Positions 1 to 64,000 of a stretch of DNA of 64,000 nt are shown here, piece by piece. The notes under the pieces were generated by a model, which was not told the origin of the DNA, made no database searches, and saw only the letters and a program-made list of their open reading frames with translations. Numbering within the stretch: position 1 is the first letter of the stretch; every line of letters begins with the position of its first letter. The DNA is from Streptomyces sp. NBC_00536. GTDB taxonomy: Bacteria; Actinomycetota; Actinomycetes; Streptomycetales; Streptomycetaceae. The position numbers were made by a program, and so were the translations under genes. The DNA lies in assembly GCF_036346295.1 (NCBI RefSeq), contig NZ_CP107819.1:6386001-6450000 (forward strand). Reading direction: 5' to 3'.

Positions 1-2813
1 TCGACCATGCCGATGGCGCGGCTCGACTCGATGGCGTCGATCCGCTTCTGGACGACCTCCCGGTAAGCGGCAGGCCAGCGTTCGGGGATCTCGGTGATCT
101 GCGTGGACCCGTGCCGCTTGAACCACTCATCGCTGGCCTCGCCGGCTGCTACCCGCCGTGCGAGTACGATCTCGAAAGCGCGCTCACCCAGGGCGAGGTT
201 GGGGATGTCGGCCGAGTCGGGGTCCTCAGAGGCGCGCAGGTCTTCGGGGTTGAGCTTGTAGAGCGAGTAGACCTGCCAGTCCAGCTCCTCCTGAAGGGCA
301 ATCATGCGGGCGCGGGTGGAGTGCCACGTGTCGCGGTCCACCCGGAGTTTGGGAGTGCTAAGGATGGCCCCGTCGGCCAGGCTGGAGGGGCTTGCCGCAG
401 CGAGCTGTTGGGCGAGGCTATCTAGTGCCGTGGCCAGGAGGCTCGGGTACTTGGCAGGCAGCGGGAAATCGGCCACATTGGTGCCATTGAACTGGTAGAA
501 ATCTTCGAACGGAACCGTCGACTGACGTGCCCCCTTGGCGTCGACGGTGCTCCCCTTATTGTGGCACCGCATCTTGAGCCATAGCGCCGCTGTAGAACTG
601 TTGAGCAGGCCAATGAGTTGAATGTGCTGCTCATCGCTGGCATCCTCAGCCAGTTTGATCACCGGTGCAGTCTGCTTGAAGACTTTTCTGTCGCGATCCA
701 ACACGAAATGGTTGTGTGTTGCTACTTCCGCGAACGTTATCGTCCAAGCATGTGTCTTGGGATCCTTGGGGAGCTGATGCCACTGCCACCAGGGGCGAAC
801 GTCACTGAAGTAGGTTCCTCCGGAGAAGGTGGCCCTGTTTCCTAGTTCCGTACGAGAGTGCCAGAGCCAGCGGTTCAGTCGAGCGAACGAGCTGAGCTGT
901 TGCAGATTGCGCTTAACGTCGTACGGGTGGAAGGCGTTGTCCCCATCCAGGAACGCGAAGTCTCGCACCTCGTCGCCCGCAACGAGCCGCCTGACGTATG
1001 CTTCCTCCGCCTGGAACCTGCGGAATGTGCGGGAGACGGCTGTCATCGCGTCGTCAGCGCCCATGATTCCGTAGAACCCAATGCGCGAAACGTCCTGTTT
1101 CAAGACCGCCTGCTTGACTTCGGTGATCTTCTCAAGCATCTCCAGGCCGCCATCTGACAGTACCCAAGGCTGCTTTCCGAAGTAGCGCTCACGCTTCAGA
1201 TCATCAACCGAGACCCATTGGCTAACGGTGCCCGGTTGGTCGATTTGATCGACAATTGCCCTCCAAACCTTTCCCTCTTCGCCGCGATGAGGCGCGGCGG
1301 GCTCCCCCTGGACACTTCGCACCGTGCGAATCGTTGCGGATCGGTGGCTCCCCCCGCGCCGCCTGCCCGCCAGGATGACCGTAGGGGTCCCGTGCCCTGG
1401 AATGTACGCACCTGACGTGTCGATGACCTCCGTCAGCTCCACCTCGTGGCCGAAGAACGTCTCGATCAGTCTTGCACCGAACTCCCTTTTCATGAATGAG
1501 TTCGCCGTGATCTGGCCGACCATGCCGTATCCGCGCCCGCTCTCGGGATCCCCCGCCTTGGCTAGCTCGAAGAAGCGCTGTGCGAACGGCACTGACAGGC
1601 CGTACTTGCCGGCGCAGGCGTCGTACAGCCGCCGGTACAGATCGTTGAGCTTCTTGTCCTTCACTGTGATGTACGGCGGGTTACCGACCACCACGTGGTA
1701 TCGCCCCTGGCGGAGGATCTCAGGGTGCTCGTGCACGTCTTCCGTCACATACTGAAACTCGGCCAGCTCGTCTGTGCCTTCGGCCTCTGAACCTTCGAAC
1801 AGGCTGCCCTGCTGGTGTCGGCGTTTAATTAGCGAGTCCCCGACCGCCACGTGCACTGGCCACTCGTACATCGCGGCCTTCGTCATCGTCCGGACCCCGC
1901 TCGCAGCCATCGCCGCGACCAGCAACCGGAATCGCGCAATGGCTACCGCGAACGGGTTCAGGTCGACGCCGTGCACCGAATTCAGGGCAGCGCGCACGCG
2001 CTCATGAATGTCTCTGCCAGGCTGGGCATCGCCCCACACGCGCACCAGGCGACGAAACGCGCCGAGCACGAAGTGGCCCGATCCGCACGTCGGGTCGATC
2101 ATCTTCAGGCCCTCGTAGCCGAACTCGCGGACCGCCGGGTCCATCGTCCGGTCGAGGATGAACTCCTCCACGAACTCAGGGGTCTGGAGCAGCGCGTACG
2201 TCTTGCGGGCCGCCTCGCTGAGGTCCTGGTACAGGTCGCCGAGGAAGCGGGTGTCCCAGCCCTCAGTGCCGTCCTCGTTCAGCTTGTCGGTGAAGTCGTG
2301 GACCAGCATGCCCGCTTCATCGCGCTCGCGCCAGAACGCGATCAGTTCCCGTGCGCCGTCGTGGGACAACGGGATCTGGAACAGCGGGTTGTGCTTGCGG
2401 TCGAACAGCAACTTGCCCGCCTGGCCGGCCCCCAAGTCCGCGAACGCGCGCTCCAGCCAGCCGCGGAACGTCGGGTCGGCGTCACTCGCCACGTACTCCT
2501 CGTACCGGGCCAGCGCCAGGTCACGACGATCCGGGTCCGGGGCCGTCAAGTACGGCTCCGGGATGAGCTCGTTGTCCTCGCAGAAGCGGACGAAGACCGT
2601 GCCCAGGACCCAGGCCACCGCGACCTGCGTGACCCGGTCGTCCAGCCAGGAGTTCCACGTCGCCGCCGTGCGGCCCAGCTTGCGGGCCTGGTCGTACTCG
2701 GTACGCAGGCGGGTGCCTACCTCGGCAACAGCCTTCACCTGCTTGCCGAGGTCCGTCTCGACCGCCTTGACCTGCTGCTTCAGGTCGTTCAACAGGGCCT
2801 TGCGGTCGATCAC
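1..2813 (-). CDS. pglX: PglX, BREX-2/Pgl adenine-specific DNA methyltransferase (partial, C-terminus beyond left edge)
   Basis: Site-specific N6-adenine DNA methyltransferase of the Pgl (phage growth limitation, BREX type 2) defence system. The minus-strand frame is open from a GTG at 2813 to the window edge, 937 codons; PglX is normally about 1200 aa, so the C-terminal part is missing here. Visible motifs are the AdoMet-binding DPTCGSGHF (about nt 2065-2095) and the catalytic NPPY (about nt 1671-1682), which places it in the gamma-class/Eco57I-like N6-MTase fold. The GTG start overlaps the pglW stop as GTGA (2810-2813), so the two genes are translationally coupled. Family knowledge: in Streptomyces, PglX modifies phage or host DNA and is controlled by the partner kinase PglW. 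Function is confident; the remaining Pgl genes (pglY, pglZ) are not in this window. Confidence 0.93.
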   Translation of the reverse strand, partial: MIDRKALLNDLKQQVKAVETDLGKQVKAVAEVGTRLRTEYDQARKLGRTAATWNSWLDDRVTQVAVAWVLGTVFVRFCEDNELIPEPYLTAPDPDRRDLALARYEEYVASDADPTFRGWLERAFADLGAGQAGKLLFDRKHNPLFQIPLSHDGARELIAFWRERDEAGMLVHDFTDKLNEDGTEGWDTRFLGDLYQDLSEAARKTYALLQTPEFVEEFILDRTMDPAVREFGYEGLKMIDPTCGSGHFVLGAFRRLVRVWGDAQPGRDIHERVRAALNSVHGVDLNPFAVAIARFRLLVAAMAASGVRTMTKAAMYEWPVHVAVGDSLIKRRHQQGSLFEGSEAEGTDELAEFQYVTEDVHEHPEILRQGRYHVVVGNPPYITVKDKKLNDLYRRLYDACAGKYGLSVPFAQRFFELAKAGDPESGRGYGMVGQITANSFMKREFGARLIETFFGHEVELTEVIDTSGAYIPGHGTPTVILAGRRRGGSHRSATIRTVRSVQGEPAAPHRGEEGKVWRAIVDQIDQPGTVSQWVSVDDLKRERYFGKQPWVLSDGGLEMLEKITEVKQAVLKQDVSRIGFYGIMGADDAMTAVSRTFRRFQAEEAYVRRLVAGDEVRDFAFLDGDNAFHPYDVKRNLQQLSSFARLNRWLWHSRTELGNRATFSGGTYFSDVRPWWQWHQLPKDPKTHAWTITFAEVATHNHFVLDRDRKVFKQTAPVIKLAEDASDEQHIQLIGLLNSSTAALWLKMRCHNKGSTVDAKGARQSTVPFEDFYQFNGTNVADFPLPAKYPSLLATALDSLAQQLAAASPSSLADGAILSTPKLRVDRDTWHSTRARMIALQEELDWQVYSLYKLNPEDLRASEDPDSADIPNLALGERAFEIVLARRVAAGEASDEWFKRHGSTQITEIPERWPAAYREVVQKRIDAIESSRAIGMV

Positions 2814-5800
2814 TTGGTGTCTCCCTCGGTTCCGTCCATCACTGCTGCCTTGCTCGGATTCGCGTCCTTGACCCACGAGTCCGGAAGTTCGATCCATTCG
2901 CCCAGGCCTGCCTGGTACGCCACCGCGACCTGGCTGAGCTTCGGCTCCCGCGAAGGGTCGCCCTGCGGGACCAGCAGCCACAGGCCGCGGCCGCCCTGGC
3001 GTGCGGCCTCCGCCAGCCGGTCCAGGACGCCCATCGCGTCGTAGCGGGCGAAGACCGCGGCCTCCGTCAGGAGGACCGGGCCGGTGCCGGTGGCGCGGTC
3101 CAGCAGGTTGCGTACCTGAGGCTCCACCGCACCCCACGCCGTCCGTGCGTACTCCGCGAACTTCACCGCGCCCCGCGAGCCCGCCTCCGCCACGTCCGCC
3201 TTCAGCAGGGTCTCCCACGTCGGCTTCGACCCCTCCGGGGCCAGCGCGTGCATCGCCTCCAGGAAGAGCGCCGTCACCGAGACGGCCTGGGCGCCGATGG
3301 GGTCAGCACCCAGCGCGCGTACCGCTTCCTCCGGGCGGTGGTGGTGCACCGTAAGGACGCGGTAGCCGTCACGGCGAGCCGACGCTGCCAGGCGTTCCCT
3401 CGCGCGGGCGGCGCCCGCCACCACGGCGTCGTCCGCGTAGGGGGTCACCGCCCCCACATCCGTGGCCTGCCGCCACGCACCGGTGGTCAGGTAGCTGGAC
3501 GCGCTGTCCATCCGGGTCGGGAGGTAGCGCAGGGTTTTGGTGTCCGCGCGTGTGGACTCCGTCAGGTCGAAGCCGGCGTCCCGCAGGGCCTTGGTCAGCG
3601 GGCCGGCCGTCGGGAGGTCGTGGGAGAAGCCGCCTCGGGGATCCGGGAGGACCAGTTCCGGGAAGCGGGCCCGGACTCGCTCGTGGACGTCCTCGCCCGT
3701 CACGCCCGGCTGGCGCGCCTCCGGTACGCCCGGGATGAGGCGGACCAGACCGGCCTGGGTCAGCCGCAGGGCGCGTACCAGGGACAGGTCGCGCGGGTAG
3801 ACCTCCAGGCGCGGGGTCGCCGCCGCGTTGAGGGAGGCGGCCGCCGCCAGTTCCACCAGGCGGCGTTCGTCCCATTCCACCGAGCCCGGCGGCGGGGTGA
3901 GGGAACCGAGCTCGCTCAGCACCGTCGTCGCCGTCGGCAGGGTTTCGAGCTTGGCCAGGCGGTCCGCCGTGCGGCCCAGGCGGGTGGCGTAGTCGAGCAG
4001 CCCGGGTGCCGTCGGGGTGTCGGGGGAGTCGTCCTCGCGGACGTCCAGGGCGAGCAGGCCCGCGCCCAGTGCCTCCTCCGTGGCCTTGCGGTTCGGCTGG
4101 TGCTGGAACTCGGCTTCCTCCGGCTCCAGTTGCTCGACCTCCACCACGGCCCGTACGGCGGCGAGCGCCAGCGCACGCCGCTGCTCGCGTTCGGACAGCT
4201 GCGTACCCCGGCGCACGGCGAGCGCGTCGGCGATCTCGGCGGCGGAGGCGACCCGGCCCAGGTCGGAGAGGAGATCCAGGATCTCGGCGCGCAGCGCCCG
4301 CACCGCCGGGTGCTTCTTCCAGCGCTTGCGCTCCTCCTTGAGGAGTTGCGGGATCCGGCCGGCTGAGAGACCGAGTGCGTCCGCCACGTCCTTCTGCTTG
4401 GGCCAGACTCCGATGTCCGGGAGGTCGCCCTGGGCATTGGGGAGGCGCAGGAGCAGGCGCACCGTCTCGACCTTGTTGTGGTTCGAGCGGTTGTTGTTGA
4501 GCTCCGGGACGAAGATCGTGGCCAACGTGTCCAGGCTGATCGCGCGCAGGGCGGAGCCGGTGAGGCCGCCCGCGTCGTCGCCGGTGGCCAGAGTGCTCAG
4601 CAGCGCGGACTCGGTGGCGGACAGCTGGGCCAGTTCTTCCTTGGCCTCGGCCCGGCCCCTCGGGGTGAGCGGCGAGATCGGGGTCTCGCGCAGCCGGTCG
4701 CCCCACTCGCGCTGGCGGCGTTGTACTTCGCTGCGGGTCTTCGCGCCCAGGCCGGGCTGGTTGAGGAGCTTGCGGCGGCTGTAGTCGAGGAGTTCGCCGA
4801 CCGTGGTGACGTGCAGGCCGTAGAGGAACGCCTCGGCGGCCGGGGTGAGGCCAGCCGCCGAGAGGTGGGTGTCGCGGGTCACCTCCGCCGCCCGCTGCTC
4901 GCGCTGCTGCTCGGCCGTAAGCGGTTCGGCGTCCGCGATGACGGGCTGGGCATTGCCGCCCGCAGGGCCCTCGGCTGCTTCCGGGTGGCGGGAGCGGTGG
5001 CTGGACGGCACGGTCTGCGAGGCATCCAGGAAGATCTTCTTCCAGGCGTCCCGCATCGGCTTCAGCTCGGGGAAGCGCCGGGCGGCGTCCCGGGCCAGAG
5101 ACTTCTCGAAGAAGGCGACCAGTGCGTCCCGCACCGCGGGCTCGAAGGCGTCCTTCGCGATGGTGGGGTGCGGGTGGGTCTCCTGGTCCGTCATCCGGGG
5201 CGGAAGGGAGCCGTCGCCCCACTTGGGGAGCTCGCCCGAGGCCATCTGGTGCAGGGTGACGGCGACCGCGTACCGCTCGGCGTGGGAGTCGTAGGCGGTG
5301 CGGGTGAGGGTGCCGATGAAGGGGTCGAGGTAGCCCTCCGTACCGGCTTCGTAGTCCTTCGCCGGGTATCCGGCCAGGGAGAAGTCGATGAGGACGAGCT
5401 CGCGGGTGCGGTTCGGGCGGATGCGGATGGCGATGTTGTCCGGCTTGATGTCGCGGTGCCAGACGCTCTCGCCCTCCAGGAAGTCGACGGCGCCGAACAG
5501 ATAGTCGCCGTAGGCCTCCAGCTGGTCGATCTGGAGCCGGCCGCTCTCGCGCAGCTGGCGGGCGACAGTCTCCTCGCGGCGGCGGGTACGGGTGGCCCCG
5601 GACTCGGCGCCTTCGCCGGACTCGTCGCGCTCGTCACCCACGTACTCGAGAACCAGGACGGTACGGTCGGCGATCTTGATCGGCTCCGGTTCCACGAGCC
5701 GGATGACGCGGGAGTCGGCGCGCAGCCGGCCCATGATCTCGGCCTCGTGGACGAGGATCTCGCCCCGGTTGTCGGAGAGCGCCACCTTCAGGACGGCCAG

Positions 5801-7453
5801 CGGGCGCGTCTTGCGCGCCTCGGCCTCCAGGTCGCGTACGAGGAAGGCGCGGCTGGTCGAGCCGGTGCCCAGGCGGCGCCGGACCTGCCAGCGGCCGCCC
5901 AGCACGTCGCCGGCGACGGCTTCGAGGGGGTCCTTCTCGGGCGCCTCCGGCGCGGGAGGCGCGGCCGGGGTCGTGAGGGCGTCCTCGACGAACTCCAGCA
6001 TCTCCAGGAACTCGTCGACGGTGGAGAGGCGTTGCTCCGGCCGGTAGGCAGTGGCCGCCTGCACCAGCTCGTCGATGTCCTCGGAGAGGCCGTCCACGAG
6101 GGAGCTGGGGCGCAGGCCCTCGCCGGCCTCCAGCCGCGTCAGCAGTTCCGCCTGGCTCGCGGCCGGGGCCTTGCCCGTCACGAGGAGGTAGGTGAGGACG
6201 CCGAGGCCGTAGACGTCGAGGTACACCGGGTCGGCGTTGAGGGCGGTCAGCTCGGGGGCGAGGTACGGGTCGGAGCCCTCGGCCAGGTGCATCGCGGACA
6301 GGGCGGTCGGAGCGAACCGGGTCATGCCCTGCCCGGCGCCGCCGGTGCCGCTGCGCTGCGTGGCGATCTGCCAGTCGGAGATCTGCAGGTGGGGGGAGAG
6401 CCAGGCCGCGTCCTCACCGACGGCCTGTCCCTCGCGGCCCCGGTTGCGCGGCATGACGTGCACGGAGCGGGCGGCCAGCGCCCGGTGGTGGATGCGGCTA
6501 GAGTGCGCGGAGCGCATCGTCTCGGCCAGCTGTCGTATGAGGGCCATGCGGCTGAGGATGTCGAGCTTCTCCCCGTACTGGAGGAGGTACTCGTCCAGGC
6601 GCAGGGTCTGCGGGTGGTAGTCGAAGATCAGGGCGGGGCCCGAGGCGTGCCCGGACGGGTCGTACTGCTTGAGCTGGACGGCACCCGGGTGGCGGAAGCG
6701 GCGCAGTACGGCGGCCTCCCGCCGCGCCGCGCTCTCCACGGACTGCCGGATCGTGGCGTCGGAGCCGCGCTCGCGCAGGTAGATGCGTACGCGGGCCAGC
6801 TCGGGCAGCTCGCTGTGGCGGGCCAGGTAGTCGGCCCAGGTGGGGCCGGAGTCGAAGGACTTCCGGTCCAGCTCGTACGGGCCGACCTTGTACTTGGCGT
6901 TGCTGGGGCGGACGCCGACGCGTTCCAGTGCGGTCTTGATCTCGCGGGAGTCGATGGCAGTGATCCGCCGGCGCTCGTCGCGCGGCGGCTGGTTCAGCAT
7001 CGCGACCAGGTCGGTGACGGTGTAGACGCCGTTCTCGTCGTGGGCGGGGAGCCGCACGCGCAGATCGTCGGCGGTGAAGCAGACGGCTTCCGCGACCCAG
7101 ACGCGCTTGCCGTTCTGGCCCAGCAGGCCGGCGAGCTCCTTCGCCTTCTTGTTGACCAGGTGCAGCGGATTGCCGTGCGGGACCCGGCGGCCGTTGGGCG
7201 TGGTCTGGACCCAGGTGCCGTTCTCACTGGTCAGAGAGCCGTGCCAGTTCTTCAGCTCGATCATGCAGACCCCGCCGGGGGCGATGACGAGGAGGTCGAT
7301 CTCGCGGACGTGACCCGTGTTCGCGGTGAAGGTGAAGTTCGACCAGGCCCGCCACGGATCGGAGTCCGGCAGCTTCTCGCGGATGGACTCCAGACCGCGG
7401 TGCTCGTGGTCGTACTCGGACTCGGTGACCGTGGTCCACCGGCCTTCCCGCAT
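2810..7453 (-). CDS. pglW: PglW, BREX-2/Pgl NERD-domain serine/threonine kinase
   Basis: Multi-domain kinase of 1547 aa, the usual PglW size. Residues about 10-110 form a NERD (nuclease-related) domain, with an EIDLLVI strand followed by IELKNW. Residues about 200-490 form a degenerate kinase fold: the catalytic loop reads HHRALAARS instead of HRDLKPxN, and the DFG position reads SDW. Residues about 515-815 form an apparently active kinase with glycine loop GTGSTS, lysine in AVLKVA, HRDIKPDN and IDFS. The C-terminal half has a helix-hairpin-helix stretch (VGELLDYSRRKLLNQPGLGAKT) and a helix-turn-helix-like stretch (KDVADALGLSAGRIPQLLKEE). The gene overlaps pglX by four bases. Known role: PglW phosphorylates Pgl components and is required for phage resistance. 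The ATG at 7453 has a GGGGGCGG ribosome site, but the GTG nine codons downstream cannot be excluded. Confidence 0.93.
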   Translation of the reverse strand: MREGRWTTVTESEYDHEHRGLESIREKLPDSDPWRAWSNFTFTANTGHVREIDLLVIAPGGVCMIELKNWHGSLTSENGTWVQTTPNGRRVPHGNPLHLVNKKAKELAGLLGQNGKRVWVAEAVCFTADDLRVRLPAHDENGVYTVTDLVAMLNQPPRDERRRITAIDSREIKTALERVGVRPSNAKYKVGPYELDRKSFDSGPTWADYLARHSELPELARVRIYLRERGSDATIRQSVESAARREAAVLRRFRHPGAVQLKQYDPSGHASGPALIFDYHPQTLRLDEYLLQYGEKLDILSRMALIRQLAETMRSAHSSRIHHRALAARSVHVMPRNRGREGQAVGEDAAWLSPHLQISDWQIATQRSGTGGAGQGMTRFAPTALSAMHLAEGSDPYLAPELTALNADPVYLDVYGLGVLTYLLVTGKAPAASQAELLTRLEAGEGLRPSSLVDGLSEDIDELVQAATAYRPEQRLSTVDEFLEMLEFVEDALTTPAAPPAPEAPEKDPLEAVAGDVLGGRWQVRRRLGTGSTSRAFLVRDLEAEARKTRPLAVLKVALSDNRGEILVHEAEIMGRLRADSRVIRLVEPEPIKIADRTVLVLEYVGDERDESGEGAESGATRTRRREETVARQLRESGRLQIDQLEAYGDYLFGAVDFLEGESVWHRDIKPDNIAIRIRPNRTRELVLIDFSLAGYPAKDYEAGTEGYLDPFIGTLTRTAYDSHAERYAVAVTLHQMASGELPKWGDGSLPPRMTDQETHPHPTIAKDAFEPAVRDALVAFFEKSLARDAARRFPELKPMRDAWKKIFLDASQTVPSSHRSRHPEAAEGPAGGNAQPVIADAEPLTAEQQREQRAAEVTRDTHLSAAGLTPAAEAFLYGLHVTTVGELLDYSRRKLLNQPGLGAKTRSEVQRRQREWGDRLRETPISPLTPRGRAEAKEELAQLSATESALLSTLATGDDAGGLTGSALRAISLDTLATIFVPELNNNRSNHNKVETVRLLLRLPNAQGDLPDIGVWPKQKDVADALGLSAGRIPQLLKEERKRWKKHPAVRALRAEILDLLSDLGRVASAAEIADALAVRRGTQLSEREQRRALALAAVRAVVEVEQLEPEEAEFQHQPNRKATEEALGAGLLALDVREDDSPDTPTAPGLLDYATRLGRTADRLAKLETLPTATTVLSELGSLTPPPGSVEWDERRLVELAAAASLNAAATPRLEVYPRDLSLVRALRLTQAGLVRLIPGVPEARQPGVTGEDVHERVRARFPELVLPDPRGGFSHDLPTAGPLTKALRDAGFDLTESTRADTKTLRYLPTRMDSASSYLTTGAWRQATDVGAVTPYADDAVVAGAARARERLAASARRDGYRVLTVHHHRPEEAVRALGADPIGAQAVSVTALFLEAMHALAPEGSKPTWETLLKADVAEAGSRGAVKFAEYARTAWGAVEPQVRNLLDRATGTGPVLLTEAAVFARYDAMGVLDRLAEAARQGGRGLWLLVPQGDPSREPKLSQVAVAYQAGLGEWIELPDSWVKDANPSKAAVMDGTEGDTK

Positions 7454-7773
7454 GTGCCGCCCCCGCTTCGTAGCTTCCTGCTGAAGAGCTGTCCGGCTCG
7501 GCCATCCGGCGGTAAATGCTCTTCGGAGATCCTAACGGTGAGTGGTGACATCAGGGGCAGCTGTGACGAAGCGGGCAGGGTTGCTCCTGCTTGCGGGACG
7601 GGTGTGATCCGGCCGCGTTGCCCAGGTTCTGGCCAAGGGCCACTGCCGTGTTTCCCGGGAGGCGAAGCCTTTCCCTAAGATCACCGATACCGATTGCGGC
7701 CCGACGGACTTCCTTGCCAGGCGAGGACATGCCCCCACCCGCACGAGCTACTCGTGCCCTGGGGGAACCACCC
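7454..7773. promoter_or_regulatory. Divergent intergenic region between pglW and the nuclease-helicase gene
   Basis: About 320 bp without a convincing gene. It separates minus-strand pglW from the plus-strand nuclease-helicase gene, so promoters for both should lie here; I could not pick clear -35/-10 boxes. Its right end carries the conserved hairpin leader listed separately. In-frame upstream codons (TTG 7591, ATG 7729) exist for the right-hand gene but are not favoured, because the same ATG is out of frame in the paralogue. Confidence 0.5.
7732..7765 (+). promoter_or_regulatory. Hairpin leader upstream of nuclease-helicase 1
   Basis: Inverted repeat in the leader. The outer arm CCCCCA (7732-7737) pairs with TGGGGG (7760-7765), and the inner arm GCACGAG (7741-7747) pairs perfectly with CTCGTGC (7751-7757) around a CTA loop. 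The 3' outer arm is the purine-rich ribosome site (GGGGG) 8 nt before the GTG at 7774, so folding would hide it. About 30 nt, including this hairpin, recur with one mismatch in front of the paralogous gene on the other strand (12145-12181), where pairing of both arms is kept. The structural role is inferred. Confidence 0.6.
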
Positions 7774-9888
7774 GTGTCCATGCTCCTGCTGAAGCTTTCG
7801 GCGCAGGACCTGCTCACTCTGCATTCGCGGCGCCACATGGTGCCGCACCTCGCTGCGCGCTGGCGGCACTTCCGGGGCTCGGACGCCTCGGTCACGGAGC
7901 GATCCGCATGGGCGGAGAGCCTGATCAGCCTGGCGAACGACCTGGTCGCCGCCGGCCGTGGGAACGTGGAGATGGTGGTCGAGTGCGCCGCCTCGCTCGC
8001 CGAGGCGGACGGTCCGGATCCCCTGCTCGTCGACGTCGTCCTGGTCGGGCGGCATCCGCACGAACACCGGCCGTCCGTGCAGCTCGTCGAATTGAAGCGC
8101 TGGTCGACGGTGACCAGGATCGAACGGGCCACTGCGGAACTGGTGCACGTGCCGGACTTCGGCGACAAGAAGCACCCTGCGCTGCAGTTGCGCGAGTGCT
8201 ACGAGGCGTTCACGAGCAGCAAGGGTCCCTTCGGGAACGCCGCCTTCGAGTGCGGGGGCTTCACCTATCTCCACAACGCCACGGACGACTCCGTACGTCC
8301 GTTGATCGGTGTGGATGCACCGACGGGTGCGTACGCCCGGGTCTACACGGCCGACCGGCGCGCCCAGTTCCTCGACGACCTCCGGGCGAACTTTGCCGCC
8401 GAGGGAGGGGCCTCGGAAGCGGAGACCATGCTGCGGACCATGGGGCTGCGCAACACTCCGCTGCTGGATGCCATGAACTGGTCCCGAGGCGACGACACCG
8501 TCTTCACCCTGCGCGGACGGCAGAGGGCCGTTGCTGAACAGATCCTGGACGCTGCGTCCAAGGTCCTTCCCGACCCCTACGAGCCCGCTCTGGTTCCCGA
8601 CGAGAGGCGCGTGATCTTCGTGGTGACAGGTGGCGCCGGTACGGGCAAGAGCGCCATCGGCCTGCAGATCAAGGCGCAGCTCGAGGCGCAGGGCCGGACC
8701 GTGAAGTACGCCAGCGGAAGCCGGGCCTTCAACGCGGCCATTCAGGAGCACGTCGGTTATGGCGACAAGGAGTTCAAGGAGACGTTCGTCTACTTCAGCA
8801 AATTCGTCGAGACCCCGGTCCCTCCGCTGGACGTTCTGATCTGCGATGAGGCGCACCGCCTGCGTGACCGTTCGACGAATCGGTTCTGGACGGAGCAGGA
8901 GCGGGAGAAATACGGGAAGGGGCCGCAGGTGGACGAGCTCCTCGACGCGTCCCGGCTGACGGTGTTCTTCCTGGACGAGGGGCAGTCCGTGCGCCCCAAG
9001 GAAGTCGGCACCGTCGCGCTGATCAAGGACGCGGCCGAGCGTCGCGGTGCCGAGTTTCTCGAGTACGGCCTGCGCGAGCAGTTCCGGTGCGGTGGCAGTG
9101 ACGCCTACATCCGGTGGGTACGCACCGTACTCCGTGCGACGGACGAGAAGCCGGAGCCCTGGCGGCCGGACGGGCTGATGCACATTGAGGTCGTGGACAC
9201 CCCGGAGGAGCTCGAACGGATCATCCTGACGGAGGCCCGGGCCGGCGCGTCCGCGCGCATGGTCGCCGGCTACTGCTGGCCCTGGACGGAGCCGGTGGGT
9301 GCCGAGAAGCACCTGGAAGCCGATGTCCGGATCGGTGACTGGCACCGGCCGTGGAACGCGAAGAGCGAAACCTACTGCGCGGACGGGGTGCCGCCTTCGG
9401 ACATCTGGTCCGTCCATCCCAAAGGCCTTGGCCAGATCGGCTGCGTCTACACGGCGCAGGGCCTGGAATGGGACTGGTGCGGTGTGATCATGGGCGAGGA
9501 CATGGTGCGCCGTGGTAACAAGTGGGTGTTCCGCCGGGGCAAGGAGCGCAAAGAAGGCCCGGAGTCGGACATCAAGCGTGTCGAACGGCCCGGTTCGTTC
9601 GACCCGAAGGTCAGCGCCTCCGGCGTGGACGACGACGACTTCGCGCGGCTCGTCCGCCAGGCCTACCAGGTGCTGCTGACCCGGGCGAGCCGCGCGACGG
9701 TCCTGTACTCCACGGACGAGGAGACGCGTGCCTACCTGAAGGCATGGGCAGGGAAGGTGGAGATCCACGGGCTACGGCCCACTTACGGGAACCTCTCGAA
9801 GGAGGCCCGCCCACCCCACCTGCCGAAAGCCAAGGGGAGGCGCAATCGCAAGCGGCGGAAGGGCCCTCCCGACCCGCGACTCTTCTGA
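7774..9888 (+). CDS. Nuclease-helicase 1: PD-(D/E)xK-like N-terminus + DUF2075 (Schlafen-group-3) helicase
   Basis: Protein of about 704 aa. The N-terminal 110 residues hold a PD-(D/E)xK-nuclease-like signature: an acidic strand VDVVLVG, then VQLVELKRW. From about residue 285 comes an SF1-type ATPase of the DUF2075 / Schlafen-group-3 family, with Walker A GGAGTGKS, Walker B LICDEAHR, and a later helicase motif YTAQGLEWDWCGVI. It is paralogous along its whole length to the minus-strand gene at 10275-12137. Start: GTG 7774 is chosen because GGGGG lies 8 nt upstream and the equivalent position is used in the paralogue; ATG 7780 is possible. Location next to pgl genes suggests phage or plasmid defence; the target and the partner proteins are unknown. 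The C-terminal 30 residues are Arg/Lys-rich. Confidence 0.75.
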   Translation: MSMLLLKLSAQDLLTLHSRRHMVPHLAARWRHFRGSDASVTERSAWAESLISLANDLVAAGRGNVEMVVECAASLAEADGPDPLLVDVVLVGRHPHEHRPSVQLVELKRWSTVTRIERATAELVHVPDFGDKKHPALQLRECYEAFTSSKGPFGNAAFECGGFTYLHNATDDSVRPLIGVDAPTGAYARVYTADRRAQFLDDLRANFAAEGGASEAETMLRTMGLRNTPLLDAMNWSRGDDTVFTLRGRQRAVAEQILDAASKVLPDPYEPALVPDERRVIFVVTGGAGTGKSAIGLQIKAQLEAQGRTVKYASGSRAFNAAIQEHVGYGDKEFKETFVYFSKFVETPVPPLDVLICDEAHRLRDRSTNRFWTEQEREKYGKGPQVDELLDASRLTVFFLDEGQSVRPKEVGTVALIKDAAERRGAEFLEYGLREQFRCGGSDAYIRWVRTVLRATDEKPEPWRPDGLMHIEVVDTPEELERIILTEARAGASARMVAGYCWPWTEPVGAEKHLEADVRIGDWHRPWNAKSETYCADGVPPSDIWSVHPKGLGQIGCVYTAQGLEWDWCGVIMGEDMVRRGNKWVFRRGKERKEGPESDIKRVERPGSFDPKVSASGVDDDDFARLVRQAYQVLLTRASRATVLYSTDEETRAYLKAWAGKVEIHGLRPTYGNLSKEARPPHLPKAKGRRNRKRRKGPPDPRLF

Positions 9889-9949
9889 TGCGGAGAATCG
9901 GCACCGGGCAGTGGAGTGGCGGGCTCGCCGGGCCCGCCACCTACCTGCG

Positions 9950-10249
9950 TCAGAAGAGCAGGTCTGCCACCGTGGTCAAGGCCGTCACCAGAAGACTGGA
10001 GACGACTCCGACAGCGATGTCGGTCAGGATCTCGCGAATCCGTTCACGACGCGCAGGCTTGTACTCGACGGAGGTCATACGGCCACTCCAGGTTGTGAGA
10101 ACTGAATGGCAGGGGGCGCCCTGCGGGCAGCCACGCTCACGTCGTGTGTCACCACACGACGGGCACAACCATTCGTCACTCACAGCCTGTTCGGCCTCGT
10201 GCATGAACCGCAGCCTCGTACCCTCCGGGAAGGTGCGCAGCGGGATCAT
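9950..10249 (-). CDS. Small Cys-cluster / single-membrane-helix protein, hypothetical
   Basis: A 99-aa ORF 25 bp downstream of nuclease-helicase 2 on the same strand. The middle has a CPSC...C...C cluster resembling a zinc ribbon, and the last 25 residues are a hydrophobic helix (DIAVGVVSSLLVTALTTVADLL). An internal ATG at 10078 has a better ribosome site (TGGAGTGG) and would give a 42-aa protein consisting of a basic segment plus the membrane helix; the true product may be that shorter form. No family recognised. Its position suggests co-transcription with the helicase gene, and a small membrane partner of a nuclease-helicase would be unusual. Confidence 0.4.
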   Translation of the reverse strand: MIPLRTFPEGTRLRFMHEAEQAVSDEWLCPSCGDTRRERGCPQGAPCHSVLTTWSGRMTSVEYKPARRERIREILTDIAVGVVSSLLVTALTTVADLLF

Positions 10250-10274
10250 GATATCGGTCGATCGGTTCCCTGAC

Positions 10275-12137
10275 TCAGGAAATTAGCGAGCGGAGCTTCT
10301 CGCGCGTCTCGGGATCCGTTGAGTAGACGACCGTTCCGATCATGCCGCGGGTCAACAGGACCTTGTACGTGTTGCGGATGAGACGGTCGACGTCTTCGTC
10401 CGGCGTCGCCTTGGCGAAGGATGGGTCCTTCGAAGCCGTACGGTCGACCACCCATCGGTCGGTCCGCCAGACCAGGTCGGGCCCCATGATCACGCCCGAC
10501 CAGTCGTACTCGAAACCCTGCGCCGTGTACACGCAACCGACTTGGCCGAAGCCCGCCGGGTCGGTGGCCCAGAGCGGGGCCGGGGGTGCGCCCAGGAAGG
10601 ATCGGTCCCCGAACAGGTTCCACGGCTTCGACCAGTCGCCGATCACCACGTCGGCGGGCAGCGTCGTCATCGCCGGAGTGATCTTCGTGGTCCACCTCCA
10701 GCAGTAGCCGGCGGACAGCCGGGCGCCGTAGCCCTGAGCGCGCTTGTCGTCGAGAAAGTCCTCCAACTCCCGTGGACCGTCGACCGTCGACAGCTGCACC
10801 TTGCCGTCCGGTTTCCACTCGATCGGCCCGTCGTCCTCCAGGGCGAGGAGACCGGTCACCCAGCGCAGGTAAGCGTCGCTGCCTCCGCACCGGAACTGGC
10901 TGTCCAGTTCCACCAGGGTGAAGTCCACTTCCTGCTCGTCCGCAGCCTGCCGGATCTGTTCGACCGTACCCATCTCGCCCGGACGCACCACCTGGTGCTG
11001 GTCGAGCAGGAACACCGGAACCCGGGCCGCATCGATCAGCTCGGCCACCTGTGGGCGCCCGGTACGCAGGGCGGCCGCGGTGTATCGGTTGGCGGAGGTC
11101 TTGCGGAGCCGGTGGGCCTCGTCGCAGACGAGTACGTCGATGTCGTTCGGCTCGGCGTCCATGAAGCTGTTGAAGTAGCGGAACAGGCGCTGGACCTCGG
11201 GCTTGCGTGCGCCCGCGACCTTGCGCATCGTCTTGGTGAACGACTGCGACCCGGTGGCGTGGAGGGCGGGTACACCGCGCCGGTACAGATCGCCGAGCAC
11301 GGACAGGGCGATCACGCTCTTGCCGGATCCGGGCCCGCCGGTCACGACGACCACCTGCTTGCGCTTGGACCGCCGGGCCTTGCGGACCGCTGCCATCACC
11401 GTCTCGTAGGCGAGTCGCTGCTCGTCCAGCAGCACGAACTGCTCCCGGTCGCGGACCTCGTCGGCGGCCACGGCCATCAACTGCCTGGACGGCTTCACCC
11501 TGGCCTGCAGGAGGTCGTCTGCTGCAGCGGCACCCGGCTTGGGGGCCAGCCTCGAGCGCAGGTAGTCCAGAAAGGCGCCGCGCTGGTCGCCGGTGAACAT
11601 CCGGCCCCGGTTGTCCTCCTCGACCTCGCGCAGTCCCGCGACCCCGAACTCGGTCGCGTTGTGCAGGAAGGCCACTCCGGTGACGGACTCGGGGTTCCGC
11701 TCGAGCGCCCCGTTGAACGACACCAGGTAGTCGCAGTAGCCCCGCACCTGCTCGATCGGGTTGAGGACGGGATCCCGGTAGGAGGGGACGCGGCACCGCA
11801 GCGGATCGTCTTCCTCGGGGTGAGCCTCGCTCCATTGCTTGAGCTCCACGACGACGTACGACGGCTCGCCCGAGGCCGGATGTACGCCGGCCAGTACCGC
11901 GTCCGCGCGCTTGCTGGTCAGGGGCAGCCCGTACTCCAGCAGTATTTCGACCTCACCGAGCCCAGCTTCGACCAGGGCATTCGTGAGGGCCGGAATGCTG
12001 TGCTCCCATGACCGGACTTCCGAGGAACGGGGCTGGTAACCGTGCCTGTGGAGGAAGTTCTCGGTCAGGATTTCCGTCAGCCGTCCCTCGAGACGGGTGG
12101 GGTTGGCCAAGGACGCCGCAGACTCACGGAACAGCAA
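10275..12137 (-). CDS. Nuclease-helicase 2: PD-(D/E)xK-like N-terminus + DUF2075 (Schlafen-group-3) helicase
   Basis: About 620 aa, a paralogue of the plus-strand gene at 7774-9888 in inverted orientation. The N-terminal nuclease-like signature is ADAVLAG followed by VVVELKQWS. The ATPase has Walker A GGPGSGKS, Walker B LVCDEAHR and helicase motif YTAQGFEYDWSGVI. The TTG at 12137 is preferred as start: it sits 7 nt after a GGGGG ribosome site, and the protein from there aligns with its paralogue from the first residue (MLLFRES against MLLLKLS). The GTG at 12158 lies inside the hairpin. Divergence is large enough that the two are old paralogues, not a recent duplication. Role inferred as defence; not demonstrated. 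Confidence 0.75.
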   Translation of the reverse strand: MLFRESAASLANPTRLEGRLTEILTENFLHRHGYQPRSSEVRSWEHSIPALTNALVEAGLGEVEILLEYGLPLTSKRADAVLAGVHPASGEPSYVVVELKQWSEAHPEEDDPLRCRVPSYRDPVLNPIEQVRGYCDYLVSFNGALERNPESVTGVAFLHNATEFGVAGLREVEEDNRGRMFTGDQRGAFLDYLRSRLAPKPGAAAADDLLQARVKPSRQLMAVAADEVRDREQFVLLDEQRLAYETVMAAVRKARRSKRKQVVVVTGGPGSGKSVIALSVLGDLYRRGVPALHATGSQSFTKTMRKVAGARKPEVQRLFRYFNSFMDAEPNDIDVLVCDEAHRLRKTSANRYTAAALRTGRPQVAELIDAARVPVFLLDQHQVVRPGEMGTVEQIRQAADEQEVDFTLVELDSQFRCGGSDAYLRWVTGLLALEDDGPIEWKPDGKVQLSTVDGPRELEDFLDDKRAQGYGARLSAGYCWRWTTKITPAMTTLPADVVIGDWSKPWNLFGDRSFLGAPPAPLWATDPAGFGQVGCVYTAQGFEYDWSGVIMGPDLVWRTDRWVVDRTASKDPSFAKATPDEDVDRLIRNTYKVLLTRGMIGTVVYSTDPETREKLRSLIS

Positions 12138-12144
12138 GAAATCG

Positions 12145-12181
12145 CCCCCAGGCAGCACGGAGTAACTCGTGCGGGTGGGGG
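12145..12181 (-). promoter_or_regulatory. Hairpin leader upstream of nuclease-helicase 2
   Basis: Minus-strand copy of the leader at 7732-7765: outer arms CCCCCA / TGGGGG, inner arms GCACGAG / CTCcGTGC with a TTA loop and one bulge. The flanking AGGACATG just upstream is also identical. The ATG in that flank (12184) is out of frame with the downstream gene here but in frame in the other copy. The conservation is therefore of nucleotides rather than of a peptide, which supports an RNA or DNA element. Confidence 0.6.
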
Positions 12182-12476
12182 CATGTCCTTCGGTCCCACG
12201 GCAGTGGAACGGAAGCCCGGCGGGCCGCTGAGATGGTCTTCGTCATCTTATGGCAGTGCGTGGATCATGCGGCAGGGCGATCGCCTGACCCAGTTCGGGG
12301 GACCTCAGGGGGCTTCAGCGGTCGCAGACGAATCGTGGAGGCGGACCAACCGGAGCCGGAAGTTCTGCCGCGACTCGCAGACGTGGCCGAAACGGCGCTC
12401 TTTCCTGGCCCGGCACGACTGCCCACCCTGATGACCCATGGGGTAGGGCACGGGCAGTGCCGAAGGGGGAACCGCC

Positions 12477-13535
12477 ATGTCCGGACTGCTGTACGTTCCC
12501 GTCCTGCCGACCCGGCCGCATGCGGCCGCCGCCTACTCCCGGCTCCGCCCGGACGTTCAGAGCGCATTGGCACCGGTCTGGAACCTGCCACCACGCCCTG
12601 GTCTCCCGCCGGCCGAGTTGGCCGCGAAGGTCCGCCGGGATGTGGCCACGGTGTCCAAGGCCCATCGATACAGTCCAGCCTGGCTGGACGCCCCCTTCGC
12701 GGGCGCGGAGGACGTATCTGTCCTTACCAAGTTGATACCGGAAGCCAGCGCCTTCGGGTTGCTGCGCCCTGTAACCGGGCCGGGCAGGCCCGAGGCGTTG
12801 CAGGCCGTGGCAATGGAGGCTGCCCGGAGGGCCGGCGACGGGCTGGGTATACGAGTGTGCGTTCCGGGGGAGTGGGACGGACGTACCGTCGATGATGTGC
12901 GCCATCTGCTTGAACGGGCCGACCCCTTGGTCCGGGTGGACCTCCTCCTTGACTTGGGTGCCGTCAAGGAGGGCAGGCCCGACGCGGGCAAGGAGGCGCT
13001 GCGAGCCCTGGATGCTCTCGTCCCGCTGGCGCCCTGGCGGACCGTCGCTGTCCTCAACGGCGGCTTCCCCGAGGTCACCACCGACATGCTGGATCAGGGG
13101 CTGCGTGAATTCCCTCGTGCGGACCGGCAGGTGTGGCACGAGATAGGCGATAGTGGCCGTGCTTACCGCGGACTGCTCACCTACGGCGACTACGGGGTGC
13201 AGTCGCCTACTGCCATCAGCCGTCCGCCGGGTTCCGGCGGTGGGGGCCCCTCCTGGGGCTTTCTGCGGTACACACTCGACGGAGCCTTCGTACTGGGAAG
13301 GATGCTGGCTACGGGCGATGGCAAGACCGCGCACAATCGTGCGACAGCCCGCGAGTTCCTCGCACATCCGGGTTTCCGTGGGCCGGCATTCAGCAGCGGC
13401 GAAGGCTGGCTGAGCGACTGCGCGCAAGCCCTGGGCCGTGGTGGAACGGGCAATTTCGGCACCTGGCTATGGGTGGGCAACGTTCAGCACATGACGTACG
13501 CCGTTCGATATCTGACCAGTACCTCATCCCGATGA
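12477..13535 (+). CDS. Beta family protein (PF14350-like)
   Basis: A 352-aa protein with the layout of the 'beta protein' family (PF14350, named after a phage T4 protein). It starts with a short N-terminal strand YVPVLPTRPHA, has a central alternating region including VDLLLDLGAV and RTVAVLNGGFPE, then LLTYGDYGVQ, and a conserved WGFLRYT...VGNVQHMTY tail. No catalytic motif is evident and the biochemical role of the family is not settled. ATG at 12477 has a strong AAGGGGGA ribosome site, preceded by a small GGCAC/GTGCC stem (12447-12461). The gene is divergent from nuclease-helicase 2, with about 290 bp between them in which I see no other gene. Family members often occur in defence-rich accessory regions, so a defence role is a guess. 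Confidence 0.65.
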   Translation: MSGLLYVPVLPTRPHAAAAYSRLRPDVQSALAPVWNLPPRPGLPPAELAAKVRRDVATVSKAHRYSPAWLDAPFAGAEDVSVLTKLIPEASAFGLLRPVTGPGRPEALQAVAMEAARRAGDGLGIRVCVPGEWDGRTVDDVRHLLERADPLVRVDLLLDLGAVKEGRPDAGKEALRALDALVPLAPWRTVAVLNGGFPEVTTDMLDQGLREFPRADRQVWHEIGDSGRAYRGLLTYGDYGVQSPTAISRPPGSGGGGPSWGFLRYTLDGAFVLGRMLATGDGKTAHNRATAREFLAHPGFRGPAFSSGEGWLSDCAQALGRGGTGNFGTWLWVGNVQHMTYAVRYLTSTSSR

Positions 13536-13597
13536 CCCACCACGTGGAGTGCGTGGCGATCCTGGAGCCGGTCGTGAAGGGTGCCTGACCTGCAGGT

Positions 13598-14083
13598 TTA
13601 CCAGTGTGCATGATGTGCACTTGATGGGGTGTCAGTGTTGGCTGATGTGACGTCAGCGCAAAGAGTCGTCTCCCCGGCTGGGCCGTGCGCCCGGCCGGGG
13701 AGGGCCGACACGTACTCGTCGAGGTGGAGGACCGGGCCGAGGTCCGACTCGACGGGCGGATGGTGCAGAAGGTCGCCAACCAGTTCGACCTTGGACTGGG
13801 CACCGGAGGCGGGGTCGGCGACGTGCAGACGGGCGTACACCTGCGCCTGCTGGGTGACCTGGACCACGTACCCGGCCGCCCGGTATGCCTCGACGAGGCG
13901 GGCGATCGCCTGCGGCAGTTCGCCCTCGGCCCGCCCGATCGGGGTGAACAGGTCGACGTCGTCGCTGACCCGACTGACGAGTCGATGGGCCTGGACGGCG
14001 TATCCGCCAGCCAGCCGGTAGCCGAAGTCCTCGGCGAGCGCGTCCAGGCCGATACGGATCAGCCGGTGGTGCAGATCCTCCAC
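13598..14083 (-). pseudogene. AbiEii/AbiGii-type nucleotidyltransferase, C-terminally truncated remnant
   Basis: The first about 110 residues match the AbiEii toxin / DUF1814 nucleotidyltransferase fold: FGYRLAGGYAVQAHRL followed by DDVDLF, the GG...DxD substrate-binding signature, then KVELVGD. After 'GPVLHLDEYVSAL' the sequence loses family character and ends in a low-complexity tail; intact members are about 200-300 aa. GTG at 14083 overlaps the stop of the upstream small ORF (TAGTG). It reads as the 5' part of a toxin gene cut by a rearrangement or frameshift. Confidence 0.6.
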
Positions 14084-14322
14084 TACGCGGCCGCCGCCGA
14101 GGTGTCGGCGAGCTCGGGGAAGCGGCTCTCCCCGGCAGCCCTCGCCGGGCCGGGCAGGAACAGGGCATGCCAGTGGCTGCGCAGCGCGTCGACGCTGAGG
14201 TGGGCGTGCAGGTCTTCGGACGTCTGTGCCTCAGGGATGACCCGCTCGTGCACCCCGGGGGCCTGGCGGGAGCGGCGGAGCGGGGCTGTTTCACCGCGCC
14301 GTAGCGGGTGCCCTCGGAACAA
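14083..14322 (-). pseudogene. Remnant of the gene partnered with the AbiEii-like toxin
   Basis: A 79-codon open stretch on the minus strand ending in TAG that overlaps the next GTG start, so it was the upstream cistron of the toxin pair. It begins at a TTG shortly after an in-frame TAG and has no good ribosome site, suggesting that its own 5' part is lost. Residues such as SEDLHAHLSVDALRSHWHALFLPG look like real protein, but no family is recognised. Both genes of this two-gene unit therefore appear damaged. Confidence 0.4.
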
Positions 14323-14386
14323 GGCCGACGCCTACGTCTGGCGCGCGGGTCGGAACTCCCCGCGAAAGGGGTGGGCACCCCAACCC

Positions 14387-15283
14387 TCAGGTGAGATGGG
14401 TGTCGTCGTGTTGGAGGGCGGTGCGGACGCCGGTGACGACCACGGCGATCAGGCAGAGGGCGATGAGGGTCTCGGCCCACAGGAAGGCGAACCAGTCCAG
14501 CACGCAGCCGATCGGGGGTGTGCCGGGGGCGTTGTTGCGGAACGCCGAGAGGGCGAACAGGGTGGCGGCCATCCAGGCGAGGGCGGCCCAGACGAGTCCC
14601 TCGCGGCGGGTGATCAGATACCAGGCCCCGATGAGCACGGATGCCGCCAGCGCCCACATCACGAGCATCATGAAGATCGCGAAGACCAGCAGGCTGCCTG
14701 ATCGGGCCAGCTCCAGTCCCAGCCCCGCGCCTGCGGCCTCCGGCTCGGACGGGGTGGGTGTCGCGGAGGTCGAGAAGAGGGTGTCGTTGTTGGAGAACAG
14801 CATCCGCACCGGCACCTGCTTGCCGTCCAGCCGTGCCGAGAACTCGATGTCGGTCCTGTAGGTGTCGAACGGGTAGTCGCTGATCGATCCGTCCGTGATC
14901 GCGACCTGTACGTCCCTGATCGGGAGCCGCTCATGCGCCTTGAACTCCAGGTCGCCGAGGGTCTGCGCTGAGGTCTGGAGGCTGAGATCGGCCACCGGGG
15001 AGGTCCCGTCCTCCTCGCCGAGGGTCCCGCGCGGGGTGACCCGGACCCGTAGCACCAGCTCTCTGGTCTTGGCGTCGACGTTTTGGACCGTGGCCTCCAC
15101 GTCCACCCGGTCGGCGGCTTGGGATCCGACCGTGTGGACCGTGTCGAGCGTCTGCCGCTCGGTGAACTGCAGCCACGAGCCCACGGCCACCGCCACCACG
15201 ATCAGGATCGCGAGGGGAAGCAGGACCGGTAGCAGCGCGGCCCCGGAGCGGCGTGTGCGACGTGGTTCCCAGGTTGGGGCCAT
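14387..15283 (-). CDS. DUF4436 family membrane protein
   Basis: 298 aa. It has one N-terminal membrane helix (about residues 18-38), a long extracytoplasmic domain with the family signature YPFDTYRTDIEF, and three C-terminal helices (about 195-225, 230-250, 262-285), the last two around FRNNAPGTPPIG and FLWAE, typical of DUF4436. ATG at 15283 has GGAG six bases upstream. It lies 27 bp after the hydrolase gene at 15311-16918 on the same strand, so it probably ends a three-gene operon. The function of the family is unknown; nothing ties it to the lipopeptide cluster. Confidence 0.75.
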   Translation of the reverse strand: MAPTWEPRRTRRSGAALLPVLLPLAILIVVAVAVGSWLQFTERQTLDTVHTVGSQAADRVDVEATVQNVDAKTRELVLRVRVTPRGTLGEEDGTSPVADLSLQTSAQTLGDLEFKAHERLPIRDVQVAITDGSISDYPFDTYRTDIEFSARLDGKQVPVRMLFSNNDTLFSTSATPTPSEPEAAGAGLGLELARSGSLLVFAIFMMLVMWALAASVLIGAWYLITRREGLVWAALAWMAATLFALSAFRNNAPGTPPIGCVLDWFAFLWAETLIALCLIAVVVTGVRTALQHDDTHLT

Positions 15284-15310
15284 GGTGACTCCGACGGGGC
15301 ACGAGCGGAT

Positions 15311-16918
15311 TCAGGGCGCGGTCTCGAACACGGGTGCCTCAAGGGTCTTCAGGCACTGGGTCCTGGGCGCGTCCGGGGTCTCGAAGAACGACACGGCGAT
15401 CTCCTGGGCGCACTTCGACGTGGCGAAGACCACGTGCGGCTCGTAGGGGATCGTGACGACCGTGGCCTTGCTCAGCGTGCGGGCCACGTACGGCCCGTTG
15501 TCCGCTCCGGTCTGGGCGTCGAACGCACCCGACAGGGCGAGGGTGGGGATGTCGCTGGTCGTGACGGACCGGATCGAGCGCTCGGCCGGGGGGACGCTCC
15601 AGGCGTCGCAGTCGGGGTGGAGGAAGGTGAGCAGCGGGGCCTGGGCCTGCACCGAGCGCGGGAAGGACGGGAACTCCTTCTGTACGCCCTGGAGCGCAGC
15701 GTCCTTGCTTTCGTACGGTGTCCACTCGCTGCAGAAGACGCCGTACGAGAGTCCGTGCGAGACCACGCCGATGCCCTTGGGGTTGGTCCTCCAGCCCGCC
15801 CACTGCCGGGCGATGCGTTGCGGCTTGCCGTGCGCCAGTTCGTCGAGGGAGAGGGGTACGGCCTCGGCGGTGTGGGTGGCGGAGGTCAGCCAGTTCACCA
15901 GGGTCCCGCCGTCGATCACGACCTTCACCGGCTTGTCGCCGCCGGGGACCGTTACGGTGGTGGTGACCGGCTTGGCTTCGAGGTCGCGGACGAGTCTCTC
16001 GAAGGTGGCGCGCAGGTTCGGGTAGCGCTCGTTGCAGGCCGGCTGGTCCGCGCAGGCTTTGAACAGGCCGTCGACGCCCTGCCGGAAGCTGCTCCACGTG
16101 TCGGCCGAGCCGGACTTGGACGGCGGCAGGATGCCGTCGATGCCCACCGAGCGCAGGCCCTCGGGGTGCAGGCGCATGGAAACCAGAGCCAGGTGGGTGC
16201 CGTAGGAGATGCCGTACAGGTTCCACTGCTTGATGCCGAGTGCGGTGCGCAGGTCGGCGTAGTCGGCGGCGCTCTGGGTGTCGTTGTAGGCGCCGAGGTC
16301 GGCCCCGAGGCCCGCCAGCTTGTCCCGGCAGGCCTTCGTGGCGTCGACGTGGAGGCGTTCGGTGGACGGGGCGTCGTAGACGAGGCCGACCACCCGTCCG
16401 TTGAACTCGTCGATGTTGGGGCACAGGAGCGCGGGGTCGGCCGAGTACGTACCGCGCTGGGACATGAAGATCACGTCGCGGTCGTGGTTCAGGCCGCCGT
16501 CGATCGCCATCTTCGCCTCGCCCACGGCGTCGTCTCCGGGTCCGCCCGCGAGCCACACGATGGGGTCGGGTTTCGGTGTGGCGGCCACGGCGGGCACGAT
16601 CGCGACACCGAGTTCGATCGTTCTACTGCTCGTCTTGGCGCGGTTCTCGGGCACGGCGAGCGTGCCGCAGCGGGCCCCGTTCAGCTCCGCGATGGGATCA
16701 GCCGTCCTCGGGCAGGTGCCCGGTGTGAAGGTGGCGTCGCCCACCGTCCGGGCGACCGTGCCGATCGGCGCTCCGGGGCTCGCGTCCGTACCGGACTGCG
16801 CTCGGGCGGGAGCGGTGAGCAGTCCGGTGACGAGGAGGCCGGTCGCCATGCCGGCCGAGGTGGCCAGGAGCCGTCGTGCGGCACGCCGCCGCCGACGGGG
16901 CGCTTGGTGGAGAGTCAT
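15311..16918 (-). CDS. Secreted alpha/beta hydrolase with TAP-like C-terminal domain (copy 1)
   Basis: 535 aa. The N-terminus is arginine-rich and then hydrophobic, ending APARAQ, a signal peptide and possibly Tat-type. The hydrolase domain has the oxyanion region IVWLAGGPG, nucleophile elbow GISYGTH (Ser), acid in SGAFDAQTG and histidine in PYEPHVVFATSKC. This is the arrangement of tripeptidyl aminopeptidase (SlpD/E-like) hydrolases of Streptomyces. The ribosome site GGGAGGAC precedes ATG 16918, which lies 12 bp after the stop of a second, related hydrolase gene. Likely an extracellular peptidase or esterase; substrate unknown. Confidence 0.8.
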   Translation of the reverse strand: MTLHQAPRRRRRAARRLLATSAGMATGLLVTGLLTAPARAQSGTDASPGAPIGTVARTVGDATFTPGTCPRTADPIAELNGARCGTLAVPENRAKTSSRTIELGVAIVPAVAATPKPDPIVWLAGGPGDDAVGEAKMAIDGGLNHDRDVIFMSQRGTYSADPALLCPNIDEFNGRVVGLVYDAPSTERLHVDATKACRDKLAGLGADLGAYNDTQSAADYADLRTALGIKQWNLYGISYGTHLALVSMRLHPEGLRSVGIDGILPPSKSGSADTWSSFRQGVDGLFKACADQPACNERYPNLRATFERLVRDLEAKPVTTTVTVPGGDKPVKVVIDGGTLVNWLTSATHTAEAVPLSLDELAHGKPQRIARQWAGWRTNPKGIGVVSHGLSYGVFCSEWTPYESKDAALQGVQKEFPSFPRSVQAQAPLLTFLHPDCDAWSVPPAERSIRSVTTSDIPTLALSGAFDAQTGADNGPYVARTLSKATVVTIPYEPHVVFATSKCAQEIAVSFFETPDAPRTQCLKTLEAPVFETAP

Positions 16919-16930
16919 CTGTCCTCCCGG

Positions 16931-18490
16931 TCACTTCGGGATGATCGTGAACGGCTGGGGCTGGAGATCGTCCACGCAACGCGTGTCGGGCGCGGTCGGG
17001 TTGGCGAAGAAGGAGGCCAGCACGCTTTGCGCGCACGGCGACTGCGCTACCACCCAGTGGCCGATTCCGGGGACCTGTATGGCGGTCGAGCGGGACAGGT
17101 TGCGGGTCACGCCCCTGGCCAAGCTCGCCCCGGTCTTCACGTCGAAGGTGCCGGAGACGACGAGCGCCGGCACGGAGCTGACCGTGGGCACCCGCTGGAC
17201 GGCCGCGTGGTCCGGAACGTTCCAGATCCCGCACATCGGGTACTGGAAGGGCAGCTGCGGAGCCTGGGCCAGGACCGTGTCCGGCCACCCCGGGAAGGCC
17301 TTCCGCCCCGCCTTCAGCACGTCGGATTCCGAGTGGCCCGGCGCCCATTCGCCGCACGCGATCGAGTTCGTCAGGCCGTGGGCGAACTCGCCGACCTTCT
17401 GGACCGACCCGGCCGCGCGGGCCTGCGCGAAGCGCTTCGGGTTCCCCTTGCTCAGTTCATCGAGGGCTGCGGGCATGTCCTTGGGCCGGGGAGTGAAGGC
17501 GACGATCAGGTTCAGCAGGGCGCCCCCGTCGAGGACGGTCTTGACCGGCTTCCCACCGTCCGGCGGCATGACGTTCAGCGTCAGGGGGTGCGCCTCCAGC
17601 TTGCGGACCTGCTCCGTCAGCAGTCGGGGAAGGTCCGGGTAGCGGTCCTTGCAGGCGGGCTGCGCCGCGCACGCCTCGAAGATGTTGTGGATTCCCTCGG
17701 CGGCGCCGGCCCATCCCCACGGCAGGGTCAGGTCCTGGGGAGGTGCGACCGAGTCGATCGCGAACGAGCGGATTCCCTCCGGGTGCAGGCGCAGGTAGGT
17801 CAGGGCCAGGTTGCTGCCGTAGGAGTACCCATAGACGTTCCACTGGGGGATGTCCAGCGCCTTGCGCAAGTCGGCGAAGTCGGCGGCGTTCTCGGTGCTG
17901 TTGTAGGCGCTCAGGTCGACTCCGTCGGCCACGAGGCGGGCCCGGCAGTCCGTGACCGCCTTCAGCATGATCTGCTGCGCCTGCGGTGCGTCGTAACCCA
18001 GGCCCACGGCCTTCTCGTTGAACCGGTCGACCTCCGGGCAGGCGAGGTTCGGCTGGTCGTGGAGGTTGCCGCGCTGGGCCATGACGATCAGCTCGCGGTC
18101 CTTGTTCAGGCCGGAGTCGATCAGGAACGGGATGTCGTCGAAGGTGTCGGCGCCGGGGCCGCCCGCCATGAACACCACGGGTTCCGCGGCGGGTTTGTCC
18201 GAGGCGGCCGGGATCCTCGCCACGGCCAGCTTGATGGTGCGGCTGTCGGGGTGGGAGCGGTTCTCGGGGACCTCCAGGAAGCCGCACTTGGCGTCACTCA
18301 GCGCTTCGACGGGCTCGGGCGTCTTCGGACAGGCGCCCGGCACGAACCGGGGCGCTGCCGGGCTGGGCCGCCCGGTGGACCGGGCCGGTGCCGGCGCTGC
18401 GCTGCTGGGTGTGGTGCCGACTGCTGCCAGGCAGACCAGAGCGGCCGCGGCGGCCGAGGCGGTCACCGCGTGGATGCTGTGCTGTGGCAT
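16931..18490 (-). CDS. Secreted alpha/beta hydrolase with TAP-like C-terminal domain (copy 2)
   Basis: About 519 aa from ATG 18490, chosen over an upstream ATG at 18562 because it has GAGGAA as ribosome site and begins directly with a signal peptide (MPQHSIHAVTASAAAAALVC). Features: VVFMAGGPG, nucleophile GYSYGSN, acid in SGTFDVKTG, His in GIGHWVVAQ, and a late Cys pair region typical of TAP-like proteins. It is the first gene of the minus-strand operon with copy 1 and the DUF4436 gene; the two hydrolases are clear paralogues. Predicted to act outside the cell as a peptidase. Confidence 0.8.
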   Translation of the reverse strand: MPQHSIHAVTASAAAAALVCLAAVGTTPSSAAPAPARSTGRPSPAAPRFVPGACPKTPEPVEALSDAKCGFLEVPENRSHPDSRTIKLAVARIPAASDKPAAEPVVFMAGGPGADTFDDIPFLIDSGLNKDRELIVMAQRGNLHDQPNLACPEVDRFNEKAVGLGYDAPQAQQIMLKAVTDCRARLVADGVDLSAYNSTENAADFADLRKALDIPQWNVYGYSYGSNLALTYLRLHPEGIRSFAIDSVAPPQDLTLPWGWAGAAEGIHNIFEACAAQPACKDRYPDLPRLLTEQVRKLEAHPLTLNVMPPDGGKPVKTVLDGGALLNLIVAFTPRPKDMPAALDELSKGNPKRFAQARAAGSVQKVGEFAHGLTNSIACGEWAPGHSESDVLKAGRKAFPGWPDTVLAQAPQLPFQYPMCGIWNVPDHAAVQRVPTVSSVPALVVSGTFDVKTGASLARGVTRNLSRSTAIQVPGIGHWVVAQSPCAQSVLASFFANPTAPDTRCVDDLQPQPFTIIPK

Positions 18491-18707
18491 GGGATCTCGT
18501 TCCTCTGCCGGCATCGGCGGCGGCCCTGCCGGGCCGATGGCGCAGCGGTCTGGGCGGAACACACCTTCTCGACGCTACCGGGTGGCTGTCGCCCGCGCAC
18601 CCGGAGTGATCCCTGGTGCGCGTCTGCGCGCCACCCGATAGCGTGGATCACGTGCGTTCCGTCCGCACCGCCGCTTCTTCGTTCCAAGGAGAGAAGGAGG
18701 GTGGTGT

Positions 18708-18848
18708 GTGTCCGTGGATCGGATGGCGTCGTCGTGCGCCGCCGGGGCGGTCGCGGTCGCCCTGACCGGAGCCGTAGGGCCGCAGGCAAACGCGACCGGC
18801 GATGACCGCGAGAAGCGCAGCGCGGACCCAGTACCGGGGCAGCGGTGA
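18708..18848 (+). CDS. 46-aa signal-peptide-like ORF (possible 5' piece of a frameshifted gene)
   Basis: GTG at 18708 is preceded by AAGGAGG at 7 nt, the clearest ribosome site in this stretch. The product starts with a signal-peptide-like core (ASSCAAGAVAVALTGAVG) and then a hydrophilic tail before TGA at 18846. It overlaps the next plus-strand frame (18802-19239), so the two may be one secreted protein split by a frameshift, or a short leader. No family recognised. Confidence 0.35.
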   Translation: MSVDRMASSCAAGAVAVALTGAVGPQANATGDDREKRSADPVPGQR

Positions 18849-19239
18849 CCGGCGGGTGCTGGTCCCACGGGTCCACGGCGAGGTGGCCACGGCGAACAAG
18901 ACGCAGTCGAGGGCCGGCCAGGCGGGGCGCAAATGGACCCGGGCCGACCTGGACGTCGCGTTGCAGAAGCGGGGATCGGAGCGGCGGCAGGTCGCTCTCG
19001 CGCTGCTCGATCACGCCGTGGCGGCCGGGCGCACCGTGGGGAACGGAGCGGCGTACCCCAGCTTCTCCGCCTGCTTCCCGGCCGCGGGCAGGGACGACCT
19101 CGCTTTCAGTGTCGGTTCGATCACCCACCACTTGGGACGCGACGCGGCGGCCGCCTCCGTGGACGCGCTGCCGGCCGCGGACGGACTTCGACCGAAGCTC
19201 GCCGCCATCGGGCAGCTGATGGGCGGCGGCAGCCTCTGA
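18802..19239 (+). CDS. Hypothetical protein, start uncertain
   Basis: A 145-aa frame with Streptomyces-like third-position GC, but without a ribosome site at its ATG. It overlaps the 46-aa signal-peptide-like ORF by 47 bp in a different frame. Sequence such as RKWTRADLDVALQKRG and LLDHAVAAGRTVG looks like a folded helical domain, but I do not recognise it. Either a real small gene with a wrong start, or the 3' part of a frameshifted secreted protein. Confidence 0.35.
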   Translation: MTARSAARTQYRGSGDRRVLVPRVHGEVATANKTQSRAGQAGRKWTRADLDVALQKRGSERRQVALALLDHAVAAGRTVGNGAAYPSFSACFPAAGRDDLAFSVGSITHHLGRDAAAASVDALPAADGLRPKLAAIGQLMGGGSL

Positions 19240-19281
19240 CCGCTGTGGTGGGTGTGATCACATGATTCCTCCGAAGGGGGT

Positions 19282-19992
19282 TCAGCTGACCGTGGTCAAG
19301 GACGGGGGGTGCCTCGTGGGTTCTCTGGAGGGGGCGGCGAGGGCGATCGCCGTTACCAGGAAGCCGCGCTGTACCGTCCAGCGGCCGGTGAAGTGGGTGA
19401 GGCGGACGTCACCGACCACGGGGCCGGGGACGAGCAGGCGCGCCGTGAAGGTGCAGGCGTCCGGGTCCACCGTGATGACCGCCTCCTGGAAGTCGAGCCA
19501 GAGCCCGGTGAGCGGGTACCACGCCTTGTAGACGCTCTCCTTCGCGCTGAACACCAGCCGGTCCCAGGCGACGTCGGGGCGTCGCTCGATCAGCGGGGCC
19601 AGCCAGGCGCGTTCCTCCGCCGTGGTGACGATCGCCAGCATGCCCTCCCGGGGAAGCGGTTCGTTGACCTCGGCGTCGACTCCGAGCGAGGTCATGTCCC
19701 CGCTGCGGGCCACCACGGCCGCCCGGTAGCCGTCGCAGTGCGTCATGCTGCCGACGAGGCCGGGAGGCCACAACGGCTCCCCGCGCGGCCCGCGCAGGAT
19801 CGGCGCCGGGGGGAAGCCGAGCCGGCCCATGGCCTGTCGGGCGCACGCCCTGACGGTGGCGAAATCGCTGCGGCGGCGTTCCACGGCCCCTTCCACCAGC
19901 CGCGCTTCCTGTGCGAAGAGGGACGGGGTGGGAAGGGGCGCGCCGAACACCTCGACCGCGGCGACCCCTGCGGGGAACACGTCGGTGATCAC
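19282..19992 (-). CDS. 4'-phosphopantetheinyl transferase (Sfp/EntD type)
   Basis: Transfers phosphopantetheine from CoA to the conserved Ser of carrier domains, here the acyl carrier protein and the NRPS T domains of this cluster. Family motifs are GSMTHCDGYRAAVV, the Mg-binding GVDAE, and the signature FSAKESVYKAWYP. The frame is open further upstream to GTG 20085, which is 13 bp after the oxygenase stop. GTG 19992 is chosen because homologues normally begin near VITDVFPAGV; the ribosome site is weak at both. Same strand and directly downstream of the JmjC oxygenase gene, so probably co-transcribed. This marks the likely left edge of the biosynthetic cluster. Confidence 0.85.
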   Translation of the reverse strand: MITDVFPAGVAAVEVFGAPLPTPSLFAQEARLVEGAVERRRSDFATVRACARQAMGRLGFPPAPILRGPRGEPLWPPGLVGSMTHCDGYRAAVVARSGDMTSLGVDAEVNEPLPREGMLAIVTTAEERAWLAPLIERRPDVAWDRLVFSAKESVYKAWYPLTGLWLDFQEAVITVDPDACTFTARLLVPGPVVGDVRLTHFTGRWTVQRGFLVTAIALAAPSREPTRHPPSLTTVS

Positions 19993-20098
19993 GCGCGCCT
20001 GCCAGCGGACACTCCCGGCTCCGGCGGGCCCGAGAGGGACATCACCAACCACAGCACCAGCTTCATGACCCGGAACCAGCTCCACCTGGCCCGCCTGA

Positions 20099-21298
20099 TC
20101 ACGGTCGGCCGCCGCCGGCCCGCGCGGGATACTCCCACGTCAAGGTGGACACGCGGAGCCGCTCGATGATCCGCAGGACGTCCGGGGCGGGGACGCTCCC
20201 GCCCGGGTGCGCGGCCGTGGCGACGGCCATGCCGTGGCGCGCCAGGTCGGCATCCTCCGCGGACCACACGGAGAGCTTCTCCAGTTCCGCGAACGCGTCG
20301 TCGATGCCCCCGTCGGGTGCGATGCCCTGCTCGGCACAGGCGTCCTTCGCGGCGGCCACGATCGCTCCGCCGCAGAGCCGCGCCGCGACCCCGGGTTCGC
20401 CGTGCCCGATCGCCTGCTCCGCGAGGGCGAGCACGGCGGCGGAGCCGTTGCCCAGGGCGCGGAGGTCGTGGGTCACGAACAGGCCGCGGACGTCCGCCAT
20501 GACGAGGTCCAGGTACAGCTGCCGGAAGTACGAGGGGCAGGCGCAGTCCCGTACGTCCGCGCGCCACCAGTAGTTGACCGACACCGAGATGTCCGGCGCG
20601 GAGACCTGGTGCCACCAGAAGGCCGGGATGAAGAGCAGGTCACCGGGCAGGACGAGGGCCTCCCAGTACTCCGCCCGCGCGAACTCGGGGAACTTCTCCA
20701 GGTCGGGGTCCGCCACGTCGACACCGCTCAGGTGCCGGGTGCGGATGTCGAGCGGCCCCGGGTAGAGCAGGTCGCTCTGGGACGGGTTGAAGAGGAGGAA
20801 CCTCTTGCGCCCGTCGAGCTGCGCGAACAGATTGTTCATGTTGTCGTAGTGCAGCGGGGTGTTCGACGACTCCGATGCCATCCACAGATTGATGTCGGTG
20901 ATGACGTCGCCCGGGATGTAGGGGGGAATGCTCAGGTCGTCACGCAGTTCGACCAGCGCGTTCGGGATCGACATCTGCTGCATGCTGAGCCGGCGGCCGC
21001 TCGCCGTGTCCCGGAACTCGGCTGCGAGCCGCGAGCCGCGCATCGGCTCGTAGCGCAGGCCCTCGCGCGCCGCGGTGTTGTACCTGAACGAGCCGTCCGC
21101 GTCCGCGATGGCGACCGGTACCTCACGGTCGCCCAGGCGTTCGGAGACGTATTCGGGAGTCCATTTCCGCATCGTGTCGAGCGCCCCGGTGCCGCGGATA
21201 ATCAGCGGTGTGGTGGTGAGAACCGCGGCGCGAGCGATGGGCTCTTCAGGGAATGAAGAAACGACTTCCACATGCCCCAGTGATCGGGCTCCCTGCAT
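20099..21298 (-). CDS. JmjC/cupin-8 Fe(II)/2-oxoglutarate-type oxygenase
   Basis: 399 aa from ATG 21298 (GGGGAT ribosome site); the frame stays open 5' of this, but that part is not protein-like. The cupin core shows the first metal motif in PLHYDNMNN (His150-x-Asp152) and the distal His230 in FIPAFWWHQV, with FNPSQSDLLYPGPL between, matching bacterial cupin-8/JmjC hydroxylases related to factor-inhibiting HIF. Such enzymes hydroxylate amino-acid side chains, often on carrier proteins or peptides. Between the phosphopantetheinyl transferase (same strand) and a divergent TauD-like gene, it is probably a tailoring oxygenase for this lipopeptide; which residue it acts on cannot be read from sequence. 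Confidence 0.78.
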   Translation of the reverse strand: MQGARSLGHVEVVSSFPEEPIARAAVLTTTPLIIRGTGALDTMRKWTPEYVSERLGDREVPVAIADADGSFRYNTAAREGLRYEPMRGSRLAAEFRDTASGRRLSMQQMSIPNALVELRDDLSIPPYIPGDVITDINLWMASESSNTPLHYDNMNNLFAQLDGRKRFLLFNPSQSDLLYPGPLDIRTRHLSGVDVADPDLEKFPEFARAEYWEALVLPGDLLFIPAFWWHQVSAPDISVSVNYWWRADVRDCACPSYFRQLYLDLVMADVRGLFVTHDLRALGNGSAAVLALAEQAIGHGEPGVAARLCGGAIVAAAKDACAEQGIAPDGGIDDAFAELEKLSVWSAEDADLARHGMAVATAAHPGGSVPAPDVLRIIERLRVSTLTWEYPARAGGGRP

Positions 21299-21665
21299 GA
21301 CAGATCCCCATTCCGGCAGAATACGCGATGAAGATCGCATGCTACGTATCGGCGGCCGATCGCACAATGGCCGGACACCGGGGTCAAGTTCCGCCGTCAT
21401 CACTTGTGTTCTTCCCGTGCGTTCTTCCCGAACGGTCCTTCCCGCGTGTTCTTCCCGCGCGTTCAACCGGCGCGGGTGCCGCAGTTGATCGGGTCGAGCG
21501 GTTGACCGGGTCAATGGGGGTGGCGGTCCGTCCGCCTGTTGCGGCACACTCCGCAGGGGCCGAGCCCTGGGCTGCTCGATCACGCCGCGACAGACAATGA
21601 ATTGCTCCCGAGCGACGAGGAATTCACGCGGCTCGCGTATCGCTTCGGAAGGGAACACCCAACGC
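21299..21665. promoter_or_regulatory. Divergent promoter region of the two oxygenase genes, with repeats and operator-like sites
   Basis: 367 bp without a gene between the minus-strand JmjC gene and the plus-strand TauD-like gene. It contains five 10-bp units GTTCTTCCCG or close variants spaced 13-14 bp (21408-21470). A StrR-box-like pair follows, GTTCAACCG (21461-21469) and CAGTTGATC (21482-21490), with a 12-nt spacer. The palindrome TTGACC-G-GGTCAA (21502-21514) is preceded 17 bp earlier by the related TTGATCGGGTC. The ribosome site of the TauD-like gene (GGAAGGGA) is at the right end. Regulatory use is inferred. Confidence 0.5.
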
Positions 21666-22601
21666 ATGAGCCACAGCACAGAATTTCCGCTCGTGATCGA
21701 GGCGGAGGGAGGTGAGAGCCTCGTCGAGCGGGTGAAGGACCGGCGCGAGAGCCTGCGCGCCTCCCTGCTCGAACACGGGGCGCTGCTCCTGCGCGGGTTC
21801 TCCGTCCCCGACGTGAGCGCCTTCGACTCCGTCGTCCGCGAGCTGTCGGGAGACCCGCTCACCTACACCGAGCGCTCCTCGCCGCGCAGCGCGATCCAGG
21901 GGCAGGTGTACACGTCCACGGACTACCCCCCGAACGAAGAGATCTTCCTGCACAACGAGAACTCCTACCAGCAGGCTTGGCCCATGGCGCTGTACTTCTA
22001 CTGCGCTCAGCCGCCGCTGACGCTCGGGGCGACGTCCCTGGCCAGCACCCGCGAGGTACTGGCCAGGCTCGACGGCACCGTGCGCGAGGAGTTCACCCGG
22101 CGCGGCTGGCGCGTGGTGCGCAACTTCCGTCCCGGCATCGGGCTCACCTGGCAGCACGTCTTCAACACCGATGACCGCGCGGCCGTGGAGGCCTACTGCG
22201 CCGAGAACGACATCCAAGCGGAATGGCTGCCGAACGACGCCCTGCGGACGACGGCGGTCAGGAAGGCGGTCCACCACCACCCCGTCACGGGTGACGAGGT
22301 GTGGTTCAATCACGCCGCGTTCTTCCACCTCACCACGCTGGACGCGGAGATCCGGGAAGGCCTTCTCGAAATGTTCGACGAGTCGGAACTCCCGACGAAC
22401 ACGTATTTCGGTGACGGCGGTGCCATTTCCGACGACGTCATCGAGCACGTGCGCGACTGCTATCGAGCGGCCACCGTGCGTTTCGACTACCGGGAACACG
22501 ATGTCCTCGTCATCGACAACATGCTGACCTCGCACGGACGGGAACCCTTCACCGGTCCGCGCAAGATTGCCGTCGCGATGGCCGAGCCCTTCCACCCCTA
22601 G
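21666..22601 (+). CDS. SyrP-like TauD/TfdA-family Fe(II)/2-oxoglutarate dioxygenase
   Basis: 311 aa. Metal ligands are visible: His96-x-Glu98 in FLHNENSYQQAWP and distal His290 in LTSHGREPFTGPRKI; the Arg-containing RKI segment fits 2-oxoglutarate binding. The HNEN form and the length resemble SyrP-type enzymes, which beta-hydroxylate Asp on an NRPS carrier domain, more than AsnO-type enzymes acting on free Asn. The neighbouring NRPSs load Asp once and Asn three times, so a beta-hydroxy-Asp or -Asn residue is the most likely outcome. ATG 21666 is chosen over an in-frame upstream ATG because the sequence before it lacks protein character. 102 bp separate it from the lipid cassette. Confidence 0.8.
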   Translation: MSHSTEFPLVIEAEGGESLVERVKDRRESLRASLLEHGALLLRGFSVPDVSAFDSVVRELSGDPLTYTERSSPRSAIQGQVYTSTDYPPNEEIFLHNENSYQQAWPMALYFYCAQPPLTLGATSLASTREVLARLDGTVREEFTRRGWRVVRNFRPGIGLTWQHVFNTDDRAAVEAYCAENDIQAEWLPNDALRTTAVRKAVHHHPVTGDEVWFNHAAFFHLTTLDAEIREGLLEMFDESELPTNTYFGDGGAISDDVIEHVRDCYRAATVRFDYREHDVLVIDNMLTSHGREPFTGPRKIAVAMAEPFHP

Positions 22602-22703
22602 TTCCGCCGGTAATGTTCCCGGGCGATCGGCCGGGCATTCACCAGAATTCGAGACCACCCCATTCAGGCCGCGCTCGTCCGTCCGCGCGGAGAGGAGAAC
22701 CCT

Positions 22704-24452
22704 GTGAGCATGACCCTTGAACCCAGCGTGCTCCATCTGCTGCGCCGGCACGCCGTCGACCGGGCAGAGCGGACCGCCGTCACCTTCGTCCACGACTTCG
22801 ACGCGGCCGACGGCTCGCGCAGCCTGAACTACGCCGAACTCGACGCGGAGGCGCGTCGCGTCGCCTCCTGGCTGCAGGAGCGCTGCGCACCCGGAGACCG
22901 GGTGCTGCTGCTGCACCCGGCCGGTCTGCCCTTCGTCACCGCGTTCCTCGCCTGCCTCTACGCCGGTGTCATCGCGGTGCCGTCGCCGATGCCGGGCCAG
23001 TTCCAGTACCAGCAGCGCCGCGTGACGATGATCGCCCGTGACGCCGGCGTCAGCGTGGCGCTCACCGACATGGGCCAGCTGCCCGAGGCGCAGCAGTGGA
23101 TAGCCGACACCGGCCTCGAACTGCCGGTCGCCGCGAGCGACGCCCCCGGCTTCGGTGACGCGTCGCGCTGGCACGACCCCGGCGCCACCGCCCAGGACGT
23201 GGTGCTCCTGCAGTACACCTCCGGCTCGACCGGTGACCCCAAGGGCGTCATGGTCACGCACGCCAACCTGCTGCACAACGCGGACAGTCTGAGCCGTTCC
23301 CTCGGCTTCACCGAGGACACCAACTTCGGCGGCTGGATCCCGCTCTACCACGACATGGGCCTGATGGGGCAGCTGCTGCCGGGCCTCTTCCTGGGCAGCA
23401 GCGTCGCGCTGATGTCGCCGATGGCGTTCCTCAAGCGCCCGCACCACTGGCTCGCGCTGATCGACCGGTACGACATCGGCTTCTCCGCCGCGCCCAACTT
23501 CGCCTACGAGCTGTGCCTGCGCCGGGTCACCGACGCGCAGATCGCCGCACTGGACCTGTCGCGCTGGCAGTTCGCCGCCAACGGCTCCGAGCCGATCCAG
23601 GCCAGCACCCTGCGGGAGTTCGCGGAGCGCTTCGGCCCGGCCGGTTTCCGGGCCGAGCAGCTCGCCCCCTGCTACGGAATGGCCGAGGCGACGGTGTTCA
23701 TCTCCGGCCGCTCGACCCGGCCGCCGCGGATCCGCGCCGTCGACCCGCAGGCGCTGGAGCGGCACATCGTCCAGGACCCCGAGCCGGGCGGCCTCGTACG
23801 CGAACTCGTCGGCTGCGGCGACGTACCCGACCTCGACGTGCGCATCGTCGAAGCGGGGACCCGCAAGGTGCTTGAGGACGGCACGACCGGCGAGATCTGG
23901 CTGCGCGGGCCGAGCGTCGCGGCCGGTTACTGGAACCGGCCCGATGTGACCGAGCAGATCTTCCGCGCCCACACCGCCGACGGCGACGGGCCCTACATGC
24001 GCACCGGTGACCTCGGGGTGCTGCTCGACGGCGAGATCTACGTCACCGGCCGCACCAAGGACCTGCTCATCGTGAACGGCCGCAACCTCTACCCGCACGA
24101 CCTCGAACACGAACTGCGGCTCTCGCACGCCCCGTTGGCGACCCTCGCCGGTACGGCGTTCACGGTCCCCGCCCCGCAGGAGGAGGTGGTGGTCGTGCAC
24201 GAGGTGCGCGGCCGCTTCAGCCAGGAAGAGCTGCGCGAGCTGGCCATCGGCATGCGCGCCACCGTGCACCGCGAGTTCGGCGTGCACACCGCGGGCATCG
24301 TGCTGATGCGTCCCGGCACGGTCCGCAAGACCACCAGCGGCAAGGTGCAGCGCGCCGAGATGCGCGGCCTGTTCCTCGCGGGCGCCCTCGCCCCGCTGTA
24401 CGAGGAGATGGCGCCCGGCGTCCAGGCGGCGATGGCCGGAGCCGCCGGGTGA
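22704..24452 (+). CDS. Fatty acyl-AMP ligase (FAAL)
   Basis: 582 aa, GTG start with GAGAGGAG at 22691-22698. It is an adenylate-forming enzyme of the FAAL branch: P-loop YTSGSTGDPKG, the FAAL-typical PLYHDMGLMG, ANGSEPI, and YGMAEAT, with a C-terminal domain including GRTKDLLIVNGRNLYPHDLE and TTSGKVQR. It activates a fatty acid as the acyl-adenylate and passes it to an acyl carrier protein instead of CoA, starting lipopeptide synthesis. It is the first gene of a tight four-gene unit; its TGA overlaps the next start (GTGA). Confidence 0.92.
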   Translation: MSMTLEPSVLHLLRRHAVDRAERTAVTFVHDFDAADGSRSLNYAELDAEARRVASWLQERCAPGDRVLLLHPAGLPFVTAFLACLYAGVIAVPSPMPGQFQYQQRRVTMIARDAGVSVALTDMGQLPEAQQWIADTGLELPVAASDAPGFGDASRWHDPGATAQDVVLLQYTSGSTGDPKGVMVTHANLLHNADSLSRSLGFTEDTNFGGWIPLYHDMGLMGQLLPGLFLGSSVALMSPMAFLKRPHHWLALIDRYDIGFSAAPNFAYELCLRRVTDAQIAALDLSRWQFAANGSEPIQASTLREFAERFGPAGFRAEQLAPCYGMAEATVFISGRSTRPPRIRAVDPQALERHIVQDPEPGGLVRELVGCGDVPDLDVRIVEAGTRKVLEDGTTGEIWLRGPSVAAGYWNRPDVTEQIFRAHTADGDGPYMRTGDLGVLLDGEIYVTGRTKDLLIVNGRNLYPHDLEHELRLSHAPLATLAGTAFTVPAPQEEVVVVHEVRGRFSQEELRELAIGMRATVHREFGVHTAGIVLMRPGTVRKTTSGKVQRAEMRGLFLAGALAPLYEEMAPGVQAAMAGAAG

Positions 24453-26137
24453 GCGCCGACGCAGCCCAGTGGCCGTCCGGGCTCCCCGCGGCACTGGCCG
24501 AGATGATGGAGAGCGCGGCCGCCGCGGGTGACGCCTTCGGCGCGCCCCGCAGCGCCGCCCTGGACGCCGCCGAGGCGTTCCCCGACGAGGAATGCGCGCT
24601 GCTGGACGCCTCCGGCCTGCCGCGTGCCTACGTACCCGAACGCCTCGGCGGGGTACCGGGCGGCCTGCCCGAGCTGCTGAACGCGTTGCGCGAGGTGGCC
24701 CGGCGCGATGTCACGGTCGCCGTGGCGCACGGCAAGACCTTCCTCGGCTCCGTGTCCACCTGGGTGGCCGGGACCGAGGAGCAGCAGCGGGCCCTGGCCC
24801 GGCTGGTGACCGACGAGCACGCGGTCGTCTCGTGGGGCCTGACCGAGCGGGGCGTGGGCAGCGACCTGCTGGCCGGAACCATGACCGCCACCCCGGAGCC
24901 GGACGGAGGGTGGCGGATCACCGGGGAGAAGTGGCCGATCAACAACGCCACCCGGGGCAGGCTCATCTGTGTCCTGGCGCGCACCGATCCGGCGGGCGGT
25001 CCCCGCGGATTCAGTCTGTTCCTGGTCGACAAGTCCACCCTCCCGCAGGGGGCGTGGGAGCCGCTGGCCAAGGAGCCGACGCACGGGATCCGCGGCGCCG
25101 ACATCAGCGGACTGCGCCTGTCCGGCGCACCGGTCGGGGCCGACGCCCTCATCGGAGAGGTCGGCGACGGGCTGGGGATCGTCCTGCGCTCGCTCCAGCT
25201 GACCCGCACCCTGTGCGCGGCGCTCTCCCTGGGCGCCGGTGAGCACGCGCTGCGGCTGGTCGGCGAGTTCGCCGCCCAGCGCGAGCTGTACGGCACCCGG
25301 CTGGCCCTGCTGCCGCTGGCCCGGCGCGTCCTGGGCCGGGCCGCCGCGTCGCTGGCCCTGGCCGACGCCGCGGCCCTGCTCGGCGGCCGCAGCGCGCACG
25401 GACTCCCCGGCGAGATGAGCACCGTCTCGGCGACCGTCAAGGCCGGCGTGCCGTGGATCGTCCAGCAGGTCATCGACGATCTCGCAGAACTCCTGGGCGC
25501 ACGCGGCTTCCTGACGGAACATCATGCCGACGGCATGTTCCAGAAGCTGGAGCGCGACCACCGGATCGTGGCCGTCTTCGACGGCAGCACGGCGGTCAAC
25601 CGCTCGCTGCTCATCTCCCAGTTCCCGCTCTTGGCCCGGCTGATCCGCAAGGGGTCCTACGACGGGCCCGGGCTCGCCGCGGTCACCGGCGGGGCACCGC
25701 TGCCCGAGCTGGACCCCACGGCCTTGCGCCTGGTGAGCCGCACCGGCTGCAGCATCGTCCAGGCCGTACCGGACGCCGCCGCGCGGATCGCCGACCTGGC
25801 GGCCGCGGGCAGCGTACCGCCGCGCGCGGCGGAGCTGGCCGGTCTGCTCCGCGAGCAGACGGCAGCGGTCGCCGAGGCCATGGCGGAGCTGCCGCCGACC
25901 GGCAAGAACGCGCCCGCCGCCGCCTTCGCGGTGGCCCGGCGGTTCGAGGCGTGCTTCGCCGGCGCCGCCGTCCTGCACCTGCTCGCCGCACCCGGCGGGA
26001 CGGACCGCGCCGTGGTGCTGACCGCCGCCCTGGAACGGTGCCTGGAACTGCTGGTACCCGGCCACCGGCCGCCGTCCGACGCCTACGAGCCCCTCGTCCC
26101 GACAGTCGCGCACTCCGTGGAGGAACCGGTCCGATGA
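24449..26137 (+). CDS. Acyl-CoA dehydrogenase family protein 1 (acyl chain desaturation)
   Basis: 562 aa, longer than housekeeping acyl-CoA dehydrogenases (about 380-400) because of an additional C-terminal helical region. The core shows WGLTERGVGSDLLAG (the flavin-near TE.G.GSD motif), WRITGEKWPINNATRG, HGIRGADI and FDGSTAVNRSLL. It is translationally coupled to FAAL and followed by an overlapping paralogue (ATGA). Together the two probably oxidise the ACP-bound fatty chain to an enoyl or dienoyl chain before it is joined to the peptide. Family precedent: ramoplanin and enduracidin clusters also pair FAAL, ACP and two such dehydrogenases and make 2,4-dienoyl tails. The substrate here is inferred. 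Confidence 0.85.
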   Translation: MSADAAQWPSGLPAALAEMMESAAAAGDAFGAPRSAALDAAEAFPDEECALLDASGLPRAYVPERLGGVPGGLPELLNALREVARRDVTVAVAHGKTFLGSVSTWVAGTEEQQRALARLVTDEHAVVSWGLTERGVGSDLLAGTMTATPEPDGGWRITGEKWPINNATRGRLICVLARTDPAGGPRGFSLFLVDKSTLPQGAWEPLAKEPTHGIRGADISGLRLSGAPVGADALIGEVGDGLGIVLRSLQLTRTLCAALSLGAGEHALRLVGEFAAQRELYGTRLALLPLARRVLGRAAASLALADAAALLGGRSAHGLPGEMSTVSATVKAGVPWIVQQVIDDLAELLGARGFLTEHHADGMFQKLERDHRIVAVFDGSTAVNRSLLISQFPLLARLIRKGSYDGPGLAAVTGGAPLPELDPTALRLVSRTGCSIVQAVPDAAARIADLAAAGSVPPRAAELAGLLREQTAAVAEAMAELPPTGKNAPAAAFAVARRFEACFAGAAVLHLLAAPGGTDRAVVLTAALERCLELLVPGHRPPSDAYEPLVPTVAHSVEEPVR

Positions 26138-27876
26138 CTCTCGTCGACCCCGCAGGGACCACGTCCCCCGCGGCATCCCCGGACCCGGTCGACCGGCTGG
26201 AGGCGCTCTTCGGCGACGCGGGCGCCCCCGGAAACCCGGTCGGCCGCGACGCGGTGCTGGCGGCCGACGCCGAAGGCGCCATGCTGTCGGCCGGTGAAGA
26301 GCTGCTCGACGGGTTCGGGCTGAACGCACACTTCGTCCCCGAGGCCCTGGGCGGCCGGTTCACCGGCCCCGAGGACCTCATCGGGGTGATGCGCGCCGTC
26401 TACCGGCGCGATCCCGCCCTGGGCCTCGGCTACGGCACCGGATCCTTCATGGCCGCCGTCAACGTCTGGACCTCGGGCAGCACGCGGCAGCAGACCTGGC
26501 TCGCCGGGCACCTGCTCTCCGGCGGACGGGTGGCCTGCGGCTACCACGAGCTGGCCCACGGCAACGACTTCGCACGGGCCGAACTGACCGCCCTGCCCGG
26601 CCCCGACGGGCAGCTGCTCGTCAACGGCCGCAAGGAAGTGGTCGCCAACCTCGGCCGGGCCGGAGCCATGGTGCTCTTCGCCCGCACCGACGAGGGCCCC
26701 GGCAGCCGCAGCCACTCCCAGCTCCTGCTGGAAACGGCGCGGCTGGCACCGGCCGCCCTCACCCGGCTGCCCCGCTTCGCCACCGTCGGCATGCGCGGCG
26801 TACCGCTCGGCGGCATCGAGTTCACCGACTGCCCCGTCCCGGCGGACGCTGTCGTCGGAACTCCCGGGCACGGCCTGGAGACGGCCCAGCGCTCCTTCCA
26901 GCTGACGCGGATCGCGCTGCCCGGCATGACCCTGGGCCTGCTCGACACCGCGCTGCGCACCGCCCTGCGCGGGGCCCTCGGCCGCAACCTGTACGGCGGC
27001 ACCGCCGCCGACCTGTCACTGTCCCGGACGGTGCTCGCCGAGGCCTTCGCCGACCTGCTGCTGGCGGACGCGTTCGTCACCGTGGCCGCCCGCGCGGCCC
27101 ACACCGCTCCCGCGCAGAGCACCGTCTACGCCTCGGCGGTCAAACTCCTCGTCCCGGCGCTGCTGATGGGCGCGGTCAGCAGGCTCTCCGAACTGCTCGG
27201 CTCGCAGTTCTACCTGCGCTCCGGGGAGCAGCCGCTCTTCCAGAAGCTGCAACGCGACGTCCTGCCCTCGGCGTTCGGGCACGCCTCCCGGGTCTCGTGC
27301 CAGGCCGCACTGCTGCCGCAGCTGCCCCTGACCGCGCGCCGGACCTGGAGCGCGGACGACGGGCCGGCGCTCCCGGCCACGACGTTCCGGCCCGGGGAGC
27401 AGTTGCCGCAGCTGGACTTCGGCGCCCTCAAGGTCACCGGGGGCGGGCGCGACCCGCTCTCCCGCACGCTGCTCCAGGGCGCGGAACGGCGTACCGGGGA
27501 GGACGGTGCGATCGCCGCGCGGGCGTCCGAGTACGCCGCCGAGGTACGGGCACTGTCCGCCGAGGCGGCCCGCCTGACCCCCGACCAGCTGGGCCCCGCC
27601 GCACCGCCCCACGCCTTCGACCTGACGACCCGCTGGGCCGGGGTGCTCGCCGCCGCGGCCTGCCTGGGCCTGTGGTGGGAACGGCCGGACGGCGGGCAGG
27701 GACCGGGCGCCGAGCCCGCGTGGGTGCTCGCGGCCCTGCACCGCCTGGGCGTCCACACCGGACGCCACCACGACCCGCTCCCGCAGCCGCTGAGCGAGGT
27801 CCTCTACGCGGAACTGCTCCGGCGTCACGACGCCGGTCTCACCTTCGACCACGCCCGCCGCTCCACGGGCGCCTGA
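26134..27876 (+). CDS. Acyl-CoA dehydrogenase family protein 2 (acyl chain desaturation)
   Basis: 580 aa from ATG 26134, overlapping the previous stop as ATGA. It is a paralogue of dehydrogenase 1 with the same extended architecture: CGYHELAHGNDFA replaces the usual flavin motif, then LLVNGRKEVVANLGRAG, GMRGVPLGGIEF, and LLGSQFYLRSGEQPLFQKLQRD. The flavin-contact motif is notably degenerate compared with copy 1, so it may have a different reaction position or serve as a partner subunit. 56 bp before the acyl carrier protein gene. Confidence 0.83.
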   Translation: MTLVDPAGTTSPAASPDPVDRLEALFGDAGAPGNPVGRDAVLAADAEGAMLSAGEELLDGFGLNAHFVPEALGGRFTGPEDLIGVMRAVYRRDPALGLGYGTGSFMAAVNVWTSGSTRQQTWLAGHLLSGGRVACGYHELAHGNDFARAELTALPGPDGQLLVNGRKEVVANLGRAGAMVLFARTDEGPGSRSHSQLLLETARLAPAALTRLPRFATVGMRGVPLGGIEFTDCPVPADAVVGTPGHGLETAQRSFQLTRIALPGMTLGLLDTALRTALRGALGRNLYGGTAADLSLSRTVLAEAFADLLLADAFVTVAARAAHTAPAQSTVYASAVKLLVPALLMGAVSRLSELLGSQFYLRSGEQPLFQKLQRDVLPSAFGHASRVSCQAALLPQLPLTARRTWSADDGPALPATTFRPGEQLPQLDFGALKVTGGGRDPLSRTLLQGAERRTGEDGAIAARASEYAAEVRALSAEAARLTPDQLGPAAPPHAFDLTTRWAGVLAAAACLGLWWERPDGGQGPGAEPAWVLAALHRLGVHTGRHHDPLPQPLSEVLYAELLRRHDAGLTFDHARRSTGA

Positions 27877-27932
27877 GCCCGACCGCCCGACCGCCCCGAC
27901 CACCCCAGAACCCGCATCCACGGAGGTTTGCC

Positions 27933-28208
27933 ATGTCCGACACCACCGCTCCCCCGGCCACGGCCGATGCCGCAGAGGTCCGCACCTGGCTGCGCGAATG
28001 CGTGGCCACCTACGTCCGGCTTCCCGCCGAGGACATCGACGTGAACCTGCCGCTGTCCGAGTACGGCCTCGACTCGGTGTACGTGCTGAGCCTGTGCGCC
28101 GACATCGAGGACCGCTACGGCATCGAGGTCGAGCCCACCCTGCTCTGGGACCACCCCGCCATCGGCCCGATCGCCGAGGCGCTGACCCCGCTGCTCGCCG
28201 CCCGCTGA
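27933..28208 (+). CDS. Acyl carrier protein
   Basis: 91 aa, ATG 27933 with CGGAGG ribosome site. The phosphopantetheine attachment serine is Ser48 in YGLDSVYVLSL, followed by the acidic helix (ADIEDRYGIEVE) typical of free-standing ACPs. It should carry the FAAL-activated fatty acid during desaturation and deliver it to the starter condensation domain of the first NRPS. It is the last gene of the lipid cassette, directly upstream of a strong terminator. Confidence 0.92.
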   Translation: MSDTTAPPATADAAEVRTWLRECVATYVRLPAEDIDVNLPLSEYGLDSVYVLSLCADIEDRYGIEVEPTLLWDHPAIGPIAEALTPLLAAR

Positions 28209-28228
28209 TGCGGTGACCGGTGAGGACA

Positions 28229-28276
28229 ACGGGTCCGGCCCCGCCGCTGATGCGGCGGGGCCGGACCCGTTTTTTT
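28229..28276 (+). terminator. Rho-independent terminator after the lipid cassette
   Basis: Perfect 19-bp stem (28229-28247 with 28252-28270) around a TGAT loop, followed by seven T residues on the plus strand (28270-28276). It lies 21 bp after the ACP stop and 11 bp before the end of the convergent P450 gene. The T-run is only on the plus strand, so it terminates the cassette more clearly than the P450 gene. Confidence 0.93.
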
Positions 28277-28286
28277 GCACTGCCGG

Positions 28287-29489
28287 TCAGGAAAGTGTCA
28301 GCTTGACGGGGAGCTTCTCCGGGCCGTTGACGACGATCGAGTCCAGCAGCGTGGCCGCGCCGTCCGCCTCCACCCGCACCTTCCGGTCGAGCAACTCGCC
28401 GTAGAGCAGGCGCAGTTCGACCCTCGCCAGCATGCTGCCGAGGCAGAAGTGCTCGCCGAAGCCCAGGGCCAGGTGCCGGTTGGGCTTGCGGGCGATGGTG
28501 AAGGTGTCCGGGGAATCGAAGACCGTCTCGTCGCGGTTGGCGGACGGCAGCCAGAAGACGACCGGGTCACCGGCCTCGATCGTCTTGCCGTGGATCTCGG
28601 TCCTCCGGGTGGCGGTCCGCAGGATGTGCGTGGCGGTGGACGTCCAGCGCATGACCTCCTCCACCGCCGACGGCAGCAGGGCCGGATCGTCCGCCAACTG
28701 CTGCCACTGATCCGGGTGTTCGAGGAACGCGAGCATTCCGCCGGCGGCGGCGATCCGGGTGTTCTCGGTGCCGCCGACGAGCAGGTTGTCGCAGTTGAGG
28801 ATCACGTCGTCGGGGCTGAGACGCTCGCCGTCGACGGAACCCGTCGCCAGCACGCTGACCAGGTCGTCCCCCGGCCGCGCCGCCTTCTCCGCCTGGAGTT
28901 CCTCGAAGTAGCCGAGGATGTTCAGGTGGGCGAACCGGCGTTCGAGGGGGTCGCCGGCCGCGAAGGCCTGGCTGGTCAGGTCGTAGAGGTACTCCCAGTC
29001 GGACTCCGGCACGCCCATCATCTTGCAGATCACATACAGCGGGACCCGGGCCGCGACGTCGGACACGAAGTCGCAACTGCCCTGTGCGAGCGCCTTGTCC
29101 ACGATGTTCTTGGTGATGTCGGACATCTCGTGTTCCAGCGCGCGGATCGAGCGCACGGAGAACCACTCGTCCACCAGCCCGCGCAGCTGCCGATGGCGCG
29201 GCGCGTCGGTCAGGGCGAGGGTGCGGCCGCCACCGGGGTCCGCGCCGTGCTCGGCCGGCCGGAGCAGGATGCCCCGCGCGGAACTGAAGGTCTCCGCGTC
29301 GCGGTAGGCGGTGCGGATGTCCTCGTACCGGGTCAGGGCCCAGAATCCGGGAAGCTCCGTCGGCGGATGCCAATACACCGGATCATTGGCGCGGAGCCAG
29401 CGCCACTGCACGAACGGATCGCCGTGCGCGTAGAGCCCGGGATCCACCAGATTGATCTGCGGCGCCGGATCGGCCGACTCGTTCTGCAT
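28287..29489 (-). CDS. Cytochrome P450
   Basis: 400 aa, ATG 29489 with TGAGGC upstream. Heme-binding loop LGFGEHFCLGS with Cys349, ExxR motif in EEVMRW, and I-helix VGGTENTR. In that helix the usual acid-alcohol pair (E/D-T) is E-N, an altered proton-relay position. Soluble bacterial class I type, needing ferredoxin partners not encoded here. It points away from the NRPS operon and shares its promoter region, so it is very likely a tailoring enzyme, for example hydroxylating or crosslinking an aromatic residue or hydroxylating a carrier-bound amino acid. The site is not deducible. Confidence 0.9.
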   Translation of the reverse strand: MQNESADPAPQINLVDPGLYAHGDPFVQWRWLRANDPVYWHPPTELPGFWALTRYEDIRTAYRDAETFSSARGILLRPAEHGADPGGGRTLALTDAPRHRQLRGLVDEWFSVRSIRALEHEMSDITKNIVDKALAQGSCDFVSDVAARVPLYVICKMMGVPESDWEYLYDLTSQAFAAGDPLERRFAHLNILGYFEELQAEKAARPGDDLVSVLATGSVDGERLSPDDVILNCDNLLVGGTENTRIAAAGGMLAFLEHPDQWQQLADDPALLPSAVEEVMRWTSTATHILRTATRRTEIHGKTIEAGDPVVFWLPSANRDETVFDSPDTFTIARKPNRHLALGFGEHFCLGSMLARVELRLLYGELLDRKVRVEADGAATLLDSIVVNGPEKLPVKLTLS

Positions 29490-30053
29490 GCGAATGCCTC
29501 ACAGGTTCGTTGGAATTCAAGGCCGGAAATATCATGCACGCGGCCGGTGGATCGGCGGAATGTCGCCGACGGTCCGGGACCGGGAAAGGCGCCGGCGTGC
29601 GGACCTCCGCCGGGCGGACCGACGCGCACGGATGCGCACGGACGCGCACGGTGACCCCCAGGTGTTCAACCGCCGCTTCCGCGCACTTGAACACCTCGCG
29701 AAGACCCCGGTTGAGCAGGTACGGAGCCGGTCCTCCGGGCCGCCGCCCCGCATTGATCGGGGCCGCGGCCCTGAGCCATAGTGATCACGTATTGAGCAGT
29801 GGACAGCGCGTTCCCAAGCAGCGCGTACGACGCCATAAGCGCAGGTCACAGCGGTGGTTATTGCCGCGATTCCAGCCCGACCGGCACCCTGCTCAATGTC
29901 TGTGAATTCGCCTGCGCCCTGCGCGGGCCAATGAAGTCCGCAGAGCAAATTTGCAGCGGTGTGCAAGGGGAGCTGGGCATTCAAGAGGCATGTCCGAAGG
30001 TGACGGCCCGTGTTGTTCCAGCCGATGTGTCGATCCGAATGGAGTGCGCGGGA
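29490..30053. promoter_or_regulatory. Divergent promoter region between P450 and first NRPS
   Basis: 564 bp. The NRPS frame is open through part of it (from 29799), but protein character begins only at about 30054. Contents: three tandem 10-bp units (GACGCGCACG, one base variant) at 29621-29650; the StrR-box inverted repeat at 29660-29696; and a weak promoter candidate TTGATC (29753) with CATAGT about 18 bp later. No small gene is seen. Confidence 0.6.
29660..29696. promoter_or_regulatory. StrR-type operator (inverted repeat)
   Basis: Perfect 10-bp arms AGGTGTTCAA (29660-29669) and TTGAACACCT (29687-29696). Inside them GTTCAACCG-N11-CACTTGAAC (29664-29692) fits the StrR-family consensus GTTCGACTG-N11-CAGTCGAAC in both half-sites and in exact spacing. 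StrR-like activators (for example Bbr in balhimycin producers) control many NRPS clusters. This site could serve both the P450 gene and the NRPS operon. No StrR gene is in this window. Confidence 0.7.
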
Positions 30054-42931
<12,878 letters not shown>

Positions 42932-42932
<1 letters not shown>

Positions 42933-45900
42933 TGGTTCCCCTGTCCTTCGCCCAGCGCCGCCTCTGGTTCATCGGGCAGTTGGACGGCCCGAACGCCAGG
43001 TACAACCTTCCGGTCGTGCTTCGCCTGACGGGCCGGGCCGACCGCGAGGCCCTGAACTCCGCGCTCCGGGACGTGATCGGCCGCCACGAGGTGCTGCGCA
43101 CCGTCTACGCGGTCGCCGACGGCGAGCCCCACCAGAGCATCGTCAAGTCCGACGAGCTGGAGTGGGAGCTGGTCGCGGCCGAGATCGACGCCGCCGGCCT
43201 GGACGCCGCGGTCACCGCCGCGGCGCAGTACGCCTTCGACCTGTCGAAGGAGGTCCCGATCCGGGCCTGGCTGTACTCGACCGGCCCCGAGGCCCACACC
43301 CTCGTGCTGACCACCCACCACATCGCGGGTGACGGCTGGTCCATGCGGGTGCTGGCCCGGGACCTGTCCACGGCGTACACGGCCCGCACCGCGGGCCGGG
43401 CCCCCGAGTGGGAGCCGCTGCCCGTCCAGTACGCCGACTACGCCCTGTGGCAGCGCGAGCTGCTCGGCGACGAGGACGACCCGGACAGCCGGATGGCGCG
43501 CCAGGTCGGGTTCTGGCGCGGCGCCCTGGCGGGCGTCCCGGAGGAACTGGCGCTGCCGTTCGACCGTCCGCGCCCCGCGGTCGGTTCCCACCGCGGCCAC
43601 CGGGTGCCCCTGGAGGTGCCCGCCGAGCTGCACGCACGGCTGGCCCGCCTCGCCCTGGACGAGGGTCTGACCCCGTTCCTGGTGCTGCGCAGCGCCCTCG
43701 CGGTACTGCTCTCCCGGCTCGGGGCCGGTATGGACATCCCGATCGGCTCGGCCGTGGCCGGGCGCGCCGACTCGGCGCTGGACGACCTCGTCGGGTTCTT
43801 CGTCAACAGCCTGGCCATCCGGCACGACCTGTCGGGCGACCCCAGCTTCCGGGACGTGCTGTCCCGGGGGCAGGACACCGCCCTGTCCGCCTTCGAGCAC
43901 CAGGACGTGCCGTTCGAGAAGCTGGTCGAGGACCTCGCGCCGACCCGCTCCATGGCGCGCCACCCGCTGTTCCAGGTCATGCTGAACCTGCAGAACAATG
44001 CGGCCGCCGTCCTCGAACTCCCGGGTCTGACCGTGGAAGTGGCCACGTCGAGCGTCCACGGCGCGAAGTTCGACCTCGAGGTCGACTGCTGGGAGACCTT
44101 CGACGCGGCGGGCCTGCCCGCAGGCCTGAACGGTTCGCTGACCGTGTCCGCGGACCTGTTCGAAGCCGCCTCGGCCGGGCTGCTCGTGGAGCGCCTGGTG
44201 CGCGTACTGGACCAGCTCGTCACCGACCCCTCCGCGCCGGTCGGCGCGGTGGAGGTCCTCGACGCCGCCGAGCGCGAGCGGCTGCTCGTGGAGTGGGGCG
44301 GCGCGGCGCCGGCCGGGCCGTCGGCGGTCCTGCCGGAGCTGTTCGCCGCGCAGGCGGCGCGGACTCCGGACGCGACCGCGGTCGTCTCCGACGGAGTGGA
44401 GGTGTCGTACGCGGAGCTGGACGCGCGGGCGAACCGGCTGGCGCGCCACCTGACGGCCTCCGGCGTGCGCCGGGGCTCCGTGGTGGGCGTGTGCCTGGAA
44501 CGCGGGGCCGAACTGGTCGTGGCGCTCCTGGCCGTGGCGAAGACCGGCGGCGCGTACCTGCCGCTGGACCCGGAATACCCGGCGGAGCGGCTCGCGTACG
44601 TACTGGAGGACGCCGCGCCGGTGTGCGTGGTCACCTCGCCGGGGTGCGCCCCGGTGCTGCCCGCGGGCGTCGTACCGGTGCTGGCGGCAGACCCCGCCAT
44701 CGCGGGGCTCGACGATGGGCCGCTGGACGCGGAGGTGCGCTCCCAGGACGCCGCCTACCTGATCTACACCTCGGGTTCGACGGGCCGCCCCAAGGGCGTC
44801 GTGATCTCGCACGGCGCGCTGGCCGCGCACCTGAGCGGTGTGGGCGAGCGGGTGCCGCTGACGGCCGTTGACCGGCTGGTGGCGGTGACGACGGTGTCCT
44901 TCGACATCGCGGCGCTGGAACTGTTCCTGCCGCTGGTGTCGGGTGCCTCGGTGATCGTGGCCCCCCGTGCGGCCGTCCAGGACCCGGCCGCTCTGACAGA
45001 GCTGGTCGTGTCCTCGGGCGCGACGGTGGTGCAGGGCGTCCCGTCGCTGTGGCGGGCGCTGCTGGAAGAGCGCAACTGGCCGGTGGGCGTGCGGGCACTG
45101 GTCGGCGGCGAGGCGCTGCCGCCCGAGCTGGCGCAGCGGTTCACCGGTCTCGGCATCGCGGCCGTGAACCTGTACGGGCCGACCGAGGCCACGGTGTGGG
45201 CAACGTCCTGCGAGGTCATCGAGGGCCCGGTGCTGGTCGGCCGGCCGTTCGCCGAGGTGGGCGCGTACGTACTCGACGCACGGCTGCGGCCGGTCCCGGC
45301 CGGTGTGGCGGGCGAGCTCTACCTCTCGGGCGCGCAGCTGGCCCGCGGATACGCCGGGCGCGCGGGACTGACGGCGGAGCGGTTCGTGGCCTCCCCCTAC
45401 GGGACCGGCGAACGGATGTACCGCACGGGTGACCTCGCGCGGTGGACCGCGGACGGACGGCTGGAATGCCTCGGCCGCGCCGACGAGCAGGTCAAGGTCC
45501 GCGGCTTCCGCATCGAACCCGGCGAGGTCGAGGCCGCGCTGGCGGAGCACGCCGCGGTGGCGCAGGCCGTCGTGATCGCCCGCGAGGACGTTCCGGGCGA
45601 TGTCCGCCTGGTGGCCTACGTGGTCGGCCGCGACGGCGCCACGGTGGACGGCGCGGAGCTGCGGACGCTCGCGGGGACGATCCTGCCCCCGTACATGGTC
45701 CCCTCCGCCGTGGTGGTGATGGACGCGCTGCCGCTGACGGACAACGGAAAGCTCAACCGCAAGGCACTGCCCGCCCCGGAGTACGCGACCGGTGGGGGCA
45801 GGGGCCCCGGCACGCCTCAAGAAGAGCTGCTGTGCGGCGTGTTCGCCCAGGTGCTCGGCATGGACGGCGTGGGCGTGGACGAGGACTTCTTCGCCCTCGG

Positions 45901-48900
45901 CGGCCACTCCCTGCTCGCCACCCGGCTGGTCAGCCGGATCCGGGCAGTGCTCGGGGTCGAGGTCTCGCTGCGGGCACTGTTCGAGACGCCCACCGTGGCA
46001 GGCCTCGCGTCCCGGCTGACCGACGCGGGCACGGCGCGCGTGGCGCTCACGGCCGGGGACCGGCCCGAGCGGGTCCCGCTGTCGTACGCACAGCGCCGCA
46101 TGTGGTTCATCGGGCAGCTCGAAGGCCCCAGCCCCACCTACAACATCCCGGTCTCCCTGCGCCTGGAAGGCGCCGTCGACCACCCGGCCCTGAACGCGGC
46201 CTTCCGTGACGTCCTGGCACGCCACGAGCTGCTGCGCACGGTCTTCGCGACGGCCGGGGACGGCGAACCGTACCAGCGGATCCTCGCCGTCGAGGACCTG
46301 GAGGCCGAGCTGTCCGTGGTCCAGGTGACCCCGGAGGAGCTGGACGGCGCCGTGGCCGCGGCCGCGCGCCACCTCTTCGACCTGGCCGCCGAGGTCCCGA
46401 TCCGGGCCCGGCTCTTCTCCGCCGGGCCGGACGAGCACGTCCTGGTCGTCGTGGTGCACCACATCGCGGGCGACGGCTGGTCCTGGGCGCCGCTGGCGCG
46501 CGACCTGTCCGTGGCGTACGCGGCGCGCACTGCGGGCCGCGCCCCCGCATGGGCTCCGCTGCCCGTCCAGTACGCGGACTACGCGCTGTGGCAGCGCGAG
46601 CTGCTCGGCGACGGCACCGACCCCGAGAGCGTGATGGCCCGCCAGGTCGGTTACTGGCGCGACCAGTTGGACGGGGCGCCGGAGGAACTGGCGCTGCCCG
46701 TCGACCGGGTGCGCCCGGCGATGGCTTCCAACCGTGGCCACGAGGTACCGGTCCAGGTGCCGGGGGCGCTGCACGCGGAACTGGTGCGGGTGGCGCGCGC
46801 CGAGGGCGTCACGATGTCCATGGTGCTGCAGTCGGCGCTGGTGGTCCTGCTGTCCCGCCTCGGCGCGGGCGCGGACGTCCCGATCGGTGTGGCGAACGCG
46901 GGCCGTACGGACGCGGCGCTCGACGACCTCGTCGGCTTCTTCGTCAACGCCCTCGTGACCAGGGCGGACCTGTCGGGCGACCCGACGTTCCGTGATGTGC
47001 TGGGGCGGGTCCGCGAGACGAACCTGTCGGCTTTCGAGCACCAGGACGTGCCGTTCGAGAAGCTGGTCGAGGAGCTGGCCCCCGCGCGTGTCATGGGGCG
47101 CCACCCGCTGATCCAGACGATGTTCACCATGCAGAACAACGCGCGGGCCGTGCTGGACCTGCCGGGCGCGGTCGCGGCCGCGGCCGGGGGCACCAACGGT
47201 GTGCCGACGGGTCCCGCCGCCACCGCGGCGGCGCGGTTCGACCTGGACGTGCTGCTGGGCGAGGTGTTCGACGCCTCGGGCGCTCCCGCGGGGGTCTCCG
47301 GATCGGTGATCGGCGCGGCGGACCTCTTCGACGCCGAGAGCGTCGAGCGGATCGTGGAACGCCTGGTGCGCGTGCTGGAGCAGGTGGGCGGCGACCCGGG
47401 GCTGCCGCTGAGCGCCGTGGACGTCCTGTCCACGGACGAGCGCCGCCGGGTCCTGACCGACTGGAACGACACGGGCGCCGACTTCGGTTCGGGTCTGGTG
47501 CCGGAGCTGTTCGCGGCCCGGGCCGCGCGGACCCCGGACGCGGTCGCGGTCGTCGTCGACGACGAGGAAGTGTCGTTCGCCGAGCTGGACGAGCGGGCGA
47601 ACCGGCTGGCGCAGTTCCTGGTCGGCCAGGGTGTCGGCGCCGAGTCCGTGGTGGGCATCTGCCTGCCGCGGGGTGTGGACGCGGTGGCCGCGATCCTCGC
47701 CGCCTGGAAGGCGGGCGCGGGCTTCCTGCCGATCGACCCCGACTACCCGGTCGAGCGGATCTCGTTCATGCTCGCGGACAGCGGTGCGGTCCTGACGCTG
47801 ACCGACGAGGAGATCCTGGGCGATCTCCCGGCGGGCCGCGCCCGGATGGTCGCCGTGGACTCCACCCTCATGGGCATCCAGCTGTCGATGCTGCCGGGCA
47901 CCGCGCCCGAGGTGTCGGTGGCGGCGGACGGTCTGGCGTACGTCATCTACACGTCCGGTTCGACGGGACGCCCGAAGGGTGTCGCCGTCCCGCACGGTGG
48001 GCTCGCCAACTACGCGCAGTTCGCGGCGGGTTCCTACGGCGCGGTCGATGGTGGTGCGCCGCTGCATTCCTCGCTGGCGTTCGACCTGACGGTGACCAGT
48101 GTCGTCGTACCCCTGATCTCGGGTGCGCCGGTGGTGGTGAGCCGTGAGGGCGGTGCCGAGGGCCTGGCCCGGCTGCTGCGTGACGGTGGCGGTTTCGGTC
48201 TGGCGAAGGCCGTTCCGGCCCACCTCCCGCTCCTGTCCGAGATGTTGACGGATGGTGAGGTCAAGGGGGCTGCGGCCACGTGGGTGGTCGGTGGTGAGGC
48301 GCTGCCGGGTTCGGTGGTGCAGTCGTGGCTGGAGCGGGCCCCCGGTTCGGTCGTGGTCAATGAGTACGGTCCGACCGAGACGGTCGTCGGCTGTGCGGTG
48401 TTCGAGGTCCGTGCCGGTGACGAGGTCGGTGACGCGGTCCCGATCGGCCGTCCGATCGCGAACACGCAGCTGTATGTCCTGGACGCGTTCCTGCGTCCGG
48501 TGGCGCCGGGTGTCGCCGGTGAGCTGTACATCGCGGGCGCTCAGCTGGCGCGTGGGTATGTGAACCGTCCGGGTCTGACGGCGGAGCGGTTCATGGCGAA
48601 CCCGTTCTCCGTGGGTTCCCGTATGTACCGGTCGGGCGATGTCGCCCGCTGGCGCGAGGACGGCCAACTGGAGTTCCTGGGGCGTGCGGACGAGCAGGTC
48701 AAGGTCCGCGGGTTCCGGATCGAGCCGGGCGAGGTGCAGGCCGTTGTCGCGGCGCACCCGCAGGTCGCTCAGGCCGCGGTGGTCGCTCGTGAGGATGTTC
48801 CCGGGGATGTGCGTCTGGTGGCGTACGTCGTCGCGGACGACCCGGACGACGACCTGACGGCGCTGCCCGCCGAGGTCCGTGTGTTCGTCACGGGCCGGCT

Positions 48901-51900
48901 GCCGGAGTACATGGTCCCGTCCGCGGTGGTCGTCCTGGACGCGCTGCCGCTGACCGGGAACGGAAAGCTGGACCGCAAGGCCCTCCCCGCCCCCGAGCTG
49001 ACGGGTGCGGGCACCGGCCGGGCACCGGCCAACGCCCGCGAAGAGATCCTCTGCGCCGCGTTCGCCGAGGTGCTGGGGCTGGAGCGCGCGGGCGTCGACG
49101 ACGACTTCTTCGTCCTGGGCGGTCACTCGCTGCTGGCGGTGCACCTGGTCGAGGTGCTGCGCAAGCAGGGCGTCTCGGTCTCGGTGCGCGCCCTGTTCGA
49201 CGCCCCGACCCCGGCAGGGCTCGCGCTCTCCGTGGGCACGGAGGAGGTGGTCGTTCCGGAGAACCTGATCCCCGCCGGTGCGACCGCGATCACGCCGGAG
49301 ATGCTGCCGCTGGTCGACCTGACCGCGGCGGAGATCGAGCGGATCGCCGCCACCATCGACGGCGGCGCGGCGAACATCGCCGACGTCTACCCGCTGGCCC
49401 CGCTCCAGGAGGGCCTGCTCTTCCACCACCTGATGGCGGAGGGCGGCGAGGACGCCTACCTGATGCCCGTGGTCGTGGAGATGGACTCCAGGGAGCGGGT
49501 CGCGGAGTTCGCCCGTGCCTTCCAGCTCGTCGTGGACCGCCATGACATCCTGCGGACCTCGTTCGTGTGGGAGGGCCTGCGCGAGCCGGTCCAGGTGGTC
49601 TGGCGCGAAGCCGCACTCCCGGTGACCGAGGTGGTCCTCGACCCCGGGGCCACGGACCCGGCCGCCGCGTTGCAGGCCGCCGTGGGCCTGTCGATGGACC
49701 TGGGCCGGGCGCCGCTGATCAGCGTGCACGCGGCCGCTCTGCCGGACGGCGGGCGGTGGCTGGTGCTGCTGCGCCTGCACCACCTGGTGCAGGACCACAC
49801 CGCGCTCGAACTGCTCCTGCACGAGGTGCAGGTGTTCCTGGCGGGCCGCGGCGACGAACTGCCGCCGCCGCTGCCGTTCCGCGACTTCGTCGCCCAGGTG
49901 CGCGGCGGGGTCGAACGCAGCGAGCACGAGCGGTACTTCGCCGAGCTGCTGGGCGATGTCACGGAGCCGACCGCTCCCTTCGGGCTGGTCGACGTCCGCG
50001 GTGACGGCACCGAGGTCGAGCGGGCCGTCGTGCCGCTCGCCTCCGAGGCCGTCGAGCGGCTGCGGAGCGTGGCGCGCCGGGTCGGTACGAGTCCGGCGAC
50101 GGTGCTGCACGTGGCGTGGGCGCGGGTGCTGGCCGCGGTCTCGGGTCACTCGGACGTGGTGTTCGGCACGGTGCTCTTCGGCCGGATGAACGCCGGTGCG
50201 GGCGCCGACCGGGTCGCCGGTCTGTACCTGAACACCCTCCCGGTACGCGTGCGTACGGGTGAGCTGGGGGCCCTGGAGGCCGTGACCGCGATGCGCGGTC
50301 AGCTGGCCGGGCTGCTGGAGCACGAGCACGCTTCGCTGGCGCTGGCCCAGCAGGCCAGTGGCCTGGCGGGCAACACCCCCGTCTTCACCTCCCTGATCAA
50401 CTACCGCCACAACACCGGTGCGGAGACGGACAAGGAGGGCCACGCGCGCCCCGAGGGCATGCGGATGCTGTCCTCCCGCGAGCGCACCAACTATCCGCTC
50501 GGTGTGTCCGTGGACGACAACGGCGACTCGATGTCGCTGGCCGTGGACGCCATCGCGCCCATCGACGCGCGGGCCGTCGGCCTGCTGCTGCGGGCGGCCG
50601 TCGACGGACTGGTTCCCCTGGTCGAGCAGGCCCTGGACGGCGCACCGGACGCGGCGCTGCGCAGCGTCCACGTCATGGCCCCCGGGGAACTGCACCGGAT
50701 GCTGGTGGAGTGGAACGACACGGCGGCCGAGGTCGGGTCGGCCGCGGCGCCCGAGCTGTTCGCGGCGCGGGTGGCGCAGGCCCCCGACGCGGTGGCCGTG
50801 GTCGCCGACGGCGTGGAGGTCTCGTACGCGGAGCTGGACGCGCGGTCGAACCGCATGGCCCGGTACCTCGCCGGCCGGGGCGTGACGGCGGGCTCCGTCG
50901 TGGGCGTCTGCCTGGACCGCGGCGTGGACCTGCTGGTCGTGGTGCTCGGTGTGCTGAAGGCCGGTGGCGCCTACATGACCATCGACCCGGAGTACCCGGC
51001 GCAGCGGGTGGCGTACATGCTCGAGGACGCGTCGCCGGTGGCCGTACTGGCCACGGCCGCCACGCGGGCACTGGTCCCGGGCGCGGCCCTGGTGGAGGAC
51101 CTGCCGCTCGCGGACTTCGACGCCGGTCCGCTGGACGTGGTGGTGCGGGCCCAGGACGCCGCGTACGTGATCTACACCTCGGGGTCGACGGGCCGCCCGA
51201 AGGGCGTGCTGGTCTCCCACGCGGGTCTGGCCAGCCTGGTGGCGGGCCAGAGCCGGTACCTGGACGTGGGCCCCGGTTCGCGGGTGGGCCAGTACGGGTC
51301 CGTGGGCTTCGACGCCTTCGCCTGGGAGTGGTGCATGGCGCTGCTGACCGGTGCGACGCTCGTGGTGATCCCGCAGGAGCAGCGCCTCGGCGAGGTGCTG
51401 CCGAGGTTCCTGGCCGAACGGGCCGTGACGCACGTGGCGCTGCCGCAGGCGGTCCTGGGCACCCTGGACGAGAACTCCATCGGCGAGGACGTCGTCCTGG
51501 TCACGGGCGGCGAGGCACTGCCGCGCGAGGTGATGGCGCGCTGGGCGCGTGACCACCGGCTGTTCAACTCCTTCGGACCGGCCGAGACCACGGTCGACGC
51601 CACGCTGTGGCACTGTGACCCGGCCGCGGCCGAGGTGGCGATCGGATCGCCGGTGGTGAACACCCGGGTGTTCGTGCTGGACGAGTTCCTGGCACCCGTA
51701 CCCGTCGGTGTGGCCGGTGAGCTGTACGTCGCCGGCGCGGGCCTGGCCCGCGGGTACCTGGGCCGTCCGGACCTGACGGCGGAGCGCTTCGTCGCGAACC
51801 CGTTCCACGGCGCGGGCGAGCGGCTGTACCGCACCGGCGACCGGGCGCGGTGGACCGCGGACGGGCAGCTCGTGTTCGCGGGCCGGGCCGACGACCAGGT

Positions 51901-54900
51901 CAAGATCCGTGGTTTCCGGATCGAACCGGGCGAGATCGAGAACGTCCTGACCTCGGATCCGCAGGTCATCCAGGCCGCGGTCATCGTGCGCGAGGACACG
52001 CCCGGAGACAGGCGGCTCGTCGCCTACGTGGTCGCCGACGGCGGGCCGGGCGAACTGCCCGAGCTGCTGACCCGGCTGGCCGCCGAGCGGCTGCCCGCCT
52101 ACATGGTCCCCTCCGCGGTGGTGCTGCTGGACGAGCTGCCGCTGACGGTGAACGGGAAGCTGAACCGCGAGGCGCTGCCCGCTCCCGCCGCGGCGGTCGG
52201 CGGCGGCCGTGGTCCGGCGAACGCCCGTGAGGAGATCGTCTGCGCGGCCTTCGCCGAGGTGCTGGGCCTGGAGGGCGTCGGTGTCGACGACGACTTCTTC
52301 CAGCTCGGCGGGCACTCGCTGCTCGCCGTCCGGCTGGTCGAGGTACTGCGCGGCCACGGCGTCACGGTGTCGGTGCGGGCCCTGTTCCAGACCCCGACCC
52401 CGGCCGGGCTCGCCCTGCCGACGGGCGCGGGCCAGGCGCTGGAGGTCCCGGCGAACCTGATCCCCGCCGACGCGGTGGAGATCACCCCGGAGCTGCTGCC
52501 GCTGGTCGACCTGACCGCCGGCGAGGTCGCCCGTATCGTCGCGTCCGTCCCCGGCGGCGCCGCGAACGTCGCCGACATCTACCCGCTCGCCCCCCTCCAG
52601 GAGGGCCTGGTCTTCCACCACGTCCTCGCGGACGGCGGCGAGGACGCCTACGTCACCCCGGTGGTCTTCGAGCTCGACTCGAAGGGACTGCTGGAGGAGT
52701 TCACCGCGGCGCTCCAGCAGGTGGTGGACCGGCACGACATCTTCCGCACCTCCCTGGTGTGGGAAGGGCTCCGCGAACCGGTGCAGGTCGTCTGGCGTCG
52801 GGCTCCGCTCTCCGTCGAGGAAGTGACCCTGGACGCGGACGGCGCCGACCCGGTCGGGCAGTTGCTCGCGGCCGGTGGCATGTCGATGGACCTGGGCCGG
52901 GCCCCGCTGCTCACCCTGCACGTCGCCGCGCTGCCGGGCGGTGACCGGTGGCTGATGCTGCTGAAGGTGCACCACGCCGTCCAGGACCACACGGCGATGG
53001 AAGTGGTCCTCGGTGAGGTCCAGGCCTTCCTGACCGGGCGCGGCGGCTCGCTGCCGCAGCCGGTGCCGTTCCGCACCTTCGTGGCGCAGGCCCGCGGGGG
53101 TGTGGCGCGCTCCGAGCACGAGCGGTACTTCGCCGAGCTGCTCGGTGACGTCGAGGAGTCCACCGCGCCGTTCGGCCTGGTCGACGTCCTGGGCGACGGC
53201 GCGGGCGTCACCCGTGTGCACGTGCCCTTCGCGCCGGAGCTGCACACGCGGCTGCGCGCGGTCTCGGCCCGGCTGAGCACGAGCGCCGCGACGGTGCTGC
53301 ACGTGGCGTGGGCGCGGACGCTGGCGGCCGTGTCCGGCCGCAGCGACGTGGTGTTCGGCACGGTGCTCTTCGGCCGGATGAACTCCGGCGCGGGTTCGGC
53401 GAACATGCCGGGTCCGTTCATCAACACGCTGCCGGTGCGGGTGCGCACCGGTGAGCTGGGCGCGCTGGAGGCCGTGGGCGCGATGCGCGGCCAGCTGGCG
53501 GAACTGCTCGAACACGAGCACGCCTCCCTGGCCCAGGCCCAGCGGGCCAGCGGACTGGCGGGAGACACTCCGCTGTTCACCGCCCTGTTCAACTACCGCC
53601 ACAACGCGGGTGGTTCCGACCAGGACGCGAACGACGAGCGCAACCGCGGGTTCGAAGGGTTCACGGCGGTGCACTCCCGCGAGCGCACCAACTACCCCCT
53701 CGCGGTGTCCGTCGACGACGACGGCGAGTCGATCGCCCTGGCCGTCGACGCGGTCGCCGTCATCGACGGCGAGGCCTTCGGACGGCTGATGCGCTCCGTC
53801 GCCGAGAACCTGGTCACCGCACTGGAGTCGGCGCTCGACGGCGGGCCGGAGCAGCGCCTCAGCGCGGTCGGCGTCCTCGACGAGTCCGCCGCGCGCAGGA
53901 TGCTCGTGGAATGGAACGACACGGCGCTCGACCTCGCGCCGGCGACGGCCACCGAGCTGTTCGCCGCGCAGGTGGCCCGGGCCCCGGAAGCGGTGGCCGT
54001 GGTCGCCGACGGAACGGAGGTCTCGTACGCGGAGCTGGACGCGCGGGCGAACCGCCTGGCGCGGCTGCTGGCCGGGCGGGGCGTGGGCCCGGAGTCCCTG
54101 GTCGCGGTGTGCCTGGACCGCGGGGTCGACCTGATGGTGGCGGTGCTCGCCGTGCTGAAGGCCGGTGGCGCCTACATGACGGTCGACCCCGAATACCCCG
54201 AGCAGCGCGTCGCGTACATGCTGCAGGACGCGAAGCCCGTGGTCCTGCTGGCCTCGGCCGCCACCGCGGCCGTGCTCCCCGGCGCGGTGCTGCTCGACGA
54301 CCCCGAGGTCGTGGCCGCCCTGCGGAACACGGACGACGGCGCACCGGACCTGACCGGGCTGTCGGTCGCCCATCCCGCGTACGTGATCTACACCTCGGGT
54401 TCGACGGGACGGCCCAAGGGCGTCCTCGTCTCGCACACCGGCGTGGCGAGCATGACGGCGGGCCACACCCGGCTGCTGGGCGTCGGTCCCGGACACCGGG
54501 TCGGCCAGTTCGCCTCGATCGGCTTCGACGCCTTCGCGTGGGAATGGTTCATGGCCCTGCTGACCGGGGCGACCCTCGTGGTCATCCCGCCGGAGCGACG
54601 GGTCGGCCACGACCTGGCGCGGCTCCTGGCCGAGCAGGCGGTGACCCATGTGACGCTGCCGCCCGCGGTGCTGGTGACGCTGGACGAGACCACCGTCTCC
54701 AAGGACCTCGTCCTGGTGACGGCGGGCGAGGCGCTGCCGCCCGAGACCGCGGCCCGTTGGGCCCGCGGCCGCCGGATGTTCAACGCCTACGGCCCCGCCG
54801 AGACCACGGTCGACGCCACCTGCTGGTCCGTCGACCCGGAAGCCGCCGCCGAGGTGGCCATCGGCGCCCCGGTGGTGAACACCCGGGTGTTCGTCCTGGA

Positions 54901-57900
54901 CGAGTTCCTGGCACCGGTGCCCGAGGGCGTACCCGGCGAGCTGTACATCGCGGGCGCGGGCCTGGCCCGCGGCTACCTCGGCCGCCCGGCCCTCACCGCG
55001 GAGCGCTTCGTCGCCAACCCCTTCCACGGGGTGGGCGAACGGCTCTACCGCACCGGTGACCGGGCGCGCTGGACGGCGGACGGGCAGCTCGTGTTCGTGG
55101 GCCGCACCGACGACCAGGTCAAGATCCGCGGTTTCCGGATCGAGCCCGGCGAAGTCGAGAACGTGGTGGCCGCCCATCCCCGGGTCACCCAGGCCGCGGT
55201 GATCGTGCGCGAGGACACCCCGGGCGAGAAGCGCCTGGTCGCCTATGTGGTCGGCGACGGCCCGCAGGGCGAACTCCCCGAACTGGTCACCCGGTCGGCC
55301 GCCGAGCGGCTGCCCTCCTACATGGTCCCCTCCGCGGTGGTCGTCCTGGACGCGCTGCCGATGACCGTCAACGGCAAGCTGGACCGCAAGGCGCTCCCCG
55401 CTCCCGCCTACGCGACGGGCGGTGGCCGCGCCCCGGCGAACGCACGGGAAGAGGCCGTCTGCGCGGCCTTCGCCGAGGTGCTGGAGCTGGAGCGGGTGGG
55501 TGTCGACGACGACTTCTTCCGGCTCGGCGGGCACTCCCTGCTCGTCGTGCGCCTGGTCGAGGTGCTGCGCGACAACGGTGTGTCGGTCTCGGTGCGGACG
55601 CTGTTCCAGACGCCGACCCCGGCCGGACTCGCCGCCTCCACCGGAGCGGTGCAGGTCGAGGTCCCGGAGAACCTGATCCCCGCCGACGCGGCGGAGATCA
55701 CCCCGCGGATGCTGCCCCTGGTCACGCTGTCGGAGCAGGAGATCGCCACGGTCGTCGCCGGAGTCCCCGGCGGCGCGGCGAACATCGCCGACATCTACCC
55801 GCTGGCCCCCCTCCAGGAGGGCCTGCTCTTCCACCACATGATGGCGGAGGGCGGCGAGGACGCCTACGTCAGCAAGGAGGTCTTCGAACTCGACTCGAAG
55901 GATCTGCTGGACACCTTCGTCCACGCCCTCCAGCAGGTGCTGGACCGGCACGACATCTTCCGCACCGCCCTGGTGTGGGAGGGGCTGCGCGCACCGGTCC
56001 AGGTGGTCTGGCGGCGGGCTCCGCTCTCCGTCGAGGAAGTGACCCTGGACGCGGACGGCGCCGACCCGGTCGGGCAGCTGCTCGCGCTCGGCGGCTCGTC
56101 GATGGACCTGGGCCGGGCGCCGCTGTTCACGGCGCACATCGCCCGGGTACCGGACGGCGACCACTGGCTGATGCTGCTGAAGGTGCACCACGCCGTCCAG
56201 GACCACGTCGCCCTGGAGGTGCTGCACCACGAGGTCCAGGCGTTCATGACGGGTGAGGCCGGCTCGCTCCCGGAGCCGGTGCCCCTGCGCAACTTCGTCG
56301 CACAGGCCCGCGGCGGCGTGGCGGAAGCGGAGCACGAGCGCTACTTCACCGAACTGCTCGGCGACATCGACGAGCCGACCGCGCCGTTCGGCCTGGTCGA
56401 CGTCCACGGCGACGGAGCGGACACCCTCTGGGTGCGCCGCCCCCTCGAAGCGGAGCTGCACACCCGGCTGCGCGAGGTCTCGCAGCGGCTGGGCACGAGC
56501 GCCGCGACCGTGCTGCACGTCGCCTGGGCGCGGACGCTGGCGGCCGTCTCGGGCCGCACCGACGTGGTGTTCGGAACGGTGCTCTTCGGCCGGATGAACT
56601 CCGGCGCCGGAGCCGACCGGGTCCCCGGACCGTTCATCAACACCCTGCCGGTACGGGTGCGCACCGGTGAGCTGGGTGCGCTGGAGGCCGTGGGCGCGAT
56701 GCGCGGCCAGCTGGCGGAACTGCTGGAACACGAACACGCCTCCCTGGCGCTGGCCCAGCGGGCCAGCGGACTGGTCGGAGACACCCCGCTGTTCACCGCC
56801 ATCTTCAACTACCGCCACAACGCGGGCGGTTCCGGAGAGCAGGCGGCCGCCGACCGCAACCGCGGATTCGAGGGCCTCGCCCTGCGCTACGCCCGCGAGC
56901 GCACCAACTACCCGCTCGTGGTGGCGGTCGACGACAACGGCGACTCCATCGAGCTGACCCTGGACGCGGTGGAAGCCATCGACGCGGACGCCGTGGGACG
57001 GCTGCTGTGCACCGCCACGGCGAACCTCGTCACCGCCCTGGAGCGGGAACTCGACGGGGGGCTCGAACAGCCGCTGGCCGCGGTGCGCGTCCTCGGCGAG
57101 GACGACCTGCACCGCATCCTCGACGAGTGGAACGACACCGGCAGGGACGCCCTCGCCACGGTCCCCGTTCCGGAACTGTTCGCGGCGCAGGTCGCGCGCT
57201 TCCCGGACGCGACGGCCGTCGTCTCCGCGGGCGTCGAGGTGTCCTACGCCGAACTGGACGCCCGCGCAGAGCGGTTGGCCCGGTACCTGAACCGCCGGGG
57301 CGTCGGCCCCGAGTCGGTCGTCGGTGTGGCCCTGGACCGCGGCGTCGAACTGGTCGTCGCCCTGCTGGCCGTGATGAAGGCCGGAGGCGCGTACCTGCCG
57401 ATGGATCCGGAGTACCCGGCGGACCGGGTGGCCTACATGATCGGCGACGCCGGAGTCGCACTGGTACTGACCGCCCAGGGCCCCACGGGCTGGCTGGCGG
57501 GGCTCGGGGTCGAGATCGTCGCCCTCGACGACCCCGCGATCGTCGCCGAACTGGCGCGACCGGACACGGACATCCCGTCCGTGCCGGGCCGCCGGGCGAC
57601 GCTCCCCGAGCACCCGGCGTACCTGATCTACACCTCCGGCTCGACGGGCCGCCCCAAGGGCGTCGTCATCTCGCACGCCGCGCTGACCGCCCACCTGGGC
57701 GGTGTCGGCGAGCGGGTGCCGCTGGTCCCCGGTGACCGGCTGGTGGCGGTGACGACGGTGTCCTTCGACATCGCGGCGCTGGAGCTGTTCCTGCCGCTGG
57801 TGTCCGGTGCCTCGGTGGTCGTCGCGTCGCGCGACGCGGTGCGCGACCCGGCCGCCCTGACGGAGCTGGTCGTGTCCTCGGGCGCGACGGTGGTGCAGGG

Positions 57901-58957
57901 CGTCCCGTCGCTGTGGCGGGCCCTGCTGGACGAGTCGGGCTGGCCGGCCGGGGTGCGGGCACTGGTGGGCGGTGAGGCGCTGCCGCCCGAGCTGGCGCAG
58001 CGGTTCACGGACCTCGGTGTCGGCGCGGTGAACCTGTACGGGCCGACCGAGGCCACGGTGTGGGCGACGTCCGCCGAGGTCACCGAGGGCCCGGTGCTGA
58101 TCGGCCGGCCGTTCGCCGAGGTGGGCGCGTACGTCCTCGACGGATGGATGCGGCCGGTTCCCGCCGGCGTGGCGGGCGAACTGTACCTGTCGGGCGCGCA
58201 GTTGGCCCGCGGATACGCGGGTCGGCCGTCGCTGACCGCGGAGCGGTTCGTCGCGTCCCCCTACGGCGGCACGGGCGAACGGCTGTACCGCACGGGTGAC
58301 CTCGCCCGGTGGACGAAGGACGGGCGGCTGGAATGCCTCGGCCGCGCCGACGAGCAGGTCAAGGTCCGCGGCTTCCGCATCGAACCCGGCGAGATCGAAG
58401 CGGTGCTCGCCGCACAGGACACCGTGGCGCGCGCCGTCGTGATCGTCCGCGAGGACAAGCCCGGCGACCAGCGGCTCGTGGCCTACGTGGTCCCCGCCAC
58501 GGAGACGGGCGACACCACCGAGGGCTTCGCGGGGACGCTCCGGGCGGCGGTCCAGGACCAGCTCCCCACGTACATGGTCCCCTCGGCGGTCGTGGTGCTC
58601 CCGGCACTGCCGCTCACCGCCAACGGAAAGCTGAACCGGAAGGCACTGCCCGCCCCCGAATACACCACGGGTGAGGGCCGGGCCCCGGCGAACCGGCAGG
58701 AAGAGCTGCTGTGCCAGGCGTTCGCCGAGGTACTGGGGCTCGACAGCGTGGGCGTGGACGACGACTTCTTCGCGCTCGGTGGTCACTCCCTGCTCGCCAC
58801 CCGGCTGATCAGCCAGATCAGGGCCCTCCTGCGAGTCGACTTCTCGCTGCGGGCCCTCTACAAGACGCCGACCGTGGCCGGAGTGGCCCGGCAACTCGGA
58901 ACACAGAAGACAGCCAGGCCCGCACTGCGGCCGATGCGTACCAACGAGGAGTACTGA
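42932..58957 (+). CDS. NRPS 2: five modules (Gly, Asn, aromatic, aromatic, Gly)
   Basis: 5341 aa, (C-A-T)x5, no thioesterase. The start ATG overlaps the NRPS 1 stop (TGATG), and the protein opens directly with the C domain (VPLSFAQRRLWFIGQLDGP), without an N-terminal docking helix. Codes: DILQLGLVWK (Gly), DLTKVGEVGK (Asn), DAWAVGSVDK (unassigned, Trp-like), DAWTVAAVDK (unassigned, Phe-like), DILQLGLVWK (Gly). The C domains of modules 5 and 6 are LCL (HHIAGDGWS); those of modules 7, 8 and 9 are dual C/E-like, implying D-Asn6, D-aromatic7 and D-aromatic8. Carrier serines: 993, 2066, 3129, 4202, 5286. The C-terminal tail [13 protein letters not shown] closely resembles that of NRPS 1. Confidence 0.93.
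42935..46040 (+). other. Module 5: LCL C, A(Gly), T
   Basis: C about 42935-44250 with HHIAGDG at 43316-43336. A about 44270-45770, pocket D, I, L (SFDIAALELF), Q (VVQGVPS), L, G, L, V, W: a glycine code. T serine at 45908. The A domain is nearly repeated in module 9. Confidence 0.85.
46040..49375 (+). other. Module 6: LCL C, A(Asn), T
   Basis: C about 46060-47400 with HHIAGDG at 46457-46477. A about 47420-48990, code DLTKVGEVGK (Asn), the same as modules 1 and 10. T serine at 49127. This A-T stretch is close to identical to module 10 at nucleotide level, with T/G-ending codons more frequent than in neighbouring modules. Confidence 0.85.
49375..52555 (+). other. Module 7: dual-like C, A(aromatic, Trp-like), T
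   Basis: C about 49380-50690, core HHLVQDH at 49778-49798. A about 50710-52190, pocket read as D, A, W, A, V, G, S, V, D, K; seven positions agree with the CDA tryptophan code DGWAVASVCK as I remember it, and Asp at 331 is unusual. T serine at 52316. Substrate is a prediction only. Confidence 0.6.
52555..55775 (+). other. Module 8: dual-like C, A(aromatic, Phe-like), T
   Basis: C about 52560-53880, core HHAVQDH at 52970-52990. A about 53910-55420, pocket D, A, W, T, V, A, A, V, D, K; this is the GrsA phenylalanine code with Ile/Val swaps and Asp instead of Cys at 331. T serine at 55535. A modified aromatic (beta-hydroxy-Phe, Tyr or similar) is possible. Confidence 0.6.
55775..58957 (+). other. 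Module 9: dual-like C, A(Gly), T, docking tail
   Basis: C about 55780-57090, core HHAVQDH at 56186-56206. A about 57110-58650, glycine code DILQLGLVWK, with long near-identical stretches to module 5. T serine at 58787. It ends in a short Arg/Pro-rich tail and hands over to the LCL C domain of NRPS 3. Confidence 0.85.
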
Positions 58958-61900
58958 TGATCCCTCTTTCCTTTGCCCAGCGTCGGCTCTGGTTCATCGG
59001 TCAGCTGGACGGACCCAGCCCTGCCTACAACATCCCGATCGTGCGGCGCCTGTCGGGCGACCTGGACTCCTCCGCGCTGAACGCCGCACTGCGTGACGTG
59101 ATGCGCCGGCACGAGGTCCTGCGCACCGTGTTCCCGACCAAGGACGGCCAGCCCTACCAGCGCATCCGCAAGCTGGACGACCTGGAGTGGGAGCTGTCGG
59201 TGGCCCAGGTGGCCCCCGAGGACCTCGACGACGCCGTCGCCGCGGCCGCGCACCACCTGTTCGACCTCGCCACCGAAGTGCCCATCCGGGCCTGGCTCTT
59301 CACCACCGCCCCGGGCGAACACGTTCTGGCCGTGGTGGTGCACCACATCGCGGGCGACGGCTGGTCCATGGGCCCGCTGGCCCGTGACGTCTCCGTCGCG
59401 TACGCCGCCCGCCGCGCGGGCCACGCCCCGGACTGGGAGCCGCTGCCCGTCCAGTACGCGGACTACGCCCTGTGGCAGCGCGAGCTGCTCGGCGAAGAGG
59501 ACGACCCCGACAGCGTGATGAGCCGCCAACTCGGCTTCTGGCGCGAGACCTTGGCGGGCGCACCGGAGGAACTGGCGCTGCCCGTCGACCGTCCGCGCCC
59601 GGCGGTGCCCTCCCACCGCAGCCTCGCCGCCGCGCTGGACGTCCCCGCCGACGTCCACACCAGGCTCGTCGAACTCGCCCGGGCGGAAGGCGTGAGCCTC
59701 TTCGTCGTGCTCCAGTCCGCGCTGGCGGTCCTGCTGTCCCGCCTCGGCGCCGGCACCGACATCCCGATCGGCACCGTCGTCGCCGGCCGTACGGACGTGG
59801 CACTGGACGACCTGGTCGGCTTCTTCGTCAACTCCCTGGTCCTGCGCACCGACCTGTCGGGCACCCCGACCTTCCGGGAGCTGCTGGCCCAGGGTCACGA
59901 CACGGCCCTCTCGGCCTTCGAGCACCAGGACGTGCCGTTCGAGAAGCTGGTCGAGGAGCTGGCCCCCGCGCGTGTCATGGGGCGCCACCCGCTGATCCAG
60001 ACGATGTTCACCATGCAGAACAACGCCCAGGCCGTGCTGGACCTGCCCGGCCTGGGCGCGGGGAGCGCACCCGCGAGCACCACGGATGCCGCCGCCGCGG
60101 CGCGGTTCGACCTGGACGTGCTGCTGGGCGAGGCGTTCGACGCCTCCGGCGCACCCGCGGGTGTCACCGGAACGCTCCTCGGCGCGGCCGACCTCTTCGA
60201 CGCGGAGAGCGTCGAGCGGATCGCGCAGCGCCTGGTGCGCGTGCTGGAGCAGGTCGCCGCGAACCCCGGTGTGACCCTGGACGCGGTGGACGTCCTCGAC
60301 GCGGACGAGCGCCGTCGGGTCCTGACAGACTGGAACGACACGGGGGCCGACTTCGGTTCGGGTCTCGTGCCGGAGCTGTTCGCGGCCCGGGTGACGCGGA
60401 CTCCGGATGCGGTCGCGGTCATCGCGGATCGTGTCGAGGTGTCGTTCGCGGAGCTGGACGAGCGGGCGAACCGGCTGGCGCAGTTCCTGGTCGGTCAGGG
60501 TGTGGGCGCCGAGTCGCTGGTGGGCATCTGCCTGCCGCGTGGTGTGGACGCGGTGGCCGCGATCCTGGCCGCCTGGAAGGCGGGCGCGGGCTTCCTGCCG
60601 ATCGACCCCGAGTACCCGGTGGACCGGATCTCGTTCATGCTGGCGGACAGCGGTGCGGTGCTGACGCTGACCGACGAGGAGATCCTGGGTGATCTCCCGG
60701 CGGGCCGTGCGCGGATGGTCGCGGTGGACTCCACGCTGATGGGTGTCCAGCTGTCGATGCTGCCGGGTACCGCCCCGGAGGTGGTGACCCGTCCCGAGGG
60801 TCTGGCGTACGTGATCTACACGTCGGGTTCGACGGGACGCCCGAAGGGTGTCGCCGTCCCGCACGGTGGTCTCGCCAACTACGCCCAGTTCGCGGCTGGT
60901 TCTTACGAAGTGGCGCTGGGCGGTGCTCCGTTGCACTCGTCGCTGGCGTTCGACCTGACGGTGACCAGTGTCGTCGTACCCCTGATCTCCGGTGCGCCGG
61001 TGGTGGTGAGCCGCGAGGGCGGCGCCGAGGGTCTGGCGCAACTCCTGCGCGATGGTGGCGGTTTCGGTCTCGCCAAGGCCGTTCCGGCTCACCTTCCGCT
61101 GCTGTCCGAGATGTTGACGGATGGTGAGGTCAAGGGTGCGGCGGGCACCTGGGTCGTGGGTGGTGAGGCGCTGCCGGGTTCGGTGGTGCAGTCGTGGCTG
61201 GAGCGGGCTCCCGGTTCGGTCGTGGTCAATGAGTACGGTCCGACCGAGACGGTCGTGGGCTGTGCGGTGTTCGAGGTGCGTGCCGGTGACGAGGTCGGTG
61301 ACGCGGTCCCGATCGGCCGTCCGATCGCGAACACGCAGCTCTATGTCCTGGATGCGTTCCTGCGTCCGGTGGCTCCGGGTGTCGCGGGTGAGCTGTACAT
61401 CGCCGGTGCTCAGCTGGCCCGTGGCTATGTGAACCGTCCCGGTCTGACCGGCGAGCGGTTCACGGCGAACCCGTTCGCGTCCGGTGGGCGAATGTACCGC
61501 TCCGGTGACGTGGCCCGTTGGCGTGCCGATGGTCAGTTGGAGTTCCTGGGGCGTGCGGACGAGCAGGTCAAGGTCCGCGGGTTCCGCATCGAGCCGGGTG
61601 AGGTGCAGGCCGTTGTCGCGGCGCACCCGCAGGTCGCTCAGGCCGCGGTGGTCGCTCGTGAGGATGTTCCCGGGGATGTGCGTCTGGTGGCGTACGTCGT
61701 CGCGGACGACCCGGATGACGACCTGAACGCGCTGCCCGCGGAGGTCCGTACGTTCGTCACGGGCCGCCTGCCGGAATACATGGTCCCGTCGGCCGTTGTC
61801 GTCCTGGACGCGCTGCCGCTGACCGGCAACGGGAAGCTGGACCGCAAGGCCCTCCCCGCCCCCGAGTACGCCGCCGGTGCGGGAGCGGGCCGTGCCCCCG

Positions 61901-64000
61901 CGAACGAGCGCGAGCGGGTGCTGTGCCAGGCCTTCGCGGAGGTCCTGGGCGTGGCCGAGGTCGGGGTCGAGGACGACTTCTTCGCTCTCGGCGGTCACTC
62001 GCTGCTGGCGGTGCACCTGGTCGAGGTGCTGCGCAAGCACGGCGTCTCGGTATCGGTGCGCGCGCTGTTCGACACCCCGACCCCGGTGGGTCTGGCGGCC
62101 TCGGCGGGCGTGGACACCGTGGAGGTGCCGGAGAACCTGATTCCCGCCGGTGCGACCGCGATCACGCCGGAGATGCTGCCGCTGGTCGACCTGACCGCGG
62201 CGGAGATCGAGCGGATCGCCGCCACCGTCGAGGGCGGCGCGGCGAACATCGCCGACGTCTACCCGCTGGCCCCGCTCCAGGAGGGCCTGCTCTTCCACCA
62301 CCTGATGGCGGAGGGCGGCGAGGACGCCTACCTGATGCCGGTGGCCCTGGAGATGGACTCGGCGGAGCGGGTGGCGGAGTTCGCCCGCGCGTTCCAGCTC
62401 GTGGTGGACCGTCACGACATCCTGCGGACCTCGTTCGTGTGGGAGGGGCTGCGCGAGCCGGTCCAGGTGGTCTGGCGCGAAGCCGTACTGCCGGTGACCG
62501 AGGTGGTCCTGGACCCGCTCTCGGCGGATCCGCTGGCCGAACTGCACGAGGCCGTGGGCCTGTCGATGGCTCCGGGCCGCGCACCGCTGATCAGCGTGCA
62601 CTTCGCCGCCCTGCCGGACGGCGGGCGGCACCTGGTCCTGCTGCGCCTGCACCACCTGGTCCAGGACCACACCGCCCTTGAGGTGCTGCTGCACGAGGTG
62701 CAGATGTTCCTCGCCGGGCGCGGTGGCGAGCTGGAGCCCTCGCTGCCGTTCCGCGACTTCGTCGCGCAGGTGCGCGGCGGCATGGAACGCGGCGAGCACG
62801 AGCGGTACTTCGCCGAGCTGCTGGGCGATGTCACGGAGCCGACCGCTCCCTTCGGGCTGGTCGACGTCCGCGGTGACGGAGCCGCGGTGGAGCGTGCCGT
62901 CGTACCGCTCTCGCCGGAGGTCGTCGAGCAGCTGCGGGGGGTGGCGCGCCGGGTCGGTACCAGTGCGGCGACGGTGCTGCACGTGGCATGGGGGCGGGTG
63001 CTGGCCGCCGTCTCGGGTCACTCGGACGTGGTGTTCGGCACGGTGCTCTTCGGCCGGATGAACGCCGGTGCGGGCGCCGACCGGGTCGCCGGTCTCTACA
63101 TGAACACGCTCCCCGTGCGGCTGCGCACCGGCGAGCTGGGGGCCCTGGAGGCCGTGACCGCGATGCGCGGTCAGCTGGCCGGGCTGCTGGAGCACGAGCA
63201 CGCCTCGCTGGCGCTGGCCCAGCAGGCCAGTGGCCTGACGGGCAACTCTCCCGTGTTCACCTCGCTGCTCAACTACCGCCACAACACGGGCCGGGATGAC
63301 GCTCCGGAGGGCGGCGACGCTCCCGAGGGCATCCGCGTGCTGTCCTCGCGGGAGCGCACGAGCTACCCGCTCGGTGTGTCCGTCGACGACAACGGCGACT
63401 CGATGTCGCTGGCCGTGGACGCCGTCGCACCGATCGACGCCGTGGCCGTGGGCACGCTCCTGCGGACCGCCGTCGAGGCCCTGGTGCCGCTGATCGGGCA
63501 GGCGCTCGACGGCGGACCGGACACGGCGCTGGCCAGTGTCGACGTACTGGCTCCGGAGGACCTGAACCGGCTGCTGGTGGAATGGAACGACACGGCGGCC
63601 GAGGTCGGGCCGTCGACGCTCCCCGCGCTGTTCGCGGCGCAGGCGCAGCGGACGCCCGAGGCGACCGCGGTGGTCTTCGAGGGCGCGGAGCACTCGTACG
63701 CCGAGCTGGACGCCCGGGCGAACCGCCTGGCCCGGCTGCTGGCCGCGCGGGGCGTCACCACGGGTTCCGTGGTCGGTGTCCGGCTGGAACGCGGCGTCGA
63801 GCTGGTGGTGGCACTGCTGGCCGTGGTGAAGGCGGGCGCGGCCTACCTTCCCGTGGACCCGGGCTACCCGGCGGACCGCGTCGGGTACGTGCTGGACACG
63901 GCGGGCGCGTCGGTGGTCGTGACCACGGCCGCCCTGGACGCCGGACCGCTGCCCGCGGACGCGGTACGGGTGCTCGTGGAGGACCCGGCGCTCGCGGACC
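58957..64000 (+). CDS. NRPS 3 (partial; runs off right edge): Asn module and start of module 11
   Basis: Open from ATG 58957 (TGATG overlap with NRPS 2) to the window end, 1681 codons seen. Order: LCL C (HHIAGDG 59341-59361), A with code DLTKVGEVGK (Asn), T (Ser 1015), dual C/E-like C (HHLVQDH 62650-62670), then the first about 140 residues of an A domain whose specificity pocket is beyond the edge. It begins directly with the C domain, like NRPS 2. The dual-like C domain predicts D-Asn10. The remaining modules and any thioesterase must lie to the right. Confidence 0.92.
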   Translation, partial: MIPLSFAQRRLWFIGQLDGPSPAYNIPIVRRLSGDLDSSALNAALRDVMRRHEVLRTVFPTKDGQPYQRIRKLDDLEWELSVAQVAPEDLDDAVAAAAHHLFDLATEVPIRAWLFTTAPGEHVLAVVVHHIAGDGWSMGPLARDVSVAYAARRAGHAPDWEPLPVQYADYALWQRELLGEEDDPDSVMSRQLGFWRETLAGAPEELALPVDRPRPAVPSHRSLAAALDVPADVHTRLVELARAEGVSLFVVLQSALAVLLSRLGAGTDIPIGTVVAGRTDVALDDLVGFFVNSLVLRTDLSGTPTFRELLAQGHDTALSAFEHQDVPFEKLVEELAPARVMGRHPLIQTMFTMQNNAQAVLDLPGLGAGSAPASTTDAAAAARFDLDVLLGEAFDASGAPAGVTGTLLGAADLFDAESVERIAQRLVRVLEQVAANPGVTLDAVDVLDADERRRVLTDWNDTGADFGSGLVPELFAARVTRTPDAVAVIADRVEVSFAELDERANRLAQFLVGQGVGAESLVGICLPRGVDAVAAILAAWKAGAGFLPIDPEYPVDRISFMLADSGAVLTLTDEEILGDLPAGRARMVAVDSTLMGVQLSMLPGTAPEVVTRPEGLAYVIYTSGSTGRPKGVAVPHGGLANYAQFAAGSYEVALGGAPLHSSLAFDLTVTSVVVPLISGAPVVVSREGGAEGLAQLLRDGGGFGLAKAVPAHLPLLSEMLTDGEVKGAAGTWVVGGEALPGSVVQSWLERAPGSVVVNEYGPTETVVGCAVFEVRAGDEVGDAVPIGRPIANTQLYVLDAFLRPVAPGVAGELYIAGAQLARGYVNRPGLTGERFTANPFASGGRMYRSGDVARWRADGQLEFLGRADEQVKVRGFRIEPGEVQAVVAAHPQVAQAAVVAREDVPGDVRLVAYVVADDPDDDLNALPAEVRTFVTGRLPEYMVPSAVVVLDALPLTGNGKLDRKALPAPEYAAGAGAGRAPANERERVLCQAFAEVLGVAEVGVEDDFFALGGHSLLAVHLVEVLRKHGVSVSVRALFDTPTPVGLAASAGVDTVEVPENLIPAGATAITPEMLPLVDLTAAEIERIAATVEGGAANIADVYPLAPLQEGLLFHHLMAEGGEDAYLMPVALEMDSAERVAEFARAFQLVVDRHDILRTSFVWEGLREPVQVVWREAVLPVTEVVLDPLSADPLAELHEAVGLSMAPGRAPLISVHFAALPDGGRHLVLLRLHHLVQDHTALEVLLHEVQMFLAGRGGELEPSLPFRDFVAQVRGGMERGEHERYFAELLGDVTEPTAPFGLVDVRGDGAAVERAVVPLSPEVVEQLRGVARRVGTSAATVLHVAWGRVLAAVSGHSDVVFGTVLFGRMNAGAGADRVAGLYMNTLPVRLRTGELGALEAVTAMRGQLAGLLEHEHASLALAQQASGLTGNSPVFTSLLNYRHNTGRDDAPEGGDAPEGIRVLSSRERTSYPLGVSVDDNGDSMSLAVDAVAPIDAVAVGTLLRTAVEALVPLIGQALDGGPDTALASVDVLAPEDLNRLLVEWNDTAAEVGPSTLPALFAAQAQRTPEATAVVFEGAEHSYAELDARANRLARLLAARGVTTGSVVGVRLERGVELVVALLAVVKAGAAYLPVDPGYPADRVGYVLDTAGASVVVTTAALDAGPLPADAVRVLVEDPALAD
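58960..62235 (+). other. Module 10: LCL C, A(Asn), T
   Basis: C about 58960-60290; A about 60310-61850; T serine at 61999. Pocket residues are identical to module 6, and the surrounding DNA is nearly the same over roughly 1.5 kb or more, including runs without any difference (for example around 61200-61400 against 48320-48520). Confidence 0.85.
62235..64000 (+). other. Module 11 (partial): dual-like C and N-terminal part of A
   Basis: C about 62240-63560, very close to the C domain of module 7. The following A domain starts around 63580 (core A1/A2 region [11 protein letters not shown] and [14 protein letters not shown]) and is cut before the pocket residues. Its sequence differs from the module 7 A domain, so the duplicated block ends near this junction. 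Confidence 0.75.

Follow-up and report, generated by a model that had tools for sequence, protein, structure and literature searches.

A window of 64,000 nucleotides from Streptomyces sp. NBC_00536, the whole stretch of DNA analysed here, carries the first part of a FAAL-initiated actinobacterial NRPS assembly line predicted to make an acyl peptide of 28 residues. We consider it likely that one NRPS line produces this N-acylated peptide, with a split adenylation at module 21. At that module the large part of the A domain is missing and an end piece with the A10 lysine is retained, and a stand-alone protein encoded 28 kb off consists of the large A part, ending where the module 21 piece starts.

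Extent and domain organization of the assembly line

In the host genome, the line continues past position 64000 to window coordinate 124,097, adding 17 modules and a thioesterase to the right of the window. The preliminary description had expected the next 20–30 kb rightward to suffice, whereas 60 kb more were required; the lipopeptide it proposed holds for the first residues but was not complete. Parsed by motif, the six NRPS genes gave 28 modules, with domain totals of 28 C (including one starter C), 28 T, 27 A cores and one TE, the latter being single, terminal and detected by Pfam. Since six NRPS genes and 28 modules are accompanied by one thioesterase, a 28-residue lipopeptide is predicted. 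Up to the TE the modules are collinear, except for module 21, which lacks an A core. The genes are as follows.

19282..20085, minus strand: 4'-phosphopantetheinyl transferase (Pfam 4PPT_N and ACPS; 80% match adjoining the cluster in S. avidinii)
20099..21862, minus strand: Cupin_8/JmjC-type oxygenase, candidate hydroxylase, start uncertain (Pfam Cupin_8, 164 bits)
21597..22601, plus strand: TauD-type oxygenase, candidate beta-hydroxylase, start uncertain (Pfam TauD, 150 bits)
22704..24452, plus strand: fatty acyl-AMP ligase (FAAL) (AMP-binding; FAAL families among the best NCBIfam matches, all under cut-off)
24449..26137, plus strand: acyl-CoA dehydrogenase-family protein 1 (Pfam, three ACAD domains)
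26134..27876, plus strand: acyl-CoA dehydrogenase-family protein 2 (Pfam, two ACAD domains)
27933..28208, plus strand: free-standing acyl carrier protein (Pfam PP-binding, 55 bits)
28287..29489, minus strand: cytochrome P450 (Pfam p450)
29799..42932, plus strand: NRPS1, starter C and modules 1–4 (Asn, Ser, Asp, Val; motifs, pockets, C tree, Pfam), true start probably near 30050
42932..58957, plus strand: NRPS2, modules 5–9 (Gly, Asn, DAWAVGSVD, DAWTVAAVD, Gly; motifs, pockets, C tree)
58957..64000, plus strand: NRPS3, crossing the window edge and ending at 74967, module 10 (Asn) and module 11 (Ser) (motifs, pockets)
Beyond the window: NRPS4–6, Dap genes and a core-only A gene (135077–136549)

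The FAAL, the free ACP and a starter-type first C domain, assigned by the C tree, are all present, as the preliminary description had reported. For NRPS1, Pfam returned four domains each of the C, A and T types, and an Rfam search gave no match. The Cupin_8/JmjC-type oxygenase has counterparts in the relatives described below, at 81% and 70% over most of its length in two; the third has a shorter match of 148 residues at 56%. The TauD-type oxygenase, whose frame overlaps the preceding Cupin_8 gene, is present in two of the three relatives; its closest solved chains, 9yut and 1y0z, were also the sole matches, with no known Asn hydroxylase among them. The cluster further encodes a CmlA-type hydroxylase and candidate hydroxyphenylglycine-type genes, among them an oxidase-aminotransferase fusion and a dioxygenase that reaches 315 bits where the cut-off for plain HPPD is 277 bits.

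Three related Streptomyces lines have the same order with single-residue differences. In this comparison, pieces from S. avidinii and S. hygroscopicus were placed in modules according to their order and the best-matching C domain, and the pockets compared exclude FAAL rows (DMMSAGCVF), contigs hyg_C113 and hyg_C36 (48–65% matches) and the cut-code A domains avi_C34, avi_C35 and avi_C45. In one relative (G110), all six NRPS genes were found, divided between two chromosome places, which weighs against a single line. A family search with the starter C gave 2 of 394, and recentring it on G110 gave 3 of 392 with no new carrier. A plasmid collection yielded 92 matching records, none covering more than 80% of the query; the 20 listed showed 70–75% identity over at most 23%.

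A gap of 4.4 kb between NRPS3 and NRPS4, which holds a two-component pair together with a protein resembling ABC-2 at a score under the Pfam cut-off, would suit two adjoining lines, with NRPS1–3 making a lipo-14-mer and NRPS4–6 a second peptide, as would the tail of NRPS3, which lacks the xxEE ending present in the other four tails. We regard this as improbable: a TE is missing from NRPS3 and a loading module from NRPS4, RPALRP occurs in the tails of NRPS1–5 (5/5 in both the host and G110), and both halves are present in all four carriers. There is likewise little likelihood that the cluster is silent or decayed, a reading that the recent copying of A domains would favor, but against which stand about 30,000 codons that stay open in the host and the recovery of all six genes in G110.

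Pockets, stereochemistry and predicted peptide

Pocket residues were taken from an alignment of the A domains to GrsA, with reference letters identical to 1AMU across residues 230–529. Modules 1–4 gave DLTKVGEVG (Asn), DVWHVSLVD (Ser), DLTKVGHIG (Asp) and DAFWLGGTF (Val); modules 5–8 gave DILQLGLVW (Gly), an Asn pocket, DAWAVGSVD and DAWTVAAVD; and modules 9–11 gave Gly, Asn and DVWHLSLVD (Ser). Residue names for pockets other than DAFWLGGTF and DGWAVASVC are those we take them to specify. The order for modules 1–10 agrees with that in the preliminary description, and module 11, cut off there, reads as Ser. The aromatic type of the pockets at positions 7 and 8 also held, but little weight attaches to the Trp-like and Phe-like labels given to them, because the cluster carries hydroxyphenylglycine-type genes whose module is not fixed. 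In the excerpts of PMC9113097, DAFWLGGTF is a Val pocket in malacidin and DGWAVASVC a Trp pocket in CDA. Only 1 of 12 pocket words was found in open-licence PMC papers, and PDB searches with A8, A25, A28 and the stand-alone protein returned matches that did not fix specificity. Within the same open-licence papers no described order matched, in line with the earlier statement that the order was unrecognised.

The C-domain tree comprised one starter, 13 dual-like and 14 LCL-type domains. All 13 dual-like domains carry an HHx(L/M)A stretch close to the N terminus, similar to the dual C-domain motif, and we take them as dual. Dual C domains in modules 2, 3, 4, 7, 8, 9 and 11 imply D residues at 1, 2, 3, 6, 7, 8 and 10, as previously assigned. 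The Asp-X-Asp-Gly motif, noted earlier as missing from the visible part, is absent from the pocket readings of modules 1–11 and of the full line.

The fatty acid would be delivered to Asn1 by the FAAL and ACP, the chain handed along the six synthetases, 12 chiral residues inverted by the dual C domains, and the product released by the terminal TE, perhaps as a ring. The predicted peptide would be acyl-dAsn-dSer-dAsp-Val-Gly-dAsn-d(Ar)-d(Ar)-Gly-dAsn-dSer-X-(Ar)-Asn, continuing (15–28) as dX-Asn-Asp-Asp-Asn-Asn-dDap-Gly-Ser-dSer-dX-X-Asp-X, where X or (Ar) stands at positions 7, 8, 12, 13, 15, 25, 26 and 28. An antibiotic function may be suggested by analogy. A product of 28 residues would extend the lengths covered by peptides of bacterial NRPS origin, and its four natural variants would allow comparison.

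A proposed split adenylation domain at module 21

The proposed split A domain, the most unusual feature of the line, falls outside the window. By Pfam, NRPS5 contains three C, two A cores and three T domains, yet three AMP-binding_C pieces, that of module 21 covering profile positions 19–76 of 76. In the stand-alone protein AMP-binding was found, and AMP-binding_C was not found even at E 10; without the A9 and A10 small subdomain it is not a complete stand-alone A protein. Two complementary conserved pieces sit in separate proteins. A frameshift masking the end of the stand-alone protein was rejected, as the four Streptomyces copies all have frames of 500–501 codons and the frames downstream in the host and S. 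avidinii show no A9 or A10. SbnA and SbnB equivalogs both exceed the NCBIfam cut-offs in the host (380 vs 350 and 416 vs 327 bits). From these sequences, we interpret the arrangement as an adenylation domain that is naturally split and would load diaminopropionate. The stand-alone protein would supply the ATP and amino-acid pocket and the module the remaining small subdomain with the A10 lysine, so that the A domain would be complete solely once the protein docks on C-Asub-T, whereupon L-Dap from SbnA/SbnB would be loaded on module 21.

A homolog search scoring proteins of 0.55–1.75 times the query length, among the 8000 candidates sharing most words, gave 800 homologs of the stand-alone protein, of which all 120 listed stop 24–39 residues past A8, without A9 or A10. 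In another actinobacterial family, 16 of 16 loci have a core-only gene immediately 5' of an NRPS in which a single, matching module lacks its core, accompanied by SbnA and SbnB matches at 71–82% in all 16. Normal modules picked up by a loose pattern were set aside. The cut position is the same in both partners across these loci, and in one of them the orphan match begins earlier, at profile position 7.

It has to be considered that the core-only protein acts alone, with the piece in the module serving as a shape-keeping spacer, given that the C-to-T length may matter for docking. We think this unlikely, as both partners are cut at the same place, the A10 lysine is kept in all 22 orphan pieces, and these cluster together and not with their neighbours, forming a separate clan (22 of 105) in a tree of about 60 columns; the 22 include some identical copies. 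Three full-length CoA-ligase-like proteins caught by the length rule (G1214, G1156 and G1119) were left out of the tree set. Identities are 63–75% for orphan pieces and up to 72% for normal pieces, overlapping ranges that give no full separation. Independent decay of each core-less module was rejected because the orphan pieces form one clan. Between Streptomyces orthologs, dN/dS is 0.02–0.17.

A split domain also appears fairly likely to be a standing device of actinobacteria, in which a core-only Dap enzyme, travelling as a cassette together with SbnA/SbnB, would have its active site finished on any module bearing a matching orphan piece. In two species with 28-mer lines, the pieces of modules 19 and 21 are identical, as copying would produce, and this would give a second Dap site with no second enzyme. 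These lines would to our knowledge make the longest peptides of one bacterial NRPS line, trigintamicin perhaps excepted. If true, the split A domain would mean that a separate enzyme addresses a module with a built-in choice of site, because it is incomplete until the right module is met. Such a system would be directly useful for NRPS re-programming, which nature seems to have achieved itself through the transfer of a segment about 60 residues long.

Comparison with known systems

Enduracidin and ramoplanin, known for their own residue order and for one module fed in trans, are like this line large FAAL-started NRPS lipopeptide systems, and FAAL, ACP, ACADs, hydroxyphenylglycine genes and a CmlA-type hydroxylase occur in their group. 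Corresponding genes here, with candidates for the hydroxyphenylglycine type among them, and a module apparently fed in trans would fit a long member of that group, which we judge very unlikely, the pockets and residues being different and the available parts of PMC8616955 giving 17 modules, against 28 here. Syringopeptins SP22 and SP25 share great NRPS length (22 or 25 modules in the excerpts of PMC4554452), but are Pseudomonas products of three synthetases with other residues. In the friulimicin, laspartomycin and malacidin lines, the C-T module at the second position depends on an A protein acting in trans, according to the excerpts of PMC9113097, and FAAL, ACP and ACADs are likewise present. 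Their trans protein is A-T-Te, whereas here the core stands alone with the end piece left in the module, and no DXDG is present. Unlike daptomycin-type calcium lipopeptides, this line lacks Asp-X-Asp-Gly, and in place of a terminal two-module protein with TE it ends in NRPS6, with five modules and TE. Trigintamicin has about 30 residues, a length perhaps similar to that of the predicted 28-mer, and represents the main risk to product novelty. In interrupted A domains, a tailoring domain is inserted between A8 and A9; the same A region tolerates a break, but the chain is continuous there and divided between two proteins here.

Extent and organization of the assembly line

The window was extended by 20 kb of flanking sequence on the left and 100 kb on the right (the host genome comprises 9.15 Mb in four contigs), and genes were called by codon GC; coordinates above 64000 continue the window numbering rightward. 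The preliminary description had proposed a starter C domain, FAAL, an ACP and, as far as the window reaches, eleven modules, and every one of these elements was present. The line itself was borne out, but it proved longer than described, comprising six NRPS genes with 28 modules and a TE:

29799–42932, + strand: NRPS1, modules 1–4
42932–58957, + strand: NRPS2, modules 5–9
58957–74967, + strand: NRPS3, modules 10–14
79331–98719, + strand: NRPS4, modules 15–20
98719–107118, + strand: NRPS5, modules 21–23
107118–124097, + strand: NRPS6, modules 24–28 and TE

Motif parsing of the six genes revealed 28 C domains, 28 T domains and 27 A cores. Pfam domain calls, covering NRPS1, NRPS5 and the end of NRPS6 (other parts were assigned by motif), gave 4 C, 4 A and 4 T in NRPS1, 3 C, 2 A cores, 3 T and 3 AMP-binding_C in NRPS5, and A, T and Thioesterase at the NRPS6 end. 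Genes overlap in a TGATG context at four junctions (1/2, 2/3, 4/5 and 5/6), and NRPS4 starts in a TGATGA context, though the gene preceding it is not an NRPS gene. The 4.4-kb gap between NRPS3 and NRPS4 encodes a response regulator, a kinase and an ABC-2-like protein below the cut-off (22 against 27 bits), and could separate two lines. A single line is favored by motif parsing (no TE in NRPS3, no loading module in NRPS4), by RPALRP in the tails of NRPS1–5 (5/5 in the host and 5/5 in the related genome G110), by a C domain directly at the start of host NRPS2–6, and by the presence of both halves in all four carriers. Against it, the NRPS3 tail lacks xxEE, the ending of NRPS1, 2, 4 and 5; this need not matter, since xxEE overlaps the next gene's ribosome site, which is absent at NRPS3.

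The first genes of the cluster encode a PPTase, a Cupin_8 oxygenase, a TauD oxygenase, FAAL, two ACADs, an ACP and a P450. The following lie after the TE:

208–1257 of stretch L011: dehydratase, hydroxyaspartate ammonia-lyase-like
ABC ATPase
2640–3128 of L011: YbaK-like protein
CmlA-type hydroxylase (closest solved chain 8a90, CmlA second)
HPPD/HmaS-like dioxygenase
oxidase-aminotransferase fusion
SbnB and SbnA (diaminopropionate, Dap, synthesis)
135077–136549: stand-alone A protein
exporter, hydrolase, prephenate dehydrogenase, MbtH

The cluster contains four candidate hydroxylases, each of a different class. Beside it, window positions 1–14083 carry defence-like genes: an Eco57I-type methylase with DUF7008, two Schlafen group 3 helicases, a NERD protein that also has kinase domains, and a weak AbiEii match. 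Further NRPS-like matches to the query module (67–74%) occur on the same contig near 2.91, 3.57, 6.80 and 7.26 Mb. Stretches of 900 bp in the A domains of modules 14/19, 17/18/27 and 25/26 are 93–98% identical (14/19: 98.2%), which points to recent copying within the line.

Related Streptomyces lines and predicted residues

The starter C domain matched 22 of the 392 genomes searched in the genus at E ≤ 1e-80, and in four the match exceeded 50% (100, 95, 85 and 77%). Among the four carriers (the host, S. avidinii JCM 4726, S. hygroscopicus ATCC 21589 and G110), TE matches were 79–90% and matches to the stand-alone core 84–90%. Ten public core homologs at 83–90% (P0001–P0010), among the matches listed and some of them perhaps from these strains, suggest further carriers. 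The available portion of the S. avidinii paper (PMC13336041) has biotin-related clusters as its subject. The G110 contig begins within the first C domain of NRPS3 (L040 1–778), with the remaining line at about 6.42 Mb (L062 near 10762), likely an assembly inversion or, conceivably, a real one.

Pocket residues or codes by module (host/S. avidinii/S. hygroscopicus/G110; ?, not found or cut)
1: Asn/Asn/Asn/Ser
2: Ser/?/?/Ser
3: Asp in all four
4: Val in all four
5: Gly/Gly/?/Gly
6: Asn/Asn/?/Asn
7: DAWAVGSVD in all four
8: DAWTVAAVD in all four
9: Gly/Gly/Thr/Gly
10: Asn/cut/?/Asp
11: Ser/?/?/Thr
12: DNLTEGTVD/same/Asn/same
13: DTWTVASVD in all four
14: Asn/Asn/?/Asn
15: DALSVGAVI in all four
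16: Asn/Asn/?/Asn
17: Asp/DAWLLGAVC/?/DAWLVGAVV
18: Asp/?/Asp (piece could be module 27)/Asp
19: Asn/A present, code cut/core-less/core-less
20: Asn/Thr/?/Asn
21: core-less in all four
22: Gly in all four
23: Ser in all four
24: Ser/?/Ser/Ser
25: DVFSVAIVY in host and G110
26: DVFSVAIVY in host and G110
27: Asp in host and G110
28: DMFHMGLVW/Gly/DMFHMGLVW/DMFHMGLVW
Stand-alone A protein: DIWELTADD; lysine position without residue

Some residue names follow PMC9113097; the others are the residues that the codes are taken to denote. A Trp pocket in the accessible part of PMC9113097 shares 6/9 positions with the module 7 code. The 180 kb of G110 examined yielded no TauD gene, and residues 1 and 10 of that line are non-Asn, which gives at most a hint of the TauD target.

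In the C-domain tree, 13 of the 28 domains were of the dual type (modules 2, 3, 4, 7, 8, 9, 11, 12, 16, 22, 23, 25 and 26), one was a starter and the other 14 were LCL-type, so D residues are expected at 1, 2, 3, 6, 7, 8, 10, 11, 15, 21, 24 and 25, residue 22 being Gly. The nearest relatives of the S. hygroscopicus module 9 C domain are LCL-type.

A proposed two-piece adenylation domain

Module 21 spans 440 residues from the C-domain HH motif to the T motif, compared with 839–905 in other modules. A module devoid of any A domain was ruled out by the third AMP-binding_C piece in NRPS5; this orphan piece covers positions 19–76 of the 76-position profile and retains both A9 (LPDSMVP) and the lysine of A10 (NGKVD) but has no A core. 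The stand-alone A protein contains the A core and ends 28 residues past A8, and no AMP-binding_C match was found in it up to E 10. A8, A9 and A10 are named A-domain motifs, the A10 lysine is catalytic, and adenylating enzymes of this class use the part that bears it. The core alone could bind ATP and Dap, yet lacks the lysine-bearing part, and should become complete only on the right module.

The core frame is 500–501 codons in all four Streptomyces copies. Public proteins included 800 homologs at E ≤ 1e-60; all 120 listed end 24–39 residues past A8 without A9 or A10 and carry PF00501 alone, and they include Streptomyces, Kitasatospora, Nonomuraea, Actinomadura, Actinocorallia, Thermomonospora, Spirillospora and others. 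At E ≤ 1e-150, the core gene was present in 3/394 genomes of the class (host counted) and 16/200 of one actinobacterial family. These 16 loci (L114–L145) have in common another type of NRPS cluster that carries the split Dap cassette.

Up to 40–48 kb around each locus (one contig of 12.8 kb, one stretch of 27 kb) was scanned with models from host domains. At all 16, the gene immediately downstream of the core-only gene, in the same orientation, encodes an NRPS with a single core-less (C-Asub-T) module, and matches to SbnA (71–78%) and SbnB (72–82%) adjoin the core-only gene, SbnA being above cut-off in both loci tested; the core gene is thus accompanied by both the Dap genes and the orphan piece. 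The core-only genes span small-subdomain positions 2 to 26–29 of 90, and the orphan match runs from 25–34 to 90 in 15 loci and from 7 to 90 in the genome G1156. Pfam agreed with the scan on the orphan modules of genomes G1040 and G920 (AMP-binding_C 27–76 of 76, no core). A VanR/VanS-like pair lies near the G920 locus.

Origin of the orphan pieces and comparison with known systems

The Streptomyces lines contribute six orphan pieces, from module 21 of every line and from module 19 of S. hygroscopicus and G110; counted with the 16 elsewhere, 22/22 retain the lysine. In a tree of 105 small subdomains these pieces formed a clan of exactly 22 (support 0.978, from a short alignment). The host piece is 63–75% identical (mean 70) to the 16 foreign pieces, versus 45–60% (mean 53) to the 27 normal small subdomains of its own line and 48–72% (mean 59) to 56 of the other family. 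The dN/dS among Streptomyces orthologs was 0.02–0.17 (58 codons). S. hygroscopicus and G110 each have module 19 and 21 pieces that match to the letter (pS 0.02 and 0.00), so independent orphan sequences number fewer than 22; this identity suggests that, within each genome, the piece of one module was copied into the other. Read simply, these results suggest a single cut of the A domain, within the small subdomain past its initial stretch, and joint inheritance of both pieces since.

The lipopeptide line is real and its chemistry mostly ordinary; the surprising part is the split A domain, common to 16/16 loci of another family. According to the accessible text of PMC4554452, syringopeptin has 22 or 25 modules, compared with 28 here, and the portion of PMC9113097 available describes trans A proteins serving C-T modules as already known from friulimicin, laspartomycin and malacidin.
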